The notes under the pieces are model-generated. The model saw nothing but the letters and a program-made list of their open reading frames with translations. It was not told where the DNA came from and did no database searches. Positions 1-64,000 of a stretch of DNA of 64,000 nucleotides are shown here, one piece after another. Source of the stretch: Megalonaias nervosa (lineage: Eukaryota; Mollusca; Bivalvia; Unionida; Unionidae); contig JAECUM010011096.1 in assembly GCA_016617855.1 (NCBI GenBank), positions 62,001 to 126,000 of the forward strand. Direction: 5' to 3'. Numbering within the stretch: the stretch's first letter is position 1; each line of letters opens with the position of its first letter. The translations under genes were made by a program, and so were the position numbers.

Positions 1-707
1 CTACAGATGATGATGCAATATGGTGACCTGCCGCTGTTGTTGATGCTGGTAAAGTAATTCTGATAAAACTTTCATTGTGGATGCCAGTATTAACTCCAAC
101 AATATCTGAAGAAGAACGTCTGCTCTCTTTTATGGGTCAAGGTGGTAAATGAATGTTATCATGGTTAACAGTGACCACAGATAGTGTTCAAAGTACAATT
201 AATGATTTATTCACATGGCAAATAGCTTCTCAGCAAGGTGTATCTGCACAGCGACATATATTTATTGCATTACAAGATGCTGCACGAGTAAACTCACCAA
301 CACGAAGTATAATGATATTTGACAAACTTGGTGTTTCTGAGGTTTCACTGAGAATAAATGGACATCAAGAACCAGCTGAAGATATATTATTAAATTTTGA
401 TCAAAATCATGTAGCATGTGCATATCATCACTTGATGACATTTATGGGGCGTGATCAGAATATTGATTCTGGTTTACAAATATCACAGATTTTACAACCT
501 TATATCCAATTTATTACTTTTCACTAGAACATTTAGATTTAACCAGACAATCTGTTGTAGATATACATTTTCGAGCTCGTGTTAAGAGATGCTGGAGCTA
601 TTCCTAATTACAGAGCAATTGCCGTTATTCTCAGCGATAAATCAATGTTACTTGAAGGTGTTGGTGGACGAATGAGAGTTGTTGATGCTCCAGTAGAAAA
701 CATGTAA
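1..707 (+). pseudogene. Major capsid protein (hexon-like, double jelly-roll), C-terminal part
   Basis: Three consecutive reading frames align in order with the C-terminal half of the element C capsid protein (51629-52511). The pieces are a segment with SLWMPVLTP (LALWMPRITP in C), a segment with QRHIFIALQDAARVNS (RQLFIVFQQQARRGN in C), and a tail ending at the stop at 705-707. At least two frameshifts (near 150 and 500) separate them. The family builds the icosahedral shell. The N-terminal half lies before the window. The next gene starts 23 bases downstream. Confidence 0.75.
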
Positions 708-729
708 TTAGATCGTTTATGATATTATA

Positions 730-1161
730 ATGTCATATAATCACGTTAGTGTTACCCTGACTCCTGGTCAGATTAAAAGGCTACAATCAGCATCAAAAGA
801 TAACTGCGGAATAAAAATATCGCTAAAAAAAGAACAGATCGCAGGTGGTCAAAATAAATTATCTCTTACAGAACGTCAGTTCAGAAACTTCAATGAAGCC
901 AAAAAATCAAATAAAGGTATAAAACTTAATCTTTCTGCGGGTGCCATTAAAGATATTGTTAAATCTGGTGGTATATTTCCACTTCTTGCAGCTATACCAG
1001 CATTAATTGCCGCTGCAGCCCCAGCTGTTGCAAATGCAGCTGCGTTAGGTGCTGTTGGAACCGCTGCTGGAATGGCATTAAAGAAAGCAACCGGACAGGG
1101 AATCATGCACGCAGAAAACCTAAAAAAAGATCACGGGCAAAACAACACGGAAGACGTCTAA
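730..1161 (+). CDS. Polinton small virion protein with LT-x-x-Q repeats and Ala-rich hydrophobic tail
   Basis: This 143-residue protein is intact. The N-terminal half has two related units beginning LTPGQIKRLQSA and LTERQFRNFNEA, each ending in a K-[IL]-x-L strand. They are followed by KSGGIFPLLAAIP and a long Ala-rich hydrophobic stretch. Element C has the same architecture at 52575-52961, and it occupies the same place between MCP and protease. The start lies in the ATTATAATG context common to genes of A and C. The exact function is unknown; a minor virion or membrane-active role is inferred from position and the hydrophobic tail. Confidence 0.7.
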   Translation: MSYNHVSVTLTPGQIKRLQSASKDNCGIKISLKKEQIAGGQNKLSLTERQFRNFNEAKKSNKGIKLNLSAGAIKDIVKSGGIFPLLAAIPALIAAAAPAVANAAALGAVGTAAGMALKKATGQGIMHAENLKKDHGQNNTEDV

Positions 1162-1720
1162 GAGCACCAAACGTGCCACAGCCGGGCCGTCTAAGATTAT
1201 CAGGCCCAGTATACGGTCGCGGTCTAAGATTGCCAGGGACCCCATATTCATGGTACGGAAAGGGTCTAAGACTCCCCGGGACAGTTCATTGATTCTGCCC
1301 ATGTCCAATTTTGATTTACTTGATGCTGCTAAAAAATTAAAAATAAAAAACTTCAGAGGTGTTTTTATGTGTGATCAATTACCAAAACAACCAAACAATA
1401 TTGAAACTGGTATTATTAATCTCGATAAAAACTCTGGTCGTGGCACTCACTGGGTTGCATATGTAATTGATCCATGTGGAATAATTTATTTTGATTCGTA
1501 TGGGTTGGCACCACCAAAAGAATTTTTAAAATATGTTAGCAGCATGCAAAGTATTCCAATCTGGGATTCAACATTACCAACACAAAAATTAACTGATCCT
1601 CCAATATGTGGTCGTGAAGTACTCGCTGTACTTGATGCTGTATCTTCGGCACCACCAGGAAAACCACCTCATAAAGTCGTACATGAATATACTACGTTGT
1701 CACATTTAAACAGACATTAG
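1107..1720 (+). pseudogene. Adenain-type cysteine protease with basic, LPG-repeat N-terminal region
   Basis: The C-terminal part (ATG 1301) has the adenovirus-protease signature: catalytic His in GRGTHWVAY, acidic residue in IIYFDSYGLAPP and Cys in PPICGRE. The enzyme matures capsid proteins in this family. Upstream, in another frame from 1107 to 1290, lies a very basic peptide (RRKPKKRSRAKQ) with RLRLSG, GLRLPG and GLRLPG repeats. The element C protease ORF has the equivalent basic and GLTLPG parts in frame with its protease domain, so the TGA at 1290-1292 and a frame change probably broke a single gene here. A missing base near 1105 may also have removed the start codon. The second Cys seen in B's CGQYC is absent. 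Confidence 0.65.
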
Positions 1721-1728
1721 TAAATATA

Positions 1729-2811
1729 ATGGTAGATATTTACGGAAGATCTTCTCTCGGTAAAGTTCAGCAGCAAGGTAGTTTATCTAAATATGCAACG
1801 CTTGACCAGCTCAGAAATGAAATCGATGATTTATTAAACATTACAAGTGTGGATCAAAATGAAGTCGTTGTTTTTCAGGATAAACAAGGACGATTAAAGA
1901 CAAGTAATATACAACTGCCAGATGTACTCATACGAATTCCTACCGCGGTTGTTAATAATATCGTTACTTTTACTGATCAAGGTAAAATACAAGATTCCGG
2001 TAAGTCAGTTAACGATTATATCAAGAAAGCTGGTGATTCATTCACGGATTACATTATCATGAATCAAAATAAAATTATAGACCTTGGAAACCCAATCGCA
2101 GATACGGATGCTGCAACGAAGAAATACGTTGACGATCAAGAATCTAAGTGCATATTAGCCAACGGTGGTATAATGCGTGCATTTCTCAACATGAATAATA
2201 ATGGTATTAATAATCTCAGAACACCAGAATTAGATTTTGATGCTGCAACGAAAAAATACGTCGATGATAAGGAAATTCCAGTAGCAACATCATTAACAAC
2301 AATCAGTGATGAAATGACCACATTCAGGACTGATTTTTCTAATCACGTACAAACGTTTCTAAATTTTCGTAGAAATATAAACAGATCTATTAATGACTTT
2401 TTTGGAAGTCCAGCGGTTGTTGATATTAAACTCGGTGACATTAACATAAGACTAAACGATATTGTCAGTGGAATTCCTAATATTGTTAATAAAACGAATC
2501 TGATTAAAATTCATCACAATCAGATCATCAATGTAGTATACACAGTAGCATCAGGATCATCAACATGGACACCGCGCGATAACAGTCTCGAATATACTGC
2601 AGAAGTAACTGGGTTATACAGGCTGTCCATGTATGGTTTGGAAATTACTGCGGCCACTTCATCATCACCGAATGTACATTATAATCCTCTACTGGTGATG
2701 CTAAATAAGAACACCAAAGAAACATTTACGTTGATATCAACGGAAATGCCCCCGAGACGTTACTGGTGGTATCTGGAATTCGTAGCTGAAACTCCTCAAT
2801 TAATTACCTAA
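1729..2811 (+). CDS. Fibre-like protein with phage-type DAATKKYVDD repeats
   Basis: This 360-residue protein is uninterrupted. It contains two exact copies of the DAATKKYVDD motif, embedded in repeats of the type MNQNKIIDLGNPIADT and MNNNGINNLRTPELDF. These are typical of phage tail-fibre and Polinton fibre shafts. The C-terminal part (about residues 250-360) is a beta-rich domain, probably for receptor binding or trimerisation. The start lies in AAATATAATG. The gene sits just after the protease, and the element C counterpart is on the opposite strand at 46505-47781. The role as a virion spike is inferred from repeats and context. Confidence 0.7.
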   Translation: MVDIYGRSSLGKVQQQGSLSKYATLDQLRNEIDDLLNITSVDQNEVVVFQDKQGRLKTSNIQLPDVLIRIPTAVVNNIVTFTDQGKIQDSGKSVNDYIKKAGDSFTDYIIMNQNKIIDLGNPIADTDAATKKYVDDQESKCILANGGIMRAFLNMNNNGINNLRTPELDFDAATKKYVDDKEIPVATSLTTISDEMTTFRTDFSNHVQTFLNFRRNINRSINDFFGSPAVVDIKLGDINIRLNDIVSGIPNIVNKTNLIKIHHNQIINVVYTVASGSSTWTPRDNSLEYTAEVTGLYRLSMYGLEITAATSSSPNVHYNPLLVMLNKNTKETFTLISTEMPPRRYWWYLEFVAETPQLIT

Positions 2812-2971
2812 TTAAATGACAACTTCATTAAGTATAATGAATCAAACCCATTGACCCCAGTCCCACATCGACGTTCAACGTCACAGATACAATCAGATAT
2901 GTAAATGTCAGATTGAATTAAAAAATATCATCGACAATTATATAGTAAAAGTAAAAAAATATCGCAGACGT

Positions 2972-3331
2972 ATGGTTGTCATTGATATAATTGTTTACTC
3001 AGTTTCTGCTATTATTGCTGGAGCCGGATTATTATTATCAACAATAACAATGACAGCGCCTGCAGTTGTAACAATTGCCGTTTCAACTTCAACGACTATC
3101 GCAGGCATTCTCAGTATTATCGCTAAGAAGATAGCTACATGTACAAATGATAAATTACACGAGTATATAATAAAATTACATACAGCAACAACAGCTTATT
3201 CTAAACTATCGTCATATATTTCGTCGTACCTCAGCGATGGTAAAATATCTGATGAGGAGTTCGCAACGATAATGAAAACCTACGATGAAGTATTCCTTGA
3301 CAATAGCCAAGGCGAAAAAATGGAGAATTGA
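2972..3331 (+). CDS. Polinton small membrane protein
   Basis: This 119-residue protein has two hydrophobic N-terminal segments (about residues 3-30 and 36-52), Lys-rich positions, and a helical C-terminal half containing DGKISDEEFATI. It resembles the small membrane protein often found in Polintons. The element C relative is the broken gene at 44800-45175 (minus). Spacing is 160 bases after the fibre gene and 110 bases before penton. The function is not known; insertion in a virion or host membrane is inferred. Confidence 0.55.
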   Translation: MVVIDIIVYSVSAIIAGAGLLLSTITMTAPAVVTIAVSTSTTIAGILSIIAKKIATCTNDKLHEYIIKLHTATTAYSKLSSYISSYLSDGKISDEEFATIMKTYDEVFLDNSQGEKMEN

Positions 3332-3441
3332 ATTCCCGATTTAAAATAATAATAACAATAATAATAATGTCAAAGTCCTTGACTGAGTGAAGAGAATTAC
3401 TTCAACAGATCATCACTAATACAGCACCGTAAAAAACTACT

Positions 3442-4848
3442 ATGATATCATTAAGTTCGACCAATCCTGAGTTTAGCGTTAACTTTCCAACCGCAATTCC
3501 AGCAATATAAATAGCATTAGCACAATTACGGGTTTATTATAGTTGGCCAAATATTAAATCAAAACCATTCGGTGGACTACAACCGAATAATTCGCTGGTA
3601 TTTGCAAATAAGAATAAACCTGATGGAACTCCTGACTGGCAAGTAGTTAGTATTCCAACGGGTAGTTATCAAATAAAACAGATCAATGATGAGTTTCAAC
3701 GCAGAATTAAATCTATTACAGGAAAAGAATCAAAAATAGCAATTACTGCTTACGAACCAACATTATCAACAGCGATTGAAATAAAGTCTCCTGATTATTC
3801 TGTAGATATTTATCAAAGTTCGATTAGATCAATATTAGGCTGGCCTGAAGTTGAAGCAGCTTATAAAGGCCCACCAGAACCACAACGATCTGATTTTACT
3901 ATAGATGTTAAAAAATTTATAAAAATACCAGAATATCAAAAAACTTGTCCATTTTTGGAAAATCCAGCTCATTATGGTTATAAACATTATACTCATTTTA
4001 TAGAATTCATTCAAGGTAAGAAAGGTACAATATCAACAATTAACGTTGAAGAAATTAACTCAAAATCTAGTCCAATTAAATCTGAACATGAACGTGTACT
4101 TAATGATCTAAGAAATTTATTTTCCAGCGTCAACACTTTTTATGACGATGATTTAAAAAATCAGATAATTGAAACAATACAACATTTGAATCAAGTTGCA
4201 TCAGACTTAGAATATGCAAATAAGGCTATCGTTGACAGAGAGAAAACATTAAACGCACCGGTAGATAGATTATTTAATAGTGATATAGTTAATGAAGACG
4301 GCCCAATTCAGCGTGTAAGTTATAAACGTTTATTTAAAACAGTATTTCTTAAATTTTATGGAATTACAGAAGAACAGCTACCAACATTTATAATTCCGGG
4401 ATTTAACTCTGAAGAGCTAAAGAAATCAGTTAATGATCTTATTGATGAACATTTTAAAAGAATATGTGATTCATGGAGAAAATTAATTCCGCCACCAACC
4501 ATTCTTAAATATAATAATGATCCACACGGTGGAGGCCGCGATATCTCACCTGGTATTGTTAATATAACATCAACAATCGCAGTCAATCTAGTATGTGACG
4601 TAATTGATGGCAGCTATCAAGTAGATCTTTCAAAGTCTAGCCAGGCCCAGCAAGGATATATATTATATTCATTCAGTCCTCAAGCTCCACCTGGGTGGTT
4701 AATTGTATCTGAGCCAATTAATCCCGTTTATCTACGTTTACATAATCCGTTATTATCAAGGATACATTTCAAACTTACTGACCAGACAGGACACGTTCTG
4801 GATTTAAGAAATGAAGAATTAAATATTAATCTGTATGTACGCTCATAG
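3442..4848 (+). pseudogene. Minor capsid (penton) protein with a large central insertion
   Basis: A 468-codon frame is broken only by TAA at 3508-3510 (codon 23). The N-terminal part (WQVVSIPTGSYQIKQINDEF, IRSILGWPE) and C-terminal part (VNLVCDVIDGSYQ, YSFSPQAPPGWLIV, FKLTDQTGHVLDLRNEELNI) align with the 251-residue penton of element C at 49811. About 200 residues between them, roughly codons 160-364, have no counterpart there and look helical. The penton forms the capsid vertices. The single stop suggests recent decay of this gene compared with its neighbours, or a sequencing error. Confidence 0.7.
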
Positions 4849-4955
4849 AATGTTATCGTAGAAAGGTTCGAGTAAATATTCCCTGATATAATCAGGGGAA
4901 AAAATAATCTGATTCTGAAATAATATATTTGTTTATTTTTTACTGATTTTTCATA

Positions 4956-5059
4956 ATCTGATGGGCTAAATGGTACTCTGATTAATGAAATGGTTACAAA
5001 TTTCTCGATCTGATGGGTTAAATGGTACTCTGACTAATGAAATAGTTACAGATTCTTCA
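4956..5059. repeat. 52-bp tandem repeat, two copies
   Basis: Two adjacent copies share the words ATCTGATGGG, AATGGTACTCTGA and TAATGAAAT, with a period of 52. A weaker third copy follows to about 5100. Confidence 0.75.
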
Positions 5060-5332
5060 ATTTAATAGGTTGAACAATACTCAAAATCACTAAAATCTGA
5101 ATAATAATCAAATTTCTTATAATAATATATGTTTGAGGTAATTGCACATATAATGAAGCGAGATAACTCTGCCGAGCAAAAACTCTCTCTATAGAGTAAA
5201 TTAAGCGATTATCTCCCTTGTTACTACGTCGTTACCTGTAATATATTACAAACGCAGTTGTAATATATATATTTTTTAACCTAGCAAACGAAAACTTATA
5301 CAGAAATGTAATGTGCAATCATTTTATACAGT

Positions 5333-5550
5333 ATATTTTATGAAGTGTGTTTGCAAATTGAAGTAAATCCATGCTACAGTTCTACAATAACTGATTTTAT
5401 TCACTACGCCAAGTGTGGCATGTTATATTGATCTGCATGTACTCTTCAACTTCCGGACTTCCTGTGTAGAATTATCATATTTTATGAAGTGTGTTTGGAA
5501 ATTGAAGTAAATCTATGCTACAGTTCTACAATAATTGTGATTTTATTCAG
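5333..5550. repeat. Pair of about 72-bp direct repeats, period about 144
   Basis: Copies at 5333-5404 and 5477-5550 share TATTTTATGAAGTGTGTTTG, AAATTGAAGTAAATC and ATGCTACAGTTCTACAATAA with few mismatches. Confidence 0.8.
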
Positions 5551-5733
5551 TATACTGCTAATACGTAATTTACCTGCTTATTCAGTATTGGGTTAACTAT
5601 ATGATAATTTTAAATTATATGATAATTTTAAATTAATTATTACCACGTTAAACAACGCGGTGAGTGCGTTTTGCACTTACCCCGGGGTTTGATTTGTGGG
5701 GGGGGGTTATTGAATTCGCAATGCCTAGACAGT

Positions 5734-5771
5734 CCTCTGAATCTCTAAAGTTTCGTTTCGTTTAGTGATTC
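5734..5771 (+). repeat. 38-bp dispersed repeat, copy 1
   Basis: CCTCTGAATCTCTAAA followed by TTTCGTTTCG and AG-GATTC. A same-orientation copy lies at 13726-13765, just beyond the hAT element, so the pair brackets the polymerase-helicase block. Confidence 0.7.
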
Positions 5772-6059
5772 GCTGGGGGATGTGTCTATGCAAGCTCCCT
5801 AAAATAATCAGTAGCATGCGTGAGCTCTCTACCTCATTGAAGAGTACCCCATAAAGAAACATTCAGAAAGAATATTGCCAAAAAGAAAACTTTGTGGGGT
5901 GCCAATAACGGTCATAAGAAAGACAATCATCATGCAAAGGACCCCTCAAAGGAACCACAGGCAATGAAGGGGCCCCAGTGACGGGTAACCGCTTATGATT
6001 GTTTTTGATATTATTTTTTTTGTTATTCAGATTTAATTTAAAGAAATATTTATTATATA

Positions 6060-6221
6060 ATGAACTACGAAAATATTAATGATTTTATTTCTGCTATTGA
6101 AAAATTAAAACACGACAGAATAAAGATATCTGATAATCTTAATCCTCAGAAAATTATATGTGATTTTGAATCATTACAACAACGAAAATTTGAAAATAAA
6201 TACGCATTACCATCCAATTAA
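6060..6221 (+). CDS. Small hypothetical protein
   Basis: This 53-residue frame starts in the TTATATAATG context typical of A and C genes. It is acidic/basic mixed and Lys/Asn rich, with no motif I recognise. It may be the N-terminal part of the frame starting at 6228; a TAA and a frame change separate them. Confidence 0.35.
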   Translation: MNYENINDFISAIEKLKHDRIKISDNLNPQKIICDFESLQQRKFENKYALPSN

Positions 6222-6227
6222 AGATTC

Positions 6228-6467
6228 ATGAAATTAATTTATCAATCTATGTTAGAATCCTTGGCAATGGTAGACGACACACAGGTGAAACTATTTATAC
6301 CTCTTGCACGTTCAATCGAAAAAATAAGATCCGAATTGTCTCACGAGTACGAAAGAAAAAAGATTGTGAACAATCGTGTAATGCAATTGAGAAAGATTAT
6401 GTTATTTGATTCTATCAAAGTGAAACAAGTGACACTGAGAGCAGCGACAGTGAAGGTGGACCCTTGA
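6228..6467 (+). CDS. Hypothetical helical protein
   Basis: This 79-residue frame (MKLIYQSMLESLAM start) is predicted helical and Lys/Arg rich, with no family recognised. It lies 6 bases after the preceding small frame and before the minus-strand HNH gene. The ATG context is weak, so it may be the C-terminal part of a broken gene beginning at 6060. Confidence 0.3.
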   Translation: MKLIYQSMLESLAMVDDTQVKLFIPLARSIEKIRSELSHEYERKKIVNNRVMQLRKIMLFDSIKVKQVTLRAATVKVDP

Positions 6468-6578
6468 CTGTGGTGATGGCTAAACAAAACCCTTGGCAAA
6501 ATTGACAGAGTCGAACTATACAGTAAAGAAATATTTATTTATTCTGTTTTTTTTTTATTTTAAGTTAAGAGGACAGAG

Positions 6579-7076
6579 TTAACCGACATATTCAAATATT
6601 ATCCGCTGATCATATTTTATTGAAAATGCAGATTTGTATGTTTTATTTGCGACAAGTTGTACCGATTGTGGATGTATACAAAAATATTTGGCAGCTGTAT
6701 TTATTGATGGAAAAGTTATTTCTTGGCCTGTTTCTGCATTTACGGCTTTAATAGCTCTCTTTCCAAATGCTTTACACTTTCCTGTATTTCCACGTGCAGA
6801 ATTCTGACTCTCTCTAATAGCTTGCAGGTTACATAAATGATTATTTTTTGGATTTCCATCAATATGATCAATTCCATCTTTAATGACCCCATGAAAACAT
6901 TCATAGATGAATCTATGTGAGAAATAATTTTTATTTCCACCGGTATTAAATACAAAATAACCAAATTTAACAACACTACCGACTGGTTTTTTCAATCGGC
7001 AGTTTCTGATCACACCATAACGAGATGCTTCATAATTTTTAATAAATGGATGCGCTACAAACTCATTTTGCTCCAT
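6579..7076 (-). CDS. NUMOD4/HNH-type homing-like endonuclease
   Basis: This 165-residue protein is intact. The N-terminal NUMOD4-like segment (IKNYEASRYGVIRN) is followed by a FSHRFIYECFHG helix and an HNH core, DHIDGNPKNNHLCNLQAI. A C-terminal DNA-binding segment holds FPSINTAAKYFCIHPQSVQ (NUMOD1/IENR-like). Such enzymes nick or cleave specific DNA sites and often behave as free-standing selfish genes. A relative with the same orientation next to a polymerase gene is in element C (55907-56728). The start follows TATATAAATG on the minus strand. Confidence 0.85.
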   Translation of the reverse strand: MEQNEFVAHPFIKNYEASRYGVIRNCRLKKPVGSVVKFGYFVFNTGGNKNYFSHRFIYECFHGVIKDGIDHIDGNPKNNHLCNLQAIRESQNSARGNTGKCKAFGKRAIKAVNAETGQEITFPSINTAAKYFCIHPQSVQLVANKTYKSAFSIKYDQRIIFEYVG

Positions 7077-7167
7077 TTATATAATAATATTATTTGTCTA
7101 AATCATTATTTTGAAAATCTAGCGAGATAATCTTCTGCGGTTTTTATAGGAGATTTACCTGACAATG

Positions 7168-7416
7168 TCAGGGTATTATTATTTTTTTTTTATCATAATA
7201 TCGTTTTGGTTCTCTGTATTTTTTACCACCGCATTTTACACATAACTGAGTTTTTCCTCTGACTCCAACACCACATTGCACACACGGTTTTGGTCCTAGA
7301 CTCTCGTGTCTAACGCTTTGCATATGGTAGCCGCAGAATTCATTTACACATGCTTTGTTACAAGGAGAAGTATATCCGATCATAAGCCAATTACATCGAT
7401 TCTTTGTTTGAATCAT
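7168..7416 (-). CDS. Small zinc-ribbon protein
   Basis: This 82-residue protein starts at MIQTKNRCNW, inside a TATATAATG context. A longer upstream start exists but lacks that context. It has many Cys: CNKAC, CVQCGVGVRGKTQLCVKCGGKKY, suggesting one zinc ribbon (CxxC-x12-CxxC) plus an N-terminal CxxxC part. The C-terminus is Lys/Tyr rich. The function is unknown; DNA or RNA contact is inferred. It is divergent from the polymerase gene at 7468. Confidence 0.55.
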   Translation of the reverse strand: MIQTKNRCNWLMIGYTSPCNKACVNEFCGYHMQSVRHESLGPKPCVQCGVGVRGKTQLCVKCGGKKYREPKRYYDKKKIIIP

Positions 7417-7467
7417 TATATATATATTAAAATTCAATTTAAATATATATTTGTCTTAATTATAATA

Positions 7468-9655
7468 ATGGAGGAATTATCCGCAATTGAACCTTATAGA
7501 GCTAGATTTGATCTTGACAGACTACAGAAATCTAAATTTAGTTTTCGATGCAAGATCTGGCTTTAACAAATATGGATATAACTAAACGTATCCGTGAAGC
7601 CAAGAAGGAATTTCGTGACGATGGTGCGGCTCATGTGTGGTCAACATTCAGAGTTGGAAATGTTGTCAATACTATAATGAATGACAGACGAGGAAGAGAG
7701 ATTATTAACCACCTTGATGTTCAAAGATATTTTATTTCAATAAAATTTATTGTAAGGACAGACGACGATACTTGGATTATCCGCGACAAACGTGATCCCG
7801 TCCGCATGCAGTCAGGAAATAATATTGTCCTCTTAAATAAAAATTCCAAACCCGGAATACTGACTGGTATTGACAAACAGTATTATGAACGAGCATATCC
7901 TGTGACTGCAGTTGTCTATGCAATATATCCGCTGAATAATAAACCTGATGTCAATGATCTCAAGCCGATGAGACTGTCAGAGTTAAGAATAAATTGTGTA
8001 GCTGAACGAGTTACAGAACACTTCACAAACGCGATACGTGGCAATGGTTTAACAGATTTACGACGTAAAAAAATAAATACATGGGCAGAAGCAGTTAAAG
8101 ATACCGGAGCGTCTATCAGTGACGTTGCTGAGCTGGGAAAGATATTTAAATTCCCAATAACAGCGAAGACGTTAACCGGAGAGATTTTGTATAAATCGAA
8201 ATATGAATCAAGAGGAGCTTCGATAGATATTATTGATCATAACGCACACGCATGGACTGTGGCAGTAACAATATTTCCATGAGACAGAACGGTTAAATTT
8301 TATGATGGTCATATATTTGATTTTATTAGAAATATCAGTAAAAGTGACCCTGTATCTGTTTGTTGTTTCAAAGTTCAAAATATGATTATTACGATCAGTT
8401 TTTACGGCCTGGTGGGGATATTTATCGTACAGAATCTCTTCATAGAGAAATGAAAAATTTTGCATTAAAATATACTTCTGACGATGTCAAGGTTGGACAA
8501 TTACTGAATAATTGTTTTACCGTTCCATCAGTTGCTGCTCACTTTGCTCAGGAGAAAAATTCATGGAAACCGACACGATTGGAATTTCTTGAAGATGTCC
8601 AGAAAAGCTGTATTGAATATGGACACGGTGGATTATGGAATACTAAATACGATTATAGCGACGTTATCTCAATTGATCTGGTAGCGTGTTATCCTGGAAG
8701 TTTTCTTGGATACGGAGAGTGTCCTGAATACTTTAAGAGATTTGGATATCCATCACACGAGATGACCAGAGTTGCGATAAACGGACCCTTACCAAATTTT
8801 GACTTAATCGGATTCGCCTGTATAGACTCATTCGAGTTTACGGAAAATCTCCATCCGATTACTTATACTTGGTTTGGAAAACATTTTTCAGAAAAATGTT
8901 GGGTTCCAATAGTACTATTACGATATATGCTCGATAATAAAATATTGATATCATCGAAGGTAAATGAAGCGATTATATCATATCGTCCACAGACGCAAGT
9001 TTGGTTACCAGAACCGGATAGTTTTAATATTGATGATGTCAGGAAAGAATTTCCTGATCTTAACGAAGATAATATTGTTAAATTGCTGATAATATATCTA
9101 AATGCAGGAAAGAAAGCGATGACAAACTTGCAAAAGATCTTGGTAGAAAGATAATCGGTAAATTTACACAAGGAGGATCATATGATCATAAACGACACTG
9201 TACAAGATTAATTATGGACGATGCTGAACTCGATTTTATAATCGCTGATACAACGGAAAAAAACACATTTATAAATTGAAGTAATGCTTATTTATCAGAC
9301 GGAACCAAACTAGGTACAATTGTGAGCTATACTGATGGCGACTCACCGCAGTTTACTCATTTAAGATCTTCGATGCTAGCGTACGTTTCGATAAATCTAC
9401 TGTCGGTGATAAATAGATTTCCTCGTTACGCTGTCAGAGTTGCTACGGATTCGTTTTATATAAATAAAAAATATACGGATTTGTTAAAACCGCTTCTCGG
9501 TAATGGTGAATGGGGATCATGGAGAATAAAACAAGAGAATATACTTAGTTATTCTGAATCTGCCGACATTGAAATTAAGGAAATATATTACAAGAATAAT
9601 CAAATATCAGAATTGTCATCTGCACCATCTGTATATGATCCTGTGGCTAGACATA
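7468..9655 (+). pseudogene. Family B DNA polymerase region of a polymerase-helicase gene
   Basis: The reading frame is split by frameshifts near 7555, 8390 and 9115 and by in-frame TGA at 8280-8282 and 9277-9279. Motif A is seen as SIDLVACYPGSF (about 8660-8700). The motif B region reads GRKIIGKFTQGG, and motif C reads VRVATDSFYI, where the usual first Asp of DTD is Ala. A segment IDIIDHNAHAWTV precedes. This differs from the protein-primed polymerase of elements B and C. The start ATG at 7468 lies in TTATAATAATG. It is not functional as read. Confidence 0.6.
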
Positions 9656-10608
9656 AGACTGTTTATCTTAATGGATGTGGTGGTTCAGGTAAAACAACTC
9701 GTGCGATTAAATTATTCCTGAACAACCATTCAGATATAATTGTTTTGACACCTACACATAAACTCGCCAGAGGAATAAAAGAACGAGGAATCAAATCTCA
9801 AACATATCATAGTTTCTTCAGTTGGTGTGGAGACACATGGACTCCTGAGCGAATGGGTGAGAAATATATACCTAAATACATTATCTGGGACGAGATAGAC
9901 ACGGTATCGTTAGAAATATTAAAAATATTCCTTGAATGGTTATTGACTAAAAATACCGCCGTAATAATGTGTGGCAACCACCACCCTTCGTCGGTCAATC
10001 TCCGCATGAATGGTTAAAATCATTTGTGGATTATTACGAAGAAATAACTGATGACCATAGAGCTATTGATGAATCGTTGAAAGAGTTTAAAAGGTTAATC
10101 AGACTGCAGCCAGATAAAATAGTGTGAGATAATGCGTAAAGTAATTCCAGAAACTACGATGAATAATTTTTTGAATTTATGGAGACCTGCTGATTTGATA
10201 GTCGCAAGTAGAAAGATAGTTCGTAATGAATTGCAAGAGAAATTATTTACGTTACATAAAGAAAAGTTTTCAAATCTACCTGTACCATTATGTTATCGCC
10301 CAGCAGATACTCGACGACAGAATATTGAAGTTGAAATTCCTGGTGGTGGGATACAAAACCTTGTGTTAAATGATATTGTTTTGGTTGCTGTTGATGTTGT
10401 TGAGAGCGCGTTGAGCATGGATAAATCTCCGTGGACGTTAGGATACGCTATAACGATTCACTCGTCACAAGGATTAACTACTACTGATACAAATATCTGG
10501 ATTGTCGATGATCGGATCGAATGGTCAAATTTAGTTCATCTCGCAGTGTCTCGAGTCAGAAGAATATCTCAACTGCACAGGGTTATCATAGATTACGTAA
10601 TAGCCTAA
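9656..10608 (+). pseudogene. SF1 helicase region (RecD/Pif1-like)
   Basis: This region is continuous in frame with the polymerase tail. Walker A is YLNGCGGSGKTTR, motif Ia is IVLTPTHKLARGI, Walker B is YIIWDEID, and the next motif is AVIMCGNHHP. After a frameshift near 9985 and another near 10125, the C-terminal part shows ITIHSSQGLTT (motif V) and LVHLAVSRVRRISQLHRV (motif VI). SF1 helicases unwind DNA during replication. Fusion to a family B polymerase is inferred because no start codon or spacer separates them. Confidence 0.7.
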
Positions 10609-10901
10609 GAATCACTAACGACTTTCTCATCATAAAGAAAAAATTAGCGAGTTATAAGCAATGTGACAAAAAAAATAAGCGTGACTTTGATCTTGATGCT
10701 GAATTTATCATAACACTAAAACAACGACAGAATAATCATTGTGCAAGCTGTAACACAATAATGTTGTGGCAATATTCGAGTAATAATCCAAGACAATTTA
10801 CCATTGATAGAATTAATAGTAGTCTTGGTCACACACGCGAAAATGTGATGCTAACGTGTCTTGAATGTAATCGGCGTAGGGGTGCAAGTTTACATAAGTG
10901 A
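10609..10901 (+). pseudogene. HNH nuclease domain at the C-terminus of the helicase
   Basis: The segment beginning near 10580 in the +1 frame relative to the helicase contains a CASCNTIM zinc-binding pair, the HNH-type core FTIDRINSSLGHTREN and a second pair CLECNRRRG. It ends at TGA 10899-10901. No ATG precedes it, so it was probably the C-terminal domain of the same polypeptide before a frameshift. The hAT element is inserted 20 bases beyond the stop. Confidence 0.65.
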
Positions 10902-10919
10902 AGGTGGTGGTAATTGTGT

Positions 10920-10938
10920 CATAGATGTTAAAAACGTT
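10920..10938 (+). repeat. hAT left terminal inverted repeat
   Basis: CATAGATGTTAAAAACGTT matches the inverted copy at 13688-13706 at 18 of 19 positions. Confidence 0.75.
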
Positions 10939-11057
10939 AAAATTAAAATAAAAAACGTAAAAAAACGCGTTTTTCCCTCAAAAAATAAAAAACGAAAAAA
11001 AAAAAAAAAACGTTTTAAAAACGTTCAAGTACTTTTTATGCAACACAACAATCAATT

Positions 11058-12935
11058 TCACTCAACGTCGTTATCACCATCTGACTGATCTGACCACTCT
11101 ATGGTTTCCTCCATATAATTGATATTGTCCATCTTTGCCTTTAGGCGAAGATTTGCATGCACAAACACTACATCTCGCACTCTCTTGCACTGCATACGGT
11201 TTCGCTCTTTCGTATGAATAAACTCAAATGTTGACCAGTTTCTCTCGCAGGCGGAGGCGAACGTCACCTGTGGTAAGACCCTAACTGCAACTTGTTGCAG
11301 CTCCGGAACGTGAGCTCCAAATGACATCCACCACCTGTATGTTGGCATTTCTTTAGCAGCTGCAACCGCCATCGGTCGAGCAAATAATCCTTGTCCTGCA
11401 CGATACACGGCGTGCTGTTGCATGGCTTTCACCTGCGACTGAACGTCGTCACGGTATATTCTTTCTATCATTGCGTGAAAGCCTGCGATGACTTCTTCGT
11501 TTTGATGTTGGGAAAAATGAGAATACTCGGGATCGAGCACAAAGCCGGCTGCGTGTAGATCTGTATGTAACATTTTCCATCTGTCCATAACGAACTGGCG
11601 AATTTGTTTTTTTCGTGCTGGTGGTAAATCAGCAGCTTCCACAGACTGATCGATTTGGAACATTTTCCAATATACTTTTCCTGTACAAGGTATTTTTCCG
11701 TCAGCCAGTCGCAGTAGCTCAACAATCGGCTCACATACTTTAGTTATTGTTTCCACCGAGCTCCAAAACGTTCCATTCAAAATCGTGCTTGTGACTGCCT
11801 CGCCTTTCTTTTTATAAACTGCATCATTTAGCCACTTTTTGTACTCACGACTTATCACAGTTTCCTGCAGAGCATCCTTAAGTGTACTCAAACGTTGCAG
11901 CATAATAAAGTGAGTTGCAAATCTTGTTTCGCCGGGCTTTAGAAGCTCTAGCTCAGAATGATTGCGAAAACATGCTTGGGAATACTGGTGAGTCGTGATG
12001 AATTTGACAATATCTTTAGAATCAGTAATTACACTATCTATACATGGCAGCTTCCCTATGTCTTCAAGTAAAAGATCCAGACAGTGAGTCGTGCATGGCG
12101 AGAAAACAATATTAGGATATTGCTGCTGTAACATCTTACGAGCTGCAACACAATTTGATGCACTGTCCGTAATAACTTGTACAACACTTTCCATGCCATA
12201 CGATTCAATGCACTTTGATATCTCGCCAGCAATAAACGATCCGTCTTTGATTTCACCGGAAGTATCCAAAGCATTGAGAAAAATACAGCCGTCACCAGTA
12301 GCTGCAAGAAAGTTAACAATGGGCTTGTTCTTCACATTTGTCCAACCATCAGACATAAGCGTAACTCCGTGCTTGACGGCTTCTTCCTTAAAAGAGGCCA
12401 TAAATTGTTCTACTTGATGTACTTCCCCAGTTAGCATTTCAGTTGAAATTTTTATTCTGTTTGGTGCTTTATAGTGAGGACCACATTTTGCCACGGCAGT
12501 TATTGCATCCTTAAAATAAGTACTGTCGGCAATAGCGAAAGGTATGCCGCTGGCATAAAACAAACGAGCGACAGCTTTGTCTGCATCCTTTCTCGTAGCA
12601 CTCGCGAACATAGAGGGTAACGACATCTGCTTCTCACTTGCCTCACTACTAGCGGCTTTTGTGGCTTTATCCAGTGCGTCGAGTTTTCGTTTTTTCGCTT
12701 CCGCTTCTAGTCTCACTGACTGCTGCTTCTGTAAGGCCTGCTGCACTTGACATGGAACTTTTGAACATTTGCTGATGCCAAACTTTGGATCTCCAAGTAG
12801 GTGACCTCTTATACGTACAACACCATCGTGAAAATCTTTATTACAGTAAATGCAATTAACTTTGCTCAAAGTGACGTTATCTTTTTCATCTAGTAATAAA
12901 ACATGTTTCCATTCTTCACTTTTTTCTTTCGGCAT
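11058..12935 (-). CDS. hAT transposase with BED-like finger and DUF659
   Basis: The protein is intact. The start is chosen at MPKEKSEEWKHV; an ATG six codons upstream is also possible. The N-terminal C2-type finger (CIYCNKDF...H...C) resembles a BED finger. It is followed by a charged coiled region and a DUF659 catalytic part with SDGWTNVKNKPIVNF and VITDSASNCVAAR (catalytic Asp residues). The C-terminal hAT dimerisation region reads FASACERNWSTFEFIHTKERN and includes the catalytic Glu. It catalyses cut-and-paste transposition. No frame disruption is seen, so it may be active. It is transcribed opposite to element A genes. Confidence 0.93.
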   Translation of the reverse strand: MPKEKSEEWKHVLLLDEKDNVTLSKVNCIYCNKDFHDGVVRIRGHLLGDPKFGISKCSKVPCQVQQALQKQQSVRLEAEAKKRKLDALDKATKAASSEASEKQMSLPSMFASATRKDADKAVARLFYASGIPFAIADSTYFKDAITAVAKCGPHYKAPNRIKISTEMLTGEVHQVEQFMASFKEEAVKHGVTLMSDGWTNVKNKPIVNFLAATGDGCIFLNALDTSGEIKDGSFIAGEISKCIESYGMESVVQVITDSASNCVAARKMLQQQYPNIVFSPCTTHCLDLLLEDIGKLPCIDSVITDSKDIVKFITTHQYSQACFRNHSELELLKPGETRFATHFIMLQRLSTLKDALQETVISREYKKWLNDAVYKKKGEAVTSTILNGTFWSSVETITKVCEPIVELLRLADGKIPCTGKVYWKMFQIDQSVEAADLPPARKKQIRQFVMDRWKMLHTDLHAAGFVLDPEYSHFSQHQNEEVIAGFHAMIERIYRDDVQSQVKAMQQHAVYRAGQGLFARPMAVAAAKEMPTYRWWMSFGAHVPELQQVAVRVLPQVTFASACERNWSTFEFIHTKERNRMQCKRVRDVVFVHANLRLKAKMDNINYMEETIEWSDQSDGDNDVE

Positions 12936-12953
12936 TTTAACGGCTATACACAA

Positions 12954-13687
12954 GAAATATTTATTTTAAATTCGTAATTTACTATAGACAATCTTAATCG
13001 CTACTTGCCCGCTAGTTGTGTATGTAAGGTTTCAGCACGAGCCAGTATCGTTATGTAGCCCAGGCAGCTCGGCCTACAGCCCGAGCTGTCGCGGCAGGAA
13101 AATCGATTTTCCAAGAAACACTACGATTATTATGCGGAATATTGACCGAAAAGTTTATAAAAGATGTTTCCGTAGGCAACTAGGCCTATAAACAGACGGT
13201 AAATTACTGGTTGGACATCACTGCGATAGACTGTCACCGCATATGGTCGTTTTTTACCCCTGCGCAGATTGACCCTCGCCGTCACTTGGGACTGCGGCAA
13301 ACATATTTTGCGCTTCAAACTTGGCGCTGAAGTTGGCCATCCCTCTACTACGAGTTCACGTTACTGCTATGCATAATCTGTGCCAGTATAATGATATTTG
13401 TTGCCAAACTTCAAATGGGACACTTGCAAGTTGCGACACTGACACCGCTATAACTTGCATAACTTGCGACGAGCAACATTTTCGATGGACCGACCGACCG
13501 ACCGACCGACCGTGGGAAAATGCAAAATTTTGATTTCTTCCAAGAATTAGCGACTGAACGATCAGCAACATTATCAAGCGTGAGAAAATAAAAAAATTCA
13601 GGACAGGATTTGGTCAAATTAGTATAAATAAATCAACAAATGAATAAAAAAACCGAAGTTTTTTGGAGAAAATAAAAAACGTAAAAA
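12954..13687. other. hAT non-coding 5' region
   Basis: No supported gene is seen. It contains a GACC-type simple repeat (13488-13513) and lies between the transposase start and the right inverted repeat. Confidence 0.5.
13488..13513. repeat. (GACC)n simple repeat
   Basis: About six perfect 4-bp units. Confidence 0.9.
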
Positions 13688-13706
13688 AACGTTTTTAACA
13701 ACTATG
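13688..13706 (-). repeat. hAT right terminal inverted repeat
   Basis: Inverted counterpart of 10920-10938 with one mismatch. Confidence 0.75.
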
Positions 13707-13725
13707 CAAATTAACAAACCCAAAC

Positions 13726-13765
13726 CCTCTGAATCTCTAAAATTTCGTTTCGCACTTAGCGATTC
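13726..13765 (+). repeat. Dispersed repeat, copy 2
   Basis: Same-orientation copy of 5734-5771 with a few substitutions, 22 bases beyond the hAT end and about 115 bases before element B. Confidence 0.7.
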
Positions 13766-13880
13766 AACAATTACAATGGAAAAAGAAAAATATAATGATT
13801 ACCCAAGATTCAACAGATACCCAATGTCATTCAACCTGGTCACAAGCACTTCCTTTTGCTATTTTGTTTTAGGTCATATT

Positions 13881-14311
13881 AGTAGTATATGGGGTTACCG
13901 TAGCGTCAATGGGAATTAGCATTACAGACCCCCCCTGGGCCAGTATAGCGTCAAGAAATAAAATCTCACCCTGGGCCTGTATAGCGTCAATGGAAAATTA
14001 GGTAGAGGGACTAGCACACCCTGGGCCTGTATAGCGTCAATGGAAATTTTGTAGAGCGGTGACTAGTAGACTGTGGGTTTGTAGAGCGATAAGCGACAGG
14101 TGGCATGACGTCACACTGGTAACAATGTAGCAAAAAGAGAAGTACTGTGACGTCAGGCTACCTGAGAGAGGGTATAGACAAACACGAATCAAGAGCGTTC
14201 GTGTTTTTTAGTAGAGGAAGGGTTTTATATATATATATTCGTTTAGGGTGGAGACCAAATGAAAATTAAGATCTTTTCGAGGCATTGGAAGTGGCCCTGA
14301 AAAGGGCCGTT
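13881..14311 (+). repeat. Element B left terminal inverted repeat
   Basis: Pairs with 34517-34896. Shared landmarks in order are AGTAGTA, GGGAATTAGCATTACAGACC, several units containing GGG(C/A)C-GTATAGCG, a TGACGTCA pair flanking the word AACAATGTAGCAAAAAGAG, an ATTCGTTT-type AT box, and the histone-type stem-loop. Length difference comes from indels among the GTATAGCG units. Confidence 0.9.
14271..14308 (-). terminator. Histone-type 3' stem-loop and downstream element (left TIR)
   Basis: On the minus strand GGCCCTTTTCAGGGCC (14308-14293) forms a 6-bp stem with a TTTC loop. It is followed after about 12 bases by TCGAAAAGAT (14280-14271), a purine-rich element resembling the U7 snRNA target. 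It lies 33 bases after the stop of the minus-strand gene at 14341. Confidence 0.8.
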
Positions 14312-14340
14312 GTTTGTTATGTGATGTTAACACTATTCCG

Positions 14341-14595
14341 TTAACATACAGGACATCGCATAGGTCTTCTTTTCTTCCTCAAATTTCTCAAAGTTTGTCT
14401 TAAACTGTGTCTCACTTCTGGTCCGTAGATGAGAGTCCGCTTAAGACAGCCTTGTCTTTCCACATAACATCTTCTTTTCCAAAGAGTGGCACCGGTGATC
14501 CGGATGACAGTCCATTTTGTTTTCACATACATGGGTAAGTCTGTACGGAACAGCATTGAGGATACCAAAGTAGAGGATTCTACGTCGATCAACAT
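14341..14595 (-). CDS. Small accessory protein next to left TIR
   Basis: This 84-residue protein (MLIDVESSTLVSS start) has a basic C-terminal half (RKKRRPMRCPVC) with a terminal CPVC. No family is recognised. A TATAAATA box lies 47 bases upstream (minus strand) and a histone-type 3' stem-loop follows. Position and signals mirror the accessory gene at the right end (33918-34502). It may be a regulatory early-type gene; that is inference. Confidence 0.5.
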   Translation of the reverse strand: MLIDVESSTLVSSMLFRTDLPMYVKTKWTVIRITGATLWKRRCYVERQGCLKRTLIYGPEVRHSLRQTLRNLRKKRRPMRCPVC

Positions 14596-14641
14596 CTTCT
14601 TTGTGACGAGAACAGGTGAAGGGAATGAAGTGAACCGCGTT

Positions 14642-14649
14642 TATTTATA
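14642..14649 (-). promoter_or_regulatory. TATA box for 14341-14595
   Basis: Minus strand TATAAATA, 47 bases before the ATG. Confidence 0.6.
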
Positions 14650-14772
14650 GTGGAAGACCGGATCGAAACGGATTGAAAGGGTTCACCAATCCCAACACGC
14701 GTTACAAAATTCAGTCACTTCGCGGAGTCTGTCTTCCAATCCGAAGAGAGCTACCTGTGACGTCACATTTCC

Positions 14773-14780
14773 TATATAGG
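14773..14780 (+). promoter_or_regulatory. TATA-like box for 14831 gene
   Basis: TATATAGG 58 bases upstream of the ATG. Confidence 0.5.
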
Positions 14781-14830
14781 CACACTAGCGTCTGTGCGCA
14801 GTGAATCGATGCGGTATTGTTTTGTGAAAC

Positions 14831-15464
14831 ATGACCGAACCTAAGAAGACAATGAATTGGGGTGCACCGGCTGTGGAGACGAGAAGTAATGGTACAGCAG
14901 CAGCTACCAAAGTGAACACAGTGCTACTTCCCGAAGAGGTTGATTTCAACTTAGATTTAGTAGATTTTTTATCTTCTTCCGAAGAATTTGTTCCGGTACC
15001 AGTACCTTCGCCACTTTCTCCTTCTTTACCACGTGTCGACGATTTTAAACAAAGACAGAAAGAAGAATTGGAGAAATTTTTACAGCAGCAGAAAGAAGCA
15101 GAGCAAGCATTTCTCCTTGAACAGCAACAGCGAAGAAGAAGAGGCAAGAAGGAAACGACAGGAAGAAGAAGCAGTAGAGAAGAAACAAAGTCTAGGAGAG
15201 AAGGAGAACAGCGAAAGTCAAACGGTCACGGTACTCTTGGACATTTTGGCCGAGTTAAGAAGTCTGAAACAAATGTATCAGACTTCTTTATTACGACCCA
15301 AGAGAAAAAGACCTTCCCGAGCCAAACAACCTAACCCTGTGACTACACCAGAGATACCACCCCTAGTGATATCTACTAGATCATTGACAGGAGCAAGTCC
15401 ACAAGTAGGCCTTGGCCGTGGCAAAGGCTTAAGACAGTTAAAGCGAATTGATTCTCGTTCCTGA
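14831..15464 (+). pseudogene. Accessory coiled-coil protein, one frameshift
   Basis: The first frame (from MTEPKKTMNWG) gives an acidic N-terminal region with a DFNLDLVDFLSSSEE stretch, then a Gln/Glu coiled coil (EELEKFLQQQKEAEQAF). Near 15130 the coiled coil continues better in the frame that runs to 15464 (EEEEARRKRQEEEAVEKKQ, then TVTVLLDILAELRSLKQM and a basic tail). A single indel in the GAA-rich stretch is the likely break. No family is recognised. A histone-type stem-loop starts 33 bases after the stop. Confidence 0.5.
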
Positions 15465-15496
15465 GTTTGTTCTAAGGAAAAAAACAAACACTCAAC

Positions 15497-15535
15497 AGTC
15501 CTTTTCAGGGCTACCCAATACTCTCGAAAAGAGTG
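15497..15535 (+). terminator. Histone-type 3' stem-loop and downstream element
   Basis: AGTCCTTTTCAGGGCT (15497-15512; one T-G wobble pair) is followed by ACCCA, the canonical histone flank, and then CTCTCGAAAAGAG at 15521-15533. Confidence 0.85.
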
Positions 15536-15775
15536 ACTATTCATTTTGCCAAAATCAATTAAAACTCAAAATCCCTTCTTTAACCCTATGATGTACGTGT
15601 TGTGAGTGTATGAGTGTAGGTCCTTATTATTTCTAAATAATGAAAACCAAGAGACACTTACGTTTTTTTCAGTTTGGTCTATTCTGTTACAAATTTTTTA
15701 CAATTCAATATCACAACATAACACAACACAACACTTTTAAAAAAGTTCATAGATTTCTTCTTTCTCTTTTTTCTT

Positions 15776-16231
15776 TCACTCTCTCTGTTTTTTCAATTTC
15801 TTCACTTTTACACTTTTTTCCTCTTCTTCGTCTTCTTCTTCCTCACATTTTTCTCGTCTTCTTTTCTTTTCTGTCTTCTCTTTCTGAACGTGTCGGGGTT
15901 CTTCTTTTGCCGAGGTCACCTCTGTTTTTTCTTCTTCTTCCTCCTCCTTCTCCTGCTCCTGTTGTTTCTTAGGGCACTCTGAAGACCAATGTCCTTTCTC
16001 TTGACAATGATAACAGGTATCTTGACTTTTGTTTCTTTTGACACTGGCCTTGCTTCTTTGACGGTCTGGACATTCTGTAGCCCAATGCCCTTTCTTTTGA
16101 CAGATATAGCAAGTATCTTGACTTTTATCTCGAAAGGAAGGAGAGTAGTCCGTCGGCTTGTCTGAAGAAAACTTTCTTATCACACCTCGCAATGCTCTAA
16201 TCAGAAGTTCGATCTGTGTGGGTTCTTCCAT
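15776..16231 (-). CDS. CCHC double zinc-knuckle protein
   Basis: This 151-residue protein has two perfect CX2CX4HX4C knuckles, CYICQKKGHWATEC (residues 41-54) and CYHCQEKGHWSSEC (73-86). They are followed by an acidic Glu-rich stretch and a basic KKxRRREK / KVKKLKKQRE C-terminus. Such knuckles bind single-stranded nucleic acid in retroviral nucleocapsids and cellular CNBP. The gene is divergent from the polymerase gene across a 134-bp intergenic region. CCHC genes are not part of the usual Polinton core. A replication-associated ssDNA/RNA-binding role is inferred. Confidence 0.75.
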   Translation of the reverse strand: MEEPTQIELLIRALRGVIRKFSSDKPTDYSPSFRDKSQDTCYICQKKGHWATECPDRQRSKASVKRNKSQDTCYHCQEKGHWSSECPKKQQEQEKEEEEEEKTEVTSAKEEPRHVQKEKTEKKRRREKCEEEEDEEEEKSVKVKKLKKQRE

Positions 16232-16283
16232 TGTGCTGGTCGGCTTGAGAGCGAAATGAATACTGAGAGGGGAGTCACTAGCC

Positions 16284-16317
16284 CTTTATATATGCCCTGG
16301 TCTGACATAGATATATA
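16284..16317. promoter_or_regulatory. Bidirectional promoter region with two TATA boxes
   Basis: The minus-strand gene has TATATAAAG at about 16284-16293 (53 bases before its ATG). The plus-strand polymerase has ATATATAG at 16311-16318 (about 50 bases before its ATG). Confidence 0.6.
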
Positions 16318-16365
16318 GGGGTTCATGGTGTTTCACAGGTAGTCATTTGACTTTTTGCCGTCAAG

Positions 16366-19300
16366 ATGAAACGATCGCATCATTTCGAAAAGAAAGAAGA
16401 AGAAGAAAGTAAGAGGCAGAAACGTGATTTATCGCCTCGCACAGTAGCTGAAGTCTTAGCACAAATTCATGCCAGCGATTTTGAAGATGAGATGAGTGAA
16501 CCAGAATCGAAGCCTAAAGAGTCTACACCAAATCAAAGTCCATTACCATCCGTAAACCCTGAAAAGTACTACCATATTCGGGAGACGGACAAACGCTCTT
16601 CCAGAAAATTTAGAACCACGGCCTACACGTACGCAGTGAAGTTTAAAGATTTCAAGTCTGACGTACCCTTGGAAAAAACAGAAGGGTTCATCACCGATGT
16701 GTGGGATTCTTTGTTAACCACACTAAAACGGCAATGTCAAGCCAAAGAAGACGATCGCTTGAGACTTTCTATTCATCACGACAATTTGAAGTCTCCCGTT
16801 TGGATCGAGTTTAGCAGTCCAACAGAATTGACACCTTCCAAAATCATGGACAAGATTCAACACGTACAACAATCCAACGACAAATTTCACATCACGGACG
16901 GAAATGCGACACTGTACATGACCCACGTGTCTCTTCCCCAAGGGACAGGTAAAAAAAAGTTGATGTTGGTAGACAACTTGCGTAACCTCAAGCGTAGTCT
17001 CGTCCAAATTAACAATCCAAAAGACAAGATGTGTTTAGCCCGTGCCATCGTGGTGGGACAAGCGTATGCCAACAAGAACGATACGGTAGAATGGAAAAGA
17101 GCCTGGAAAACTATTCAACAATCGGACCGAGCCAAACAACGAAAAGAAGCAGAACTCCTGTTACAGCAAGCGGGGTTAGCTAAAGACACACCCTGTGGCA
17201 TTCCTGAAATGCAAAAGTTGCAAGACGTCTTGGCTCCACGTTACACCTTGAAAGTTCACCCTCAAGAAGTGCGCGGACCTCTGTTGTTTCGAGGTCAAGA
17301 TTTTAAAGACGGAAAATACATTCACGTCTATCATCACGATGAACATTTTGATGCCATTACCAGTATCACTGCATTCCTGTCATACAGTTATTACTGTAAG
17401 AAATGTGACTATGGCTATAACAATCGAGAGCAACACAAGCATTGTGGATCGAAATGCTCAGGATGTTTAGCTTCTACACCCTGTCTGGACGAAGGACAAG
17501 AACGAGTGCATTGCTCTGTTTGTCAGCGCACGTTTGTCAGTCCTGCCTGTTACCAGCAACACCTAAAGACGCAAGGTTCACAGCAGAAATGTGCTTGTCA
17601 GCTCTTGAGATTGTGCCCTACTTGTGGACAAGGCATACGTACCAACAATGCCAAGGCGCACGTCTGTTCAGGAAAGAAGCGATGTCACATTTGTCGCCAA
17701 ACCGTGGACTTGGAACACCAATGCTACATTCAAAAATACCATTCCAAACATGAAGAAGAAGAAGAGAATGACCAGAAGAAGAAAGGGAATTTCATCTTTT
17801 TCGATTTCGAATGCATGCAAGAGACTGGCATTCACATTCCTAATTTCTGCGTGGCTCACCGAGCGTGCGAGAAGTGCATCCAAGAGCCTATCTTGACTCA
17901 TTGCCCTTACTGCAGCAAGATTCCTGGAGGACGTGAAAAAATCTTTCGGGGATCGAACACACTGTCCGATTTTGCCCAATGGATCTTAAACCCTATCGAC
18001 GAGACGTGGAGCCAAGAAGATATCGAACGTTACGGAGATTGTCATCGCCATGCCACGGTGATGGCTCACAATTTCTCGGGATACGATGGACGATTTCTGT
18101 TGAGATACTATACGGAACAAAGTACCGAACGTCCGAAAGTCACTTTGAACGGAGTCAAAATCATTTCCATGCAAGTGGGACAAGTACAGTTTAAAGATTC
18201 AATGAGTTACTTGGCTGTGCCTTTGAGTCGCATGCCTAAAACGTTTGGCATGACAGAAATGGCCAAAGGCTATTTTCCGCACTTTTTCAATACTGAAGCC
18301 AATCAACACGCCGTTCTACCCCATTTGCCTGAGGTTCACTACTACGACCCCGACAACATGCGTACCGAACAACGAGAAGCTTTCTACGCATGGTACCAGA
18401 CTCACGCTTCGGACCCCTTCGACTTTCAGGAAGAAATGTTAAAATATTGTCGTTCCGACGTAGACATTTTACGTCGCTGCTGTGGAAAATTTCGAGAACT
18501 GTTCATGGAACACGGAGGGATCGATCCTTTGAAAGAAGCCTGTACCATTGCCAAAGCGTGTTCCTTAGTGTATCGTCAACGATTCATGCCCGAAAACACC
18601 CTAGCTGTCATCAGTCCTCAAACGACCACTTTTGTCAAACGTCAATACTCAGTCAAAGCCCTACGCTGGTTACACTACTTGTGTGAGAAGGAAGACAAAT
18701 GGATCCAACACGCTCGCAACGGAGGAGGCGAAATGACCATCGGAAGGTATTCAGTAGATGGCTGGGACTTAGAAAACCCCAAGATTGTGTACGAGTTTAA
18801 CGGGTGCTTATTTCACGGATGTCCCATATGTTACTCTCAACGTGACACTAAAAACCAGTTTTTACAACGGACCATGGAAGACTTGTACCAGACCACTTGT
18901 CAGCGACGCTTGAAGTTAGAAGAGCAAGGATACCAAGTAGTGGAAATGTGGGAACACGAGTACGATCAGCGATTAAAAACCGATCCCGAGTTTAAGCGCA
19001 TCGTGGAAAATTACAAGCTGGTGGACCCTCTGAACCCACGGGACAGTTTGTACGGAGGACGAACGAATGCCACCTGTTTGCTGTACCAAGTCGACGAAGA
19101 GAAAGGAGAAGAAATCAAATACTTGGACGTGTGTTCTCTGTATCCGTACGTGTGCGAATATTGCCACTTTCCCACAGGGCACTGCTGACCGAACACATCG
19201 ACGTAGACAATATTCGACAATACGAAGGATTGATCAAGTGCAAAGTCTTGCCTCCCACGAACTTGTACCATCCCGTTTTGCCAGATCATTGCCAAGGAAA

Positions 19301-20450
19301 ACTGATGTTTCCCTTGTGTCGTACTTGTGCTGAAACGTGCAACCAAGACCACCCTTGTCAGCACATTCAGAAGAACGCGCCTTGATGGGAACGTGGGTCA
19401 GCGTGGAATTGTTTAAAGCTCTGGACTTGGGATACCAACTGTTAGAAGTGTACGAAATTTACCACTTTCCCAAGACAGAAAAAATACCACAAGGGCGACG
19501 ATTCTCAAAAAGGCATTTTTGCAGACTACGTGAATGCTTTTTTGAAACTGAAACAAGAAGCTAGCGGATATCCTTCCTGGTGTCACACTCCCGAAGACCA
19601 AACAAAGTTCAAAGAGAAATACTGGGAGCAGGAAGGCATCACTTTAGACCACATGGAGAAAAACGAAGGAAGGCGATAGTTTGCCAAAGTGATGATAAAT
19701 TGTTTGTGGGGTAAAATGGCACAAAGACCGTGTTTACCCAAGACGGAGTATTTGACAGAACCTTTCCGCTACTTGCAGATGATTCACGACAAAACCAAAT
19801 ACATGAAACACGTGGACGTCGTTCGTGAGGACTTACTCTTAGTCAATTACGAAGAAGAACTGAACTTTGTAGAAGCCGACGAATTTGGAAATGTCATCAT
19901 TGCGGCTTACGTGACAGCCCATGCTCGCTTAAAACTGTGCGAAGCTTTAGAACTATTAGGAGATCGTGTACTGTATTTTAACACGGACAGTTGCATCTAC
20001 ATTGATCGCCTGGGTCAACCTTACCTGATCATCGAAGGAGATCGTTTAGGAGCCTGGATGGATGAGCATCCCGACGACAAGATTCTAAGTTTTGCAAGTG
20101 GCGGTCCCAAAAATTACGGCTACGAATACCGTAACCCACAAGCAGATGTGAACACGGAGTGTAAAGTGAAAGGATTGACTCTCAATTATCGCACCAGTCG
20201 AGTGGTGAACTTTAGCATATTGAAAGAAGCCTTGCAGTCTGGACAGGATCGAAACTTTAAAGTGACCACCAACGAACCGCACAAGATTGTACGTTTACCC
20301 ACACACCAAATCGTCAGTCGACCTTTGGAAAAAGTCTATCAAATCGTGTACCAGAAGCGAGTACGGCTTCCCAATCACTTCACTTTACCGTACGGACACG
20401 CTGATATAAAAAAATGGTTCCAAGACGATAGTCACCAACAAGAAGGATGA
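16366..20450 (+). pseudogene. Protein-primed family B DNA polymerase (pPolB)
   Basis: The first 940 codons are open: a basic N-terminal domain, a Cys-rich segment (CKKCDYGYNNREQHKHC onward), and the 3'-5' exonuclease motifs FFDFECMQETG (Exo I), MAHNFSGYDGRFLL (Exo II) and YCRSDVDILRR (Exo III). Motif A is YLDVCSLYPYV. Then come frameshifts near 19185, 19384 and 19490, plus TAG at 19677-19679. Motif B (FAKVMINCLWGKMAQ) and motif C (VLYFNTDSCIYI) follow. Motif C has Asn for the first Asp of DTDS. Damage is confined to about 500 bp. The enzyme would replicate the element from protein-bound ends. Its stop overlaps the next ATG (ATGA). Confidence 0.88.
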
Positions 20451-20926
20451 CTTCGACACAGCAAGAATCGAGTGAGAAACCCACAGAGAACTCCAAGTTC
20501 AAACCATGCCATTTTCCTGTTTTCTTGCCTGACTATTGCAGTTGTGCCAGTCGACTGGAAACGTTTCAAACATGGCCCACGGATAGGGAAGGATTACCTA
20601 CTGCGAATGTTTTAGCTAGAACAGGGTTTGTCTATTTGGGACCTGAAACTGGCTTGGGATACGAAGTACAGTGTTTCAGTTGTGGTCTGAAGTTGCGTAT
20701 GGATCGATGTATCTATAAAGATTCAGCTATTCTGGAACATACTCAATGGTCTCCGCATTGTCCTTACCTTTCTATGGCATTTTCACCCATCACATTACGG
20801 TTCAGGTATGACGGTACCTTAGAGAAGGTAGTACCGATGTCCAAGAAGAAAGAAAGGAAGACTTCCAAAACTGGTCATAAAAAAAGAACGATGTACAAAC
20901 TCGAGACTTCATTACGACTAGTATAA
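20447..20926 (+). CDS. BIR-domain (IAP-like) protein 1
   Basis: This 159-residue protein has one BIR domain, about residues 24-110, with SRLETF, C76-x2-C79, H98 and C105 as zinc ligands, and the ILEHTQWSPHCPYL signature. No RING or CARD is present. The C-terminus is basic (KKKERKTSKTGHKKR). BIR proteins of the IAP class block caspases or regulate signalling; the target here is unknown. The ATG overlaps the polymerase stop (ATGA), suggesting a shared transcript, and the stop codon lies inside the TATA box of the next gene. Confidence 0.85.
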   Translation: MTSTQQESSEKPTENSKFKPCHFPVFLPDYCSCASRLETFQTWPTDREGLPTANVLARTGFVYLGPETGLGYEVQCFSCGLKLRMDRCIYKDSAILEHTQWSPHCPYLSMAFSPITLRFRYDGTLEKVVPMSKKKERKTSKTGHKKRTMYKLETSLRLV

Positions 20927-20929
20927 AAA
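20922..20929 (+). promoter_or_regulatory. TATA box for BIR protein 2
   Basis: TATAAAAA, 63 bases before the ATG at 20985. It overlaps the TAA stop of the previous gene. Confidence 0.7.
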
Positions 20930-20984
20930 GGGACAACGTTCAAGACCGATAGTTCATTGTGACTACAAACGCCAATCGAGAAAG

Positions 20985-21632
20985 ATGAATGCTTTCACAC
21001 AGCAAGTATCAAGCAAGAGCAAACTCGAGTACGATGCTGTGCCTTGCGATGGTAGGGATGCCGTACGCTATGACCTTAGTGATTCAGTACCACATCATCA
21101 TGGGAACTTTGCTATAACTACTACTACCATACCTACCATGGAAAGTGATGCTGTACGTGTCAAACCTGACGGATGTGAAAGCGATGCCACTCGTTATCGC
21201 ACACCTTTTCACTTTACTGGTTTTCATGGTGGATGTCCACCTCCACAGGAAACCATGCGACTACCACCCTACGGATGTCATGTAAAACTGAGCAAACTCC
21301 TAAGGATTTCACCGTACCCTCATCAAAATGAACCTGTGAAAGACGAATATTCGTTCCCTGTGCGTTTGCCAGAATACTGTGACTATGAAAGTCGATTGCA
21401 AACCTTCCAAGGAAAATGGCCAAAATATCTGGGAGGACCTACCCCCGAAGAATTAACTAGAGCTGGATTTATCTACTTGAGCGAAGGAGATAAAGACAAG
21501 TGCTTCAGTTGCGGTGTCTCACTTTACGAGTGGGAGAAGAAAGATTGCGCTTACCTGGAACATGCTCGATGGTCTCCGGAGTGTCACTACCTACGTTTAG
21601 TAGGTATTCTTTCCCTGTGCGTTTGCCGGTAG
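20985..21632 (+). CDS. BIR-domain (IAP-like) protein 2
   Basis: This 215-residue protein has a 115-residue N-terminal extension containing repeated DAVR/DATRY words (residues about 25-72), with no family recognised. A C-terminal BIR (about 120-205) has C173-x2-C176-x16-H193-x6-C200 and the YLEHARWSPECHYL signature. It is a paralogue of the preceding gene (shared FPVxLPxYC and SRLxTFQ). It has its own TATA box. Tandem BIR genes suggest control of host apoptosis, an inference from family knowledge. Confidence 0.85.
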   Translation: MNAFTQQVSSKSKLEYDAVPCDGRDAVRYDLSDSVPHHHGNFAITTTTIPTMESDAVRVKPDGCESDATRYRTPFHFTGFHGGCPPPQETMRLPPYGCHVKLSKLLRISPYPHQNEPVKDEYSFPVRLPEYCDYESRLQTFQGKWPKYLGGPTPEELTRAGFIYLSEGDKDKCFSCGVSLYEWEKKDCAYLEHARWSPECHYLRLVGILSLCVCR

Positions 21633-21650
21633 GAGAAGTGTTTGACTGAC

Positions 21651-22001
21651 ATGATCATGGATCCTTTACAAGAGAACATTCGTGGTTTACCTGTGGAGTT
21701 GAGAGAACGCATTTACCGAGAGTTGGTCAAAATACAAGTGAAACGAAAAGAATCATTGCATCTGTTACGTCACCGATATTTGAACCACTGGTACCTAAAT
21801 GCTATAAGAGGATTGATTCTGATGAAAGTGTTCCAGTGGTCAGACATTCATCAACGTCCCGAGGGCGAGAAGGATTGGTTTGTTACCGATTCTCTTTACT
21901 ACAAGGTACACTTACTGCAACGAATTCCAGAAGAAGAGTTAAAGGGTTACCAAAATCTTGTACACAATGTAAACTTAGTTAAAGAGAGAACTTATGAATG
22001 A
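21651..22001 (+). CDS. Hypothetical protein with F-box-like N-terminus
   Basis: This 116-residue protein (start MIMDPLQENIRG) contains GLPVELRERIYRELVKIQ, which vaguely recalls an F-box helix (LP-x-E-L-x-x-x-I). The evidence is too thin for a call. The rest is Arg/Lys/Leu-rich helix. The last codons and stop are duplicated as part of a 62-bp tandem repeat. Confidence 0.45.
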   Translation: MIMDPLQENIRGLPVELRERIYRELVKIQVKRKESLHLLRHRYLNHWYLNAIRGLILMKVFQWSDIHQRPEGEKDWFVTDSLYYKVHLLQRIPEEELKGYQNLVHNVNLVKERTYE

Positions 22002-22099
22002 CGTGTGATGTGCAAGTTAGTGACTAAATATTTTGGATAGTTAAAGAGAGAACTTATGAACGACGTGTGATGTGCAAGTTAGTGACTAAATATTTTGGA
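21976..22099 (+). repeat. 62-bp tandem duplication over a gene end
   Basis: Copies 21976-22037 and 22038-22099 differ at about one position. Copy 1 contains the last codons and stop of the preceding gene. Confidence 0.9.
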
Positions 22100-22163
22100 T
22101 ACGTCGACGGAATACGACCACTTCTGTGCAAAAAGTACACTTATTGCCTCCGACAAAAAGAGG

Positions 22164-22171
22164 TATAAAAA
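22164..22171 (+). promoter_or_regulatory. TATA box for 22181 gene
   Basis: TATAAAAA only about 17 bases before the ATG at 22181. This is unusually close, so transcription may start at or after that ATG. Confidence 0.5.
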
Positions 22172-22180
22172 CGTTCTACC

Positions 22181-22646
22181 ATGCCACGACCTTTATTATT
22201 CGTGATACAACAGATTCCGTGGAAGGAAATCAATGACACTATTCAAACGGTGGAGGATTACCATTGCCTTTTACGAGAACTGTCTCCATTGAATTTAGGG
22301 TCGACGTGTAGTGTGTGTCTTAGTGACTTGCTTTTTGGGATTTCGTTTACCAGCTGATTCTTTGTGGACTCTTTACGAACCTATTACTCCAAAACAAAAC
22401 ATGAAAGTGATCCCTTTAAATGTCCACGAGAGACTCATTCTGCTCAAAGCTTTGCGCTTTCATTTGGATACTTCTCAACCTCTACGGGAAAACAAGATTC
22501 GTCAACTTTTAGGCACTGAAGATGTGTACGACGACGTGTGTGTAGCTTGTGACTTACACCCTCACTGGACAGATGTACGTAACTGGAAAAGTTTGGGGTT
22601 TGAGGCTTGGACTAAAGAAGTGGCACACTATGCCAAAGATTTGTAA
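22181..22646 (+). pseudogene. Hypothetical protein, probable frameshift
   Basis: A 58-residue frame (MPRPLLFVIQQIPWKEIND) reaches a TGA at 22355-22357. An overlapping frame continues to 22646 with KVIPLNVHERLILLKALRF and DDVCVACDLHPHWTDVRNW. The CSVCLSD and CVACDLH words could bind metal, but no family is recognised. Composition across the junction is uniform, so a single indel near 22311-22355 is likely. Confidence 0.4.
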
Positions 22647-22962
22647 TCCTAAAACATTAAAACGTTCCGTGAAAAAAGTCACTTTTAAACCTGTGTTAGT
22701 GACAATACCAGAAGAACAGTCTGTCAGCAAGGAAAACCACTCTCTTCAGGACAGGACTGTCATCGACATTCCTGAAAGACCATTTCGGGAGGACCCTTGT
22801 GTGACTGAACCAAGGAATGTACAGACTCTCAGAACATTACACACTACTCCTACGATTTCACCTCTTGATCACAAAAAATGTTGTACAGAGACTTGTTTAT
22901 ATTCCACTATGGTCGTTTTGTTGTGTTTTTTATTCCTGTACTTAACCATATGGCTTTTATGA
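22630..22962 (+). CDS. Small tail-anchored membrane protein
   Basis: This 110-residue protein (start MPKICNPKTLKRSVK) is a polar linker ending in a 22-residue hydrophobic segment (STMVVLLCFLFLYLTIWLL) at the extreme C-terminus, preceded by CCTETC. This is typical of a tail-anchored protein. The start overlaps the preceding frame by 17 bases. The function is unknown. An AATAAA follows 36 bases downstream. Confidence 0.55.
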   Translation: MPKICNPKTLKRSVKKVTFKPVLVTIPEEQSVSKENHSLQDRTVIDIPERPFREDPCVTEPRNVQTLRTLHTTPTISPLDHKKCCTETCLYSTMVVLLCFLFLYLTIWLL

Positions 22963-22997
22963 ATTTTTGTCTTTCGTGTTGTTCACATTAAAGATGA

Positions 22998-23003
22998 CAA
23001 TAA
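22998..23003 (+). terminator. Poly(A) signal
   Basis: AATAAA after the tail-anchored protein gene and just upstream of the next TATA box. Confidence 0.55.
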
Positions 23004-23019
23004 ACGTGTCCTGAAAAAG

Positions 23020-23027
23020 TATAAAAA
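23020..23027 (+). promoter_or_regulatory. TATA box for packaging ATPase
   Basis: TATAAAAA, 61 bases before the ATG at 23081. Confidence 0.7.
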
Positions 23028-23080
23028 CTCTTGTCTTGTCTGTCTTCGTGTCACAAGTGACATTTTGTTACACTACTACT

Positions 23081-23809
23081 ATGGCTACCTCTACTGTCTC
23101 TGCTCCCTCTTCCTCCACTGTCAAAGTCATTGACGAACACGTAGATCGTGCTAGTTGGGAGGCCTTGTATCTTCGCCATCCCTTTAACATGCTCATTGCT
23201 GGACCTAGCGGTTCAGGCAAAACCGAATTTGTCAAACGTTTGATCGAACATAAACATCATTTGATCGATCGTCCTCCTCAACGTATCGTGTGGTGCTATA
23301 AAGAGTGGCAATCGGCGTACAGCCTTCTGCGAGAAAGTCAAGGCGATTCCATCGTCTTTGTGGAAGGCATTCCTGTCGAAGACGACGGAATCGTGTCTGA
23401 CCCTAGTCAAACTCATTTGGTTATTTTTGACGACATGTTAGGAGAAGACGAAGAAGAAATTAAACTCTGGTTTACGCGCAAAGGGCATCATCGTAATGCC
23501 AGTGTCATTTACATTACCCAAAATTTGTTTCAACAAAGTAAAGCCCATCGTACCATCAGTCTCAATGCTCATTACTTGGTGTTGTTTAAAAGCCCTAGAG
23601 ATAAATCGCAAGTACAAGTCTTAGCCAAACAGTTAGGAACGCCTTGGCTGATTCATGCGTACGACGATGCCACTCAAACCCCACACGCTTATTTACTCGT
23701 GGATTTAAAACCCACTACTCCCGATTATTTGCGATTTCGTACCCATCTGTTTCACCCCTGGTGCCAAGACGGAGGACCTATCGTGTACACGTCCTCGTCG
23801 TCGACTTAA
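23081..23809 (+). CDS. FtsK/HerA-type (A32-like) genome-packaging ATPase
   Basis: This intact 242-residue protein starts at MATSTVSAPSSST. Walker A is GPSGSGKT (residues 41-48). Walker B is HLVIFDDML (about 112-120). The sensor-like segment is SVIYITQNLFQQ. The family pumps the genome into the preformed capsid. The TATA box lies 61 bases upstream and another TATA follows 15 bases after the stop. The length is usual for Polinton ATPases. Confidence 0.92.
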   Translation: MATSTVSAPSSSTVKVIDEHVDRASWEALYLRHPFNMLIAGPSGSGKTEFVKRLIEHKHHLIDRPPQRIVWCYKEWQSAYSLLRESQGDSIVFVEGIPVEDDGIVSDPSQTHLVIFDDMLGEDEEEIKLWFTRKGHHRNASVIYITQNLFQQSKAHRTISLNAHYLVLFKSPRDKSQVQVLAKQLGTPWLIHAYDDATQTPHAYLLVDLKPTTPDYLRFRTHLFHPWCQDGGPIVYTSSSST

Positions 23810-23824
23810 TCACCCCAAAAAATC

Positions 23825-23832
23825 TATAAAAA
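23825..23832 (+). promoter_or_regulatory. TATA box for 23870 gene
   Basis: TATAAAAA, 45 bases before the ATG. Confidence 0.7.
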
Positions 23833-23869
23833 CCTCGGTCCCTTGGACTCTGTCTCACACATTGTCAAC

Positions 23870-24598
23870 ATGACGTCCCTTCAGTCTCATCTTCCCATTA
23901 AATTGATTCGTGCCTTGTACGGCATCAGTCGCGAAAAAAATCCACAAATACGTGCTCGTGTCTTAGAAGCTAGTCTCAAAGAAGTCTTACGATGGTTTAC
24001 GGTGACAGCACGTCAATTACTGCAAGGCATCATTCAAATTCCACATCAAACCAAACGTTTTTTTGAGAGAAACAAAGTTGCCTTGACGCAACTAGCCGAT
24101 CCTCGCATCGACACTCAAACCAAAAAGCAAATCATTTTGAAACCTGGAGGAAGTGGTTCTTTAGGAGGTGTCATCATTCGTTCCCTCTTAAAATGGGATC
24201 CTAATGCTCCCAAAGTTGTCCCCAAGAAAAAAGCCACACCCAAACGTACCCAGAAGAAAAAGAAAAAGAGCAAGGGTGTCAAGACCAGGTCACAGCCTCA
24301 GAAAAAGAAAAAGAAAAGCCCACAGAAAACAGCTTTTACTCACAAGAGAGTGTCTCCAACAACTTCTCCTCCAGCAGTGACACCCTCTTCCTCTTTAGCG
24401 GCTGTAGCCGCTGCTCACAAAGTACCTGCCCCCAAAGTCAAAGTCCAAGAGAGAACGGGTGTGTTTCAGAGTTTACTGGATTTGTCCAAGCAAGAACTGT
24501 CTCGATTTAGTCCGTTGCGAACTCCTCCACGACGTGTGTTGCCTGTCATCAAGTTGATACGACGTAAAGACAATCAGTGGCGACGCATTGCAGTATAA
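23870..24598 (+). CDS. Basic virion-type protein
   Basis: This 242-residue protein starts at MTSLQSHLPIKLIRALYG. The N-terminal third is helical (EVLRWFTVTARQLLQGIIQ). It is followed by ILKPGGSGSLGGVIIRSLL, a Lys-rich region (KKKKKSKGVK, QKKKKKSPQ), a Pro/Ser/Ala linker and a basic C-terminus. The N-terminal part recalls the helical domain of the 25257 gene (LNVLKGTIPLTKHQK). It is probably a nucleic-acid-associated capsid component, inferred from composition and position. The TAA stop is embedded in the TATA box of the next gene. Confidence 0.6.
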   Translation: MTSLQSHLPIKLIRALYGISREKNPQIRARVLEASLKEVLRWFTVTARQLLQGIIQIPHQTKRFFERNKVALTQLADPRIDTQTKKQIILKPGGSGSLGGVIIRSLLKWDPNAPKVVPKKKATPKRTQKKKKKSKGVKTRSQPQKKKKKSPQKTAFTHKRVSPTTSPPAVTPSSSLAAVAAAHKVPAPKVKVQERTGVFQSLLDLSKQELSRFSPLRTPPRRVLPVIKLIRRKDNQWRRIAV

Positions 24599-24600
24599 AA
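24594..24600 (+). promoter_or_regulatory. TATA box for 24657 gene
   Basis: TATAAAA, 63 bases before the ATG. It overlaps the TAA stop of the preceding gene. Confidence 0.65.
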
Positions 24601-24656
24601 TAAGACCCGAGGCAAACCATACGGATCAGTGTTTTTGTGCTGCTGCACGTCCAAAG

Positions 24657-24920
24657 ATGTCCCCTCCAAGAAGTGTACACCGTTACCATCGTCGTTCTTC
24701 TTCTTCGGTCCAAAAAGGAAAAGGAAAACGAAAAAGACAGTCACGTCATCCTAAAAAGCGCTTAGTCAAACATCGGCGACACTCTCTGAAAAGATATACA
24801 CGTCCAAAGAAAAGGAGAAGTCACCAAAAGGGAGGTTTCTTTGGCCCTTTCCTTGAATTCGATAAGATAGCCGATAAGTTTGTCACAAGGGTAAAGGACA
24901 GGCTCAAAAAAAAAAAATAA
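24657..24920 (+). CDS. Small basic core-type protein, paralogue 1
   Basis: This 87-residue protein (MSPPRSVHRYHRR start) has a long Arg/Lys/His region (KGKGKRKRQSRH, PKKRLVKHRRH), then SHQKGGFFGPF and a short amphipathic tail. It shares start (MSP), upstream sequence and architecture with the next two genes. Its composition is like adenovirus core proteins VII/X. DNA condensation is inferred. A GGF junction may be a protease site. Confidence 0.65.
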   Translation: MSPPRSVHRYHRRSSSSVQKGKGKRKRQSRHPKKRLVKHRRHSLKRYTRPKKRRSHQKGGFFGPFLEFDKIADKFVTRVKDRLKKKK

Positions 24921-24928
24921 GATAAAAA
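24921..24928 (+). promoter_or_regulatory. TATA-like box for 24975 gene
   Basis: GATAAAAA directly after the previous stop and about 53 bases before the ATG. Confidence 0.45.
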
Positions 24929-24974
24929 GACGCATGTGAAACCATGGACTTTAGTGTATGTTGTGGACCAAAAG

Positions 24975-25172
24975 ATGTCCCCTCATCGTCGTTCTCCTCT
25001 CCAGAAAGGGAAAAGAAAAAGACAGTCTCGTCATGCGAAAAAACGCTTAGCCAAACATCGACGTCACCCCCAGAAAAGACACACTCGTCCAAAGAAAAAG
25101 AGGAGCCGTCAAAGAGGAGGATTCTTTGGCGATTTTGGAAAACACATCGTCACCTTTATGACGAAGCGATAG
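24975..25172 (+). CDS. Small basic core-type protein, paralogue 2
   Basis: This 65-residue protein (MSPHRRSPLQKGKRKRQ start) is a shorter, clearly duplicated relative of the preceding gene (shared RKRQSRHxKKRLxKHRRH and RxRGGFFGxF). It ends in a short hydrophobic/basic tail. The upstream sequence (ACTTTAGTGTATG...CCAAAAGATG) also resembles that of its neighbours, so promoter and gene were duplicated together. Confidence 0.65.
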   Translation: MSPHRRSPLQKGKRKRQSRHAKKRLAKHRRHPQKRHTRPKKKRSRQRGGFFGDFGKHIVTFMTKR

Positions 25173-25185
25173 TCCCCCAAAAAGG

Positions 25186-25193
25186 ATAAAAGG
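25186..25193 (+). promoter_or_regulatory. TATA-like box for 25257 gene
   Basis: GATAAAAG about 70 bases before the ATG. Confidence 0.45.
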
Positions 25194-25256
25194 CTGTGTG
25201 ACAAGTCATCGACGTTAGTGTATTTTTGGTGTGTGTCCCGGAATCAACAAACAAAG

Positions 25257-25673
25257 ATGTCACCCCGCAAAAGACATTCCTCTTCTACCCCCAAAGGAAA
25301 GAAAAGGAAAGGACTGCCTCCTCGTTTGGTCAAACATTGGGACATGTTGTCTGTCCTGTCCAAAGCTCCTCCACCCATGCGAAAAAAAAAACTCATTCAA
25401 ACTGCCTCCAAAGATGTCATCGATACGGTGAGCGAATGTTGTCTGAACGTCTTGAAAGGCACAATACCTTTGACTAAACATCAGAAAAATTGCTTAGCCA
25501 AACATCGACACGTTCTTCGCCAAATGGTCCAAAAGAAAATACCCATTGGTCAAAAGAAAAAGATGTTGGTGCAACGTGGAGGATTTTTACCCCTGTTAGG
25601 ACTTATTACCAATGTAGCGAAACCTATACTGAGTGCCATGGGACATATTATGCCTGCCCTAATTCCAAGATAA
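25257..25673 (+). CDS. Polinton basic/hydrophobic virion protein, paralogue 3
   Basis: This 138-residue protein has a basic N-terminus (MSPRKRHSSSTPKGKKRK) and a helical middle with SECCLNVLKGTIPLTKHQK and KHRHVLRQMVQKK. MLVQRGGFLPLLGLI precedes a hydrophobic C-terminus. The middle-to-tail arrangement is a recurrent Polinton protein family. The Gly-Gly-Phe-Leu-Pro junction followed by an amphipathic tail invites comparison with adenovirus pVI/pX, but homology is not shown. It is third in a tandem array. Confidence 0.7.
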   Translation: MSPRKRHSSSTPKGKKRKGLPPRLVKHWDMLSVLSKAPPPMRKKKLIQTASKDVIDTVSECCLNVLKGTIPLTKHQKNCLAKHRHVLRQMVQKKIPIGQKKKMLVQRGGFLPLLGLITNVAKPILSAMGHIMPALIPR

Positions 25674-25737
25674 AAGACCAAGAAGATAAAAGGGACCTCT
25701 GAAATCAAAAGATCTCAGACGTGATCCTTGAAATCTG

Positions 25738-26421
25738 ATGGAAGGACGAAAACTAGCTTTAGTCCCTTACAAACGATGGATGGAATACCATCGTTGGCAA
25801 GAACAACGAACACCACATTTACCTCCCAATCCTCATTTGACCGAGATGTCCCAGTTACAACACGAATTGCAATCGTTGATGGATCGCAGCGATTTGTCAG
25901 AAACGGAAAAATCGCAACGGTACGGTCAGTTGTTGCAACGACTGCAACTCTTTCACCAGAAAGCTTTAGACGAAACAGCTCCACCCACTCTGAAAGATTT
26001 TAAGGCCTTGATGAAAAGTCCATCACCGTCACCACCACCAGCGGTCAAGACAGACACAACCCCACGAAGGCCTGAGGAAGAAGAGGCACGAGAAGTTTTT
26101 CAAACACCGTCAGCAGCTCCCATTCCTAGTAAGATTACAGCGTCCTTGTTGACCCCTTCCCCTACACCGCAACGAGAAGAACTTAAAGCTTGGGTTAAAA
26201 AGATGATGTCTACTCCACCTTCGACAGAGGTGAAAAAGAAAGAAGGGAAACCAGAAGTGAAAAAAGAAAAGAAGACCAAAGCCATTCAATTACCACCACC
26301 ACCACCACCACCACTACCTTCCACTTCTACGCCCGTGGCACATCGGACACGTAAGACCGTTTCCAAACCACCCCCTCCTTCCATTCAGACTAGCATTCGT
26401 GAAAATTGGATCACTTATTAA
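25738..26421 (+). CDS. Polinton conserved protein with helical N-domain and Pro-rich tail
   Basis: This 227-residue protein (start MEGRKLALVPYKRWMEYHRW) has an N-terminal helical domain (LTEMSQLQHELQSLMDRSDL, KSQRYGQLLQRLQLF). It is followed by a long Pro/Ser-rich linker with a polyproline run and a C-terminal IQTSIRENWITY. It resembles a conserved but uncharacterised Polinton family that lies near the integrase. It may be an internal virion protein. A GATAAAAG box lies about 50 bases upstream. The stop is 3 bases before the integrase ATG. Confidence 0.6.
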   Translation: MEGRKLALVPYKRWMEYHRWQEQRTPHLPPNPHLTEMSQLQHELQSLMDRSDLSETEKSQRYGQLLQRLQLFHQKALDETAPPTLKDFKALMKSPSPSPPPAVKTDTTPRRPEEEEAREVFQTPSAAPIPSKITASLLTPSPTPQREELKAWVKKMMSTPPSTEVKKKEGKPEVKKEKKTKAIQLPPPPPPPLPSTSTPVAHRTRKTVSKPPPPSIQTSIRENWITY

Positions 26422-26424
26422 AAC

Positions 26425-27534
26425 ATGGAGAAGGTGTTAACCAGCATTTACTACGATCCTTCTCATCCTGCTGGTTACGGAGGAGTTCAGAAATTGTATC
26501 GTGCTGCCAAAACTCGACTGAAAAGTATCCGTTTACCTCATGTGCAACGCTGGTTACAAGAACAAGCCACGTACACCTTACACAAACCCATTCGACGAAA
26601 ATTTTCCAGAAGTCGCACCCAAGTGGAGGGTATCGATCACCAATGGCAAGCCGATTTAGCCGATGTCTCTCATTTAGCCACCTACAATCGTGGCTACAAA
26701 TATTTGTTTTGTGTCATCGACGTCTTTTCCAAATTTGCTTGGGTCGTACCATTGACTTCCAAATCGAGCAGTGAGTTAGTGCGAGCCCTCAAACTGGTGT
26801 TGAAACAAAGTGGTCGTCACCCTCTTCGATGGCAAACTGACAAAGGCACCGAATTTCTAAACCAAGCTTTCCAAAAAGAATTGAAGAAACGTGACATTCA
26901 TTTTTTCACCACCGAGAATCCCGAAACCAAAGCCAGCATCGTGGAACGTTTTCAACACACCTTGAAAGAACGCATGTGGAAATATTTTACGCATCAACAC
27001 ACTCTCAAGTACATTGACGTCTTGCCACACCTCGTTCAATCGTACAACCAATCTTACCATCGGAGCATTGGACGTGCCCCCCAAGAAGTGACTCCAGATA
27101 ACGAAGTGACCGTCTTCGAGCGCCTGTTTGGACCGTCCACGACAGTGCCTGTCCCCAAGAAAGGTGGAGTGTTGGCATCGGGAGATTGGTTACGCACTGG
27201 CAAAACCAAACGCACTTTCGACAAAGGTTACTTACCCAATTGGACCACTGAATTGTTTCGTGTCACTGAACGTGTGCGTGGTCGTTATCCTCCCGTCTAT
27301 AAATTAGAAGACATGAACGGGGAAGTGTTAAAAGGAACGTTTTACTTACCCGAGTTACAACGTGTGACCAAAAAAGAAGACGACGTGTACGAGATCGAAA
27401 GCATTCTCGATCGAAGAACTCGTAAAGTAGGAAAGAAACGTGTCAAAGAAGTCAAAGTACGTTGGAAAGGATATCCTCCCAGTTTTGACTCTTGGATCGA
27501 CGCTTCGCAACTCATCGACTATAAAAAGAAGTGA
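26425..27534 (+). CDS. Retroviral-type integrase with chromodomain
   Basis: This intact 369-residue protein has an N-terminal zinc-less helical part and the catalytic core with D77 (WQADLADVSHL), D139 (WQTDKGTEF) and E174 (SIVERFQHTL), a DDE triad with 34-residue spacing between the last two. There is an SH3-like DNA-binding part and a C-terminal chromodomain (about 315-366; VKVRWKGYPPSFDSWIDAS). It inserts the element into chromosomal DNA with 6-bp duplications, and the chromodomain may guide it to histone marks. All catalytic residues are present. Confidence 0.95.
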   Translation: MEKVLTSIYYDPSHPAGYGGVQKLYRAAKTRLKSIRLPHVQRWLQEQATYTLHKPIRRKFSRSRTQVEGIDHQWQADLADVSHLATYNRGYKYLFCVIDVFSKFAWVVPLTSKSSSELVRALKLVLKQSGRHPLRWQTDKGTEFLNQAFQKELKKRDIHFFTTENPETKASIVERFQHTLKERMWKYFTHQHTLKYIDVLPHLVQSYNQSYHRSIGRAPQEVTPDNEVTVFERLFGPSTTVPVPKKGGVLASGDWLRTGKTKRTFDKGYLPNWTTELFRVTERVRGRYPPVYKLEDMNGEVLKGTFYLPELQRVTKKEDDVYEIESILDRRTRKVGKKRVKEVKVRWKGYPPSFDSWIDASQLIDYKKK

Positions 27535-27539
27535 CCATC

Positions 27540-27941
27540 ATGCCCTTCAACACAGTCTCAGCTACTGCAGTGACCACTCCTTCCCCCAGTTCTTCTCTGC
27601 AAGATCTACAAAAACAACCCTTGTGGGTGTGGTGTGGAGAACGTGTGCCTAAAACTCAAATCGTCTTTTTCTGCCAAATCTTTGTGGTGTATTGTGTCAT
27701 CGGTGCTGCCATTGCCAATTTGAGTTTGCAACAAGGAGATAAACAATTGTGGACCATTTTACTCAGCAGTTGCATTGGTTACCTTCTTCCCAATCCGTCT
27801 CTGAAATATTCCTCTAACGGAAACAACAACAACGGGAGTCTTGTGTCCAACGTCAGTTCCAACAGTCACCCTAACCATCCTCTTTTAGACACTCCTCTAA
27901 CTTCCAGTGACTCCTCGGACATTAGAACTGTGGAATTATGA
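27540..27941 (+). CDS. Polinton two-span membrane protein
   Basis: This 133-residue protein starts at MPFNTVSATAVTT. KTQIVFFCQIFVVYCVIGAA is a clear membrane span. KQLWTILLSSCIGYLLPNPS is a second. A Ser/Asn-rich polar tail follows. This RVPKTQIVFF...LWTxLLSSCIGYxLPNP pattern is a recurrent Polinton family of unknown function. It lies 5 bases after the integrase stop, and its own stop overlaps the penton ATG (ATGA), indicating tight co-expression. Confidence 0.65.
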   Translation: MPFNTVSATAVTTPSPSSSLQDLQKQPLWVWCGERVPKTQIVFFCQIFVVYCVIGAAIANLSLQQGDKQLWTILLSSCIGYLLPNPSLKYSSNGNNNNGSLVSNVSSNSHPNHPLLDTPLTSSDSSDIRTVEL

Positions 27942-28858
27942 ACAACCAATTTTACTTAACGTTACCCAGTGACAGTTCCATGGAGGTGTTTCCCAATAAC
28001 ACTTTGTGCTGTTTCTCGGCCAAATTACCTCAGGCCATCCGATTGGATCACGAAGTCCATTGGGAAGTGGCTTTGGTGGAAATGATTCACCCTACACAAA
28101 TCAAAAACATCATCGAAAATCAAAACACTTTGACGATAGAAGTTTGTGACGAACAAGTGCAACAAGCCATGGATGAACGCGCTAGTGGTAGTGGTGTAGC
28201 TGACTTTATCAAAACACCAAACCCCATAACTAAACGAACCACTTATCTGTTGAAAGTTCCTGCAGGTTATTATTTTAGTGGTCAACATTTGGTGAACACC
28301 ATAGCTGAGAGGTTCAATTTCATGTTTAGTAAAGCCTTGGAGAAAGCCAGAAAAAGTGTCACGATCGAGTACCACAAAATATCTCGTCGCCTACTGATGA
28401 AATTTTCTGAGGAAAAAGTATTGGCCATTACATTTTGTCCTGAATTGTATGACATTTTGGGTGGAGACCCTAAGTTAATCAAGATTGCAAACGAAATACC
28501 AGCTGTGACCAGTAACTTGGATTTTGCGAAATATTTTCGATTCCCTGTAGAAATGAACCAAGGACTGAATTTGATTTTTGTGTACTCCGATGTGGTGGAG
28601 TACAACGTAGTGGGACACACCTCCGTACCGTTACTGCGTGTCATTCCTTTCAAAGTGGATTCTGCCACGAAGGCTGACGAGGAAGGTGGAAACACCTATC
28701 ACGTTCACCGCGAATTTGTAAATCCTCACTATTTGTCCGTCAGTAAGCCGTATTTCGACACTGTCAACATTACTATAAAAGGAGATCTGGGACAAAATAT
28801 TCCATTCACCAAAGGGAAAGTCACAGTGAAACTCCATTTTCGAAAACGATTACTCTAA
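27938..28858 (+). CDS. Minor capsid (penton-like) protein
   Basis: This intact 306-residue protein begins MNNQFYLTLPSDSSMEVFP and continues with WEVALVEMIHPTQIKN. The C-terminal half holds LIFVYSDVVEYNVVGHTSVP, PHYLSVSKPYFDTVNI and NIPFTKGKVTVKLHFRKR. This is the Polinton penton/minor capsid family, expected to form vertex capsomers with a jelly-roll fold. It is overlapped by the preceding gene at ATGA and followed by the next ATG after 13 bases. It is more distant from the pentons of A and C. Confidence 0.85.
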   Translation: MNNQFYLTLPSDSSMEVFPNNTLCCFSAKLPQAIRLDHEVHWEVALVEMIHPTQIKNIIENQNTLTIEVCDEQVQQAMDERASGSGVADFIKTPNPITKRTTYLLKVPAGYYFSGQHLVNTIAERFNFMFSKALEKARKSVTIEYHKISRRLLMKFSEEKVLAITFCPELYDILGGDPKLIKIANEIPAVTSNLDFAKYFRFPVEMNQGLNLIFVYSDVVEYNVVGHTSVPLLRVIPFKVDSATKADEEGGNTYHVHREFVNPHYLSVSKPYFDTVNITIKGDLGQNIPFTKGKVTVKLHFRKRLL

Positions 28859-28871
28859 CTTTTTGTCAGTC

Positions 28872-29312
28872 ATGTATCCTGTGTACCAAGGAGTTGCTCG
28901 ACAGCGAGGACATGGTTTAGGTGATATGCTCAAATCGGCCTTTCGTAGAGTGGTTCCCATTTTGAAACCGATGGTGACACGGGGATTGCACGCCTTAAAA
29001 GATGCCGCGTTGACGCAAGGTAAAGAATTTCTCCAAAATGTCATCATTGACAAACAAAACCCCAAAGAAGCTTTCTTGAGAGCAGGCAAAAATGTCTTGC
29101 TTCAAACGGGCAAAGACCTTTTGGGTCGGCGAGAAACTCCTATAAATGCCCTGGGCAATGCTGAGTTAGGCATTCCTGCTTCCCTGACGCCACAGCAAGG
29201 ACAAGGCAGAAAAAGACGACGAAAATACCCCTTCAGAGGACTTCACGCCCCTAGAGCTAGAAAGACAAAGAAAAGAAAAACCGTCCGAGAGTTAGACGTT
29301 TTTGATTATTAA
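28872..29312 (+). CDS. Polinton minor virion protein (basic C-terminus)
   Basis: This 146-residue protein starts at MYPVYQGVARQRGHGLGDML. Amphipathic helices (SAFRRVVPILKPMVTRGLHA) are followed by a basic tail with GQGRKRRRKYPFRGLH and RKTKKRKTVRE. This MYPVY...GHGLG family is widespread in Polintons, next to penton and MCP. A pVI-like internal or membrane-active role is possible but unproven. The gap to the MCP ATG is 10 bases. Confidence 0.7.
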   Translation: MYPVYQGVARQRGHGLGDMLKSAFRRVVPILKPMVTRGLHALKDAALTQGKEFLQNVIIDKQNPKEAFLRAGKNVLLQTGKDLLGRRETPINALGNAELGIPASLTPQQGQGRKRRRKYPFRGLHAPRARKTKKRKTVRELDVFDY

Positions 29313-29322
29313 AAAAAGGAAA

Positions 29323-30640
29323 ATGATGCACCGAGAGTCTTGTGCTTGTTCCAAGTCGGAACTGGATCTGTTTGCCATGCCACCCACCATGATGACGATG
29401 CAAGAATCCCAATGGGTCGAATTTCATCCCGTCTCCTCTTTGGTGGATTCCGCTCCCATCGAGTTTGAAATCAAAGGACAGCCCGAAGATTACATCGATC
29501 TGAATAATAGTTACTTGTATCTAAAGCTGAAAGTGATCAAAACCGACAACACCAATCCGGGAGCCGATGCCGCAGTAGCTCCCGTCAACAATTTCATGCA
29601 TTCCTTGTTCAGCGAAGTGGATTTGTACTTGAATAACAAACTGATCAGCAGTAGCACGGATACTTACCCTTACCGAGCGTACCTAGAAAATCTCTTGACG
29701 TACGGAAAAGAGGCCAAGAACACTCATCTGGATGCTTGCGTGGTATGGAAACCTGACACCGCAGGTGAGAACACGTTTAACAACAGAGCCCTGACAGCCG
29801 ATGACGATCCTCACAATGTGGGTTTTAACGATCGTCGAAGGAAAATCCTGCAAGGTCGTAGTTTAGAACTGATGGATCGTTTGCATTTGGACATGTGGTT
29901 GCAAGAGAAGTATTTGCTGAACGGAGTAGATATTCGCCTGAGACTCAATCGCAGCAGTGTCGCTTTCCATTTGATGGCTCAAGCCAACGAGTACAAAACC
30001 ATCATCCAAGAAGCCAGACTTTACGTGTGACGTGTAGAAGTGTTACCTAAAGCGGGAAACGACATCAGTCAAACATGGAGCAGATCGACCGCCAAATATC
30101 CGATACGACGTGTAGAAGTGAGAACATTCACCATTGCTGCTGGACTCCGATCCAAGATCGAAGATCATCTGTTCCAAGGACAGTTACCCAAACGTTTTAT
30201 CGTTGGTATCGTCAGTAATGCAGCCTTCAACGGAGCCCACGATCAAAATCCTTTCCAGTTTCAGCACTACAGTGTCCAAAATTGAAGTCAGTCGCGATGG
30301 CAAGACTTTGTGTACCAGACCCTTGGAACCTAACTTTGCCCAGAAGAATTACTTGAGATCGTACTTGTCCCTGTACGAAGCTACGGGGCAACTAGGAACC
30401 AACGCCAGTTACGGTATTTCGTACGAAGATTATGTCGGAGGTTACACTTTGTGGGCCTTTGATTTCACTCCAGACCAAGGCAGCGAAGAGGGACATTTCC
30501 ACCCTATAAAATCCGGTCAACTGCGTGTGGAACTTCAGTTTGCAGAAGCTCTCACTGAGACGGTCAACGTCATCCTGTATGCTGAATTCGATAATACCAT
30601 AGAAATCAACAGTTTGAGAGAAGTCATTCTAGACTATTAG
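29323..30640 (+). pseudogene. Major capsid protein (double jelly-roll)
   Basis: The start at MMHRESCACSKSELDLF leads into the Polinton MCP pattern WVEFHPVSSLVDSAPIEF, DYIDLNNSYLYLKLKV, FSEVDLYLNNKLISSSTDTY and YLLNGVDIRLRL. TGA at 30028-30030 interrupts the frame after EARLYV. The same frame continues with YPIRRVEVRTFTI and LFQGQLPKRFIVG. A frameshift near 30283 then leads to the final part (YGISYEDYVGGYTLWAFDFT) ending at 30640. It is otherwise full length, so inactivation is recent or reflects sequence error. Confidence 0.9.
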
Positions 30641-30684
30641 ACACAATAGAAGACCCCTCTTTAAACAGTGGAGAATCTTTGGAC

Positions 30685-31662
30685 ATGGAATGGGAGGATA
30701 GCGTGAAAACAGAACCCCAAGACCAAGTCAAAGAGGAAGAGGTAGTCGTCAAGTCCAGATGGCCAGAACAAGAACAACATTTAATGTCCTGTTTTGCTAA
30801 ACACCTGGCGAATACAATTACGGAATTGTCCAAGAAATATTGTTATGGATGTCAAAACGATCATCCCAGTCAAATTCAACACGATAAATGTATGATGATG
30901 AGTCAAGAAGAAAAATTGGATGAGTATCTGAACGAAGCTTGGAGTCTCATCTCGGAAGAAGCAGTATTACATGAGTGGTATAAATGCTTGCGTGATCACT
31001 CCTGCCCTCCATTGACTAATCTGGAAATCTATCGCATCGAAGCACTCTTAGCCCAGAGTGCGGAGACATGGCGAAGAAACGGCTACTTGACAGATTGTTT
31101 CAAACAAAAAGTCAGAATTGAACTGATGACTTATCATTACCTGTGGAAAAAAAAAAAAACACAACAGAAAATGGATACCTGGGAACTTTATTACCTTTTG
31201 AAGAATAGTTCGTATACTGCTTCTTGGAATCCTGTCGTGTGCGCTAAAGATGAACTACCTCATCGCAAACCTCAAGACCATCAAGCTTATGTCATCAACA
31301 CGGATGAAAGTCATCTTCCAGGAACTCACTGGGTTGCCGTCTACTTCCCTCAAGAGAATTGTGTGGAATATTTTGATTCGTATGGATTACCCCCTTTGGA
31401 AAACGATATCATTGACTTTATGAGAAGAAATGCCCAGACGACACGATACAATAATGTGAAATTACAAGGCACAGATTCCATGGTGTGTGGACAATATTGT
31501 GTATATTTTCTTCATCAACGCAGTCTTGGATATCCTTTCGAACATTTAGTGACTTATTTTGATCGCCACTCTTCTAGAAACGATGAGAAAGTAGATCGAT
31601 GGTTTTGTGACCATTATAGTTATCTTTTGTCTTTAGCTAGGAAACGTAGTGTACATCAATGA
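30685..31662 (+). CDS. Adenain-type cysteine protease
   Basis: This intact 325-residue protein has an N-terminal domain of about 180 residues, with YCYGCQNDHPSQIQHDKC forming a Cys/His metal site. The C-terminal peptidase domain has catalytic His in PGTHWVAVYF (about residue 215), Asp in VEYFDSYGLPP (about 231), oxyanion Gln in KLQGTDS (about 261) and catalytic Cys in MVCGQYCVYF (about 268). It matures capsid and core proteins. The ATG is chosen at MEWEDSV. The triad is complete. Confidence 0.93.
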   Translation: MEWEDSVKTEPQDQVKEEEVVVKSRWPEQEQHLMSCFAKHLANTITELSKKYCYGCQNDHPSQIQHDKCMMMSQEEKLDEYLNEAWSLISEEAVLHEWYKCLRDHSCPPLTNLEIYRIEALLAQSAETWRRNGYLTDCFKQKVRIELMTYHYLWKKKKTQQKMDTWELYYLLKNSSYTASWNPVVCAKDELPHRKPQDHQAYVINTDESHLPGTHWVAVYFPQENCVEYFDSYGLPPLENDIIDFMRRNAQTTRYNNVKLQGTDSMVCGQYCVYFLHQRSLGYPFEHLVTYFDRHSSRNDEKVDRWFCDHYSYLLSLARKRSVHQ

Positions 31663-31781
31663 CCTCATGACTTCCATCAATGGAAATCTCACATGATTTC
31701 ACAACGTTGTCAACCTTGTCAAAAATAATTTGTTTGATGTTACTTGTTACTCGTGACTTATGACTTGTTACTTGTTACTTG

Positions 31782-31787
31782 AATAAA
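31782..31787 (+). terminator. Poly(A) signal after protease
   Basis: AATAAA 120 bases after the stop, preceded by CTTGTTACTTG-type repeats and followed by TGT-rich sequence. Confidence 0.6.
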
Positions 31788-31920
31788 AAATGTTGTGTTT
31801 TGAAAAAAATGTGTCTGTCGTTTGTTTTGAAAAAAAAAAAACAATGTGAATATATGCTCTTTGACTTCTTTCTATCCCTCACCATGACATTCGCTATCAT
31901 AGCGTTCCGACACTAAAACC

Positions 31921-31964
31921 GTGTAGGGATGTTTTCTATCGCGTCCGCGTTTGAACCATATAAA
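31921..31964 (+). promoter_or_regulatory. Right-end promoter module, copy 1
   Basis: GTAGGGATGTTTT, then CGCGTCCGCGTTTG and TATAAA at 31959-31964, 52 bases before the ATG. Downstream leader CAGTCTGACC...GTTGACTCGTCAAC resembles copies 2 and 3. Confidence 0.65.
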
Positions 31965-32010
31965 GCGAGTGGGACTCCAGTCTGACCATTCACTGTTGAC
32001 TCGTCAACCT

Positions 32011-32382
32011 ATGAAGATGCCTTCCAGACTAGCCCAGCTGAACGAAGCTTACGTCAATTTACATCGTGTCAGGCTAAACCTGATACCGAAGCCTGAAGAA
32101 ATAGAGAATATTAGGATGCTCTCCATAACCCAAGACCTGATAGAAGAGATGTTTAGAGAGGAAATTAAAAAAGAACAAGAAGAATGGACTGAGAAATACA
32201 GGCTTCAGAAGAAGCAGAGAGAAGAACAACAACAACAGCAGCAGCAGCAGCAGCAAGAACCAGACAGAAGTTTTGTGGACTCTCGAGTAGACACCAAAGA
32301 ATTCTCTTTCTCTTTTCGCAGAAGCAGACCGTATCCAATAGGAAAGCCTACTGCCAGACGGGGACGCAATCTTCGACAGTAA
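32011..32382 (+). CDS. Right-end accessory protein with poly-Gln
   Basis: This 123-residue protein starts at MKMPSRLAQLNEAYVNLHRV, chosen for the TATA spacing. It is a charged coiled coil (EEMFREEIKKEQEEW), then a run of about ten Gln from a CAG/CAA tract, then an Arg-rich tail. The N-terminal helix resembles that of the 32798 gene (LELQMHLEYARRLLDEL), suggesting paralogy. No family is recognised. It is followed by a histone-type 3' stem-loop. Confidence 0.5.
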   Translation: MKMPSRLAQLNEAYVNLHRVRLNLIPKPEEIENIRMLSITQDLIEEMFREEIKKEQEEWTEKYRLQKKQREEQQQQQQQQQQEPDRSFVDSRVDTKEFSFSFRRSRPYPIGKPTARRGRNLRQ

Positions 32383-32428
32383 AAAAGATTGCCATTACTT
32401 CCGTGAACAAAACCCCCCCCAAAAAAAC

Positions 32429-32464
32429 AGCCCTTTTCAGGGCTACCCAATACTCTCGAAAAGA
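32429..32464 (+). terminator. Histone-type 3' stem-loop and downstream element
   Basis: AGCCCTTTTCAGGGCT (32429-32444), then ACCCA, then CTCTCGAAAAGA at 32453-32464. It lies 47 bases after the stop. Confidence 0.88.
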
Positions 32465-32699
32465 CATACTCATTCAATTTGCCAAAATTTGTAATTAGAA
32501 AATAGAAGTGTGCCTATAAGCACTTCGTTTCTTTTGTCCGTAAAACAAAATATTTGTGTGTTTGTATGTTTAAAAAAACCACCCTTTGTTTTCTCTGTCT
32601 TGTCCAAAATGTGCATGTCTGTGTTTGTAAGAAAAAAGTAAAAAAGTCAACGTGAGTGCTTCTTTTAAGTCCGCGCGTTACATGTGATGGTAAATTTGA

Positions 32700-32745
32700 G
32701 TGCTAGGGAATGTTTACCTTCACGTCCGTGCTTCAAGTATATAAA
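32700..32745 (+). promoter_or_regulatory. Right-end promoter module, copy 2
   Basis: GGGAATGTTTACCTTCACG, TCCGTGCTT and TATATAAA (32738-32745), followed by leader GTCTGGCTACCCACGTTGAC at 32760-32779, identical to copy 3. Confidence 0.75.
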
Positions 32746-32797
32746 TCGGTGCAATCGTCAGTCTGGCTACCCACGTTGACGTAGCAGCTGCAACAAA

Positions 32798-33341
32798 ATG
32801 AGCAGAATAACAAAACTACTAGAACTCCAGATGCACCTGGAATATGCCAGGCGGTTGCTAGATGAGCTGGCTGTGGAGGCTTTAGCCGAAGAAGCCAGGC
32901 TTGAAGAGGAAGAGAAGAAAAAGAAAGAAGAGGAGATGAGAGGGATCCTACCTCACCTCATGCTAAGACCTGTGTGAGGTCAAGCCTGAGGTGAGGACGC
33001 CTCCACAGGCAGTAGCAGCACCACAACAAAGACAGCCACAACCTCTGCCGCCAGTACCACCAGTACCAAGAGCCGCTGTCCCCCAGAGAGAAACCTGGGA
33101 GGAGGAGGCATGGGAGGAATTGGAAAGACAGAGGCAAGAGTGGGAGCCTCGGCGTCAGCATCATCATCCCAGGGTGTGGAATAGAAGAAGGGAACAAGTG
33201 TTCACTATCCCTCAAACTGAGGAGTGGGATAGTGAAGCCAATCAACCTCCCTCTGCGCTCCCAACCACACGCATCAATTGGGAGCAAGATTGGAGTCGTC
33301 GTTGTGTGTGTGGTGCCCGGCCTGGAAGATGTCAACATTAG
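32798..33341 (+). pseudogene. Right-end accessory protein, one frameshift
   Basis: The frame from MSRITKLLELQMHLEYARRL gives 59 residues of charged helix (EEEEKKKKEEEM), then TGA at 32975-32977. The overlapping frame from 32973 continues with a Pro/Gln region, ETWEEEAWEELERQRQEWE and a C-terminal RRCVCGARPGRC, ending at 33341. A single-base indel near 32970 would explain both; a spliced junction cannot be excluded. A histone-type stem-loop follows 32 bases after the stop. Confidence 0.5.
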
Positions 33342-33372
33342 CCGGGTGCATTTGAAGTTCAAGAAAAAAAAC

Positions 33373-33410
33373 AGCCCTTTTCAGGGCTAACCAGATCTCT
33401 AGAAAAGAGA
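33373..33410 (+). terminator. Histone-type 3' stem-loop and downstream element
   Basis: AGCCCTTTTCAGGGCT (33373-33388), flank AACCA, then CTCTAGAAAAGAGA at 33397-33410. Confidence 0.85.
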
Positions 33411-33476
33411 AACTATTCAATTTGCCAATTAGTGTGAATGTAGTGTAGTGTGACTATAAACACTCACTCTTTATTG

Positions 33477-33478
<2 letters not shown>

Positions 33479-33557
<79 letters not shown>
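33479..33557. repeat. (GT)n microsatellite
   Basis: About 39 uninterrupted GT units. Confidence 0.97.
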
Positions 33558-33560
<3 letters not shown>

Positions 33561-33805
33561 ATGCTCGTTCGTTGGTGTGGATAGTATATGGGTGTGTGTT
33601 TTTCTTCTCTTCCTGGTGAAGATAGTAAATTGTGTTTTATGCTTGTTCGTTCGTTGGTGAGGATAGTATATTGTGTGTTTTATGCTTGCTCGTTCGTTGG
33701 TGAGGATAGTATATTGTGTGTTTTATGCTTGCTCGTTCGTTGGTGAGGATAGTATATCATATGTGTTTTATGCTTGCTCGTTATTTGGTGTGGATAGTAT
33801 ATCCT
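33558..33805 (+). repeat. Minisatellite, about 46-bp unit
   Basis: Five or so copies of a unit containing GCTTGCTCGTTCGTTGGTG and GGATAGTATAT, ending just before promoter copy 3. Confidence 0.85.
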
Positions 33806-33825
33806 ATGTGAAGTAAGTGTAAGGA

Positions 33826-33860
33826 ATGTTTTCGTTCACGTCCGTGCTTGACGTATATAA
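33826..33860 (+). promoter_or_regulatory. Right-end promoter module, copy 3
   Basis: GGAATGTTTTCGTTCACG, TCCGTGCTT and TATATAA (33854-33860), then leader GTCTGGCTACCCACGTTGAC, 64 bases from TATA to ATG. Confidence 0.75.
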
Positions 33861-33917
33861 CGCGGAACGCTAGTCAGTCTGGCTACCCACGTTGACTAGT
33901 CAACAACTTCAAAAAAA

Positions 33918-34502
33918 ATGAATTTGTTTAATGAATTAAGGCATAGTTATTTCTGGATGATGGATGCAGCCTACGTGGTGGAAAGGCTTGAAAAAGAATG
34001 GAGCTGTCCAGTCTCGAAAGACTTTGTGACCAGTCAAGTCAATAGCATCAAGGTAGCCACTGATCTGGAGACCGAAATGATAGAAGAGGAAGTGAAAAAC
34101 TTAAGAGGATTCATAAAGCCTAAGGATCTAAGAGTGGGGACATTGAAGGAAGCCCTTGATCTTGTCATCAAAGTGAGGAGCTTCTTGCAAGATACATTTA
34201 ATTGCACAGAGAGGTCTTTTGTCAAGTGGGGCTTAGACCAGTTAAAGAAAGCCGAAGACAAGATGAAAAACGTGATGGAAGAAGAAGTAAAAAAGAATAA
34301 AGAGACTTGGACGAAAGAAAAAAAGGACAAAGAAAGCCAAAAAAAGAAAGAAGAGTTTGAGAAACTCAATCAGAACTGGGTGAAGGTACAGGAAAAGTTT
34401 AGAGCTCTCGGACATCCTGACTGGATGCCCGAAGAAGAAAAGAGAAAGAAGAAAGGAATTATTGGGAAAATCAGGACATGGTGGAAGAACTGGAGAAGAT
34501 AA
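33918..34502 (+). CDS. Right-end accessory coiled-coil protein
   Basis: This 194-residue protein (start MNLFNELRHSYFWMMDAAYV) has a helical N-terminal half and a very Lys/Glu-rich coiled coil (about residues 110-160). The C-terminal segment is basic and Trp-rich (GIIGKIRTWWKNWRR), amphipathic and possibly membrane- or nucleic-acid-binding. No family is recognised. Its transcript would end in the stem-loop located within the right TIR, 19 bases after the stop. Confidence 0.55.
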   Translation: MNLFNELRHSYFWMMDAAYVVERLEKEWSCPVSKDFVTSQVNSIKVATDLETEMIEEEVKNLRGFIKPKDLRVGTLKEALDLVIKVRSFLQDTFNCTERSFVKWGLDQLKKAEDKMKNVMEEEVKKNKETWTKEKKDKESQKKKEEFEKLNQNWVKVQEKFRALGHPDWMPEEEKRKKKGIIGKIRTWWKNWRR

Positions 34503-34516
34503 AAGAAGAAGAACCC

Positions 34517-34896
34517 AAAGGCCCTTTTCAGGGCCACTTCCAATGCCTCGAAAAGATCTTAATTTTCATTTTCATTTTGTCTCCAACCCAAACGAATATA
34601 TAAAACCCTTACTCTTTTTATACACGAATACTCTTGATTCGTGTTTGTCTATAGCCCTCTCTCAGGTAGCCTGACGTCACAGTACTCCTCTTTTTGCTAC
34701 ATTGTTACCAGTGTGACGTCATGCCATCTGTTCCATTCCTCTTGTCGCTATACAGACCCAGGGTATACTAGTCACTTTACACAATTTCCATTGTCGCTAT
34801 ACGGTCCCAGGCTGTGCTTTTTCTTGGGGCTATACGGTCCCAGGGGGGTCTGTAATGCTAATTCCCATTGTCGCTACGGTATCCCCTATTACTACT
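34517..34896 (-). repeat. Element B right terminal inverted repeat
   Basis: Inverted copy of 13881-14311 ending ...CCCCTATTACTACT at 34896. Confidence 0.9.
34521..34557 (+). terminator. Histone-type 3' stem-loop and downstream element (right TIR)
   Basis: GGCCCTTTTCAGGGCC (34521-34536), preceded by CCCAAA as in histone mRNAs, followed by ACTTCC and then CTCGAAAAGAT at 34548-34558. Confidence 0.88.
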
Positions 34897-35310
34897 CCTA
34901 AAGTTTCTTGTATACTTATTAATGCATTTCTAACATTAGGGTTATTTACATTTCTATAACTATATGAATCTAATTTAGGATCTTGAACCAAATTAAAGTC
35001 CCCATATATAATAATAGACTCATCTTCATATTCTTGTATGATATAATTTATATTATTGTAAAATTCTGGGCAATCATTATTTGGCCCATATACATTAATT
35101 AAAGAGAAGTTCCTTTCAACAATTTGAATCTCTAATTCAATCAAATTACGATCAGGATTGATTTTACATTCTTTTATATCGTACTCAGAGTTGTTATTCA
35201 ATAGGATACGAACTCCTCTAGAGTTTGATCTGTAACAATTTGCAATACATTTTTAACCCAATTGTGCTCAAATATATGAAACTTTATCCTCTGTAATACG
35301 TGTATCTTGC
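34897..35310 (-). mobile_element. LINE endonuclease fragment
   Basis: The minus strand encodes part of an APE-type endonuclease: SRGVRILLNNN, LIELEIQIVERNFSLINVYG, SIIIYGDFNLVQDPKLDS and NALISIQETLG. The upstream part near 35240-35310 contains stop codons. The fragment stops exactly where the element B inverted repeat ends, so element B interrupts it. The remaining part of the LINE was not recognised on the left side of element B. Confidence 0.75.
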
Positions 35311-35311
35311 A

Positions 35312-35315
<4 letters not shown>

Positions 35316-35408
<93 letters not shown>
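35316..35408. repeat. (TA)n microsatellite
   Basis: Nearly pure TA for about 90 bases. ORFs through it are artefacts. Confidence 0.97.
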
Positions 35409-35410
<2 letters not shown>

Positions 35411-35708
35411 CACTATTTTTTCTATGATAATCAAAAACATCCTATCATTTTTAAAAATCTTCAAGTCCCCAACACTTGATAGATTTTTCTTATGTTTGAG
35501 CTATCCATTTTCAGCGTCAAAAATAAACTCATCATGCCTGAAATGTACCATGTTTTGAGATCGGTAACGAAAGTGGTGGTAAATTCCACATTTAGATTAA
35601 GAAACATTACATATAGATTGAGGAAACCACTAATGATTCGATATATACCAGGAAAATGTCAACCCAAAACTCTCCGGACTGGAACAGACTACAGTATTGA
35701 CGTATTCA

Positions 35709-35733
35709 CACACACACACACACACACACACAC
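35709..35733. repeat. (CA)n microsatellite
   Basis: About 12 CA units. The rest of 35410-35890 shows no supported gene. Confidence 0.9.
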
Positions 35734-35894
35734 TATAACCTAGAGAAGTGTAATGATTTACCATGACCGTTTGAGAGGTGATAATCACAATATGTTGGAT
35801 CATTAGCATACCACACACTTAAGAGCTGGATGCAAGACAGTGTGAGTTAGAGCTATGGTTAAACATTATTCCATGATAACCTAATGCATACGTA

Positions 35895-35898
35895 TACA

Positions 35899-35942
<44 letters not shown>

Positions 35943-38770
35943 AATAATAATAATGAGGACTTTGTATAGCGCCTAATCTTTAGAAGCTTTAACGCTTTAC
36001 AAGATTTGACAACACTTAAAAACATATATAATGATATGATTACAAAAATAAAAACAAACACCACGAAATTAGAAAACAGAAAACATGCTGTAAATATTTA
36101 AGGTAAGGAAACATTATTAGATCTTTAAGTCTGTTCTTGCAGTTGAATAGGTGAGTTTTAAGGGCGCTCTTGAATGAGATCACTGTGTCTTTGTGTCTAA
36201 GTTCAATGGGCAATTCGTTGCACGTTGCTGGGCCCTGGTATGCGTAGAGGGAATAATGAGAATACGTGTGTCAGATGAGAAGCGTAAGTATCTTGCTGGT
36301 GTGTACACATGAGTGAGGTCGGATAGGTATGTTGGACTGGAGCCCGTCAGTGAAACCTAGCACAGAGAACAAATTTTGTGTTTAATTCTGGATCGAATGG
36401 ATAGCCAGTGTAGGGTACAGAGCAGGGGGAGGCGTGCTCTGATCGTGATACTCTAAGGATGATCCGAGAAGCTGTGTTTTGAACGTTTTGAAGTTTCTGT
36501 AGTAGATATTGAGACGAACCAGACAGAATTGAGTTACAATAGTCCAGTCTTGAAAGTACTAAGGAACACACAAGTGTTTTAGTGGCATCAACTGAAAGAT
36601 ACATGCGAATGGAGCTGATGCATCTCAGCTCAAGATATGCAGCCTTGCATATGTTCATGACATGTTGGTGCAATGAGAGAGTACTGTCGAGAGTAACACC
36701 TAGGTTTCGTACTGACTGTGTGAATTTCATGTTGGTGTTGCTGATATTTATTGTCTGAGGTAAAGGATGTGAATGAGAAAGTCTTTGTGTTGTAATCAGA
36801 ATGGCTTCAGTTTTATCATCATTCATCTGAAGCTTGTTACATGTCATCCATGATTTCACATCGGAAATGCACCTCTCTACACCTTGGATGGTAGCTTCAA
36901 CTTCAGTTAGGTGGCTAGATTTGTATATTTGGGTGTCATCAGCATACAATTGGTGAGACATTGGATAATGATCTATGACACTTGAGAGTGTATAGAATGA
37001 AGAGAACAGGTCCAAGGACAGACCCCTGTGGAACACCACAACATAGATCAACTGGGCTGGAGTGTTTTCCATTTGCGGACACAATGTGTGTCCTGTTGAC
37101 CATGTAGGACTTGAACCATAGTAAGGCTGTATCGTGAATGCCAAATACATACTGGAGACGGTGAAGTAATATATCATGGTCTATTGTGTCAAATGCTGCA
37201 GACAAGTCAAGGAGAGTGAGGACTGTAATCTTTCCGCTATCCAAAGCGGAAAGAAGGTCATTAACTACTTTCAGAAGAGTAGTTTCAGTACTGTGGCAAG
37301 GGCGATATGCAGACTGTACATTGCTAAAAAGACTGTTTGAATTCAGATGAGATACAAGTTGGGATAGAGCAACTTTTTCTAAGATTTTTGACATGAATAG
37401 GAGATTAGAAACTGGGCAGTAGTTCTTTAATCGTTATGGTCGAGTGTTGGTTTCTTCAGCAGAGGCTTTACAATGGCAGTTTTGAAAAATGATGGGAATT
37501 CCCAGGATGAGAGAGAGGTATTAATAACATCAGTTAGTGAAGGCAATATTGGATCTAAGCACTCAAGCAGCAGTGATGTCAGAATCGGGTCAAGTTCACA
37601 TGACTTTGGTGCACTCTTCATCACGATTGTACGTACTAAATCCATAGGGACAGGTTCAAATGCTGCTAACGGTTGCCGCTGAAATTCTGTATCGCAACTG
37701 TATCGTGACGACGAGTCAGTTGAAATTGTGTTGTCAAGCTTATCTCTGATGGTTTGTACTTTGTCACGGAAGAAATTTGCAAACAGGTCCGGAAGGTCGA
37801 CTAGAGAGAAGGTAGTTGAAAGTGGTGTACATTTGTTCCTTGACATTAGCTTGTTAGTAATCTCGAATAGCTCTTGCAGCTGGAACTTTCAGTGATCTTA
37901 GTACCGAGTGGGCTGATTTCGCTGCATGGACTATGTTTGTGACATTCTTCTTAGCGGCTTCATAGATTTGCTTATGAATAGTGAGTCTGGTGGAAAGCCA
38001 AAGCCTCTTAGCTTTACGGCGGTCTCTTTTAGCAGTGCGAAGCTGGTCTCTAACACTGCTATATCACGGAGAGCACTTCTGAATTGATACTCTACACTTG
38101 GTTGCTGGGGCATGTTTGTCAAGCAATGAACGCAGGCAGTTATCGAGTTGTTCTGCTGTAGGAGGTAAGCTAGTTGTTAGGTTTGCTTGGATGTCATGCA
38201 TTAGTTGGGTTCTGTTTATCATACGGAGGTTTCTTTTAGTAGCAAGTAAAGGTGGAGGGTTAGGGACTGATACGTCAAGATGGCATATAATGCAGAGGTG
38301 ATCTGATGCAAGTTCGTGGGACACCTGGGAGGACTGTAGAATATTATCATCAGGTCTATAAAGAATGCAGTCTAAAATGTGACCATGTTTATGGGTTGGG
38401 TCGGCTGACTGACTGTTTGAGGTTGAAAACGTGAATGGAATCTAGGAGTTTTGATGTGTATGGGTTTCCAGGACAGTCAAAGTGAAAGTTGAAATCTCCA
38501 AGAATAATCAGGTTGCCTATCGAATTTCCATAAACCAGGAGATTCGGTCAGCTTATTTTTTCTACTAGGAGGAGTGCGGTAGAGGCAGAAAAAATGGATT
38601 GACCTTTGTTCCAGTGTGAGTGTGGTTTGGAATAGTTCAAACGATGTGCGGTAGAAATTGAAGGTTGTAGTGTGGTTAAGACGGTTGATCATGGAGTTCT
38701 TTGGGAAGACAGCAATTCCACCTCCACGAGAGTGGCGGGGGAACGACTTGATAGAGTAACCGGTGGGTGT
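35895..38770 (-). mobile_element. CR1/L2-type non-LTR retrotransposon, 5'-truncated and decayed
   Basis: Read on the minus strand it begins with an endonuclease remnant near 38700-38300 (FFCLYRTPPSRKNKLT, then LASDHLCIICHLD). A linker (37846-37427) ends in FFKTAIVKPLLKK. The reverse transcriptase follows: SAYRPCHSTETTLLKVVND, VLTLLDLSAAFDTIDHDILL, CCGVPQGSVLGPVLF, and QLYADDTQIY (catalytic YADD) with VRNLGVTLDSTLSLHQHV. Several frameshifts are present. A (TAA)n tail at 35898-35955 marks the 3' end. It is unlike the endonuclease fragment at 34897. Confidence 0.88.
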
Positions 38771-38834
38771 TAGATCCGCGCACTTGGGTTCATCGTCTGA
38801 TGAACATACATAGGAAGATTATTTGCATTAAATG

Positions 38835-38837
<3 letters not shown>

Positions 38838-38915
<78 letters not shown>
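38838..38915. repeat. (TA)n microsatellite
   Basis: About 39 TA units just beyond the LINE 5' end. Confidence 0.97.
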
Positions 38916-38918
<3 letters not shown>

Positions 38919-39161
38919 TGTAAATAGTTAATATTTCTCTTTGAGAGTGGATTAAATATTTAGGTCTTCATAAATATAAGTAAACATGTTTATTTTGGTC
39001 TGGGTCTAATACATTGGAATTCCCCCATAAAATGCCCGGTTTATCTGATGTTTACCACATTCTTTATTATGATTTTAGTAACAGATTTTATCTTGTTGAC
39101 AACTTAGAATATTCTAGAAATGAACTTTTGACCCTCACACTGGTTTTATTTTTGTGTCTTA

Positions 39162-39775
39162 GATTTTTTAATATAATCTTGTTTACTTGAGAAATTACTC
39201 ATTCTTGCCTGAACATCTTTAGCAGAATCGTTCTTAATGTTGTGTCCAGTATTTGATTTGAGTGGAATAATTTATTAAAATTAGTATTCGCTGGAAACAC
39301 AAAGTGAAATTATTTATTCAAATTATTATTCACCGAAAATACAAACACAAAGTGGAATTATTTATTCAAATTATTATTCACCGAAAATACAAAGTGTTTT
39401 TCGATAATATTCTTGGACAGAGACAGTAACGTGACATTATAGTGAATTCAGAGAATGACATCTTGGATTATATAATTGTGATTCATTAAAAAGACTGTTG
39501 GCACATATCCACATTACAGTCCACTACACGCACATCCACATATTCAGAAATGAACTTTTTTGGAACACCATTGGAATTTAATTAGAACAGTATTCCTTAG
39601 GTCTGGTGAAAGCTTTTAGGCTATTTGTAATTTAATTCACAATACTGTACGTTCTTTTTAAATTTTCAATTTCATTCTAAGCAAATAAATTATTTATTGA
39701 CTTTTACAAAACTTGTTGATTTTCGCTCTTTTCTGTTACGTAAATTAAGACCATAGAGTCATAATACAAAATTGA
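39162..39775 (+). repeat. 5' LTR
   Basis: Aligns with 43430-43950 through words such as TTACTTGAGAAATTACTCATT, CTTAATGTTGTGT, ATCTTGGATTATAT, GTGATTCATTAAAA and TTTACAAAACTTGTTG. An internal duplication near 39310-39390 lengthens this copy. Confidence 0.8.
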
Positions 39776-40046
39776 GGGTTCATGTCCCGAATACGAATTT
39801 CTCTAAATATTTCAGAAAACTTTGTTTTTGAAATTTAAGTTTGCTTTGTTTGGAAGATTTTTTTATCCCCTTTTATTTTGATCTCACATATTTTAGACAT
39901 TTTTAGTGAAGCCAACAAGTTTCACAATCTCATCTACAGCGAAGAACTTTGTTTTAAATCCTACCCAGGAATGGTTCGAGTCCTTGAAAAATGGTGAATT
40001 ACTCTAGTTTGCCAGACAATATGATCTCTAAGAGGCGAAGGTTTCT

Positions 40047-40250
40047 TTAACGAAACAAGAAATAAAAAATATTTTGGTCCAGTATTTGGTAGAAAAGATT
40101 TTTTTGGATAAAAGTTTTTTAGGTTTGATTAGTAAGTCGGTATTAGACTCTGGCATAAAAGAAATGGAATTGAAATTAAAACACAAGACGGAAATAGAGT
40201 TAAGAAGGTTTCAGCTCCAGAAAGAGGAAAGAGAGTGCCAATTGCAGAAA

Positions 40251-40305
<55 letters not shown>

Positions 40306-40980
40306 ATGTTAATGCAAATGCAAAGATAAAAGAGGAGAGGAAATGCATATGCAGAGAGAAGAGAAGAGAGGGAAATACAGATCCTGAGAGAGAGACGGAA
40401 GGAAGACAATTGCAATTTAGATTTAAAGGATTAGAGGTGGCAAGTGGAAAGCACCCGCTCCGCACTCACTATACACACAAATTCAGTTTGTGTTGTTACT
40501 ATAAATATTATGTTAGTATCCCTATTTTTAAACAAAGAAGTAGATAAATACTGTCCTAATTTCGAAACATTGCTGAAAATTTAAAACAGCTACGAGAACA
40601 CTGGACTCTGTTATTACAAAGTGTGCTTAATAGCGAAGCTCGTGAAGTCTATAATTTACTGTCAGTACAACATAGTGCTGATTATGATATGGTTAAGGAA
40701 TATCATGATATGGTTAAGGAATCTATCTCGAAGGATTATGAGTTGGTAACCGAGGCATATCGACAGCGGTTAGGGAACTGTAAAAAAAAGAAATGGGACA
40801 GACCTATGTCGAATTTGCAAGAGAAAAAGATAGATTATTTGATACGTGGTGCTCAGTCAAGAAAGTTGGTCAAGATTAGGATAACCTGAGGCAACTCATA
40901 TTAGTTGAAGCTTTCACAGTGACGTCAAGACCTACTTAGATATGCAAAAGGTCTAAACTTTAGAAAATGCTGCTCGTACG
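40047..40980 (+). pseudogene. LTR retrotransposon gag remnant
   Basis: The first frame has LTKQEIKNILVQYLVEKIFL, then a charged helix with a (GA)n tract that expanded into an Arg-Glu run. The second frame (40623-40889) has LNSEAREVYNLLSVQHSADY, VTEAYRQRLGNCKKK and RQLI-type continuation to about 40980. This is the gag pattern of Ty3-like elements. Frameshifts and stops make it non-functional. Confidence 0.65.
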
Positions 40981-41068
40981 ATTGTTCCTTGACTCACTAA
41001 GTTTCATTTGTCAGTGAGTCCTCCACTCAGCAGGATTTGGGTTTTAAAAAAATCCAGTCTCAAACGAG

Positions 41069-41405
41069 CACTTCCAAATCTGATTAAAATCAGATCACCA
41101 CTGTCCTACGTGAAGATCTGACCGCGACCACTTATGGGTCATGTTCTGGTAACCTATGTTATTACCATAATCGCTACTTTTATCAGCCAATCACACGAAG
41201 TCTTATATCTTTGTGTTTGGAGACTTAACAGCGTGGATGAAGAGCATCAGTGTGTGCCAAACAATTGCACTTACTTTCAGATTTTGAAAGCTGCATTTCC
41301 ATTGGCCAATTCAAAGGTCACCAGAACATGACCCCCAAGCGGTCGTCGTCAGATCTTCACGTGGGACAGCGGAGATCTGAATTTAATCAGATTGAACACT
41401 TCCAA
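41069..41405. mobile_element. MITE with about 80-bp inverted ends and 8-9 bp target duplication
   Basis: Left arm from 41079 and right arm to about 41393 are inverted copies: AATCTGATTAAAATCAGATC with CCACGTGAAGATCTGA-type and GGGTCATGTTCTGGT words. CACTTCCAA occurs immediately outside both arms (41069-41077 and 41397-41405). The duplication size fits the hAT group. It interrupts the LTR element's gag region. There is no coding capacity. Confidence 0.85.
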
Positions 41406-41644
41406 ATATCAATCTGGCACAACTTTTAGAAATCAAGTTTCAGATAAGACTGATCAGAAATCATTATCTCTTCCTAAGCGTACTTAACTTATTGCAAGAA
41501 GAAAAGGCACATGATTTCTGATCGATACAGATTGAAAAAATTAGCAACAGAATCAAGACAGACCTGTACAAATGGTCAAGGTTACAGTGATGTATTGAAA
41601 GCAATACATTTGTTGGGGTAAACAAACTCCAGTCAGATTTTATT

Positions 41645-42430
41645 ATGAAGAGTTATGAACCTTTCATGTCGAAAGTGTCGGTATCATTTATTAGTAATTT
41701 TACCAATCATATCTCCATTAAATTTTTAAAGGACCGATTGAGCTTCTCGGAGTATTTTATGATCAGGTACTTTACTTTTTGTCTGAAAAGTCTTTTTAAT
41801 GAAAGTGTTTTTATTCAGGCTTTAGAGTGCGGTTGTATTAATGTTCCTCTCCATTGTGTAAATTTGTCATAAGACGTGGTCTTAGCACTCGTGACAGTTG
41901 GAACATTGACATTTTTACCCATCGACTGTATTCATTTATCACTTGGCAATGACCTAACTGTAGATAAGGTTGTAGTTAATCCACCTTAACTGATAAGCTT
42001 TGTTTGGATCAGGAAGTAGATCCTATTGAAAATGGACTCCCTGATTTATATCCATCGTGTGTCATTAATAGAGCTAAGGCAAAGAAAGCTCTTGAAAATG
42101 ATGTTGATCAGAACATTATTCCTTTAGCTCGTACATTTATTGGTCAGGATTTTGATCAGGTCACTTTTGTTCCTGGTATTGTCCAATCAAGAAGGTATTT
42201 GATCACAGTGATTGTCTTGTTACTACTCATTCTCTTTATTCTAATTAGGTTGACATACGACAATCACTTGCCGTCAAACAGGAACAAGATCTTGAGATCT
42301 CCTGTTTGTTTCAGAGGCATATTAGCGAAACTGAAGCCACACAAGTACTTGTTTGTTAGTTTCTTAAAAATGGAGTCCTTATGAGAAAATGGAGACAACC
42401 CGAAATACTCGCTGGTGACGAGTGACCAAA
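41645..42430 (+). pseudogene. LTR retrotransposon protease and linker remnant
   Basis: Segments ECGCINVPLHCVNLS, LTFLPIDCIHLSLGNDLTVD and VDPIENGLPDLYPSCVINRA resemble the retropepsin-end and linker of Ty3-like polyproteins. A frame near 42340-42400 reads NGVLMRKWRQPE, the segment that normally precedes the integrase zinc domain. A hydrophobic stretch at 42184-42250 comes from a frame shadow or insertion. Many stops are present. Confidence 0.5.
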
Positions 42431-42439
42431 TGAGCTATC

Positions 42440-43425
42440 AAATTGTTGTTCCAAAAGTCGTATAGACAGGAAATTCTTAGTTTAGCGCATGAAACTCCTT
42501 TGGCTGGCTATTTAGGAGTCAGTAAGACTTATCAGAAGGTCTTTAATCAATATTTAGTGGCCAAAATTATAAGTGATGTTTGTAAATACTGTAGATCTTG
42601 TCACACTTTTCAAATGGTAAGGACACCCAATAAGAAGATACCTAAGGCTCATCTGCAACCTGTTCCTGCATTTGACGAACCATTTACCAGAATGATGGTA
42701 GACCGTGTCGGCCATTTCACCTAAGACCAAGTCAGGCAATTAATACTTGTTGACAATAAAGTGTGCATCCACAAGATTCCCAGGAGAAATTCCTTTAAGG
42801 ATTATTAAAACTAAAGCTATAGTAAAAACTTTGATAATTTGTTGTTGTTTTGGTTTTTGTTTGTTTGTTTGTTAATTAGTTAATTTGTTTGTTTGTTTTT
42901 GTTTTGTTTGTTTGTTTGTTTTTGTTTTGTTTGCTTTTTTATTTGAGCTTCCCAAGTCTGTCTAATTTGGGTCAAATTTTATGTCTGGAATTTTCCAGCA
43001 AGTTATGCGTGAGGCATCAAGCAATTTGGAATGATTAGAAAGATTTCATCTAACATTGAAAGATATGATTCAGTCATATTGTTTTGATACCGGAGAAGAC
43101 TGGGACGAAGGTGTTCATTTATTGTTGCTTACTGTTAGGGAATCAGTTCAAAGCCTTTAGGATTAAGACCCTTTGAACTAGTTTTGGACATACTGTCCGT
43201 GGACCATTGAAGTTGTTAAAAGAGAACTTCACTCCAATTCAGATTCAAAAATTAATCTTCTTGACCATGTTTCTAATTTGAAATAAAACTTGTCAAAGGC
43301 TTGTAAGGTTGCAAGAATTAATCTTCACTCTACACAGTCAAAAATGAAATTAATGTATGACAAAAATACAAAGCAAAGGAGTTTTCGGCCTGGTGATAAA
43401 GTTCTGGCTCTCTTGCCCATTCTCA
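42440..43425 (+). pseudogene. LTR retrotransposon integrase remnant
   Basis: The H2C2 zinc domain is clear: LAHETPLAGYLGVSKTYQKV followed by CKYCRSCHTFQMV. It continues with PVPAFDEPFTRMMVDRVGHF into the core start. A T/G-rich low-complexity stretch (42836-42950) replaces part of the catalytic core. The C-terminal part (DTGEDWDEGVHLLLLTVRES, FRPGDKVLALLP) follows at 43090-43420. Confidence 0.75.
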
Positions 43426-43429
43426 TGCA

Positions 43430-43950
43430 TATATACAAAATCTTGCTTACTTGAGAAATTACTCATTCTTTCTTTAACATCTTTAGTAGAACCATTCTTA
43501 ATGTTGTGTTCAGTGTTTGATTTGGGGTGGAATTATCTATTCAAATTATTATTCACTAGATATACGAGGTGCGCTTCAATAGCATTCTTGGTCAGAGACA
43601 TGAACTTGGAATTATAATGAATTCAGACAGTGAAATCTTGGATTATATTATTGTGATTCATTAAAAGACTGTTAGCACATCTCTACATCACAGGCCACAC
43701 AGGCACATCAACACATTCAGAGTTGAAGTTTTTTGGAACACCACTGGAATTTAATTAGAACTTTAATCCTTAAGACTGGCGATAAAAAAACTTATGGACT
43801 ATTTGAGATTTAATTCACAATACTGTCAGTTCTTTTGCAATTTTCACATTGTACTCTAAGGAAGTACATCATCTGTTGAAATTTTACAAAACTTGTTGGT
43901 TTTTGTTTTTTTGTGTTACTTAAGTTAAGACTATATGGTCGTAATAACAT
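43430..43950 (+). repeat. 3' LTR
   Basis: Direct repeat of 39162-39775; see that entry for the shared words. Confidence 0.8.
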
Positions 43951-44329
43951 ACAAATATTACTGGTAATAAAATGATTTATGGGTATTATTCTTAATAACC
44001 TCTAATATAGGTAACCTTATTTTGGCAGTAAGTGAAGGAAAAAAGTTTGAACAATCTTGTATTTAGTACCTTCATACTAGTAATAACCATATTAATTAAT
44101 ATTTCTGTCGTTAGCATTATCGTCACTGACATTGTCATTGCTGTCTACTAGGGACAATATGTAACCATTGGTGTGACGTATTGTTAAATTGTATGTTAAA
44201 CATTGCTCCTCTTAAATCAACCTGTAACGCACATAACACATATAGCTCACCCACTGTCATTTTCAGTTAAAGCCATATAGTTGTAAAGTGCTCCTGGCAC
44301 TTGAGCTGCCGTCCTGTTATAACTGTCAC
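43951..44329. other. Unassigned AT-rich spacer
   Basis: No gene, repeat or RNA seen. It ends with the TGTCAC target site of element C (44324-44329). Confidence 0.4.
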
Positions 44330-44648
44330 AGTAGTAAGGGAAATGGAGACTTCTATCTCAAGGACCTCTCCCCACCCTCCAAACAAATATAAATTACCAT
44401 CTCGGAGACCCTCCAACCCCTATCCCAAAACGACTTACAGTTTTTAGCTAGGAGAATTCTACCTCAAATATAATCCAAGACCTTTACCCACCTCCAAACA
44501 AATATAATTTACCATCTCGGAGACCCTCCAAACAAATACAAATTACCATCTCGGAGACCCACCAATCCCTATCCCAAAACGACTTTCAGTTTTTAGCTAG
44601 GAGATTTCTAGCCCAGGACCTCTACCCCTTCAAACAAATACGAATTAC
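44330..44648 (+). repeat. Element C left terminal inverted repeat
   Basis: Inverted copy of 60791-61098. Built from subrepeats: TTACCATCTCGGAGACCC three times and AAACGACTT-CAGTTTTTAGCT twice. Confidence 0.93.
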
Positions 44649-44799
44649 ACATTATTTCTAAAGTTTAGACAAAATTGCATACTCTATCATTAACATACTT
44701 TTTTTGATAATCTTTTTCATACCTGCTGACTCTCATTGGTAGAATATCTGTTAACATACTGTCAATAATACGAAACTCGCGTATTAAATCGTCCATATC

Positions 44800-45175
44800 A
44801 TATTTTACACCTCGTAAGTAAGATCATATCTGATCAAGTAATTTTTTGTAAGTGATACTAGCTGTTTTACAGGCATTTTTTTTGGGTCACAAGTCGAGGT
44901 TCAATTTTTTTACACGCTGTTGCAAGAGAAACACCAACGCCTGATATTATTAACAAAAACGGATTTAATTATGCTTCACTTGAAATTATACCAGAGCTAG
45001 TCATTAGCAGTGGCAAGTATGATATTACTCGAAGTATTTTGCTGTAGTATTTGTAACATTTTTTCACGCACCAAAGTTTTTTATGATAATATCTGTAATA
45101 TTGCATTAGTGCGTCAGCATCTTGTTTTGGAATTTCTTCTGATATGTGATTGAAATCGATGATTTGTTTTTTCAT
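44800..45175 (-). pseudogene. Polinton small membrane protein
   Basis: The minus-strand frame from MKKQIIDFNHISEEIPKQDA gives a helical N-terminus (LMQYYRYYHKKLWCVKKCYK) and a hydrophobic segment (ILRVISYLPLLMTSSGI), then a stop. The same frame continues with ISGVGVSLATACKKIEPR. This is the counterpart, with order of parts reversed, of the small membrane protein at 2972-3331. The start lies in GTATAATG. Confidence 0.45.
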
Positions 45176-45186
45176 TATACAATATT

Positions 45187-45405
45187 TTATACAAAGACAA
45201 AAGTTCTAGCACCAACAATCGAATCGAGAAACTCGCGGAATTCATTATTTTTAGGATCAGCTAAAAATTTTCTATATTTGTCATAAACATCTGACGAAGT
45301 ATCATCATATTGTTTATCTGTTAGTACATATTGTTTCTTTAACCAAGCGTATGAATCAAAACTATTTCCTACTTCACTCTCATATAAATCTGTTTTATCC
45401 ACCAA
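45187..45405 (-). CDS. Small hypothetical protein
   Basis: This 72-residue acidic frame (MVDKTDLYESEVGNSFDSYA start) ends GARTFVFV, with no family recognised. It lies between two minus-strand genes of element C with 11-base and 1-base gaps, consistent with a compact operon-like cluster. Confidence 0.4.
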   Translation of the reverse strand: MVDKTDLYESEVGNSFDSYAWLKKQYVLTDKQYDDTSSDVYDKYRKFLADPKNNEFREFLDSIVGARTFVFV

Positions 45406-45406
45406 A

Positions 45407-46487
45407 TTACTTTAATCGATTTGTTTCTTCAGTATATCCTAAAAGTAAACTCAACTGATCTAACGTGTAATTTTTGAGAACAAGATGTTGTCTGATAATT
45501 GCATATGCGACTACGAAATTTGCTAACATTAATTTCTTAAGCTTATCTAGTTCAATTGTGAGAAGACCAACAGCAGAAGTTACTTTTAACATTAACTTTT
45601 CATATGGTTTTGTGAGTATTGTTTTAACTTCGTTGTAATAATTTCGTAGTGACAATTGTCTAGAGTACTGGAATGATGGGAATGGAACATCGTCTTCTTC
45701 ACTTATATCATAATAAGAATCAGACTTTACTTCCAACTTTGTTTGATCGACTTCTTCAAAAAACTTTTCTCGCTCATCATCACTAAAATTACTAATTTCA
45801 TCGTCTAAAGTTTTGATTATCTTTAGAGACTTGTTAACAATAATCGGATCAAATTCTGGGTCTTTTTTACGTATCATCGGCAAAATTGCGTTTGCGTACA
45901 CTTTAATAATTGACTCTGCGTCTGACGTCATAGTAACGAGTTTAACCAAGGTTTCTTTGTCATGGTAGTACATTCTGAGATACTTAAATATACCTCGTTT
46001 TGAAAAACTATCATATAACTTTTTGTTTCTTTTTATTCTCATTTTTTTATTTTCCACTAGTTTGTCACGACGAGTATGATTTTCGTTTATTCGTCTTTCT
46101 TCTAGTGTTCTTCCACTATAAACTCGTGCTTTTATTAAATCTGATTTTATTATCAAATCTATGTTAGACCAATCAAGCTCGAGTAATATTTTTTAAAATA
46201 TAATTTCAACTTGTTTTTGTTCTTCTAGACAATCATCAAGATGACAGTATCTGCTTATAATATCAAAGTTTTCTATTGCTTTTTTTCAGTTGTGGTCCTC
46301 GCATATGCACAACGCGAACAAAATTAGCAAAATTTACTGGCAATGTTGGATTGTTCAATGATTCGATGTTAAGTTTTTTCAAACTTTGGATTAAGTTTAC
46401 TATTTCATTAACGGCTCCAACATCTTTGTTGGGGTTTAATATATCATAACATTCTCTTGCAATGGTTATAATTGGTGGTTCTGACAT
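45407..46487 (-). pseudogene. Hypothetical protein, possibly TFIIS-N-like N-terminus
   Basis: Two open parts read MSEPPIITIARECYDIL (46487 down to 46263) and LIKARVYSGRTLEERRINEN (to 45407). The region between continues in one frame after a shift in the A-run near 46277, with one TAA, so they were one gene of about 360 codons. The first 75 residues have the leucine pattern IVNLIQSLKKLNIESLNN...FVRVV of TFIIS N-terminal (LW) domains; this is a weak resemblance. The C-terminal part is helical and charged. Confidence 0.4.
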
Positions 46488-46504
46488 TATTTTATAACAC
46501 TAGA

Positions 46505-47781
46505 TTAAATTTGATCATCAAGTGTATATATTTGAAATGCTGTCAGTCCTGGAAATGGATGTTCAGCAGCTAAAACATTAACTCGAAAATATAAGTACTT
46601 GTTAACAGTGTTTTCTGCCGGAATCGTAAAATATTGTGTTGTTGAAATGTAAGTGTCTCTCGTGCTATACAATGTTTTCCAGTTGATATCGTCATTTGAT
46701 CCTTCCAATTGCCAATTATAAATTCGGCCAACACCAGAGTTTAATCGGCCTCGCAAATGAAATTGCCAAACAGCAACTGCAGTTGGACATTTAATTTTAA
46801 TCCAAAAATTTTCAACTTCTCCGTTAGTCGTTCACTCATGTCTATCAGAGAAAGCGTAATAAGGATAATTTTCAAGATAATATGCTGACGCGCTTACCTC
46901 AAACCCAACTCGATTGTCAGTTGCTTTATAAAGCATTGGAATATATCCAACATTGTTTTTAGTTCGTTTTATACCACTAGACAGACTATCAACATATGCT
47001 TTATTTGTCAGATCATTAGGCCTAACTGGAACATATGTCGTAGTTATTTTATTATTTCTCATGTTTATATTGCCTGACATTAGTCCACCAGATTTTTTAA
47101 AGTATGGGGCAAGTTCTTCTTTCAACTGACCATAACTAACAGCATCAGCATCATTAGCTGGTGGTGAGGTTGTCGGTAATCCAGTTATTTTTGAATTTGA
47201 CATAAACAGGTTACCTGTCATTGTATTGCCGGCTTTGTTAAGTTTATTATCGTCAACAGATTTTAACTGCACATAACTTACAACTTGCGTTTGATTCAAG
47301 TTTTCTGGCGGATATGCAGTCTCCAAATTTATTATTTTTTTCCTGACATGTTGATATTACCTATAACCGTTCCAACGATTTTATCAAGTTTGTTATCATC
47401 CACATACCTCAACTGTGCATAACTTACCGCTTGTGTATAATTTAAGTTTGCTGGTGGATACCTGGTCTCCAAATTTATTATTTTTTTTTCTGACATATCT
47501 AAATTACCGCTTAAAGTTCCTCCTGTCAACAACAACTTGTTGTCATCAACAGATTTTAGTTGTGCATAACTGACAACTTGTGTGTTATTAACATTTATTG
47601 GTGGATACGCTGTTTCTAAACCTAGTACTCGTTGATTTGACATAAACAGGTTTCCTGTCATTGTGTCACCGGATTTTTTCAGGTAACCTGATAAATCAAT
47701 CTTGCCGTCTGTTATTGTTGTAGTTGTACTTACAGCTGATGAATCTCCTATCAATGTTCCAAATTTTGTATAGTAGCTCAT
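46505..47781 (-). pseudogene. Fibre protein with shaft repeats and discoidin-like head
   Basis: From 47781 downwards there are five related shaft units of the type TMTGNLFMSNQRVLGLETAY with PPxNxNxTQVVSYAQLKSVD. The C-terminal domain IYNWQLEGSNDDINWKTLY resembles F5/8-type (discoidin) carbohydrate-binding folds. Breaks are a short A-run (near 47330) that ends the first frame, and TGA at 46832-46834. The gene is divergent from the ATPase at 47851. The role as a receptor-binding spike is inferred from the layout; the sequence is not functional as read. Confidence 0.7.
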
Positions 47782-47850
47782 TATTTATTGTCCTACATAA
47801 AATTCTCAACATTAGTCAGCTTAATATAACATAAAATTATATAACAAACA

Positions 47851-48528
47851 ATGGCAAAATCGACGATATTAAATTTTGATACAGAGCGGTTGGTGAAACA
47901 TAAACATAACAACGAACTTCCAGATTGTCATTATCTTATTGTTGGGCGAACTGGATCGGGAAAAACAAATTTGCTTATGAATTTACTTCTTGGTGATAAT
48001 TTTAATTACGATCGAGTTTATATTTATACAATTAATCCGCAGCAAGATAAGTACGAGCTACTAAGCGAATATAATAACAAACTTCGTGATGATCTTGATG
48101 CTGGCGAAGACTTTTTTATTATCAAACAACCAGAAGATCTTGTTCCAGTTAATCAACTTGATTCGTCCGAACATAAAATAGTAGTTTTTGACGACATTCC
48201 GCTAAATAATGTAGAAATGAACAAAATAAGATCGTATTTTTCACTGTCGCGAAATAAGAAATGTAATTCTGTTTATCTCGCCCAAGGTTTTTATAATGTT
48301 GACAGATTTATTCGGCGAAATACTGGTTGTTTTATATTATTTCCAGGACTGGACAATGTTGACGTTAGAAATATCGCTAACGAACAATGCGGTGACGTAA
48401 CAAAAGATAAATTTATCGAATTATATCATAAAGCTACAAAAGATAAATATAACTTTTTCTTATTTGATAAACTTACACATGATCCAACTAAAATGTTTAG
48501 ATGCTGTATTGACAGTTACTTGCAGTAA
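47851..48528 (+). CDS. FtsK/HerA-type (A32-like) genome-packaging ATPase
   Basis: This 225-residue protein is uninterrupted. Walker A is VGRTGSGKT (residues 32-39 core). Walker B is KIVVFDDIP (about 109-117). The sensor segment is SVYLAQGFYNVDRFIRRN. The family drives DNA packaging into capsids. It is divergent from the fibre gene, with a 69-bp AT-rich spacer. It is distantly related to the element B ATPase. Confidence 0.9.
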   Translation: MAKSTILNFDTERLVKHKHNNELPDCHYLIVGRTGSGKTNLLMNLLLGDNFNYDRVYIYTINPQQDKYELLSEYNNKLRDDLDAGEDFFIIKQPEDLVPVNQLDSSEHKIVVFDDIPLNNVEMNKIRSYFSLSRNKKCNSVYLAQGFYNVDRFIRRNTGCFILFPGLDNVDVRNIANEQCGDVTKDKFIELYHKATKDKYNFFLFDKLTHDPTKMFRCCIDSYLQ

Positions 48529-48576
48529 GTTTTTGTTTTCGATAGTCTTAATTTTATAAAATTTATATATAATAAA

Positions 48577-49793
48577 ATGGACAAACGAGCAAAATATAGA
48601 AAACATATAGAAGATCTAAAAAAAACTTGCTCAATCTCAAGCAGCATTTAAGCAAAAAGTACAGCAAGCACGACGTGGACAAGTAACTGCTGCAGAAGCA
48701 ACAGCCACAATTCTCAAACCAGTTACTGAAGCACTACTTGGAAAACAACCTGAAACTAAACCACTATCAGAAGAGGAATCTAAAAAATTACTGGAAAAAG
48801 GTTCACTTGGGCTAGTTAAAGAACAGCAAGAAGCATCTGCTGTAAAAATTATTAGAAAATCTGATGGCTAGAGACCTAGTAAGAGATATTGCTGATCCTG
48901 CTGCTAGATAAGCTGAACTAATTCGGCTGTTGAATAATCAACTAGAATTTGAACGAAGATTATCGGAAAGAGTATCAGTTAATCCGATTGGAAGAATGTT
49001 AGACGAGATGATGAAAAAAAGTAAAGGTCATATAATGTTGGAGGAGGTGTATGAGGAAGAAAAAGCTAAAAAGAAACATTTAGAAAAGAACATGGACTAG
49101 ATATCCAAGAAGAGCAAAATTTTAAAGATGCTCTAGAGAATATAATGACGAAATAAGAAATTACGAGTATAAATCGTTTCACGAAAAATACGATTTTAAA
49201 AATATGAGAGTACGAGATATTTAAAAAACTGATTACAATGCTGAAAAAAAAATTGAAGAGCTAGAATTTTTTTTTTTTAAAAAAGTAAGAAACATTTAGA
49301 CGATATAAAACTAGAAAATGAAAGCTACCGCGACAGTGCCAGACAATACCGACGCTGGATTATCGCTGATCTTTATATCAAAGCTATTCGTAATATAAAA
49401 GATAACAGATATCGTAGTCATCACGCTAGTAGTTTGAGTAATGAGGCAAAAGAAACAGATGAAATACGCATGAAAGCTGATAAAGTTGTCTCAAAGGACA
49501 TAAAAGATCCTATTGAAAGACAAACTGAATTAAGTCGGTTGGTTGATAATTATGATGAACTTGATAAAAAGTTAAAGACAGCTGTAACAGAAAAAACTGG
49601 AACCGGTGTAAAAATATGTACATCAACTGCTGAAATGATAGGCAGATTAATGCTGTTGATATCATCAAAAGAAGCTGGTAATATTAGTGTTGAAATTGAT
49701 AATGAAATTATTGATATATTAGTTCATCTAAGATCAGAAAATTTATTAACATCTAACGAATACGAAACTTTACACCGCGACTTAATTTTGTAA
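48577..49793 (+). pseudogene. Polinton conserved coiled-coil protein, multiple breaks
   Basis: It starts MDKRAKYRKHIEDLKK and soon shifts frame in an A-run. Later segments QQARRGQVTAAEATATILKP, EESKKLLEKGSLGLVKEQQE and the open 49434-49793 part (GVKICTSTAEMIGRLMLLIS, LRSENLLTSNEYETLHRDLI) stay in order. This is the long charged protein found beside ATPase and penton in many Polintons; its role is unknown. At least five disruptions are present. Confidence 0.5.
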
Positions 49794-49810
49794 AAATATA
49801 ATAAATAACA

Positions 49811-50566
49811 ATGTCAACAACATTATTACTAGACTCTAGTACAGCTGCGAAAGATAGTGCAAATTTTTCAGTAAATTATATTTCGCCAATACAACTTGAT
49901 ACTGAAAAACAGTATGGAATTGGACTAATTTCATGTACGTGTTGGCATTCCATGGCTAACGTAAAAACTGGTGTAAACGATAAATTTGATTTTACTTTAA
50001 CTCCATCTCCAAGGCCAACGTGGAAATCGGTTAAAATTCCGCAAGGAGCCTACAACGTAACGGATTTAAATAAGACGATAAGCGAATTAATAACGAAAAA
50101 TGGAGGAGTTTCAGACAATTTTGAGCTAACACCAAACTATAACACATTACGCGCTAGAATAACATTAAAAAATAATTTGATAATAGATTTTTCATCATCA
50201 GCAAGCATAGCATCGCTGATTGGATTTACTCACAAGCAATATCGATCAACCACAGAACAAACTATAACATTTGATGGTGAACTGCCGGTAAGTATAACTG
50301 ACGTAAACACAATATTAATAAATTGCTCTATTGCTTCTGGATCTTACTCAGCCCAAGGTAGTAAAGGACAAACGATCAATAGTTTCTCGCCAGAAGTTCC
50401 ACCGGGCTCGCTCATGCAAATTAGTCCACGGCAAGTTATTTATTATCCGCTAAATGTTGAAAATCAAATAATAATGATAAATATGCAGTTGACAGATCAA
50501 TCTGGACGACAGCTGGATCTGAATAACGAGGCTGTTACTTATTATTTGCACTTACGCGTTGCGTAG
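49811..50566 (+). CDS. Minor capsid (penton) protein
   Basis: This 251-residue protein is uninterrupted. It contains FSVNYISPIQLDTEKQYGIG, SVKIPQGAYNVTDLNKTI, ILINCSIASGSYSAQGSK, FSPEVPPGSLMQISP and LTDQSGRQLDLNNEAVTYYL, the Polinton penton signature. The family forms pentameric vertices. The element A homologue carries a large insertion after its equivalent of GFTHKQY. Confidence 0.85.
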   Translation: MSTTLLLDSSTAAKDSANFSVNYISPIQLDTEKQYGIGLISCTCWHSMANVKTGVNDKFDFTLTPSPRPTWKSVKIPQGAYNVTDLNKTISELITKNGGVSDNFELTPNYNTLRARITLKNNLIIDFSSSASIASLIGFTHKQYRSTTEQTITFDGELPVSITDVNTILINCSIASGSYSAQGSKGQTINSFSPEVPPGSLMQISPRQVIYYPLNVENQIIMINMQLTDQSGRQLDLNNEAVTYYLHLRVA

Positions 50567-50588
50567 TTTTATACAACCCCTTGATATA

Positions 50589-50921
50589 ATGAAACAGAGA
50601 AAAAAATTTTATCGAAGAAAAATAGTTGGTGGATTTTTGGGAAATATATTTACTAAAATTATTGAAAATGTTCCGGGAATCGCGCATAAAGTTGCACCAA
50701 TTGCACTTGACGCAGGTAAAGCTTTTACAACTGGCGCCGCATCTGCTGCTGGAACTGCGGTGGGACAAAAAATAGCTGATAAAATAAAAGGCACACCGTC
50801 TACATCTGAGATAAAACAAGTTATATCAGAAATAGCTCCAACAAAAGAAACTCAATGTGCTATGATAACAACAACAAAAAACTTTTATCACCAAAGGGCG
50901 AGCAGATTATACAAAAATTAA
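50589..50921 (+). CDS. Small basic/hydrophobic virion protein
   Basis: This 110-residue protein (start MKQRKKFYRRKIVGGFLGNI) has a basic N-terminus, then IVGG followed by F, which fits the adenain consensus (M/I/L)-x-G-G. A Gly/Ala amphipathic region (APIALDAGKAFTTGAASAAG) follows, ending in DKIKG. The last 20 residues may be out of frame, since another frame gives a more charged tail. A pX/pVI-like role is inferred. The start lies in GATATAATG. Confidence 0.55.
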   Translation: MKQRKKFYRRKIVGGFLGNIFTKIIENVPGIAHKVAPIALDAGKAFTTGAASAAGTAVGQKIADKIKGTPSTSEIKQVISEIAPTKETQCAMITTTKNFYHQRASRLYKN

Positions 50922-50975
50922 TATCTAAAGTAACAGCGCCGCAGTGACAATTTTGTATAACCTAATAAATAAAAA

Positions 50976-52511
50976 ATGTCTGTTAAAAATTATCTCGATT
51001 TAGCAGAAACTTATGACAGCGATGACACTGTAACAGAATTTGAGTATGTTGAGTATCTCGATGAAAATTCTAATGAACCAAATAAAGCTGGTATTAGAAC
51101 ATTTAATACTCGAGACGAAGATGTATGTCTACTGCCACATAAGGCAATGTTAGAAGTTCGCGGTCAGATTATGACAGTGGCCAATCCACCTGTAGCAATT
51201 GCAGCTGGAACAGAAGTAGCTCTTATAAATAATGGCTGGTGCTTATTCAAAAGTGCTCAATATCAACTGGCCAATCAAACTGTTGAGGATATTTCAAGTC
51301 ACCTGCAAGTTGCAAGTACAATCTTAAATATTATTTCTTTTTCTGATGATTATTCAAGATCAGCTGCAACGAACATGATGTGGTTTAAAGATACTGGACG
51401 TGGTTCAGCTGAATCGACTGAACTTTTCTTGAAAAGTATTTTATTACACGGAGCTGATGCCGCTGCAGACGTTGTAATTGTAAGAACTTTTCTTATTTAA
51501 ATCCAGCCGCACTAGGTATAGCCGCACCAGCTGCAGCCGCTAACGCAGACGCTACAAGAGTCTCACTTACTGCAGCTTGTAATAATCTTGGTATAGCACC
51601 ACCAGCTACAGGTGCGGACGGCGTTGCAATGTTAGATTTAATCAATAACACAATTAGCGTAAAAAATCCACGTTACAATGAAGGTTTTGCTAGAAGAAAA
51701 GAACTTGCAGAAGGATCACGTCAAATTACAATGATGCTGCCATTAAGTACAATATTTGGCTTTTGTCGCGATTACAACAAAGTATTTCGTGGAGTTAAAC
51801 ATACACTTATTTTAGATCGAGCAGAACAAAACGACTGCCTGTTTAGGTCAGGTGGAGCTGATGTACAATTTATCATAAACAAACTTGCGCTATGGATGCC
51901 ACGAATAACTCCGTCAATCGATAAAATGTCAGATTTAAACAGTATACTCGATAAACATACAAACAAAATTTATTTTCAGCAACATAAAATATATCAAACA
52001 GCAGTTCCGAATACTACTGACTACACATGGCGAGTTACAACAACATCAAGCGAACAACTGCCGAGGCAATTATTTATTGTATTTCAACAGCAAGCGCGAC
52101 GTGGTAACCAACAACAAAATGTGATATTTGATAAACGCTGATGTTAGACGAATATATGCTAGACTAAATTCGAAACAATATCCAGAATGAGCGATAGAAT
52201 GTAATTTTGCAGATGACGCTAATAAAAATATTACTAGACCTTACATGTATCTGCTCGACGCAGTGCAAAAATATCAGGATGTTGGAGATGGATCTCAGAT
52301 ATCGGCAGAGGAATTTCGTACACTTTATCCAATATTTTATTTTGATGTTAGTAAACATAGCGAGCGATCTGTCGACTCAACAGCTGATATTGAAATTACT
52401 TGGACATTAGGAGCAGTTCCAGTAGAGCAGCTGTACGTGTACGCGCTAGTGATCAGCGACAGATTTATTACGATTGATTCTGTTGGAGGTAAAATGACAG
52501 TACAAGTTTAA
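50976..52511 (+). pseudogene. Major capsid protein (hexon-like)
   Basis: The N-terminal part (50976-51500) has NEPNKAGIRTFNTRDEDVCL, NNGWCLFKSAQYQLANQTVE and TNMMWFKDTG. The middle (51501-52141) has ALWMPRITPSI and LPRQLFIVFQQQ. The C-terminal part is 52190-52511 (ISAEEFRTLYPIFYFDVSKH, TADIEITWTLGAVP). Frameshifts lie near 51490 and 52138, and there is a TGA at 52188-52190. It is the same MCP lineage as element A and distinct from element B's MCP. Confidence 0.8.
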
Positions 52512-52574
52512 AAATTACTAGTAATTTTGCAAGTTTGAACAAACTTTGAGTTTAATCTGTAACTTTAATATAAG

Positions 52575-52961
52575 ATGACAAAATATATTGTAAAAGAAAT
52601 ATATTTAACAGATGGTCAAGTTAAAAAATTAGCAGCTGCTGTTGCAAAGCAGAGGCAGGTATCATTAAAAATCAACACTGACATTTCCAAGGGTATTTTA
52701 ACAAAATTAATGTTAACCAAAAAACAAGTAAACAGGTACGATCGTAAAAAACCTTTTGTTTTAAATTTAAGTGCAGCACAAATAACAGCGATGGCAAAAC
52801 AAGGTCGTTTCTTTGGTCCGGCATTATCAGTGATAGCCAGAACGTTATTACCTAAAATTTTGCCTGTGTTAGGTACATTAGGACTAGCAGCAGCGTCTGG
52901 AGCAATATCTGGCGCAACGAAAAAAGCAGTTGAAGTTCGTGGTATAAAGAAAATAGTCTGA
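52575..52961 (+). CDS. Polinton small virion protein with LT-x-x-Q repeats
   Basis: This 128-residue protein is uninterrupted. Units LTDGQVKKLAAAV and LTKKQVNRYDR are each followed by a K/S-x-L-x-L strand. Then KQGRFFGPAL precedes a hydrophobic Leu/Ala/Gly-rich tail. It is the counterpart of 730-1161 in element A and holds the same position after MCP. The function is unknown. Confidence 0.65.
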   Translation: MTKYIVKEIYLTDGQVKKLAAAVAKQRQVSLKINTDISKGILTKLMLTKKQVNRYDRKKPFVLNLSAAQITAMAKQGRFFGPALSVIARTLLPKILPVLGTLGLAAASGAISGATKKAVEVRGIKKIV

Positions 52962-52990
52962 AGATAAATTTTATGTGACTGATAAATATA

Positions 52991-53574
52991 ATGCCACAAC
53001 GAAAAACAAAATCGTCGAAAAAAAGGAAAAAAAAGCGTCCTCGAACAAAACAAGGAGGATTTCTTCCTTTACTTTTAGCGGGGTTAGCAGGAAGTATACT
53101 GCCAAATCTGCTTGGAATAGGAGGACGTGGACTAACATTGCCGGGAACACGGCCCCCCCCCCACCCGCTAAGTAACTTTGATATACTTAATAAGCTAAAA
53201 CAAGTAAACAATTTCCACGGAGTTTATTCTAAGGATGAACTTACTAACATCACAGGTGGTTCCTGCGTGATAAATATACAAGATTTCAATGACGGATCTG
53301 GTACACATTGGGTAGCAGTTTATAATAACAATTATTTTGACTCGTTTGGACTTCCTCCGAGCGACGCAATAAAAAAATATATAAACAAAAATATAAAATA
53401 ATATATTATTCGTCCAATCAACTTCAACCTGTTGGAACTTCTGCTTGTGGATATTATTGTATAATGTTCATTAAACAAATGTCCCAGCCTAAATTTAATT
53501 TTTTTAATTTTATTTTACAGTTTGACAAGCAACCTTCTCACGCTAATGATGAGATTGCAATAAATTTTATGTAA
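52991..53574 (+). pseudogene. Adenain-type protease fused to a basic N-terminal peptide
   Basis: From the ATG the order is a basic peptide (QRKTKSSKKRKKKRPRTKQ), GGFLPLLLAGLAG, GRGLTLPGT, and the protease domain with His in SGTHWVAVYNN and Asp in NYFDSFGLPP. The frame shifts near 53395. The catalytic Cys segment TSACGYYCIMF is in the next frame, ending 53574. The fusion of core-like peptide and protease is uninterrupted here, supporting the same arrangement in element A. The start lies in AAATATAATG. Confidence 0.7.
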
Positions 53575-53589
53575 ACGTACAAATATATA

Positions 53590-53789
53590 ATGTCAACATA
53601 TTGTCTTAAATGTAAACTAAAACAGAAAATATCAATGAAACAACAGAAAAAACAAAGAAAAACAGGACGATGCTGAAAAGTCTTTGCGCAATTTGTGGAT
53701 AAAGAAAAAGTATGTTTTTAAAGAAATTATCCCCAGCGATAAAGTCGTTGGGAGCTGGTTGCCCTGACGTTATTTTAGTAGATGACTAA
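53590..53789 (+). pseudogene. Small zinc-ribbon protein
   Basis: It starts MSTYCLKCKLK in ATATATAATG. After a frameshift in the A-rich stretch and one stop, it continues with LKSLCAICG and ends LGAGCPDVILVDD. The two CxxC pairs fit a small Polinton zinc ribbon of unknown role. Confidence 0.45.
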
Positions 53790-53797
53790 TTAATAGA

Positions 53798-54295
53798 ATG
53801 AGATGCAAGTGTGATTGTGATAGAGATTTATGTCTTGAGCAAAATAAAATTGTCACATACTGTCAACAATGCAACAACAGAGAAATAATAGGAACAGGTA
53901 TAGACATACATAAAGTAATTGGCAAATTACCGAAACGAAAAGGAGGCTGGACATTGCCAGGCCATAAATATGCTGGACCTTATAATCCTCTTGATAAACA
54001 ACTAGATGAAAATGATAATCCGCTGCCAGGACAAGAGCCTTACAATCAAGTTGATGAGATAGCAATGCGCCATGATATCTGCTACCGGGACAACGAGCAA
54101 GATAAGGCTGGTTGTGATAAAATACTGTTAGACGAACTTCGTGATATGAAACCGACAAATATGCGAGAACGTTTTGATAGAAGGCTGGTGCAGGGTTTTA
54201 TTGGAGCAAAATATAAATTGGGACTCGGTGAAGAATTGTATGATGATCTTGCAGCTAAATTACACAAACCTAAAAAAAAAGTTTACGCGACGTAA
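53798..54295 (+). CDS. Parvovirus-type phospholipase A2 domain (N-terminal part of PLA2-integrase)
   Basis: This 165-codon frame has a Cys-rich N-terminus (CKCDCDRDLC, CQQC), then GGWTLPG. The calcium loop is YAGPYNPL (residues 58-65; Tyr replaces the usual second Gly) and the catalytic dyad helix is AMRHDICYRD with H92-D93. The tail GEELYDDLAAKLHKPKKK is the segment that normally joins to the integrase core. Parvoviral PLA2 lets virions leave endosomes; the same role is inferred. The frame changes in an A-run near 54285. Confidence 0.75.
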   Translation: MRCKCDCDRDLCLEQNKIVTYCQQCNNREIIGTGIDIHKVIGKLPKRKGGWTLPGHKYAGPYNPLDKQLDENDNPLPGQEPYNQVDEIAMRHDICYRDNEQDKAGCDKILLDELRDMKPTNMRERFDRRLVQGFIGAKYKLGLGEELYDDLAAKLHKPKKKVYAT

Positions 54296-55127
54296 AGTTG
54301 TCGCAAATGCCGTTGATGACATCTGGGCAATAGATTTAGTAGATGTGTCAAATCTAGCTGAATTTAATGATAATAAGAAATACTTATTTAATATTTTAGA
54401 TATTTTTAGCAAATATGCTTTTAGTGTTCCAGTTTCAGACAAGACAGGAACGTCAATAACTGATGCGTTAAAACAGGTTATCGTTAGTACAGAAAGAAAA
54501 CCAAATAGAATCTGGACCGATCACGGAGCGGAGTTTTTCAATAAAAAGTTCGAGCAGTTTTTGCTCCAAAATAATGTCAAAAAATATATTACAGGGAACG
54601 AGGGTAAAAGCGTTGTCGTCGAGCGATTTAATAGCACGCTAAACGAAAAAATACACAAATATTTGACAGCTAAAAACACAAGTAAATATATTGACAATTT
54701 ACAAAACATTGTTGATGAATATAATAACACGAAGCAACGAACCACCAAAATGTCACCAAACGACGCAATTAAAAATCCAATATTAGCAAATGAAAACATG
54801 TACCGCAGACATAAATTTAAAGGTGGTGATAAAGTTAGAATTTCTTTAACGAAAACAACATTTGAAAAAGGATTTACTCCAAACTGGAGCGAAGAAGTAT
54901 TTGTTGTTGATAAAGTACTTTTAACAATACCTGTAACATACTCGTTAAATGATTTATTAGGTGAACCTATAAGTGACAGTTTTTACGAGCAGGAACTTCA
55001 GAAAACAGAACAAGATGTTTTCGTTATCGAAAAAGTTATTAGGAAAAAAGGCAATAAAACTTTAGTTAAGTGGCGCGGGTATTGCGATAAATTTAATAGT
55101 TGGATACCAATTAAGTCGATCCAATAA
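54286..55127 (+). pseudogene. Retroviral-type integrase with chromodomain (C-terminal part of PLA2-integrase)
   Basis: The open core has catalytic Asp in DIWAIDLVDVSN, Asp in IWTDHGAEFFNKKF and Glu in SVVVERFNSTLNEK, followed by a DNA-binding part and a chromodomain (NKTLVKWRGYCDKFNSWIPI). No ATG precedes the core in this frame, so it depends on the upstream PLA2 frame, from which it is separated by a short indel in an A-run. The DDE residues are retained. Confidence 0.85.
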
Positions 55128-55389
55128 TGTTATTATAAATTTGTTCGCGTTTCACAAGTACGGATTTACATTTGATAGTTTTACATAACGAAATTAAATG
55201 TAATTTTCTTGCATCATCAACTGGCATTAAATTGAATATTTTAGCAAAAATAAAATCGTATTTTATGCTCCTTTGCTGGCCAGTTATTTTTAGATTTAAA
55301 AACGGTTTGATAAGCTGCCAAAATATTTGTTGTTCGGCAACAGTAAAATTAAATTTTATTATTTTTTTTAGCAATGTGATACTTAACAT
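55111..55389 (-). CDS. Hypothetical helical protein
   Basis: This 92-residue frame (MLSITLLKKIIKFNFTVAEQ start) begins in GATATAATG on the minus strand. It is Leu/Ile/Lys rich, with no family recognised. It overlaps the 3' end of the integrase by 17 bases on the opposite strand. It may be joined to the next minus-strand frame upstream. Confidence 0.45.
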   Translation of the reverse strand: MLSITLLKKIIKFNFTVAEQQIFWQLIKPFLNLKITGQQRSIKYDFIFAKIFNLMPVDDARKLHLISLCKTIKCKSVLVKREQIYNNIIGST

Positions 55390-55393
55390 TATA

Positions 55394-55615
55394 TCATCCA
55401 GTTGTCAGTCTGCTGTAATTTTTTCTGTCGGAGACGGCGACTATCTCATCTTCATCGTCATTATTAAATAAAATATCATCTTCGCTATAGCTAGCAAATT
55501 TGTCTATTATATCGTTAGTGATTGTAATCTTGTCTGCGACTTTGTCGTTAGTGATTGTATCACTTGCGATTGTATCTTCCGAATATATATCAGCAAGTCT
55601 TTTCATCAAGTTCAT
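55394..55615 (-). CDS. Small acidic hypothetical protein
   Basis: This 73-residue frame (MNLMKRLADIYSEDTIASDT start) is Asp/Glu/Ile rich with NNDDEDEIVAV. No family is recognised. The start context is ATTATAATATG, similar to other A and C genes. Confidence 0.4.
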   Translation of the reverse strand: MNLMKRLADIYSEDTIASDTITNDKVADKITITNDIIDKFASYSEDDILFNNDDEDEIVAVSDRKNYSRLTTG

Positions 55616-55651
55616 ATTATAATATACTTGTATCTAATTTATTGTCATAAG

Positions 55652-55936
55652 ATGACTAACGAGGTAAAATATCAACCAAAAAGTTAATATATTAAATTAT
55701 AACGAACTAGCTGATGTAGTGAGAAAATGTCTGTTAGGGTATAATTCTTATTCTGTCGATGTTATTGTTACGCAAGACGAAAATGATAGGATATTGCTAA
55801 GAGCAGCACAAAAAAAAATAAACTTAAAGATAGCGCAATAATGACGCTGAAATTTGATAAAGATGATATTATAGCGTTTGCTCATAATTGCTTAACCAAA
55901 AAGGAGCTAGCAGATATATTTAATCATCATATCTAA
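55652..55936 (+). pseudogene. Small conserved-looking protein, two frameshifts
   Basis: Successive frames MTNEVKYQPK, NYNELADVVRKCLLGYNSYS with VDVIVTQDENDRILLRAAQ, and MTLKFDKDDIIAFAHNC with LTKKELADIF are in order across about 95 codons. The function is unknown. Its end overlaps the HNH gene by 30 bases on the other strand. Confidence 0.4.
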
Positions 55937-56728
55937 AGATAATCCAAGGATCGTATTCGCTTGAAAAGCTGATCTTATTATTCTATCGGAAACAAATTTT
56001 ACTACCCTGGGATTTATCTTGTAGTATTGAGCAGCAGACGAGATTGAAGGAAATTTGATTTCCTCATCTGTTTCGAGATTAAATGAAACAATAGGTTTTA
56101 CCGGACATCTAAAATTAATACCACCACCTCGTCCTTTTCTCACATTTTCCTGCTGGGTAACTAGTTCTAAATTTTCCATTCGATTGTCAGTCTTTACGTT
56201 ATTGATGTGATTAATAACCAAACCATTTAGTATAGATCTGTTAAACGTCTCGTAAACAAAACGATGGCTAAGATAACTAACTTTATCGGTTAGTGTTCCT
56301 CTGACAGTTACCGTGAGATACCCCATATTATTCATAAAACCAACAACTTTTTTAGTTTTTCTTCTTCGAATAATTCCCTTATCATTTGCCTCGTATAAAT
56401 CAAATACCGGATGCGGCTGAAATTCGTTTTGTAAAGATAAGTTTTCAATATTGTCATCAGTGACCGCGCCGTTAACATGATATACACATTGTCCTTCTGG
56501 AATTTCGTCACAGAACAAAGTGTAAATAAAATCTTTCTTTAATATTTCCGTTCTCTCAGCATTATCACCTTTAACGCTAATCTTATAACCTGCTGGCGTT
56601 GCTTTACCAACAGATTTTTGAGATTTTATGTTAATAACCGAACCAAGTGCATTACCAGCGTACAAGTTGTACTTGAGGTGAACGTAATAATACTCTTGCT
56701 CGTTTGCGTTTGTCATATTTTGTTTCAT
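55907..56728 (-). CDS. HNH homing-like endonuclease, two-part
   Basis: This 273-residue protein is uninterrupted. The first half has a degenerate HNH-like segment (CVYHVNGAVTDDNIENLSLQ). The second half starts with a NUMOD-like DLYEANDKGIIRRRKT, then LSHRFVYETFNRSI and an HNH core with VINHINNVKTDNRMENLELV. The C-terminal part has FPSISSAAQYYKINPRVVK. It is related to 6579-7076 of element A and, like it, lies opposite the polymerase gene. It is probably a selfish or mobility-related nuclease. Confidence 0.85.
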   Translation of the reverse strand: MKQNMTNANEQEYYYVHLKYNLYAGNALGSVINIKSQKSVGKATPAGYKISVKGDNAERTEILKKDFIYTLFCDEIPEGQCVYHVNGAVTDDNIENLSLQNEFQPHPVFDLYEANDKGIIRRRKTKKVVGFMNNMGYLTVTVRGTLTDKVSYLSHRFVYETFNRSILNGLVINHINNVKTDNRMENLELVTQQENVRKGRGGGINFRCPVKPIVSFNLETDEEIKFPSISSAAQYYKINPRVVKFVSDRIIRSAFQANTILGLSLDMMIKYIC

Positions 56729-56744
56729 TATACTATAAGCATTT

Positions 56745-56812
56745 TATATCTCTAATTGATTTTTCAACTGGCGTGCGGTGAGTTATCGATCGAACAATCA
56801 ATTAGAGATATA
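56745..56812. promoter_or_regulatory. 17-bp perfect inverted repeat between HNH and pPolB
   Basis: TATATCTCTAATTGATT at 56745-56761 and its exact complement at 56796-56812, with a 34-base GC-richer centre (CAACTGGCGTGCGGTGAG). It lies in the divergent intergenic region, so it may be an operator, nuclease site or bidirectional promoter element. Confidence 0.6.
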
Positions 56813-56832
56813 ATATTACACTATATATAACA

Positions 56833-59800
56833 ATGCTGAAATTACGTGATATAGCCAAAAAAAAGCCTTATGGGAGAACCTGAAAAAATAGCGACTGCCT
56901 TTACAGGATTTGACAACAGTTATCGGTTCGATAAACAAATCGTACTGGTAAATTTCACTGCAACAAATCTCTATCATTTGCTAGAGCCAACTGTAAAAAG
57001 TGAACTTGAAAAACATAAGGGTCTGAGAATATTAGTGCAATATCACGTTATATTTTCAAAGCTACTTGGGTCAGACAAGGAAATTGCAGACCCTTACATT
57101 AACGCAAAATCAAGGCGTGTTTTGCTTGGAACTAATCTTTCATCACTAGCTGATGAAATACACCAGGAAATTTGGAAAAAGATAGAAGAATTTACCGAAT
57201 CGGGTTCGGGTTGGAAGTTTGAAATTATTACTGAAATTTTATTTCACACAATAAAATATAACGTATTAGGCGGTAGTTCGTATACTGACCTACCACAAAA
57301 AATAAAAAATAAAAAATGCTGTATAAACATCAAAAACGTCGATAACAGATGTTTTCAGTGGGCTATTCTTTCTGCGCTATTTCCAGCAGAACAAAATGCT
57401 GATCGCGTTGACAAGTATTTTAGTCACGTATCAAAATTAAATTTTAATGGCATCGACTTTCCAGTTGCAGAAAATCAAATACCAAAGTTTGGAAAGCAAA
57501 ATAATGTTTCAATAAATATTTTCGGACTAGATGACAAAGAAAACGTCTATCCGAGATATATTTCAGAAAAAGCTTCACAATCGACAATAAACTTGCTGTT
57601 TTATAAGAATCATTACGTTTGGATTAAAAACTTTAACGGACTAGTTGGCAGACAGTATAGTAAACAAAACAATAAAACTTTCTTCTGTTATCGCTGCTTG
57701 CACGGTTGCTCTGACAATGAAACATTACAAAAGCATTTGCATTACTGTAGTGACGTACAACGAATAACAATGCCGTCCAAAGAAAATAATTTATTACAGT
57801 TTGTCAATAACAATCATAAAATAAAAATACCTTTCGTTATATACGCTGATTTCGAATGCTTACTTCAGCCTGCACAAATCCTAACAAATCGAGTTCAAGA
57901 AAACTTAAAATCATGTTCCATGCGGAGTGGCGTACAAGATAATTTGTTGTACTGATTCGAGCTTATCCAAACCAATCAAATTATATCGCGGTAAAAATCC
58001 AGCTGTTTGGCTTCTCAAGCAGTTAATTAGCGAAGTTGATGATATATTTAATCGTTTAAAAAGAATAACTCCAATGATAAAACTGACATCTCAACAAGAA
58101 TCTGATCACAAACAAGCGGAATTTTGTCATATTTGTGAAAAAGCTTTTGACGTTTCTGATAATAAAAAAGTACGCGACCATTGTCATCTAACAGGACAGT
58201 ATCGTGGAGCGGCTCATGATCAGTGTAATTTAAAATTTCACGCTCCGGATTTTATTCCAGTTGTTCTTCACAATTTCAGAGGATATGATAGTCACATTAT
58301 CGTAGAAGCTTTTGTTGATCCTGAAATAAAATCTCGTTTAAAACTCGATAACGTAATCAAGTGTATTCCAAATAATTTTGAAAAATATATGTCAGTTACT
58401 TTAGGTAACTTGCGTTTTATTGACAGCCTACAGTTTATGGCAGCATCATTAGATGAGCTAGTGAAAGGTTGTAGCACGAGACTGTTTTGGAGATAAATTT
58501 AATCTATTGACTAAAAAAGGAGTATTTCCGTACGAGTATCTCGACGATTGGAATAAATTTGATGAAATTTCTTTACCGGATAAAGACAAATTTTATTCGC
58601 AACTAAAAAATGAAAACATAACTGATAGCGAGTATAAGTAGGCACAAGATACTTGGAAAGAATTTGATTTCAAGACGTTTGGCGATTATCATGATTTGTA
58701 TCTGAAAACTGACGTGTTATTGCTGGCGGACGTATTTGAAAATTTTCGAAAAGTGAGCTATAACAATTACGGACTTGATCCTTGCTGGTATTACTCTTCT
58801 CCTGGGTTATCTTGGGATGCTCTGTTAAAGTTTAGTAAAGTAAGGTTAGAGTTACTGACTGACGTTGATATGTTCAATTTTATTGAAAAAGGTATCAGAG
58901 GCGGTATTAGCGTTATAACAAAGAAATATTCTGAAGCAAACAACAAATACCTGAAAGAGTACAATCCTAAGCTTCCTTCGAAGTATATAATTTATCTAGA
59001 TTGTGATAATTTGTACGGTTATTCTATGGCCGAACCAATGCCCTTTGGTGGATTTTGTTGGATTACACCTGAACAATTTCTATCGGAGACAGAAAAAAAG
59101 ATACCCGACGATGTTTCGTATTTCGTTGAAGTTGATCTCGATTATCCAACTTCGCTACACAATTTACACAACGATTATCCTTTCTGTGCGGAATCAATGG
59201 TAATAGATTATAGTATGTTATCTCAAGAACAACAAGCGATAGCATCACCAAGACAAAATTCGATGGTAAAAAAACTAGTACCAAATTTACTCGATAAGAA
59301 AAATTATGTTTTGCATTACAGAGTTTTAAAACAAGGAATAGACGCTGGTCTTGTGTTGAGGAAAATTCATAGAGTTTTAAAGTTTAATCAGTCACCTTGG
59401 ATGAAAGGTTATATTAACTTAAACACTTCGAGAAGAGCTGTAGCGAAAACCGATTTTGAAAAAACTTCTTCAAGCTTATGAACAACTCCGTTTTTGGTAA
59501 GACGATGGAGAATATTAGAAAACGAGTAAATATCGAGCTAGTTAATGATATCTACCACAGGAATAAACTTGTGTCAGACGATGATTTTGTTAGTATGAAA
59601 ATTTTTAAATGAAAATCTTGTCGCGATACAAAGAAGAAAAACAAATCTAAAACTAAATAAGCCAATTTACGTTGGAGCTTCCGTGTTAGATTTATCGAAG
59701 TGGCTCATGTACGATTTTCATTATAATTTTGTTAAAAAATCAGTGGCCGTCAAGTAGACTATTGTTTACTGATACCGACTCGCTCGTGTATGAAATCGAA

Positions 59801-60268
59801 TGCGAGGACGTCTATCAAGATATATACGATAATCGACATCTGTTTGATCTTTCCGATTACCCTCGTGACAGTAAATTTCATGATGACATAAATAAAAAGG
59901 TTATTGGTAAGTTCAAGGATGAAATGAACTCGAGCATCATCAAATACTTTATTGGATTGCTCAGTAAAATGTATGCCGTATTGCTAGACAATAATAAAAT
60001 AACGAAAAAAGCAAAAGGTCTGCCTCGCGATTTTGTTAAAAAGTTTATGAAATTTGATGATTACAAGTACGCGCTTGACGGCGGCGTTAGTTTTATAAGA
60101 ACAATGGCTATTCGAACAAATCATCATAAACTCGAAACAGATGTCATTATCAAACGCGGATTGAGTAATTTTGATGACAAACGTTATTGCGCAAATGGAG
60201 TAGATACATTTGCATTTGGGTATTGTTTTGATGATAGATCTATACTCGATATCATATTCGACGACTAG
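56833..60268 (+). pseudogene. Protein-primed family B DNA polymerase (pPolB)
   Basis: It begins MLKLRDIAKKK, shifts in an A-run, then runs open to 57955 with a zinc segment (CYRCLHGCSDNETLQKHLHYC) and Exo I (FVIYADFECLL). Then come a Cys/His pair (CHICEKAFDVSDNKKVRDHC) and Exo II (LHNFRGYDSHIIV), Exo III (YLKTDVLLLADVF), motif A (YLDCDNLYGYSM), motif B (MNNSVFGKTMENIR) and motif C (FTDTDSLVYEI). There are at least five frameshifts or stops. The catalytic motifs themselves are unaltered, unlike in A and B. Confidence 0.88.
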
Positions 60269-60299
60269 GGTATGTAATTTTGTGTGAACAATAAAAATA

Positions 60300-60749
60300 A
60301 TGTTTGAATATTTGACAGTGACATATAGCTACAATCGCAAGATCAAATATCTAATGATAGACGGCAAACAGTTGACAGTTGAAATTAATAATGAAATATC
60401 AGGTATATGTTTCAGTGGCCGTGACAAGCTAAAACTTTCACTTATCAGATCTGGTGACAGCGAGTATTTCAATTACCTTGAACAACTGAGCTAGAAGTTA
60501 TCAGCAGGATTTAAAAACTTTCATGATCCAATAAGTCAACAAAAATATACTAAACTTACCATCGATCTCGATCGTTCAAAAGTATATTTTATCGACAAAA
60601 AATATCCTCTTAAGAAGCCGCAAATAAAGGATTTGTTCGAATGTCGTCGCTGTGTGAGCGGCAAAGTAAAATTCTGTCTCTATTATCGTGATGATGAAAT
60701 ATTTCTAATATCAACGGTTGAAACATTGATAATTGGTGATGAGGTCTAA
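60300..60749 (+). pseudogene. Hypothetical protein with one amber stop
   Basis: A 149-codon frame begins MFEYLTVTYSYNRKIKYLMI, broken only by TAG at 60492-60494. The second part has FHDPISQQKYTKLTIDLDRS and LFECRRCVSGKVKFCLYYRD, with a CRRC pair. No family is recognised. The start lies in AATAATAATG. It is the last gene before the right TIR. Confidence 0.5.
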
Positions 60750-60790
60750 ACTTTCACTTACCTTCTTCCTTCAGCGAATAAATCCTACGC

Positions 60791-61098
60791 GTAATTCGTA
60801 TTTGTTTGAAGGGGGTAGAGGTCCTGAGCTAGAAATCTCCTAGCTAAAAACTTTAAGTCTTGTTGGTGGGTTTCCGAGATGGTAATTTGTATTTGTTTGG
60901 AGGGTCTCCGAGATGGTAATTTATATTTGTTTGGAGGTGGGTAAAGGTCTTGGATTATATTTGAGGTAGAAATCTCCTAGGTAAAAACTGTAAGTCGTTT
61001 TGGGATAGGGGTTGGAGGGTCTCCAAGATGGTAATTTATATTTGTTTGGAGGGTGGGGAGAGGTCCTTGAGATAGAAGTCTCCATTTCCCTTACTACT
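60791..61098 (-). repeat. Element C right terminal inverted repeat
   Basis: Inverted copy of 44330-44648, ending CCCTTACTACT and followed by the GTCAC target duplication. Confidence 0.93.
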
Positions 61099-61605
61099 GT
61101 CACACTAACCATATTTGAGTAGGTTGAGTGACATTAGTGCTTAGTAATACTACTCCTATTATTACTCAGCCTCATGTGCGCTACTAATCTTACTTTTCAG
61201 TTAAAGATTAAAGACCAGCCACGATTAAACGTAACTGTTAATATAATCGTCTGCGCAACTGTATGATCTACCTGTTCCCCCATAAATATGAAGGTGCAGG
61301 ATCAATAATAACAAGTTGTAACAAAAATACAAGCAAGCATTATGCTTAGCTAAATGAGTAAGACAATGAGTAATAAAAACCTGATTGCTGCCTGGTACAC
61401 CCATAAACACGCACATCCTGTTTCAATATGTGGTCACTACATTTGTAATTACTTAACTGTTTACTGATCTGAGTCTGAGCAGCAGCTTTTTATATTTATT
61501 TTGATACTATAAGACGTATCATACTATTTATAATAATTATGAAAAGTTATTTGCAAATGGTATACAAAAGATATATAAAGACCTCAGCAGAATCATCACA
61601 GAATA

Positions 61606-62300
61606 TGGGATAATTTACACAGATCACAGTTCTCTGAACTTTTTGATAAGTGGAGAATGTACAGTTATATAATTTAATCATACTTATGTTATCTTTGATT
61701 TGGAATTAATCACTACATCAGTGTCATTAAAAAGGTCAGATCTATATCTTCTCTCTTCTCCTTGCTTTACGCTTACATAGACCCGACAATTGAGGTACCA
61801 GATACTATCATCAAGTTATCGGAGAGCCTATTAATGAGACTGTTTCTAATTCAGATTGTTGTCAACAAAATTATTCATTCCTACTTTAAGTTCAGTATGC
61901 GGAATTATTATTTCTTATCAGATATAGATTGCAAGGAATCATGTATTTGAATTATTCATTGGATTTATTAAGTGCTAACTGACGATTTGGACTAGAAAAC
62001 TACTTGGGATAATTGAGGACTCATTAAAAATATTCTGGATTATAACATTGTGGTACATCAAGTACCACAACTCATTCAAGACTATTGGTCCGCCAGCACA
62101 TCAAAGACGTGAGATTCATTCGGAATATTGTACACTTTTGGACTTGTAATTGAACATTTAGGATTATTTGAGATTTAATTCACAATACTCTAAATTTCTT
62201 TTAAGTTTTAAGCTTGTATTCTAAGGAAATAAAACTTATTGGTTTTGCTCCTTCCTGTGACTTAATTTAAGACCACAGAGTCGTAACCATACAATTCCAC
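61606..62300 (+). mobile_element. LTR retrotransposon remnant (RNase H scrap plus partial LTR)
   Basis: A frame near 61606-61656 reads IIYTDHSSLNFLISGE, like the TDHxxLxxL region of Ty3-like RNase H. From about 62040 the sequence matches the end of the LTRs at 39162 and 43430 (GAGATTTAATTCACAATACT, GTATTCTAAGGAA, TTAAGACCA-AGAGTCGTAA). RNase H next to the LTR fits an element in which reverse transcriptase and RNase H come last. Confidence 0.5.
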
Positions 62301-63067
62301 GATCTCTTACCTTAACCTACCCCCCCCCCCCGCAATTCATACATGATGGCTGCATAGTGACAATTAAAAAAAAAAAAGCTGTGACTAATACAACAAAACA
62401 TCCGGTGACGGCACAGCTGGAAGTAACTGATTTAATTATATTTCTTTATTGCCAACGCATTTTTGTATTACTTCCGCCTTCTGAATTTCTCCGCCTTACA
62501 TCGACCATATAGGACTCACGGTACGAATTCAGTTCCCATAATAAACCTAAGCAAACACCATGATATAAAAAGTTCAATAACTTAAAATTTCTGAGTGCCC
62601 ATGATCAAACCTATATTTATCAGTATAGATGAAACCTGGATGTCAGCTTCCGTGTAGAGGAAAGGATATGAGCCGTGGCATTTTCTGGACCTCCAGCGGT
62701 GTTTGAAACATGTGCTTTCAATTCCGCACCAAAGATTCAGGTACTAATTTTAGTAATAAGTGTTCCAAACTCAAGACTGGAATTCCATCAATAAAACAAT
62801 ATCTCTGTTTTTTTCACTTGCAACTAGGATAAGCTCTCAAAAGATTCTTTTTCCTAGAACATAACTAACATTATTAACCAGTCCTGGCCAGCCAAACCCA
62901 TATATACTCTATTTAATGTTCACCAATTTCCAGACTGGTTCCCATTTTTCCATACCATTAGTACCGTGTGTCCTAAACGGTGCGTGCCTGATCACTGTGC
63001 GGTTCAACACGGGTAGCCAGTGTACCAGACTAGAGAAAATTCCAAGGATATCCCGATTACCAAACTA

Positions 63068-63165
63068 GTTTAGTCTGGTTCACTGCTTCATTTGCTATTC
63101 CCTGTTCGTTGTTCACCAATATACGAATAGCAATACAGGGAGCATATGAAGCAGGATACCAGACT
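63068..63165. repeat. Imperfect hairpin (foldback) repeat
   Basis: TTTAGTCTGGT...CTGCTTCAT-TGCT at the left pairs with AGCATATGAAGCAG...ACCAGACTAAA at the right. Each arm is about 45 bases with mismatches. Confidence 0.7.
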
Positions 63166-63903
63166 AAAAGACGAGTCTATATCAGCAGTTTTGCACCATG
63201 ATAATAAATAAGCGCGGTTTTGAAAAACACAGGAAGCTAGGACTAAGGCTTGAGAATATCCGGTGCACAGAGTGTGGCCGATAACGTTTGCTGCGGTCTT
63301 ACGAACAAGGGGAAGTGGACAGTTTCCACCGAAACAAAGAGTTAAAAGAAATGCGATAAGTTCCTACATTACACTGAAGAAATTGTAAAAGTGACATTTC
63401 TCAATCAACCAGATAATATCATAGCATTTGTATGAAAGGTTGTTCCGTTGATGTGATCAAGATCGTTCGAAAATCAGTCACTATGCTTGATGTAAATAGG
63501 CACCGATTGATTCGAGGGCGGCAGTTTATTCATGCGGTCGAGTGTGACGACTACTTACGATGTTGAGGTATTGCCCGTTAAAAGTGACTCAGTATTCAGA
63601 CTCCTAGCAACTGGTTTTCAGCTTCCAGGTCGTTAGTCCTACACCAGGTCGTGTGAGATTTTGATGTTACGGCGTCTATCACACAGTAAGGTGCAGGTAG
63701 TATGGTTTATTTTTATTCATCTATACTACTATCTTGTTTTAAACAACCGAGAAATAGCCATACATATGATCGGAGACTAAGCAGTAGTATTAGTATCACC
63801 GTGTAATGCATAACAAGTTTGATACAAGACGACAAAAACCAACGAAAAAACAAAAACAAGTATAGTACTCTCATACTCTTGCATTTGTATGCACAACCAC
63901 CCC

Positions 63904-64000
63904 ATAGACCAGCAAGTAGATAGATCTCCACTTTTTTTTCTCCTGACATTACTGGTACAAAAATGTCAGAAAAAAGTGGAGATCTACTTGTTGGTCTACC
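63904..64000. repeat. Inverted repeat reaching the window edge
   Basis: ATAGACCAGCAAGTAGATAG...CCACTTTTTTT...TGACAT (63904-63951) pairs with ATGTCAGAAAAAAGTGG...CTACTTGTTGGTCTA (63963-63999), with a centre of about 10 bases. It may continue beyond 64000. Confidence 0.8.

Follow-up and report, generated by a model that had tools for sequence, protein, structure and literature searches.

At either end of element B, a Polinton/Maverick-type element present in many copies across the genome of Megalonaias nervosa, lie small non-histone genes, five in total, that terminate in hairpins of the histone mRNA type. The sequence studied was a 64-kb window of this 2.19-Gb host genome, and "the window" refers throughout to that whole stretch of DNA. 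Just past the stop codons of these genes, the combination of a stem-loop, an ACCCA-type flank and a purine element at near-fixed spacing is, at the nucleotide level, like the end of the intact host H2A gene. These features suggest that the element borrows the host histone mRNA machinery for its own non-histone genes.

Gene content of element B

Element B is bounded by terminal inverted repeats at 13881..14312 (left), the inner edge of which is a histone-type hairpin, and 34516..34896 (right), which was defined by alignment to the left repeat (13881-14312 against 34896-34516, inverted, 77% over 439 columns). The hairpins of genes G1 and G5 have been homogenised together within these repeats. 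The central region encodes, on the forward strand, part of a type B DNA polymerase (16366..19188; PF03175, E 1.1e-23), a Pox A32/FtsK-type packaging ATPase (23036..23809; PF04665, E 9.5e-8, 32.2 bits, cut-off 22.8), a retrovirus-type integrase with a chromodomain (26425..27534; PF00665, E 1.6e-13; PF00385, E 1.8e-9) and, as the last central gene, an adenovirus-type protease candidate (30685..31662; PF00770, E 0.015) with a score of 15.5 bits, below the cut-off of 21.3. An AATAAA motif (31782..31787, forward strand) is positioned between the last central gene and G3. The integrase protein had no match in phage records, and querying IMG/VR with the DNA polymerase and then with the integrase returned no relatives. 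The window also contains a second integrase-bearing element (integrase at 54174-55127) without a match to the Rfam Histone3 model, so at least one neighbouring element lacks the trait.

The terminal genes are labelled G1 to G5. G1 (84 aa; 14341..14595, reverse strand) is kept in copies of the element, six of which show 65-82% identity to the G1 of the window; the confidence of its predicted structure (pLDDT 50) was too low for use. The remaining genes are on the forward strand. G2 (14831..15464) is spread over overlapping frames, one at 14831-15334 and another ending at 15464, which were not mended. G3 (32011..32382) is an open frame of 123 aa, represented in the genome by 150 scored matches of 90-100% identity out of 12,263 first-look candidates. 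G4 (32798..33341) is open to 32977 only and was likewise not mended; after that position it seemingly continues in another frame, with a stop at 33339-33341. G5 (33918..34502) encodes 194 aa and is rich in lysine and glutamate. A promoter module consisting of GGRATGTTT..C..TCRCGTCCG, TATA and CAGTCTG precedes G3 (31926..32000, forward strand), and motif scanning placed it on the same strand ahead of G4 (32707..32780) and G5 (33823..33896); across the 64-kb window it was found ahead of these three genes only.

The frames of G1 to G5, G1 included, matched no Pfam family above the cut-off, and no histone family at E-values up to 0.5. No family scored above the cut-off in PHROGs (G1, G3 and G5) or in NCBIfam (G1, G2, G3 and G5). 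A simple scan, which overlapping motifs can escape, found no LxCxE motif in the open frames of element B.

Hairpins and purine elements at the gene ends

The original prediction placed five hairpins at five gene ends, and all five are present. The stem-loop after G1 is GGCCCTTTTCAGGGCC (14293..14308, reverse strand; Histone3 32.4 bits). The other four are on the forward strand: AGTCCTTTTCAGGGCT then ACCCA after G2 (15497..15512; 24.1 bits), AGCCCTTTTCAGGGCT then ACCCA after G3 (32429..32444; 31.9 bits), AGCCCTTTTCAGGGCT again after G4 (33373..33388; 25.5 bits) and GGCCCTTTTCAGGGCC, with CCAAA before it, after G5 (34520..34535; 33.3 bits). Four of the predicted positions were correct and the last, given as 34521-34536, was one base off. 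The distances from stop codon to hairpin, about 17, 31, 32, 32 and 46 nt, are close to the predicted range of 19-47. Each hairpin is 16 nt long, with six pairs and a 4-nt U-rich loop. The purine element that had been described after each hairpin was recovered by pattern scan as a GAAAAGA core at all five ends, at 14272..14278 (reverse strand) for G1 and, on the forward strand, at 15526..15532 (G2), 32458..32464 (G3), 33402..33408 (G4) and 34550..34556 (G5), starting 13-14 nt past the stem.

The compound pattern of hairpin plus GAAAAGA was found five times in the 64 kb, against 0.00 expected from 100 shuffles, and CCCTTTTCAGGG with at most one mismatch was found five times in the 64-kb window, against 0.24 expected. 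A looser stem-loop scan of both strands of the 64 kb returned the same five hairpins and none besides. These were also the only matches in the window to Histone3 at the E-value threshold (E 8e-6 to 0.023), the Rfam gathering score of 34 bits being reached by none (best 33.3). The hairpins at 14293 and 34520 are not independent, since each forms the inner end of a terminal inverted repeat.

A comparison with host histone genes had been proposed, and it revealed a likeness. The sole intact host histone gene recovered (locus L096) is an H2A ending in SQEY, and thus H2A.X-like; its hairpin is identical at 16 of 16 positions to those of G1 and G5, and it shares the downstream core, with GAAAAGA 12 nt past the stem. 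When the 3.2-kb H2A locus was compared with the window by blastn, the five best matches were the five element ends. No neighbouring histone was found in the 2 kb of flank on one side of the host H2A, and a hairpin was present in three of 11 histone-family loci and absent from eight. A genome search with RF00066 (U7) gave no match among the 65 of 657,865 first-look candidates that were scored, and the controls gave none either. Published work reports dual 3′ ends for H2A.X (PMC7807067), places the major cleavage site at ACCCA, 5 nt past the stem (PMC6303110), and gives, for the H2a element of the mouse, AAAGAG as purine core (PMC7026596).

Copies of the ends across the host genome

In the 2.19-Gb genome, 75 Histone3 matches were scored and 66 of them clear the gathering threshold, with the top copies at 44.1 bits; the suggested check with this model (RF00032) thus succeeded at the genome level, although the five matches of the window fall narrowly below the threshold. 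A link to the family of element B exists for 71 of the 75, as read from the best four or fewer and the best three matches listed per locus, behind which a weaker match may hide; for L150 and L189 the link runs through the tandem array of the element only. Four matches were assigned to neither element nor host: L084 and L140 (no match), and L174 and L178 (mostly a match in the hairpin region). The search of related elements that had been called for found the same gene ends recurring in dozens of copies. L074 and L075, on separate contigs, resemble a single copy; haplotype duplicates may thus be present among the contigs, and the copy counts are inexact.

Hairpin conservation in L066-L085 is biased because these loci were found by the hairpin model, and two samples were built to lessen this bias. 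The first, anchored on the G3 protein, comprises the best 30 of the 150 scored matches and hence the youngest copies. A six-pair hairpin lies 33-53 nt past the stop codon in 29 of them; in the remaining copy (L201), which stands outside the identity figures, the second G of the stem is lost. Mean pairwise identity among the 29 is 0.996 in the stem-loop and 1.0 in the flank, linker and downstream element (the last present in all 29), with 0.87 in the spacer and 0.94-0.97 further downstream.

The second sample consists of eight older G2 ends, namely the window copy and seven copies not picked by their own hairpin; L077 and L080, found through the G2 hairpin itself, and the duplicate L075 are excluded. 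Here identity is 0.90 in ACCCA, 0.90 in the downstream element and 0.82 in the stem-loop, with 0.67 in the linker and 0.70 in the spacer, followed by 0.79, 0.67 and 0.47 going downstream. By comparison, the stretch from +22 to +50 (0.79) and the end of the coding sequence (0.75) lie only slightly below the stem-loop. One pair is broken in four of the eight G2 hairpins (L072, L074, L078 and L082), and the G4 hairpin is altered in L090 and L083/L092.

Among 69 distinct ends, (G)AAAAGA starts 13-15 nt past the stem in 64, the gathering filter having required a purine run there, and the 3′ flanks are ACTCA (22), ACCCA (22), ACTTC (11) and others (14), the filter having required A as first base. 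In an alignment of 35 ends, from which two background pattern matches (L082:880-922 and L088:598-640) are omitted, 96.7% of the 210 pair cells hold standard pairs. The outer pair does vary between G-C and A-U on both sides, as the original prediction had it (GC 26, AU 8, unpaired 1), but it is the sole such pair and follows gene family, so few independent events lie behind this variation. The count of pairs with two-sided changes (1) and that of pair types (5), two measures of covariation, do not exceed shuffles. In IMG/VR, the bare hairpin occurs in 65 stretches and the longer G3 end in none; hairpin plus GAAAAGA occurs in 35, two of which have six pairs, neither with a G-C second pair.

Candidate host processing and related systems

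SLBP/U7-type processing of the terminal genes is, we are largely persuaded, the best reading of these ends. The claim that the terminal genes use the host histone pathway draws support from the Histone3 matches, the recurring ends and the likeness to H2A. The hairpin would be bound by the host stem-loop binding protein and the GAAAAGA element paired with the U7 snRNP; the histone cleavage complex would cut about 5 nt past the stem and leave capped mRNAs that lack a poly(A) tail. These mRNAs might, further, be produced and retained chiefly during S phase, and the terminal genes, perhaps early or regulatory, might be expressed during host DNA replication. Ordinary polyadenylation would serve the replication and virion genes of the central region; as predicted for central genes, AATAAA is present after the last of them, the protease gene, in 25 of 27 copies, and it occurs after G3, in the G3-G4 interval, in one of 30.

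Alternatively, the hairpin could bind SLBP and aid stability, export or translation, with cleavage and polyadenylation of the transcripts taking place at a site beyond it. An ATTAAA motif about 45 nt past the G2 hairpin would suit this arrangement, which we nevertheless consider improbable: conservation of the purine element equals or surpasses that of the hairpin, as is expected only under U7-directed cleavage, and AATAAA between G3 and G4 is limited to the single copy noted above.

Passive copying, by which ends derived from a host histone gene or from another element gene would persist while doing nothing for the element, is more doubtful still. G2, G3 and G4 have highly similar ends, which also resemble host H2A, the young G3 copies are nearly identical throughout, and half of the older G2 ends carry a broken pair, all in keeping with passive copying. 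Against it, the block is better conserved than its immediate flanks in both samples, young (G3) and older (G2), several genes unrelated to one another carry it just past their stop codons, and the near-absence of AATAAA beside the hairpins, set against its presence after the last central gene, would leave the hairpin genes otherwise without an evident 3′ end signal. That the hairpins are generic palindromes unrelated to histone processing, either DNA sites of the terminal repeats for replication or integration or plain terminators, is scarcely credible: two of the five do sit at the inner margins of the terminal repeats, but three are internal, all are gene-oriented, their strand-specific flanks and downstream element would be superfluous in a palindrome, both Histone3 and the end of host H2A are matched, and the compound pattern in IMG/VR rarely has six pairs.

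Extending SLBP/U7-type processing to the lineage as a whole, we lean towards a virus-derived transposon lineage that has brought its own set of protein genes, several with a common promoter module and all with common 3′ ends, into the histone pre-mRNA pathway of the host, and would thereby yield non-polyadenylated mRNAs only during host replication; its ends may outnumber those of the host histone genes and compete for SLBP and U7. If true, a mobile element carrying the histone signal on non-histone genes would break the rule of that signal, and would illustrate how a DNA element may tie the timing of gene expression to S phase. The dozens of variant stem-loops and downstream elements form a natural set for studying SLBP/U7 tolerance. 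Histone3 matches in animal genomes are not necessarily histone genes, and poly(A)-selected RNA-seq would miss such non-polyadenylated transcripts. Among the papers listed in literature searches that included adintoviruses and RF00032, none was seen to report histone-type 3′ ends in Polintons or other DNA viruses.

With Polinton/Maverick elements and adintoviruses, element B has in common the type B polymerase, the chromodomain retroviral-type integrase, the A32/FtsK-type ATPase, the adenovirus-type protease (a candidate here) and terminal inverted repeats; unlike Polinton/Maverick elements, it adds five terminal genes with histone-type 3′ ends. With the histone mRNA 3′ end (RF00032, SLBP, U7 snRNP), it shares a 6-bp stem and 4-nt loop, a CCAAA-type 5′ flank, an ACCCA/ACTCA-type 3′ flank and a purine element 13-15 nt past the stem, on short genes with TATA-like boxes and AATAAA mostly absent. 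It differs in that G3, G4 and the G2 of the window close with an A-U pair, and in that G1 to G5, known here from sequence, match no histone family and sit in a mobile element. In giant viruses, a hairpin also marks the 3′ ends of viral mRNAs, but its sequence is arbitrary and the mRNA is polyadenylated, whereas the letters of the element hairpin are those of the host histone signal.

Histone-type hairpins after five terminal genes

Scanning both strands of the 64 kb window with a looser stem-loop pattern returned exactly five matches, and these were the histone-type hairpins that the original prediction had placed after the five terminal genes (G1 to G5) of the Polinton element B. On the minus strand, G1 (14341-14595) is followed by the hairpin at 14293-14308. 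On the plus strand, hairpins at 15497-15512, 32429-32444, 33373-33388 and 34520-34535 follow G2 (14831-15464), G3 (32011-32382), G4 (32798-33341) and G5 (33918-34502), respectively; the first four positions had been listed correctly, but the last was one base off. The sequence CCCTTTTCAGGG with one mismatch was observed five times in the window versus 0.24 expected. The predicted purine element 3' of each hairpin was also found, with five occurrences of a hairpin followed by GAAAAGA within the set range, compared to 0.00 expected from 100 shuffles. The Rfam Histone3 covariance model (RF00032), which had been proposed as a check, gave no match in the window at the gathering score of 34 bits, but with an E-value limit it recovered the five hairpins and nothing else (33.3, 32.4, 31.9, 25.5 and 24.1 bits; E of 8e-6 to 0.023 with all 4227 Rfam families searched). 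Each terminal inverted repeat (13881-14312 and 34516-34896) bears a hairpin on its inner edge, that of G1 on the left and that of G5 on the right, and the two therefore count as a single unit carried at either end of the element.

The anatomy of the signal was derived from 69 distinct ends that had passed a filter requiring A directly past the stem and a run of purines further on. Within this filtered set, (G)AAAAGA begins 13-15 nt past the stem in 64 ends, 47 ends have CCAAA or CCAAC as their 5' flank, and the commonest 3' flanks are ACTCA and ACCCA (22 each). A further block of type ATTTTGCCAAA is seen 3' of GAAAAGA in several element ends (15540-15555, 32480-32490 and 33420-33430).

Variation of the outer pair between A-U and G-C, with both sides changed, had been read as selection on structure. 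In a 35-row alignment, standard pairs made up 96.7% of pair cells and the outer pair was G-C in 26 rows, A-U in eight and broken in one. Eight pair cells were changed on both sides (shuffles: 2.2), but all of them in a single pair (shuffles: 1.1), and the five pair types were no excess over the 6.1 in shuffles. The variation is thus present, but in the alignment it runs parallel to gene family and represents few events.

Gene content of element B and its neighbours

Between the terminal repeats, element B encodes a type B DNA polymerase, two BIR-domain genes, an A32/FtsK-type ATPase and a chromodomain integrase; the match to adenovirus protease is weak. Searches of G1 to G5 against protein families found no histone, and no other family above the cut-off. 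The two BIR-domain (inhibitor-of-apoptosis-like) genes adjoin one another (20447-20926 and 20985-21632) and are 48% alike over 90 residues, and between G2 and the polymerase gene the minus strand has an open frame that encodes CCHC zinc knuckles (15776-16231).

G3, G4 and G5 have in common a promoter module, GGRATGTTT..C..TCRCGTCCG with a TATA box and CAGTCTG (31926-32000, 32707-32780 and 33823-33896, plus strand), which occurs nowhere else in the window, so that the three genes look co-regulated at both transcript ends. The stretch that separates the G4 hairpin from the G5 promoter includes, at 33478-33802, a (TG)n run and a tandem array with six copies of a 43-bp unit; related arrays were seen at four other genomic loci (L150, L187, L189 and L196). 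G2 and G4 are readable in more than one frame in the window, and their sequences were kept unmended. G2 (14831-15464) can be read in two overlapping frames, and around residue 100 several of its copies (L072, L074, L075 and L078) show a break in similarity or a change of frame; gene overlap, programmed frameshifting or mere decay could each be the reason.

Element B is adjoined by a hAT-type transposase (DUF659 and hAT dimerisation region; 11058-12953, minus strand). Inverted repeats at 44324-44648 and 60791-61104, 93% identical, flank another element with an integrase. This second, Polinton-like element (integrase 54174-55127) has no Histone3 match and no histone-type hairpin, so that such ends are absent from at least one Polinton-like neighbour.

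Conservation in element copies and in the host genome

A search of the host genome with the G3 protein yielded, from 12,263 first-look candidates, 150 scored matches of 90-100% identity. The 30 best, which include the window itself and are consequently young copies, were sampled, and 29 carry the six-pair hairpin 33-53 nt past the stop codon; in the remaining copy (L201) the stem lacks its second G, but the purine element is retained. Mean pairwise identity among the 29 G3 ends was 0.996 in the stem-loop and 1.0 in flank, linker and downstream element, compared to 0.87 in the spacer and 0.94-0.97 further downstream. At the G4 end of the same 30 loci the six-pair hairpin was found in 24, five being missed by the pattern or out of range and one disrupted. 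A sample of eight G2 ends from older copies (seven chosen independently of their own hairpin, plus the window) showed a similar contrast between signal and surroundings. Identity was 0.90 in both ACCCA and downstream element, 0.82 in the stem-loop and 0.81 in the 5' flank, versus 0.67 in the linker, 0.70 in the spacer and 0.75 in the coding end, and 0.79, 0.67 and 0.47 going downstream. The contrast is thus sharper for flank and purine element than for the stem-loop, one pair of which is broken in four of the eight (L072, L074, L078 and L082).

Histone3 was searched over the 2.19 Gb host assembly, window included, and yielded 75 scored matches of 423,121 first-look candidates, 66 of them over the gathering score. 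All 75 were inspected (20 as loci, 40 as short stretches, then 15 more), and similarity in protein or flanking sequence links 71 to the element family, namely 51 of the first 60 sites, five of the remaining nine and 15/15 of the others. The four matches unassigned to the family are L084, L140, L174 and L178. At L084 (1506-1521) a perfect histone-type hairpin with A in the loop stands in surroundings lacking element or histone similarity. No H2A, H2B, H3 or H4 was among the best matches (at most four per locus) of the first 60 sites. Because the 75 matches omit the host H2A gene described below, they form an incomplete list and not a count of all genomic histone ends.

A Pfam histone search of the host genome gave 11 matches, including one intact H2A gene (L096) with a TATA box and the protein C-terminus SQEY. 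Its 3' end reads CCAAC-GGCCCTTTTCAGGGCC-ACCAA...GAAAAGATG, and the suggested comparison with host histone genes proved favourable: the hairpin is identical to those of G1 and G5 at 16/16 positions, to G3 and G4 at 14/16 and to G2 at 13/16. GAAAAGA begins 12 nt past the stem, one or two fewer than in element ends, and the five best matches of this locus to the whole window are the five element ends. The H2A end also carries TTTTGATTGCC, which resembles the ATTTTGCCAAA block. Two H2B-like loci, apparently pseudogenes (L093 and L098), have the same hairpin, with the last base changed in L098; the scan found no hairpin at the other eight histone-family loci, mostly H3-like or H2B-like fragments.

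Putative 3' end processing

As the original prediction had proposed for central genes, AATAAA is present between the protease gene and G3 in 25 of the 27 copies with a readable interval, versus 1/30 between G3 and G4, which suggests that element B relies on two kinds of 3' end formation. Host SLBP and U7 snRNP very probably process G1 to G5 transcripts like histone pre-mRNAs: the signal is complete in its parts and their geometry, it is conserved and identical to that of a host histone end, and AATAAA is mostly absent. Both factors would bind the transcript ends, cleavage would proceed as in histone pre-mRNA, and the resulting mRNAs would be non-polyadenylated and their expression might be timed to S phase. 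Our genome search for host U7 gave no match, nor did it in the controls. As to the benefit for the element, timing to host replication is the natural idea, but the element might also evade surveillance linked to poly(A) or simply stay compact.

According to published work, histone pre-mRNA is cleaved mainly at ACCCA, 5 nt past the stem (PMC6303110), and AAAGAG forms the purine core in the mouse H2a element (PMC7026596). In the portions of the open-licence literature searched, we found no report joining such ends with Polintons. Histone-type 3' ends and Polintons are each already known, and it is their union that appears new.
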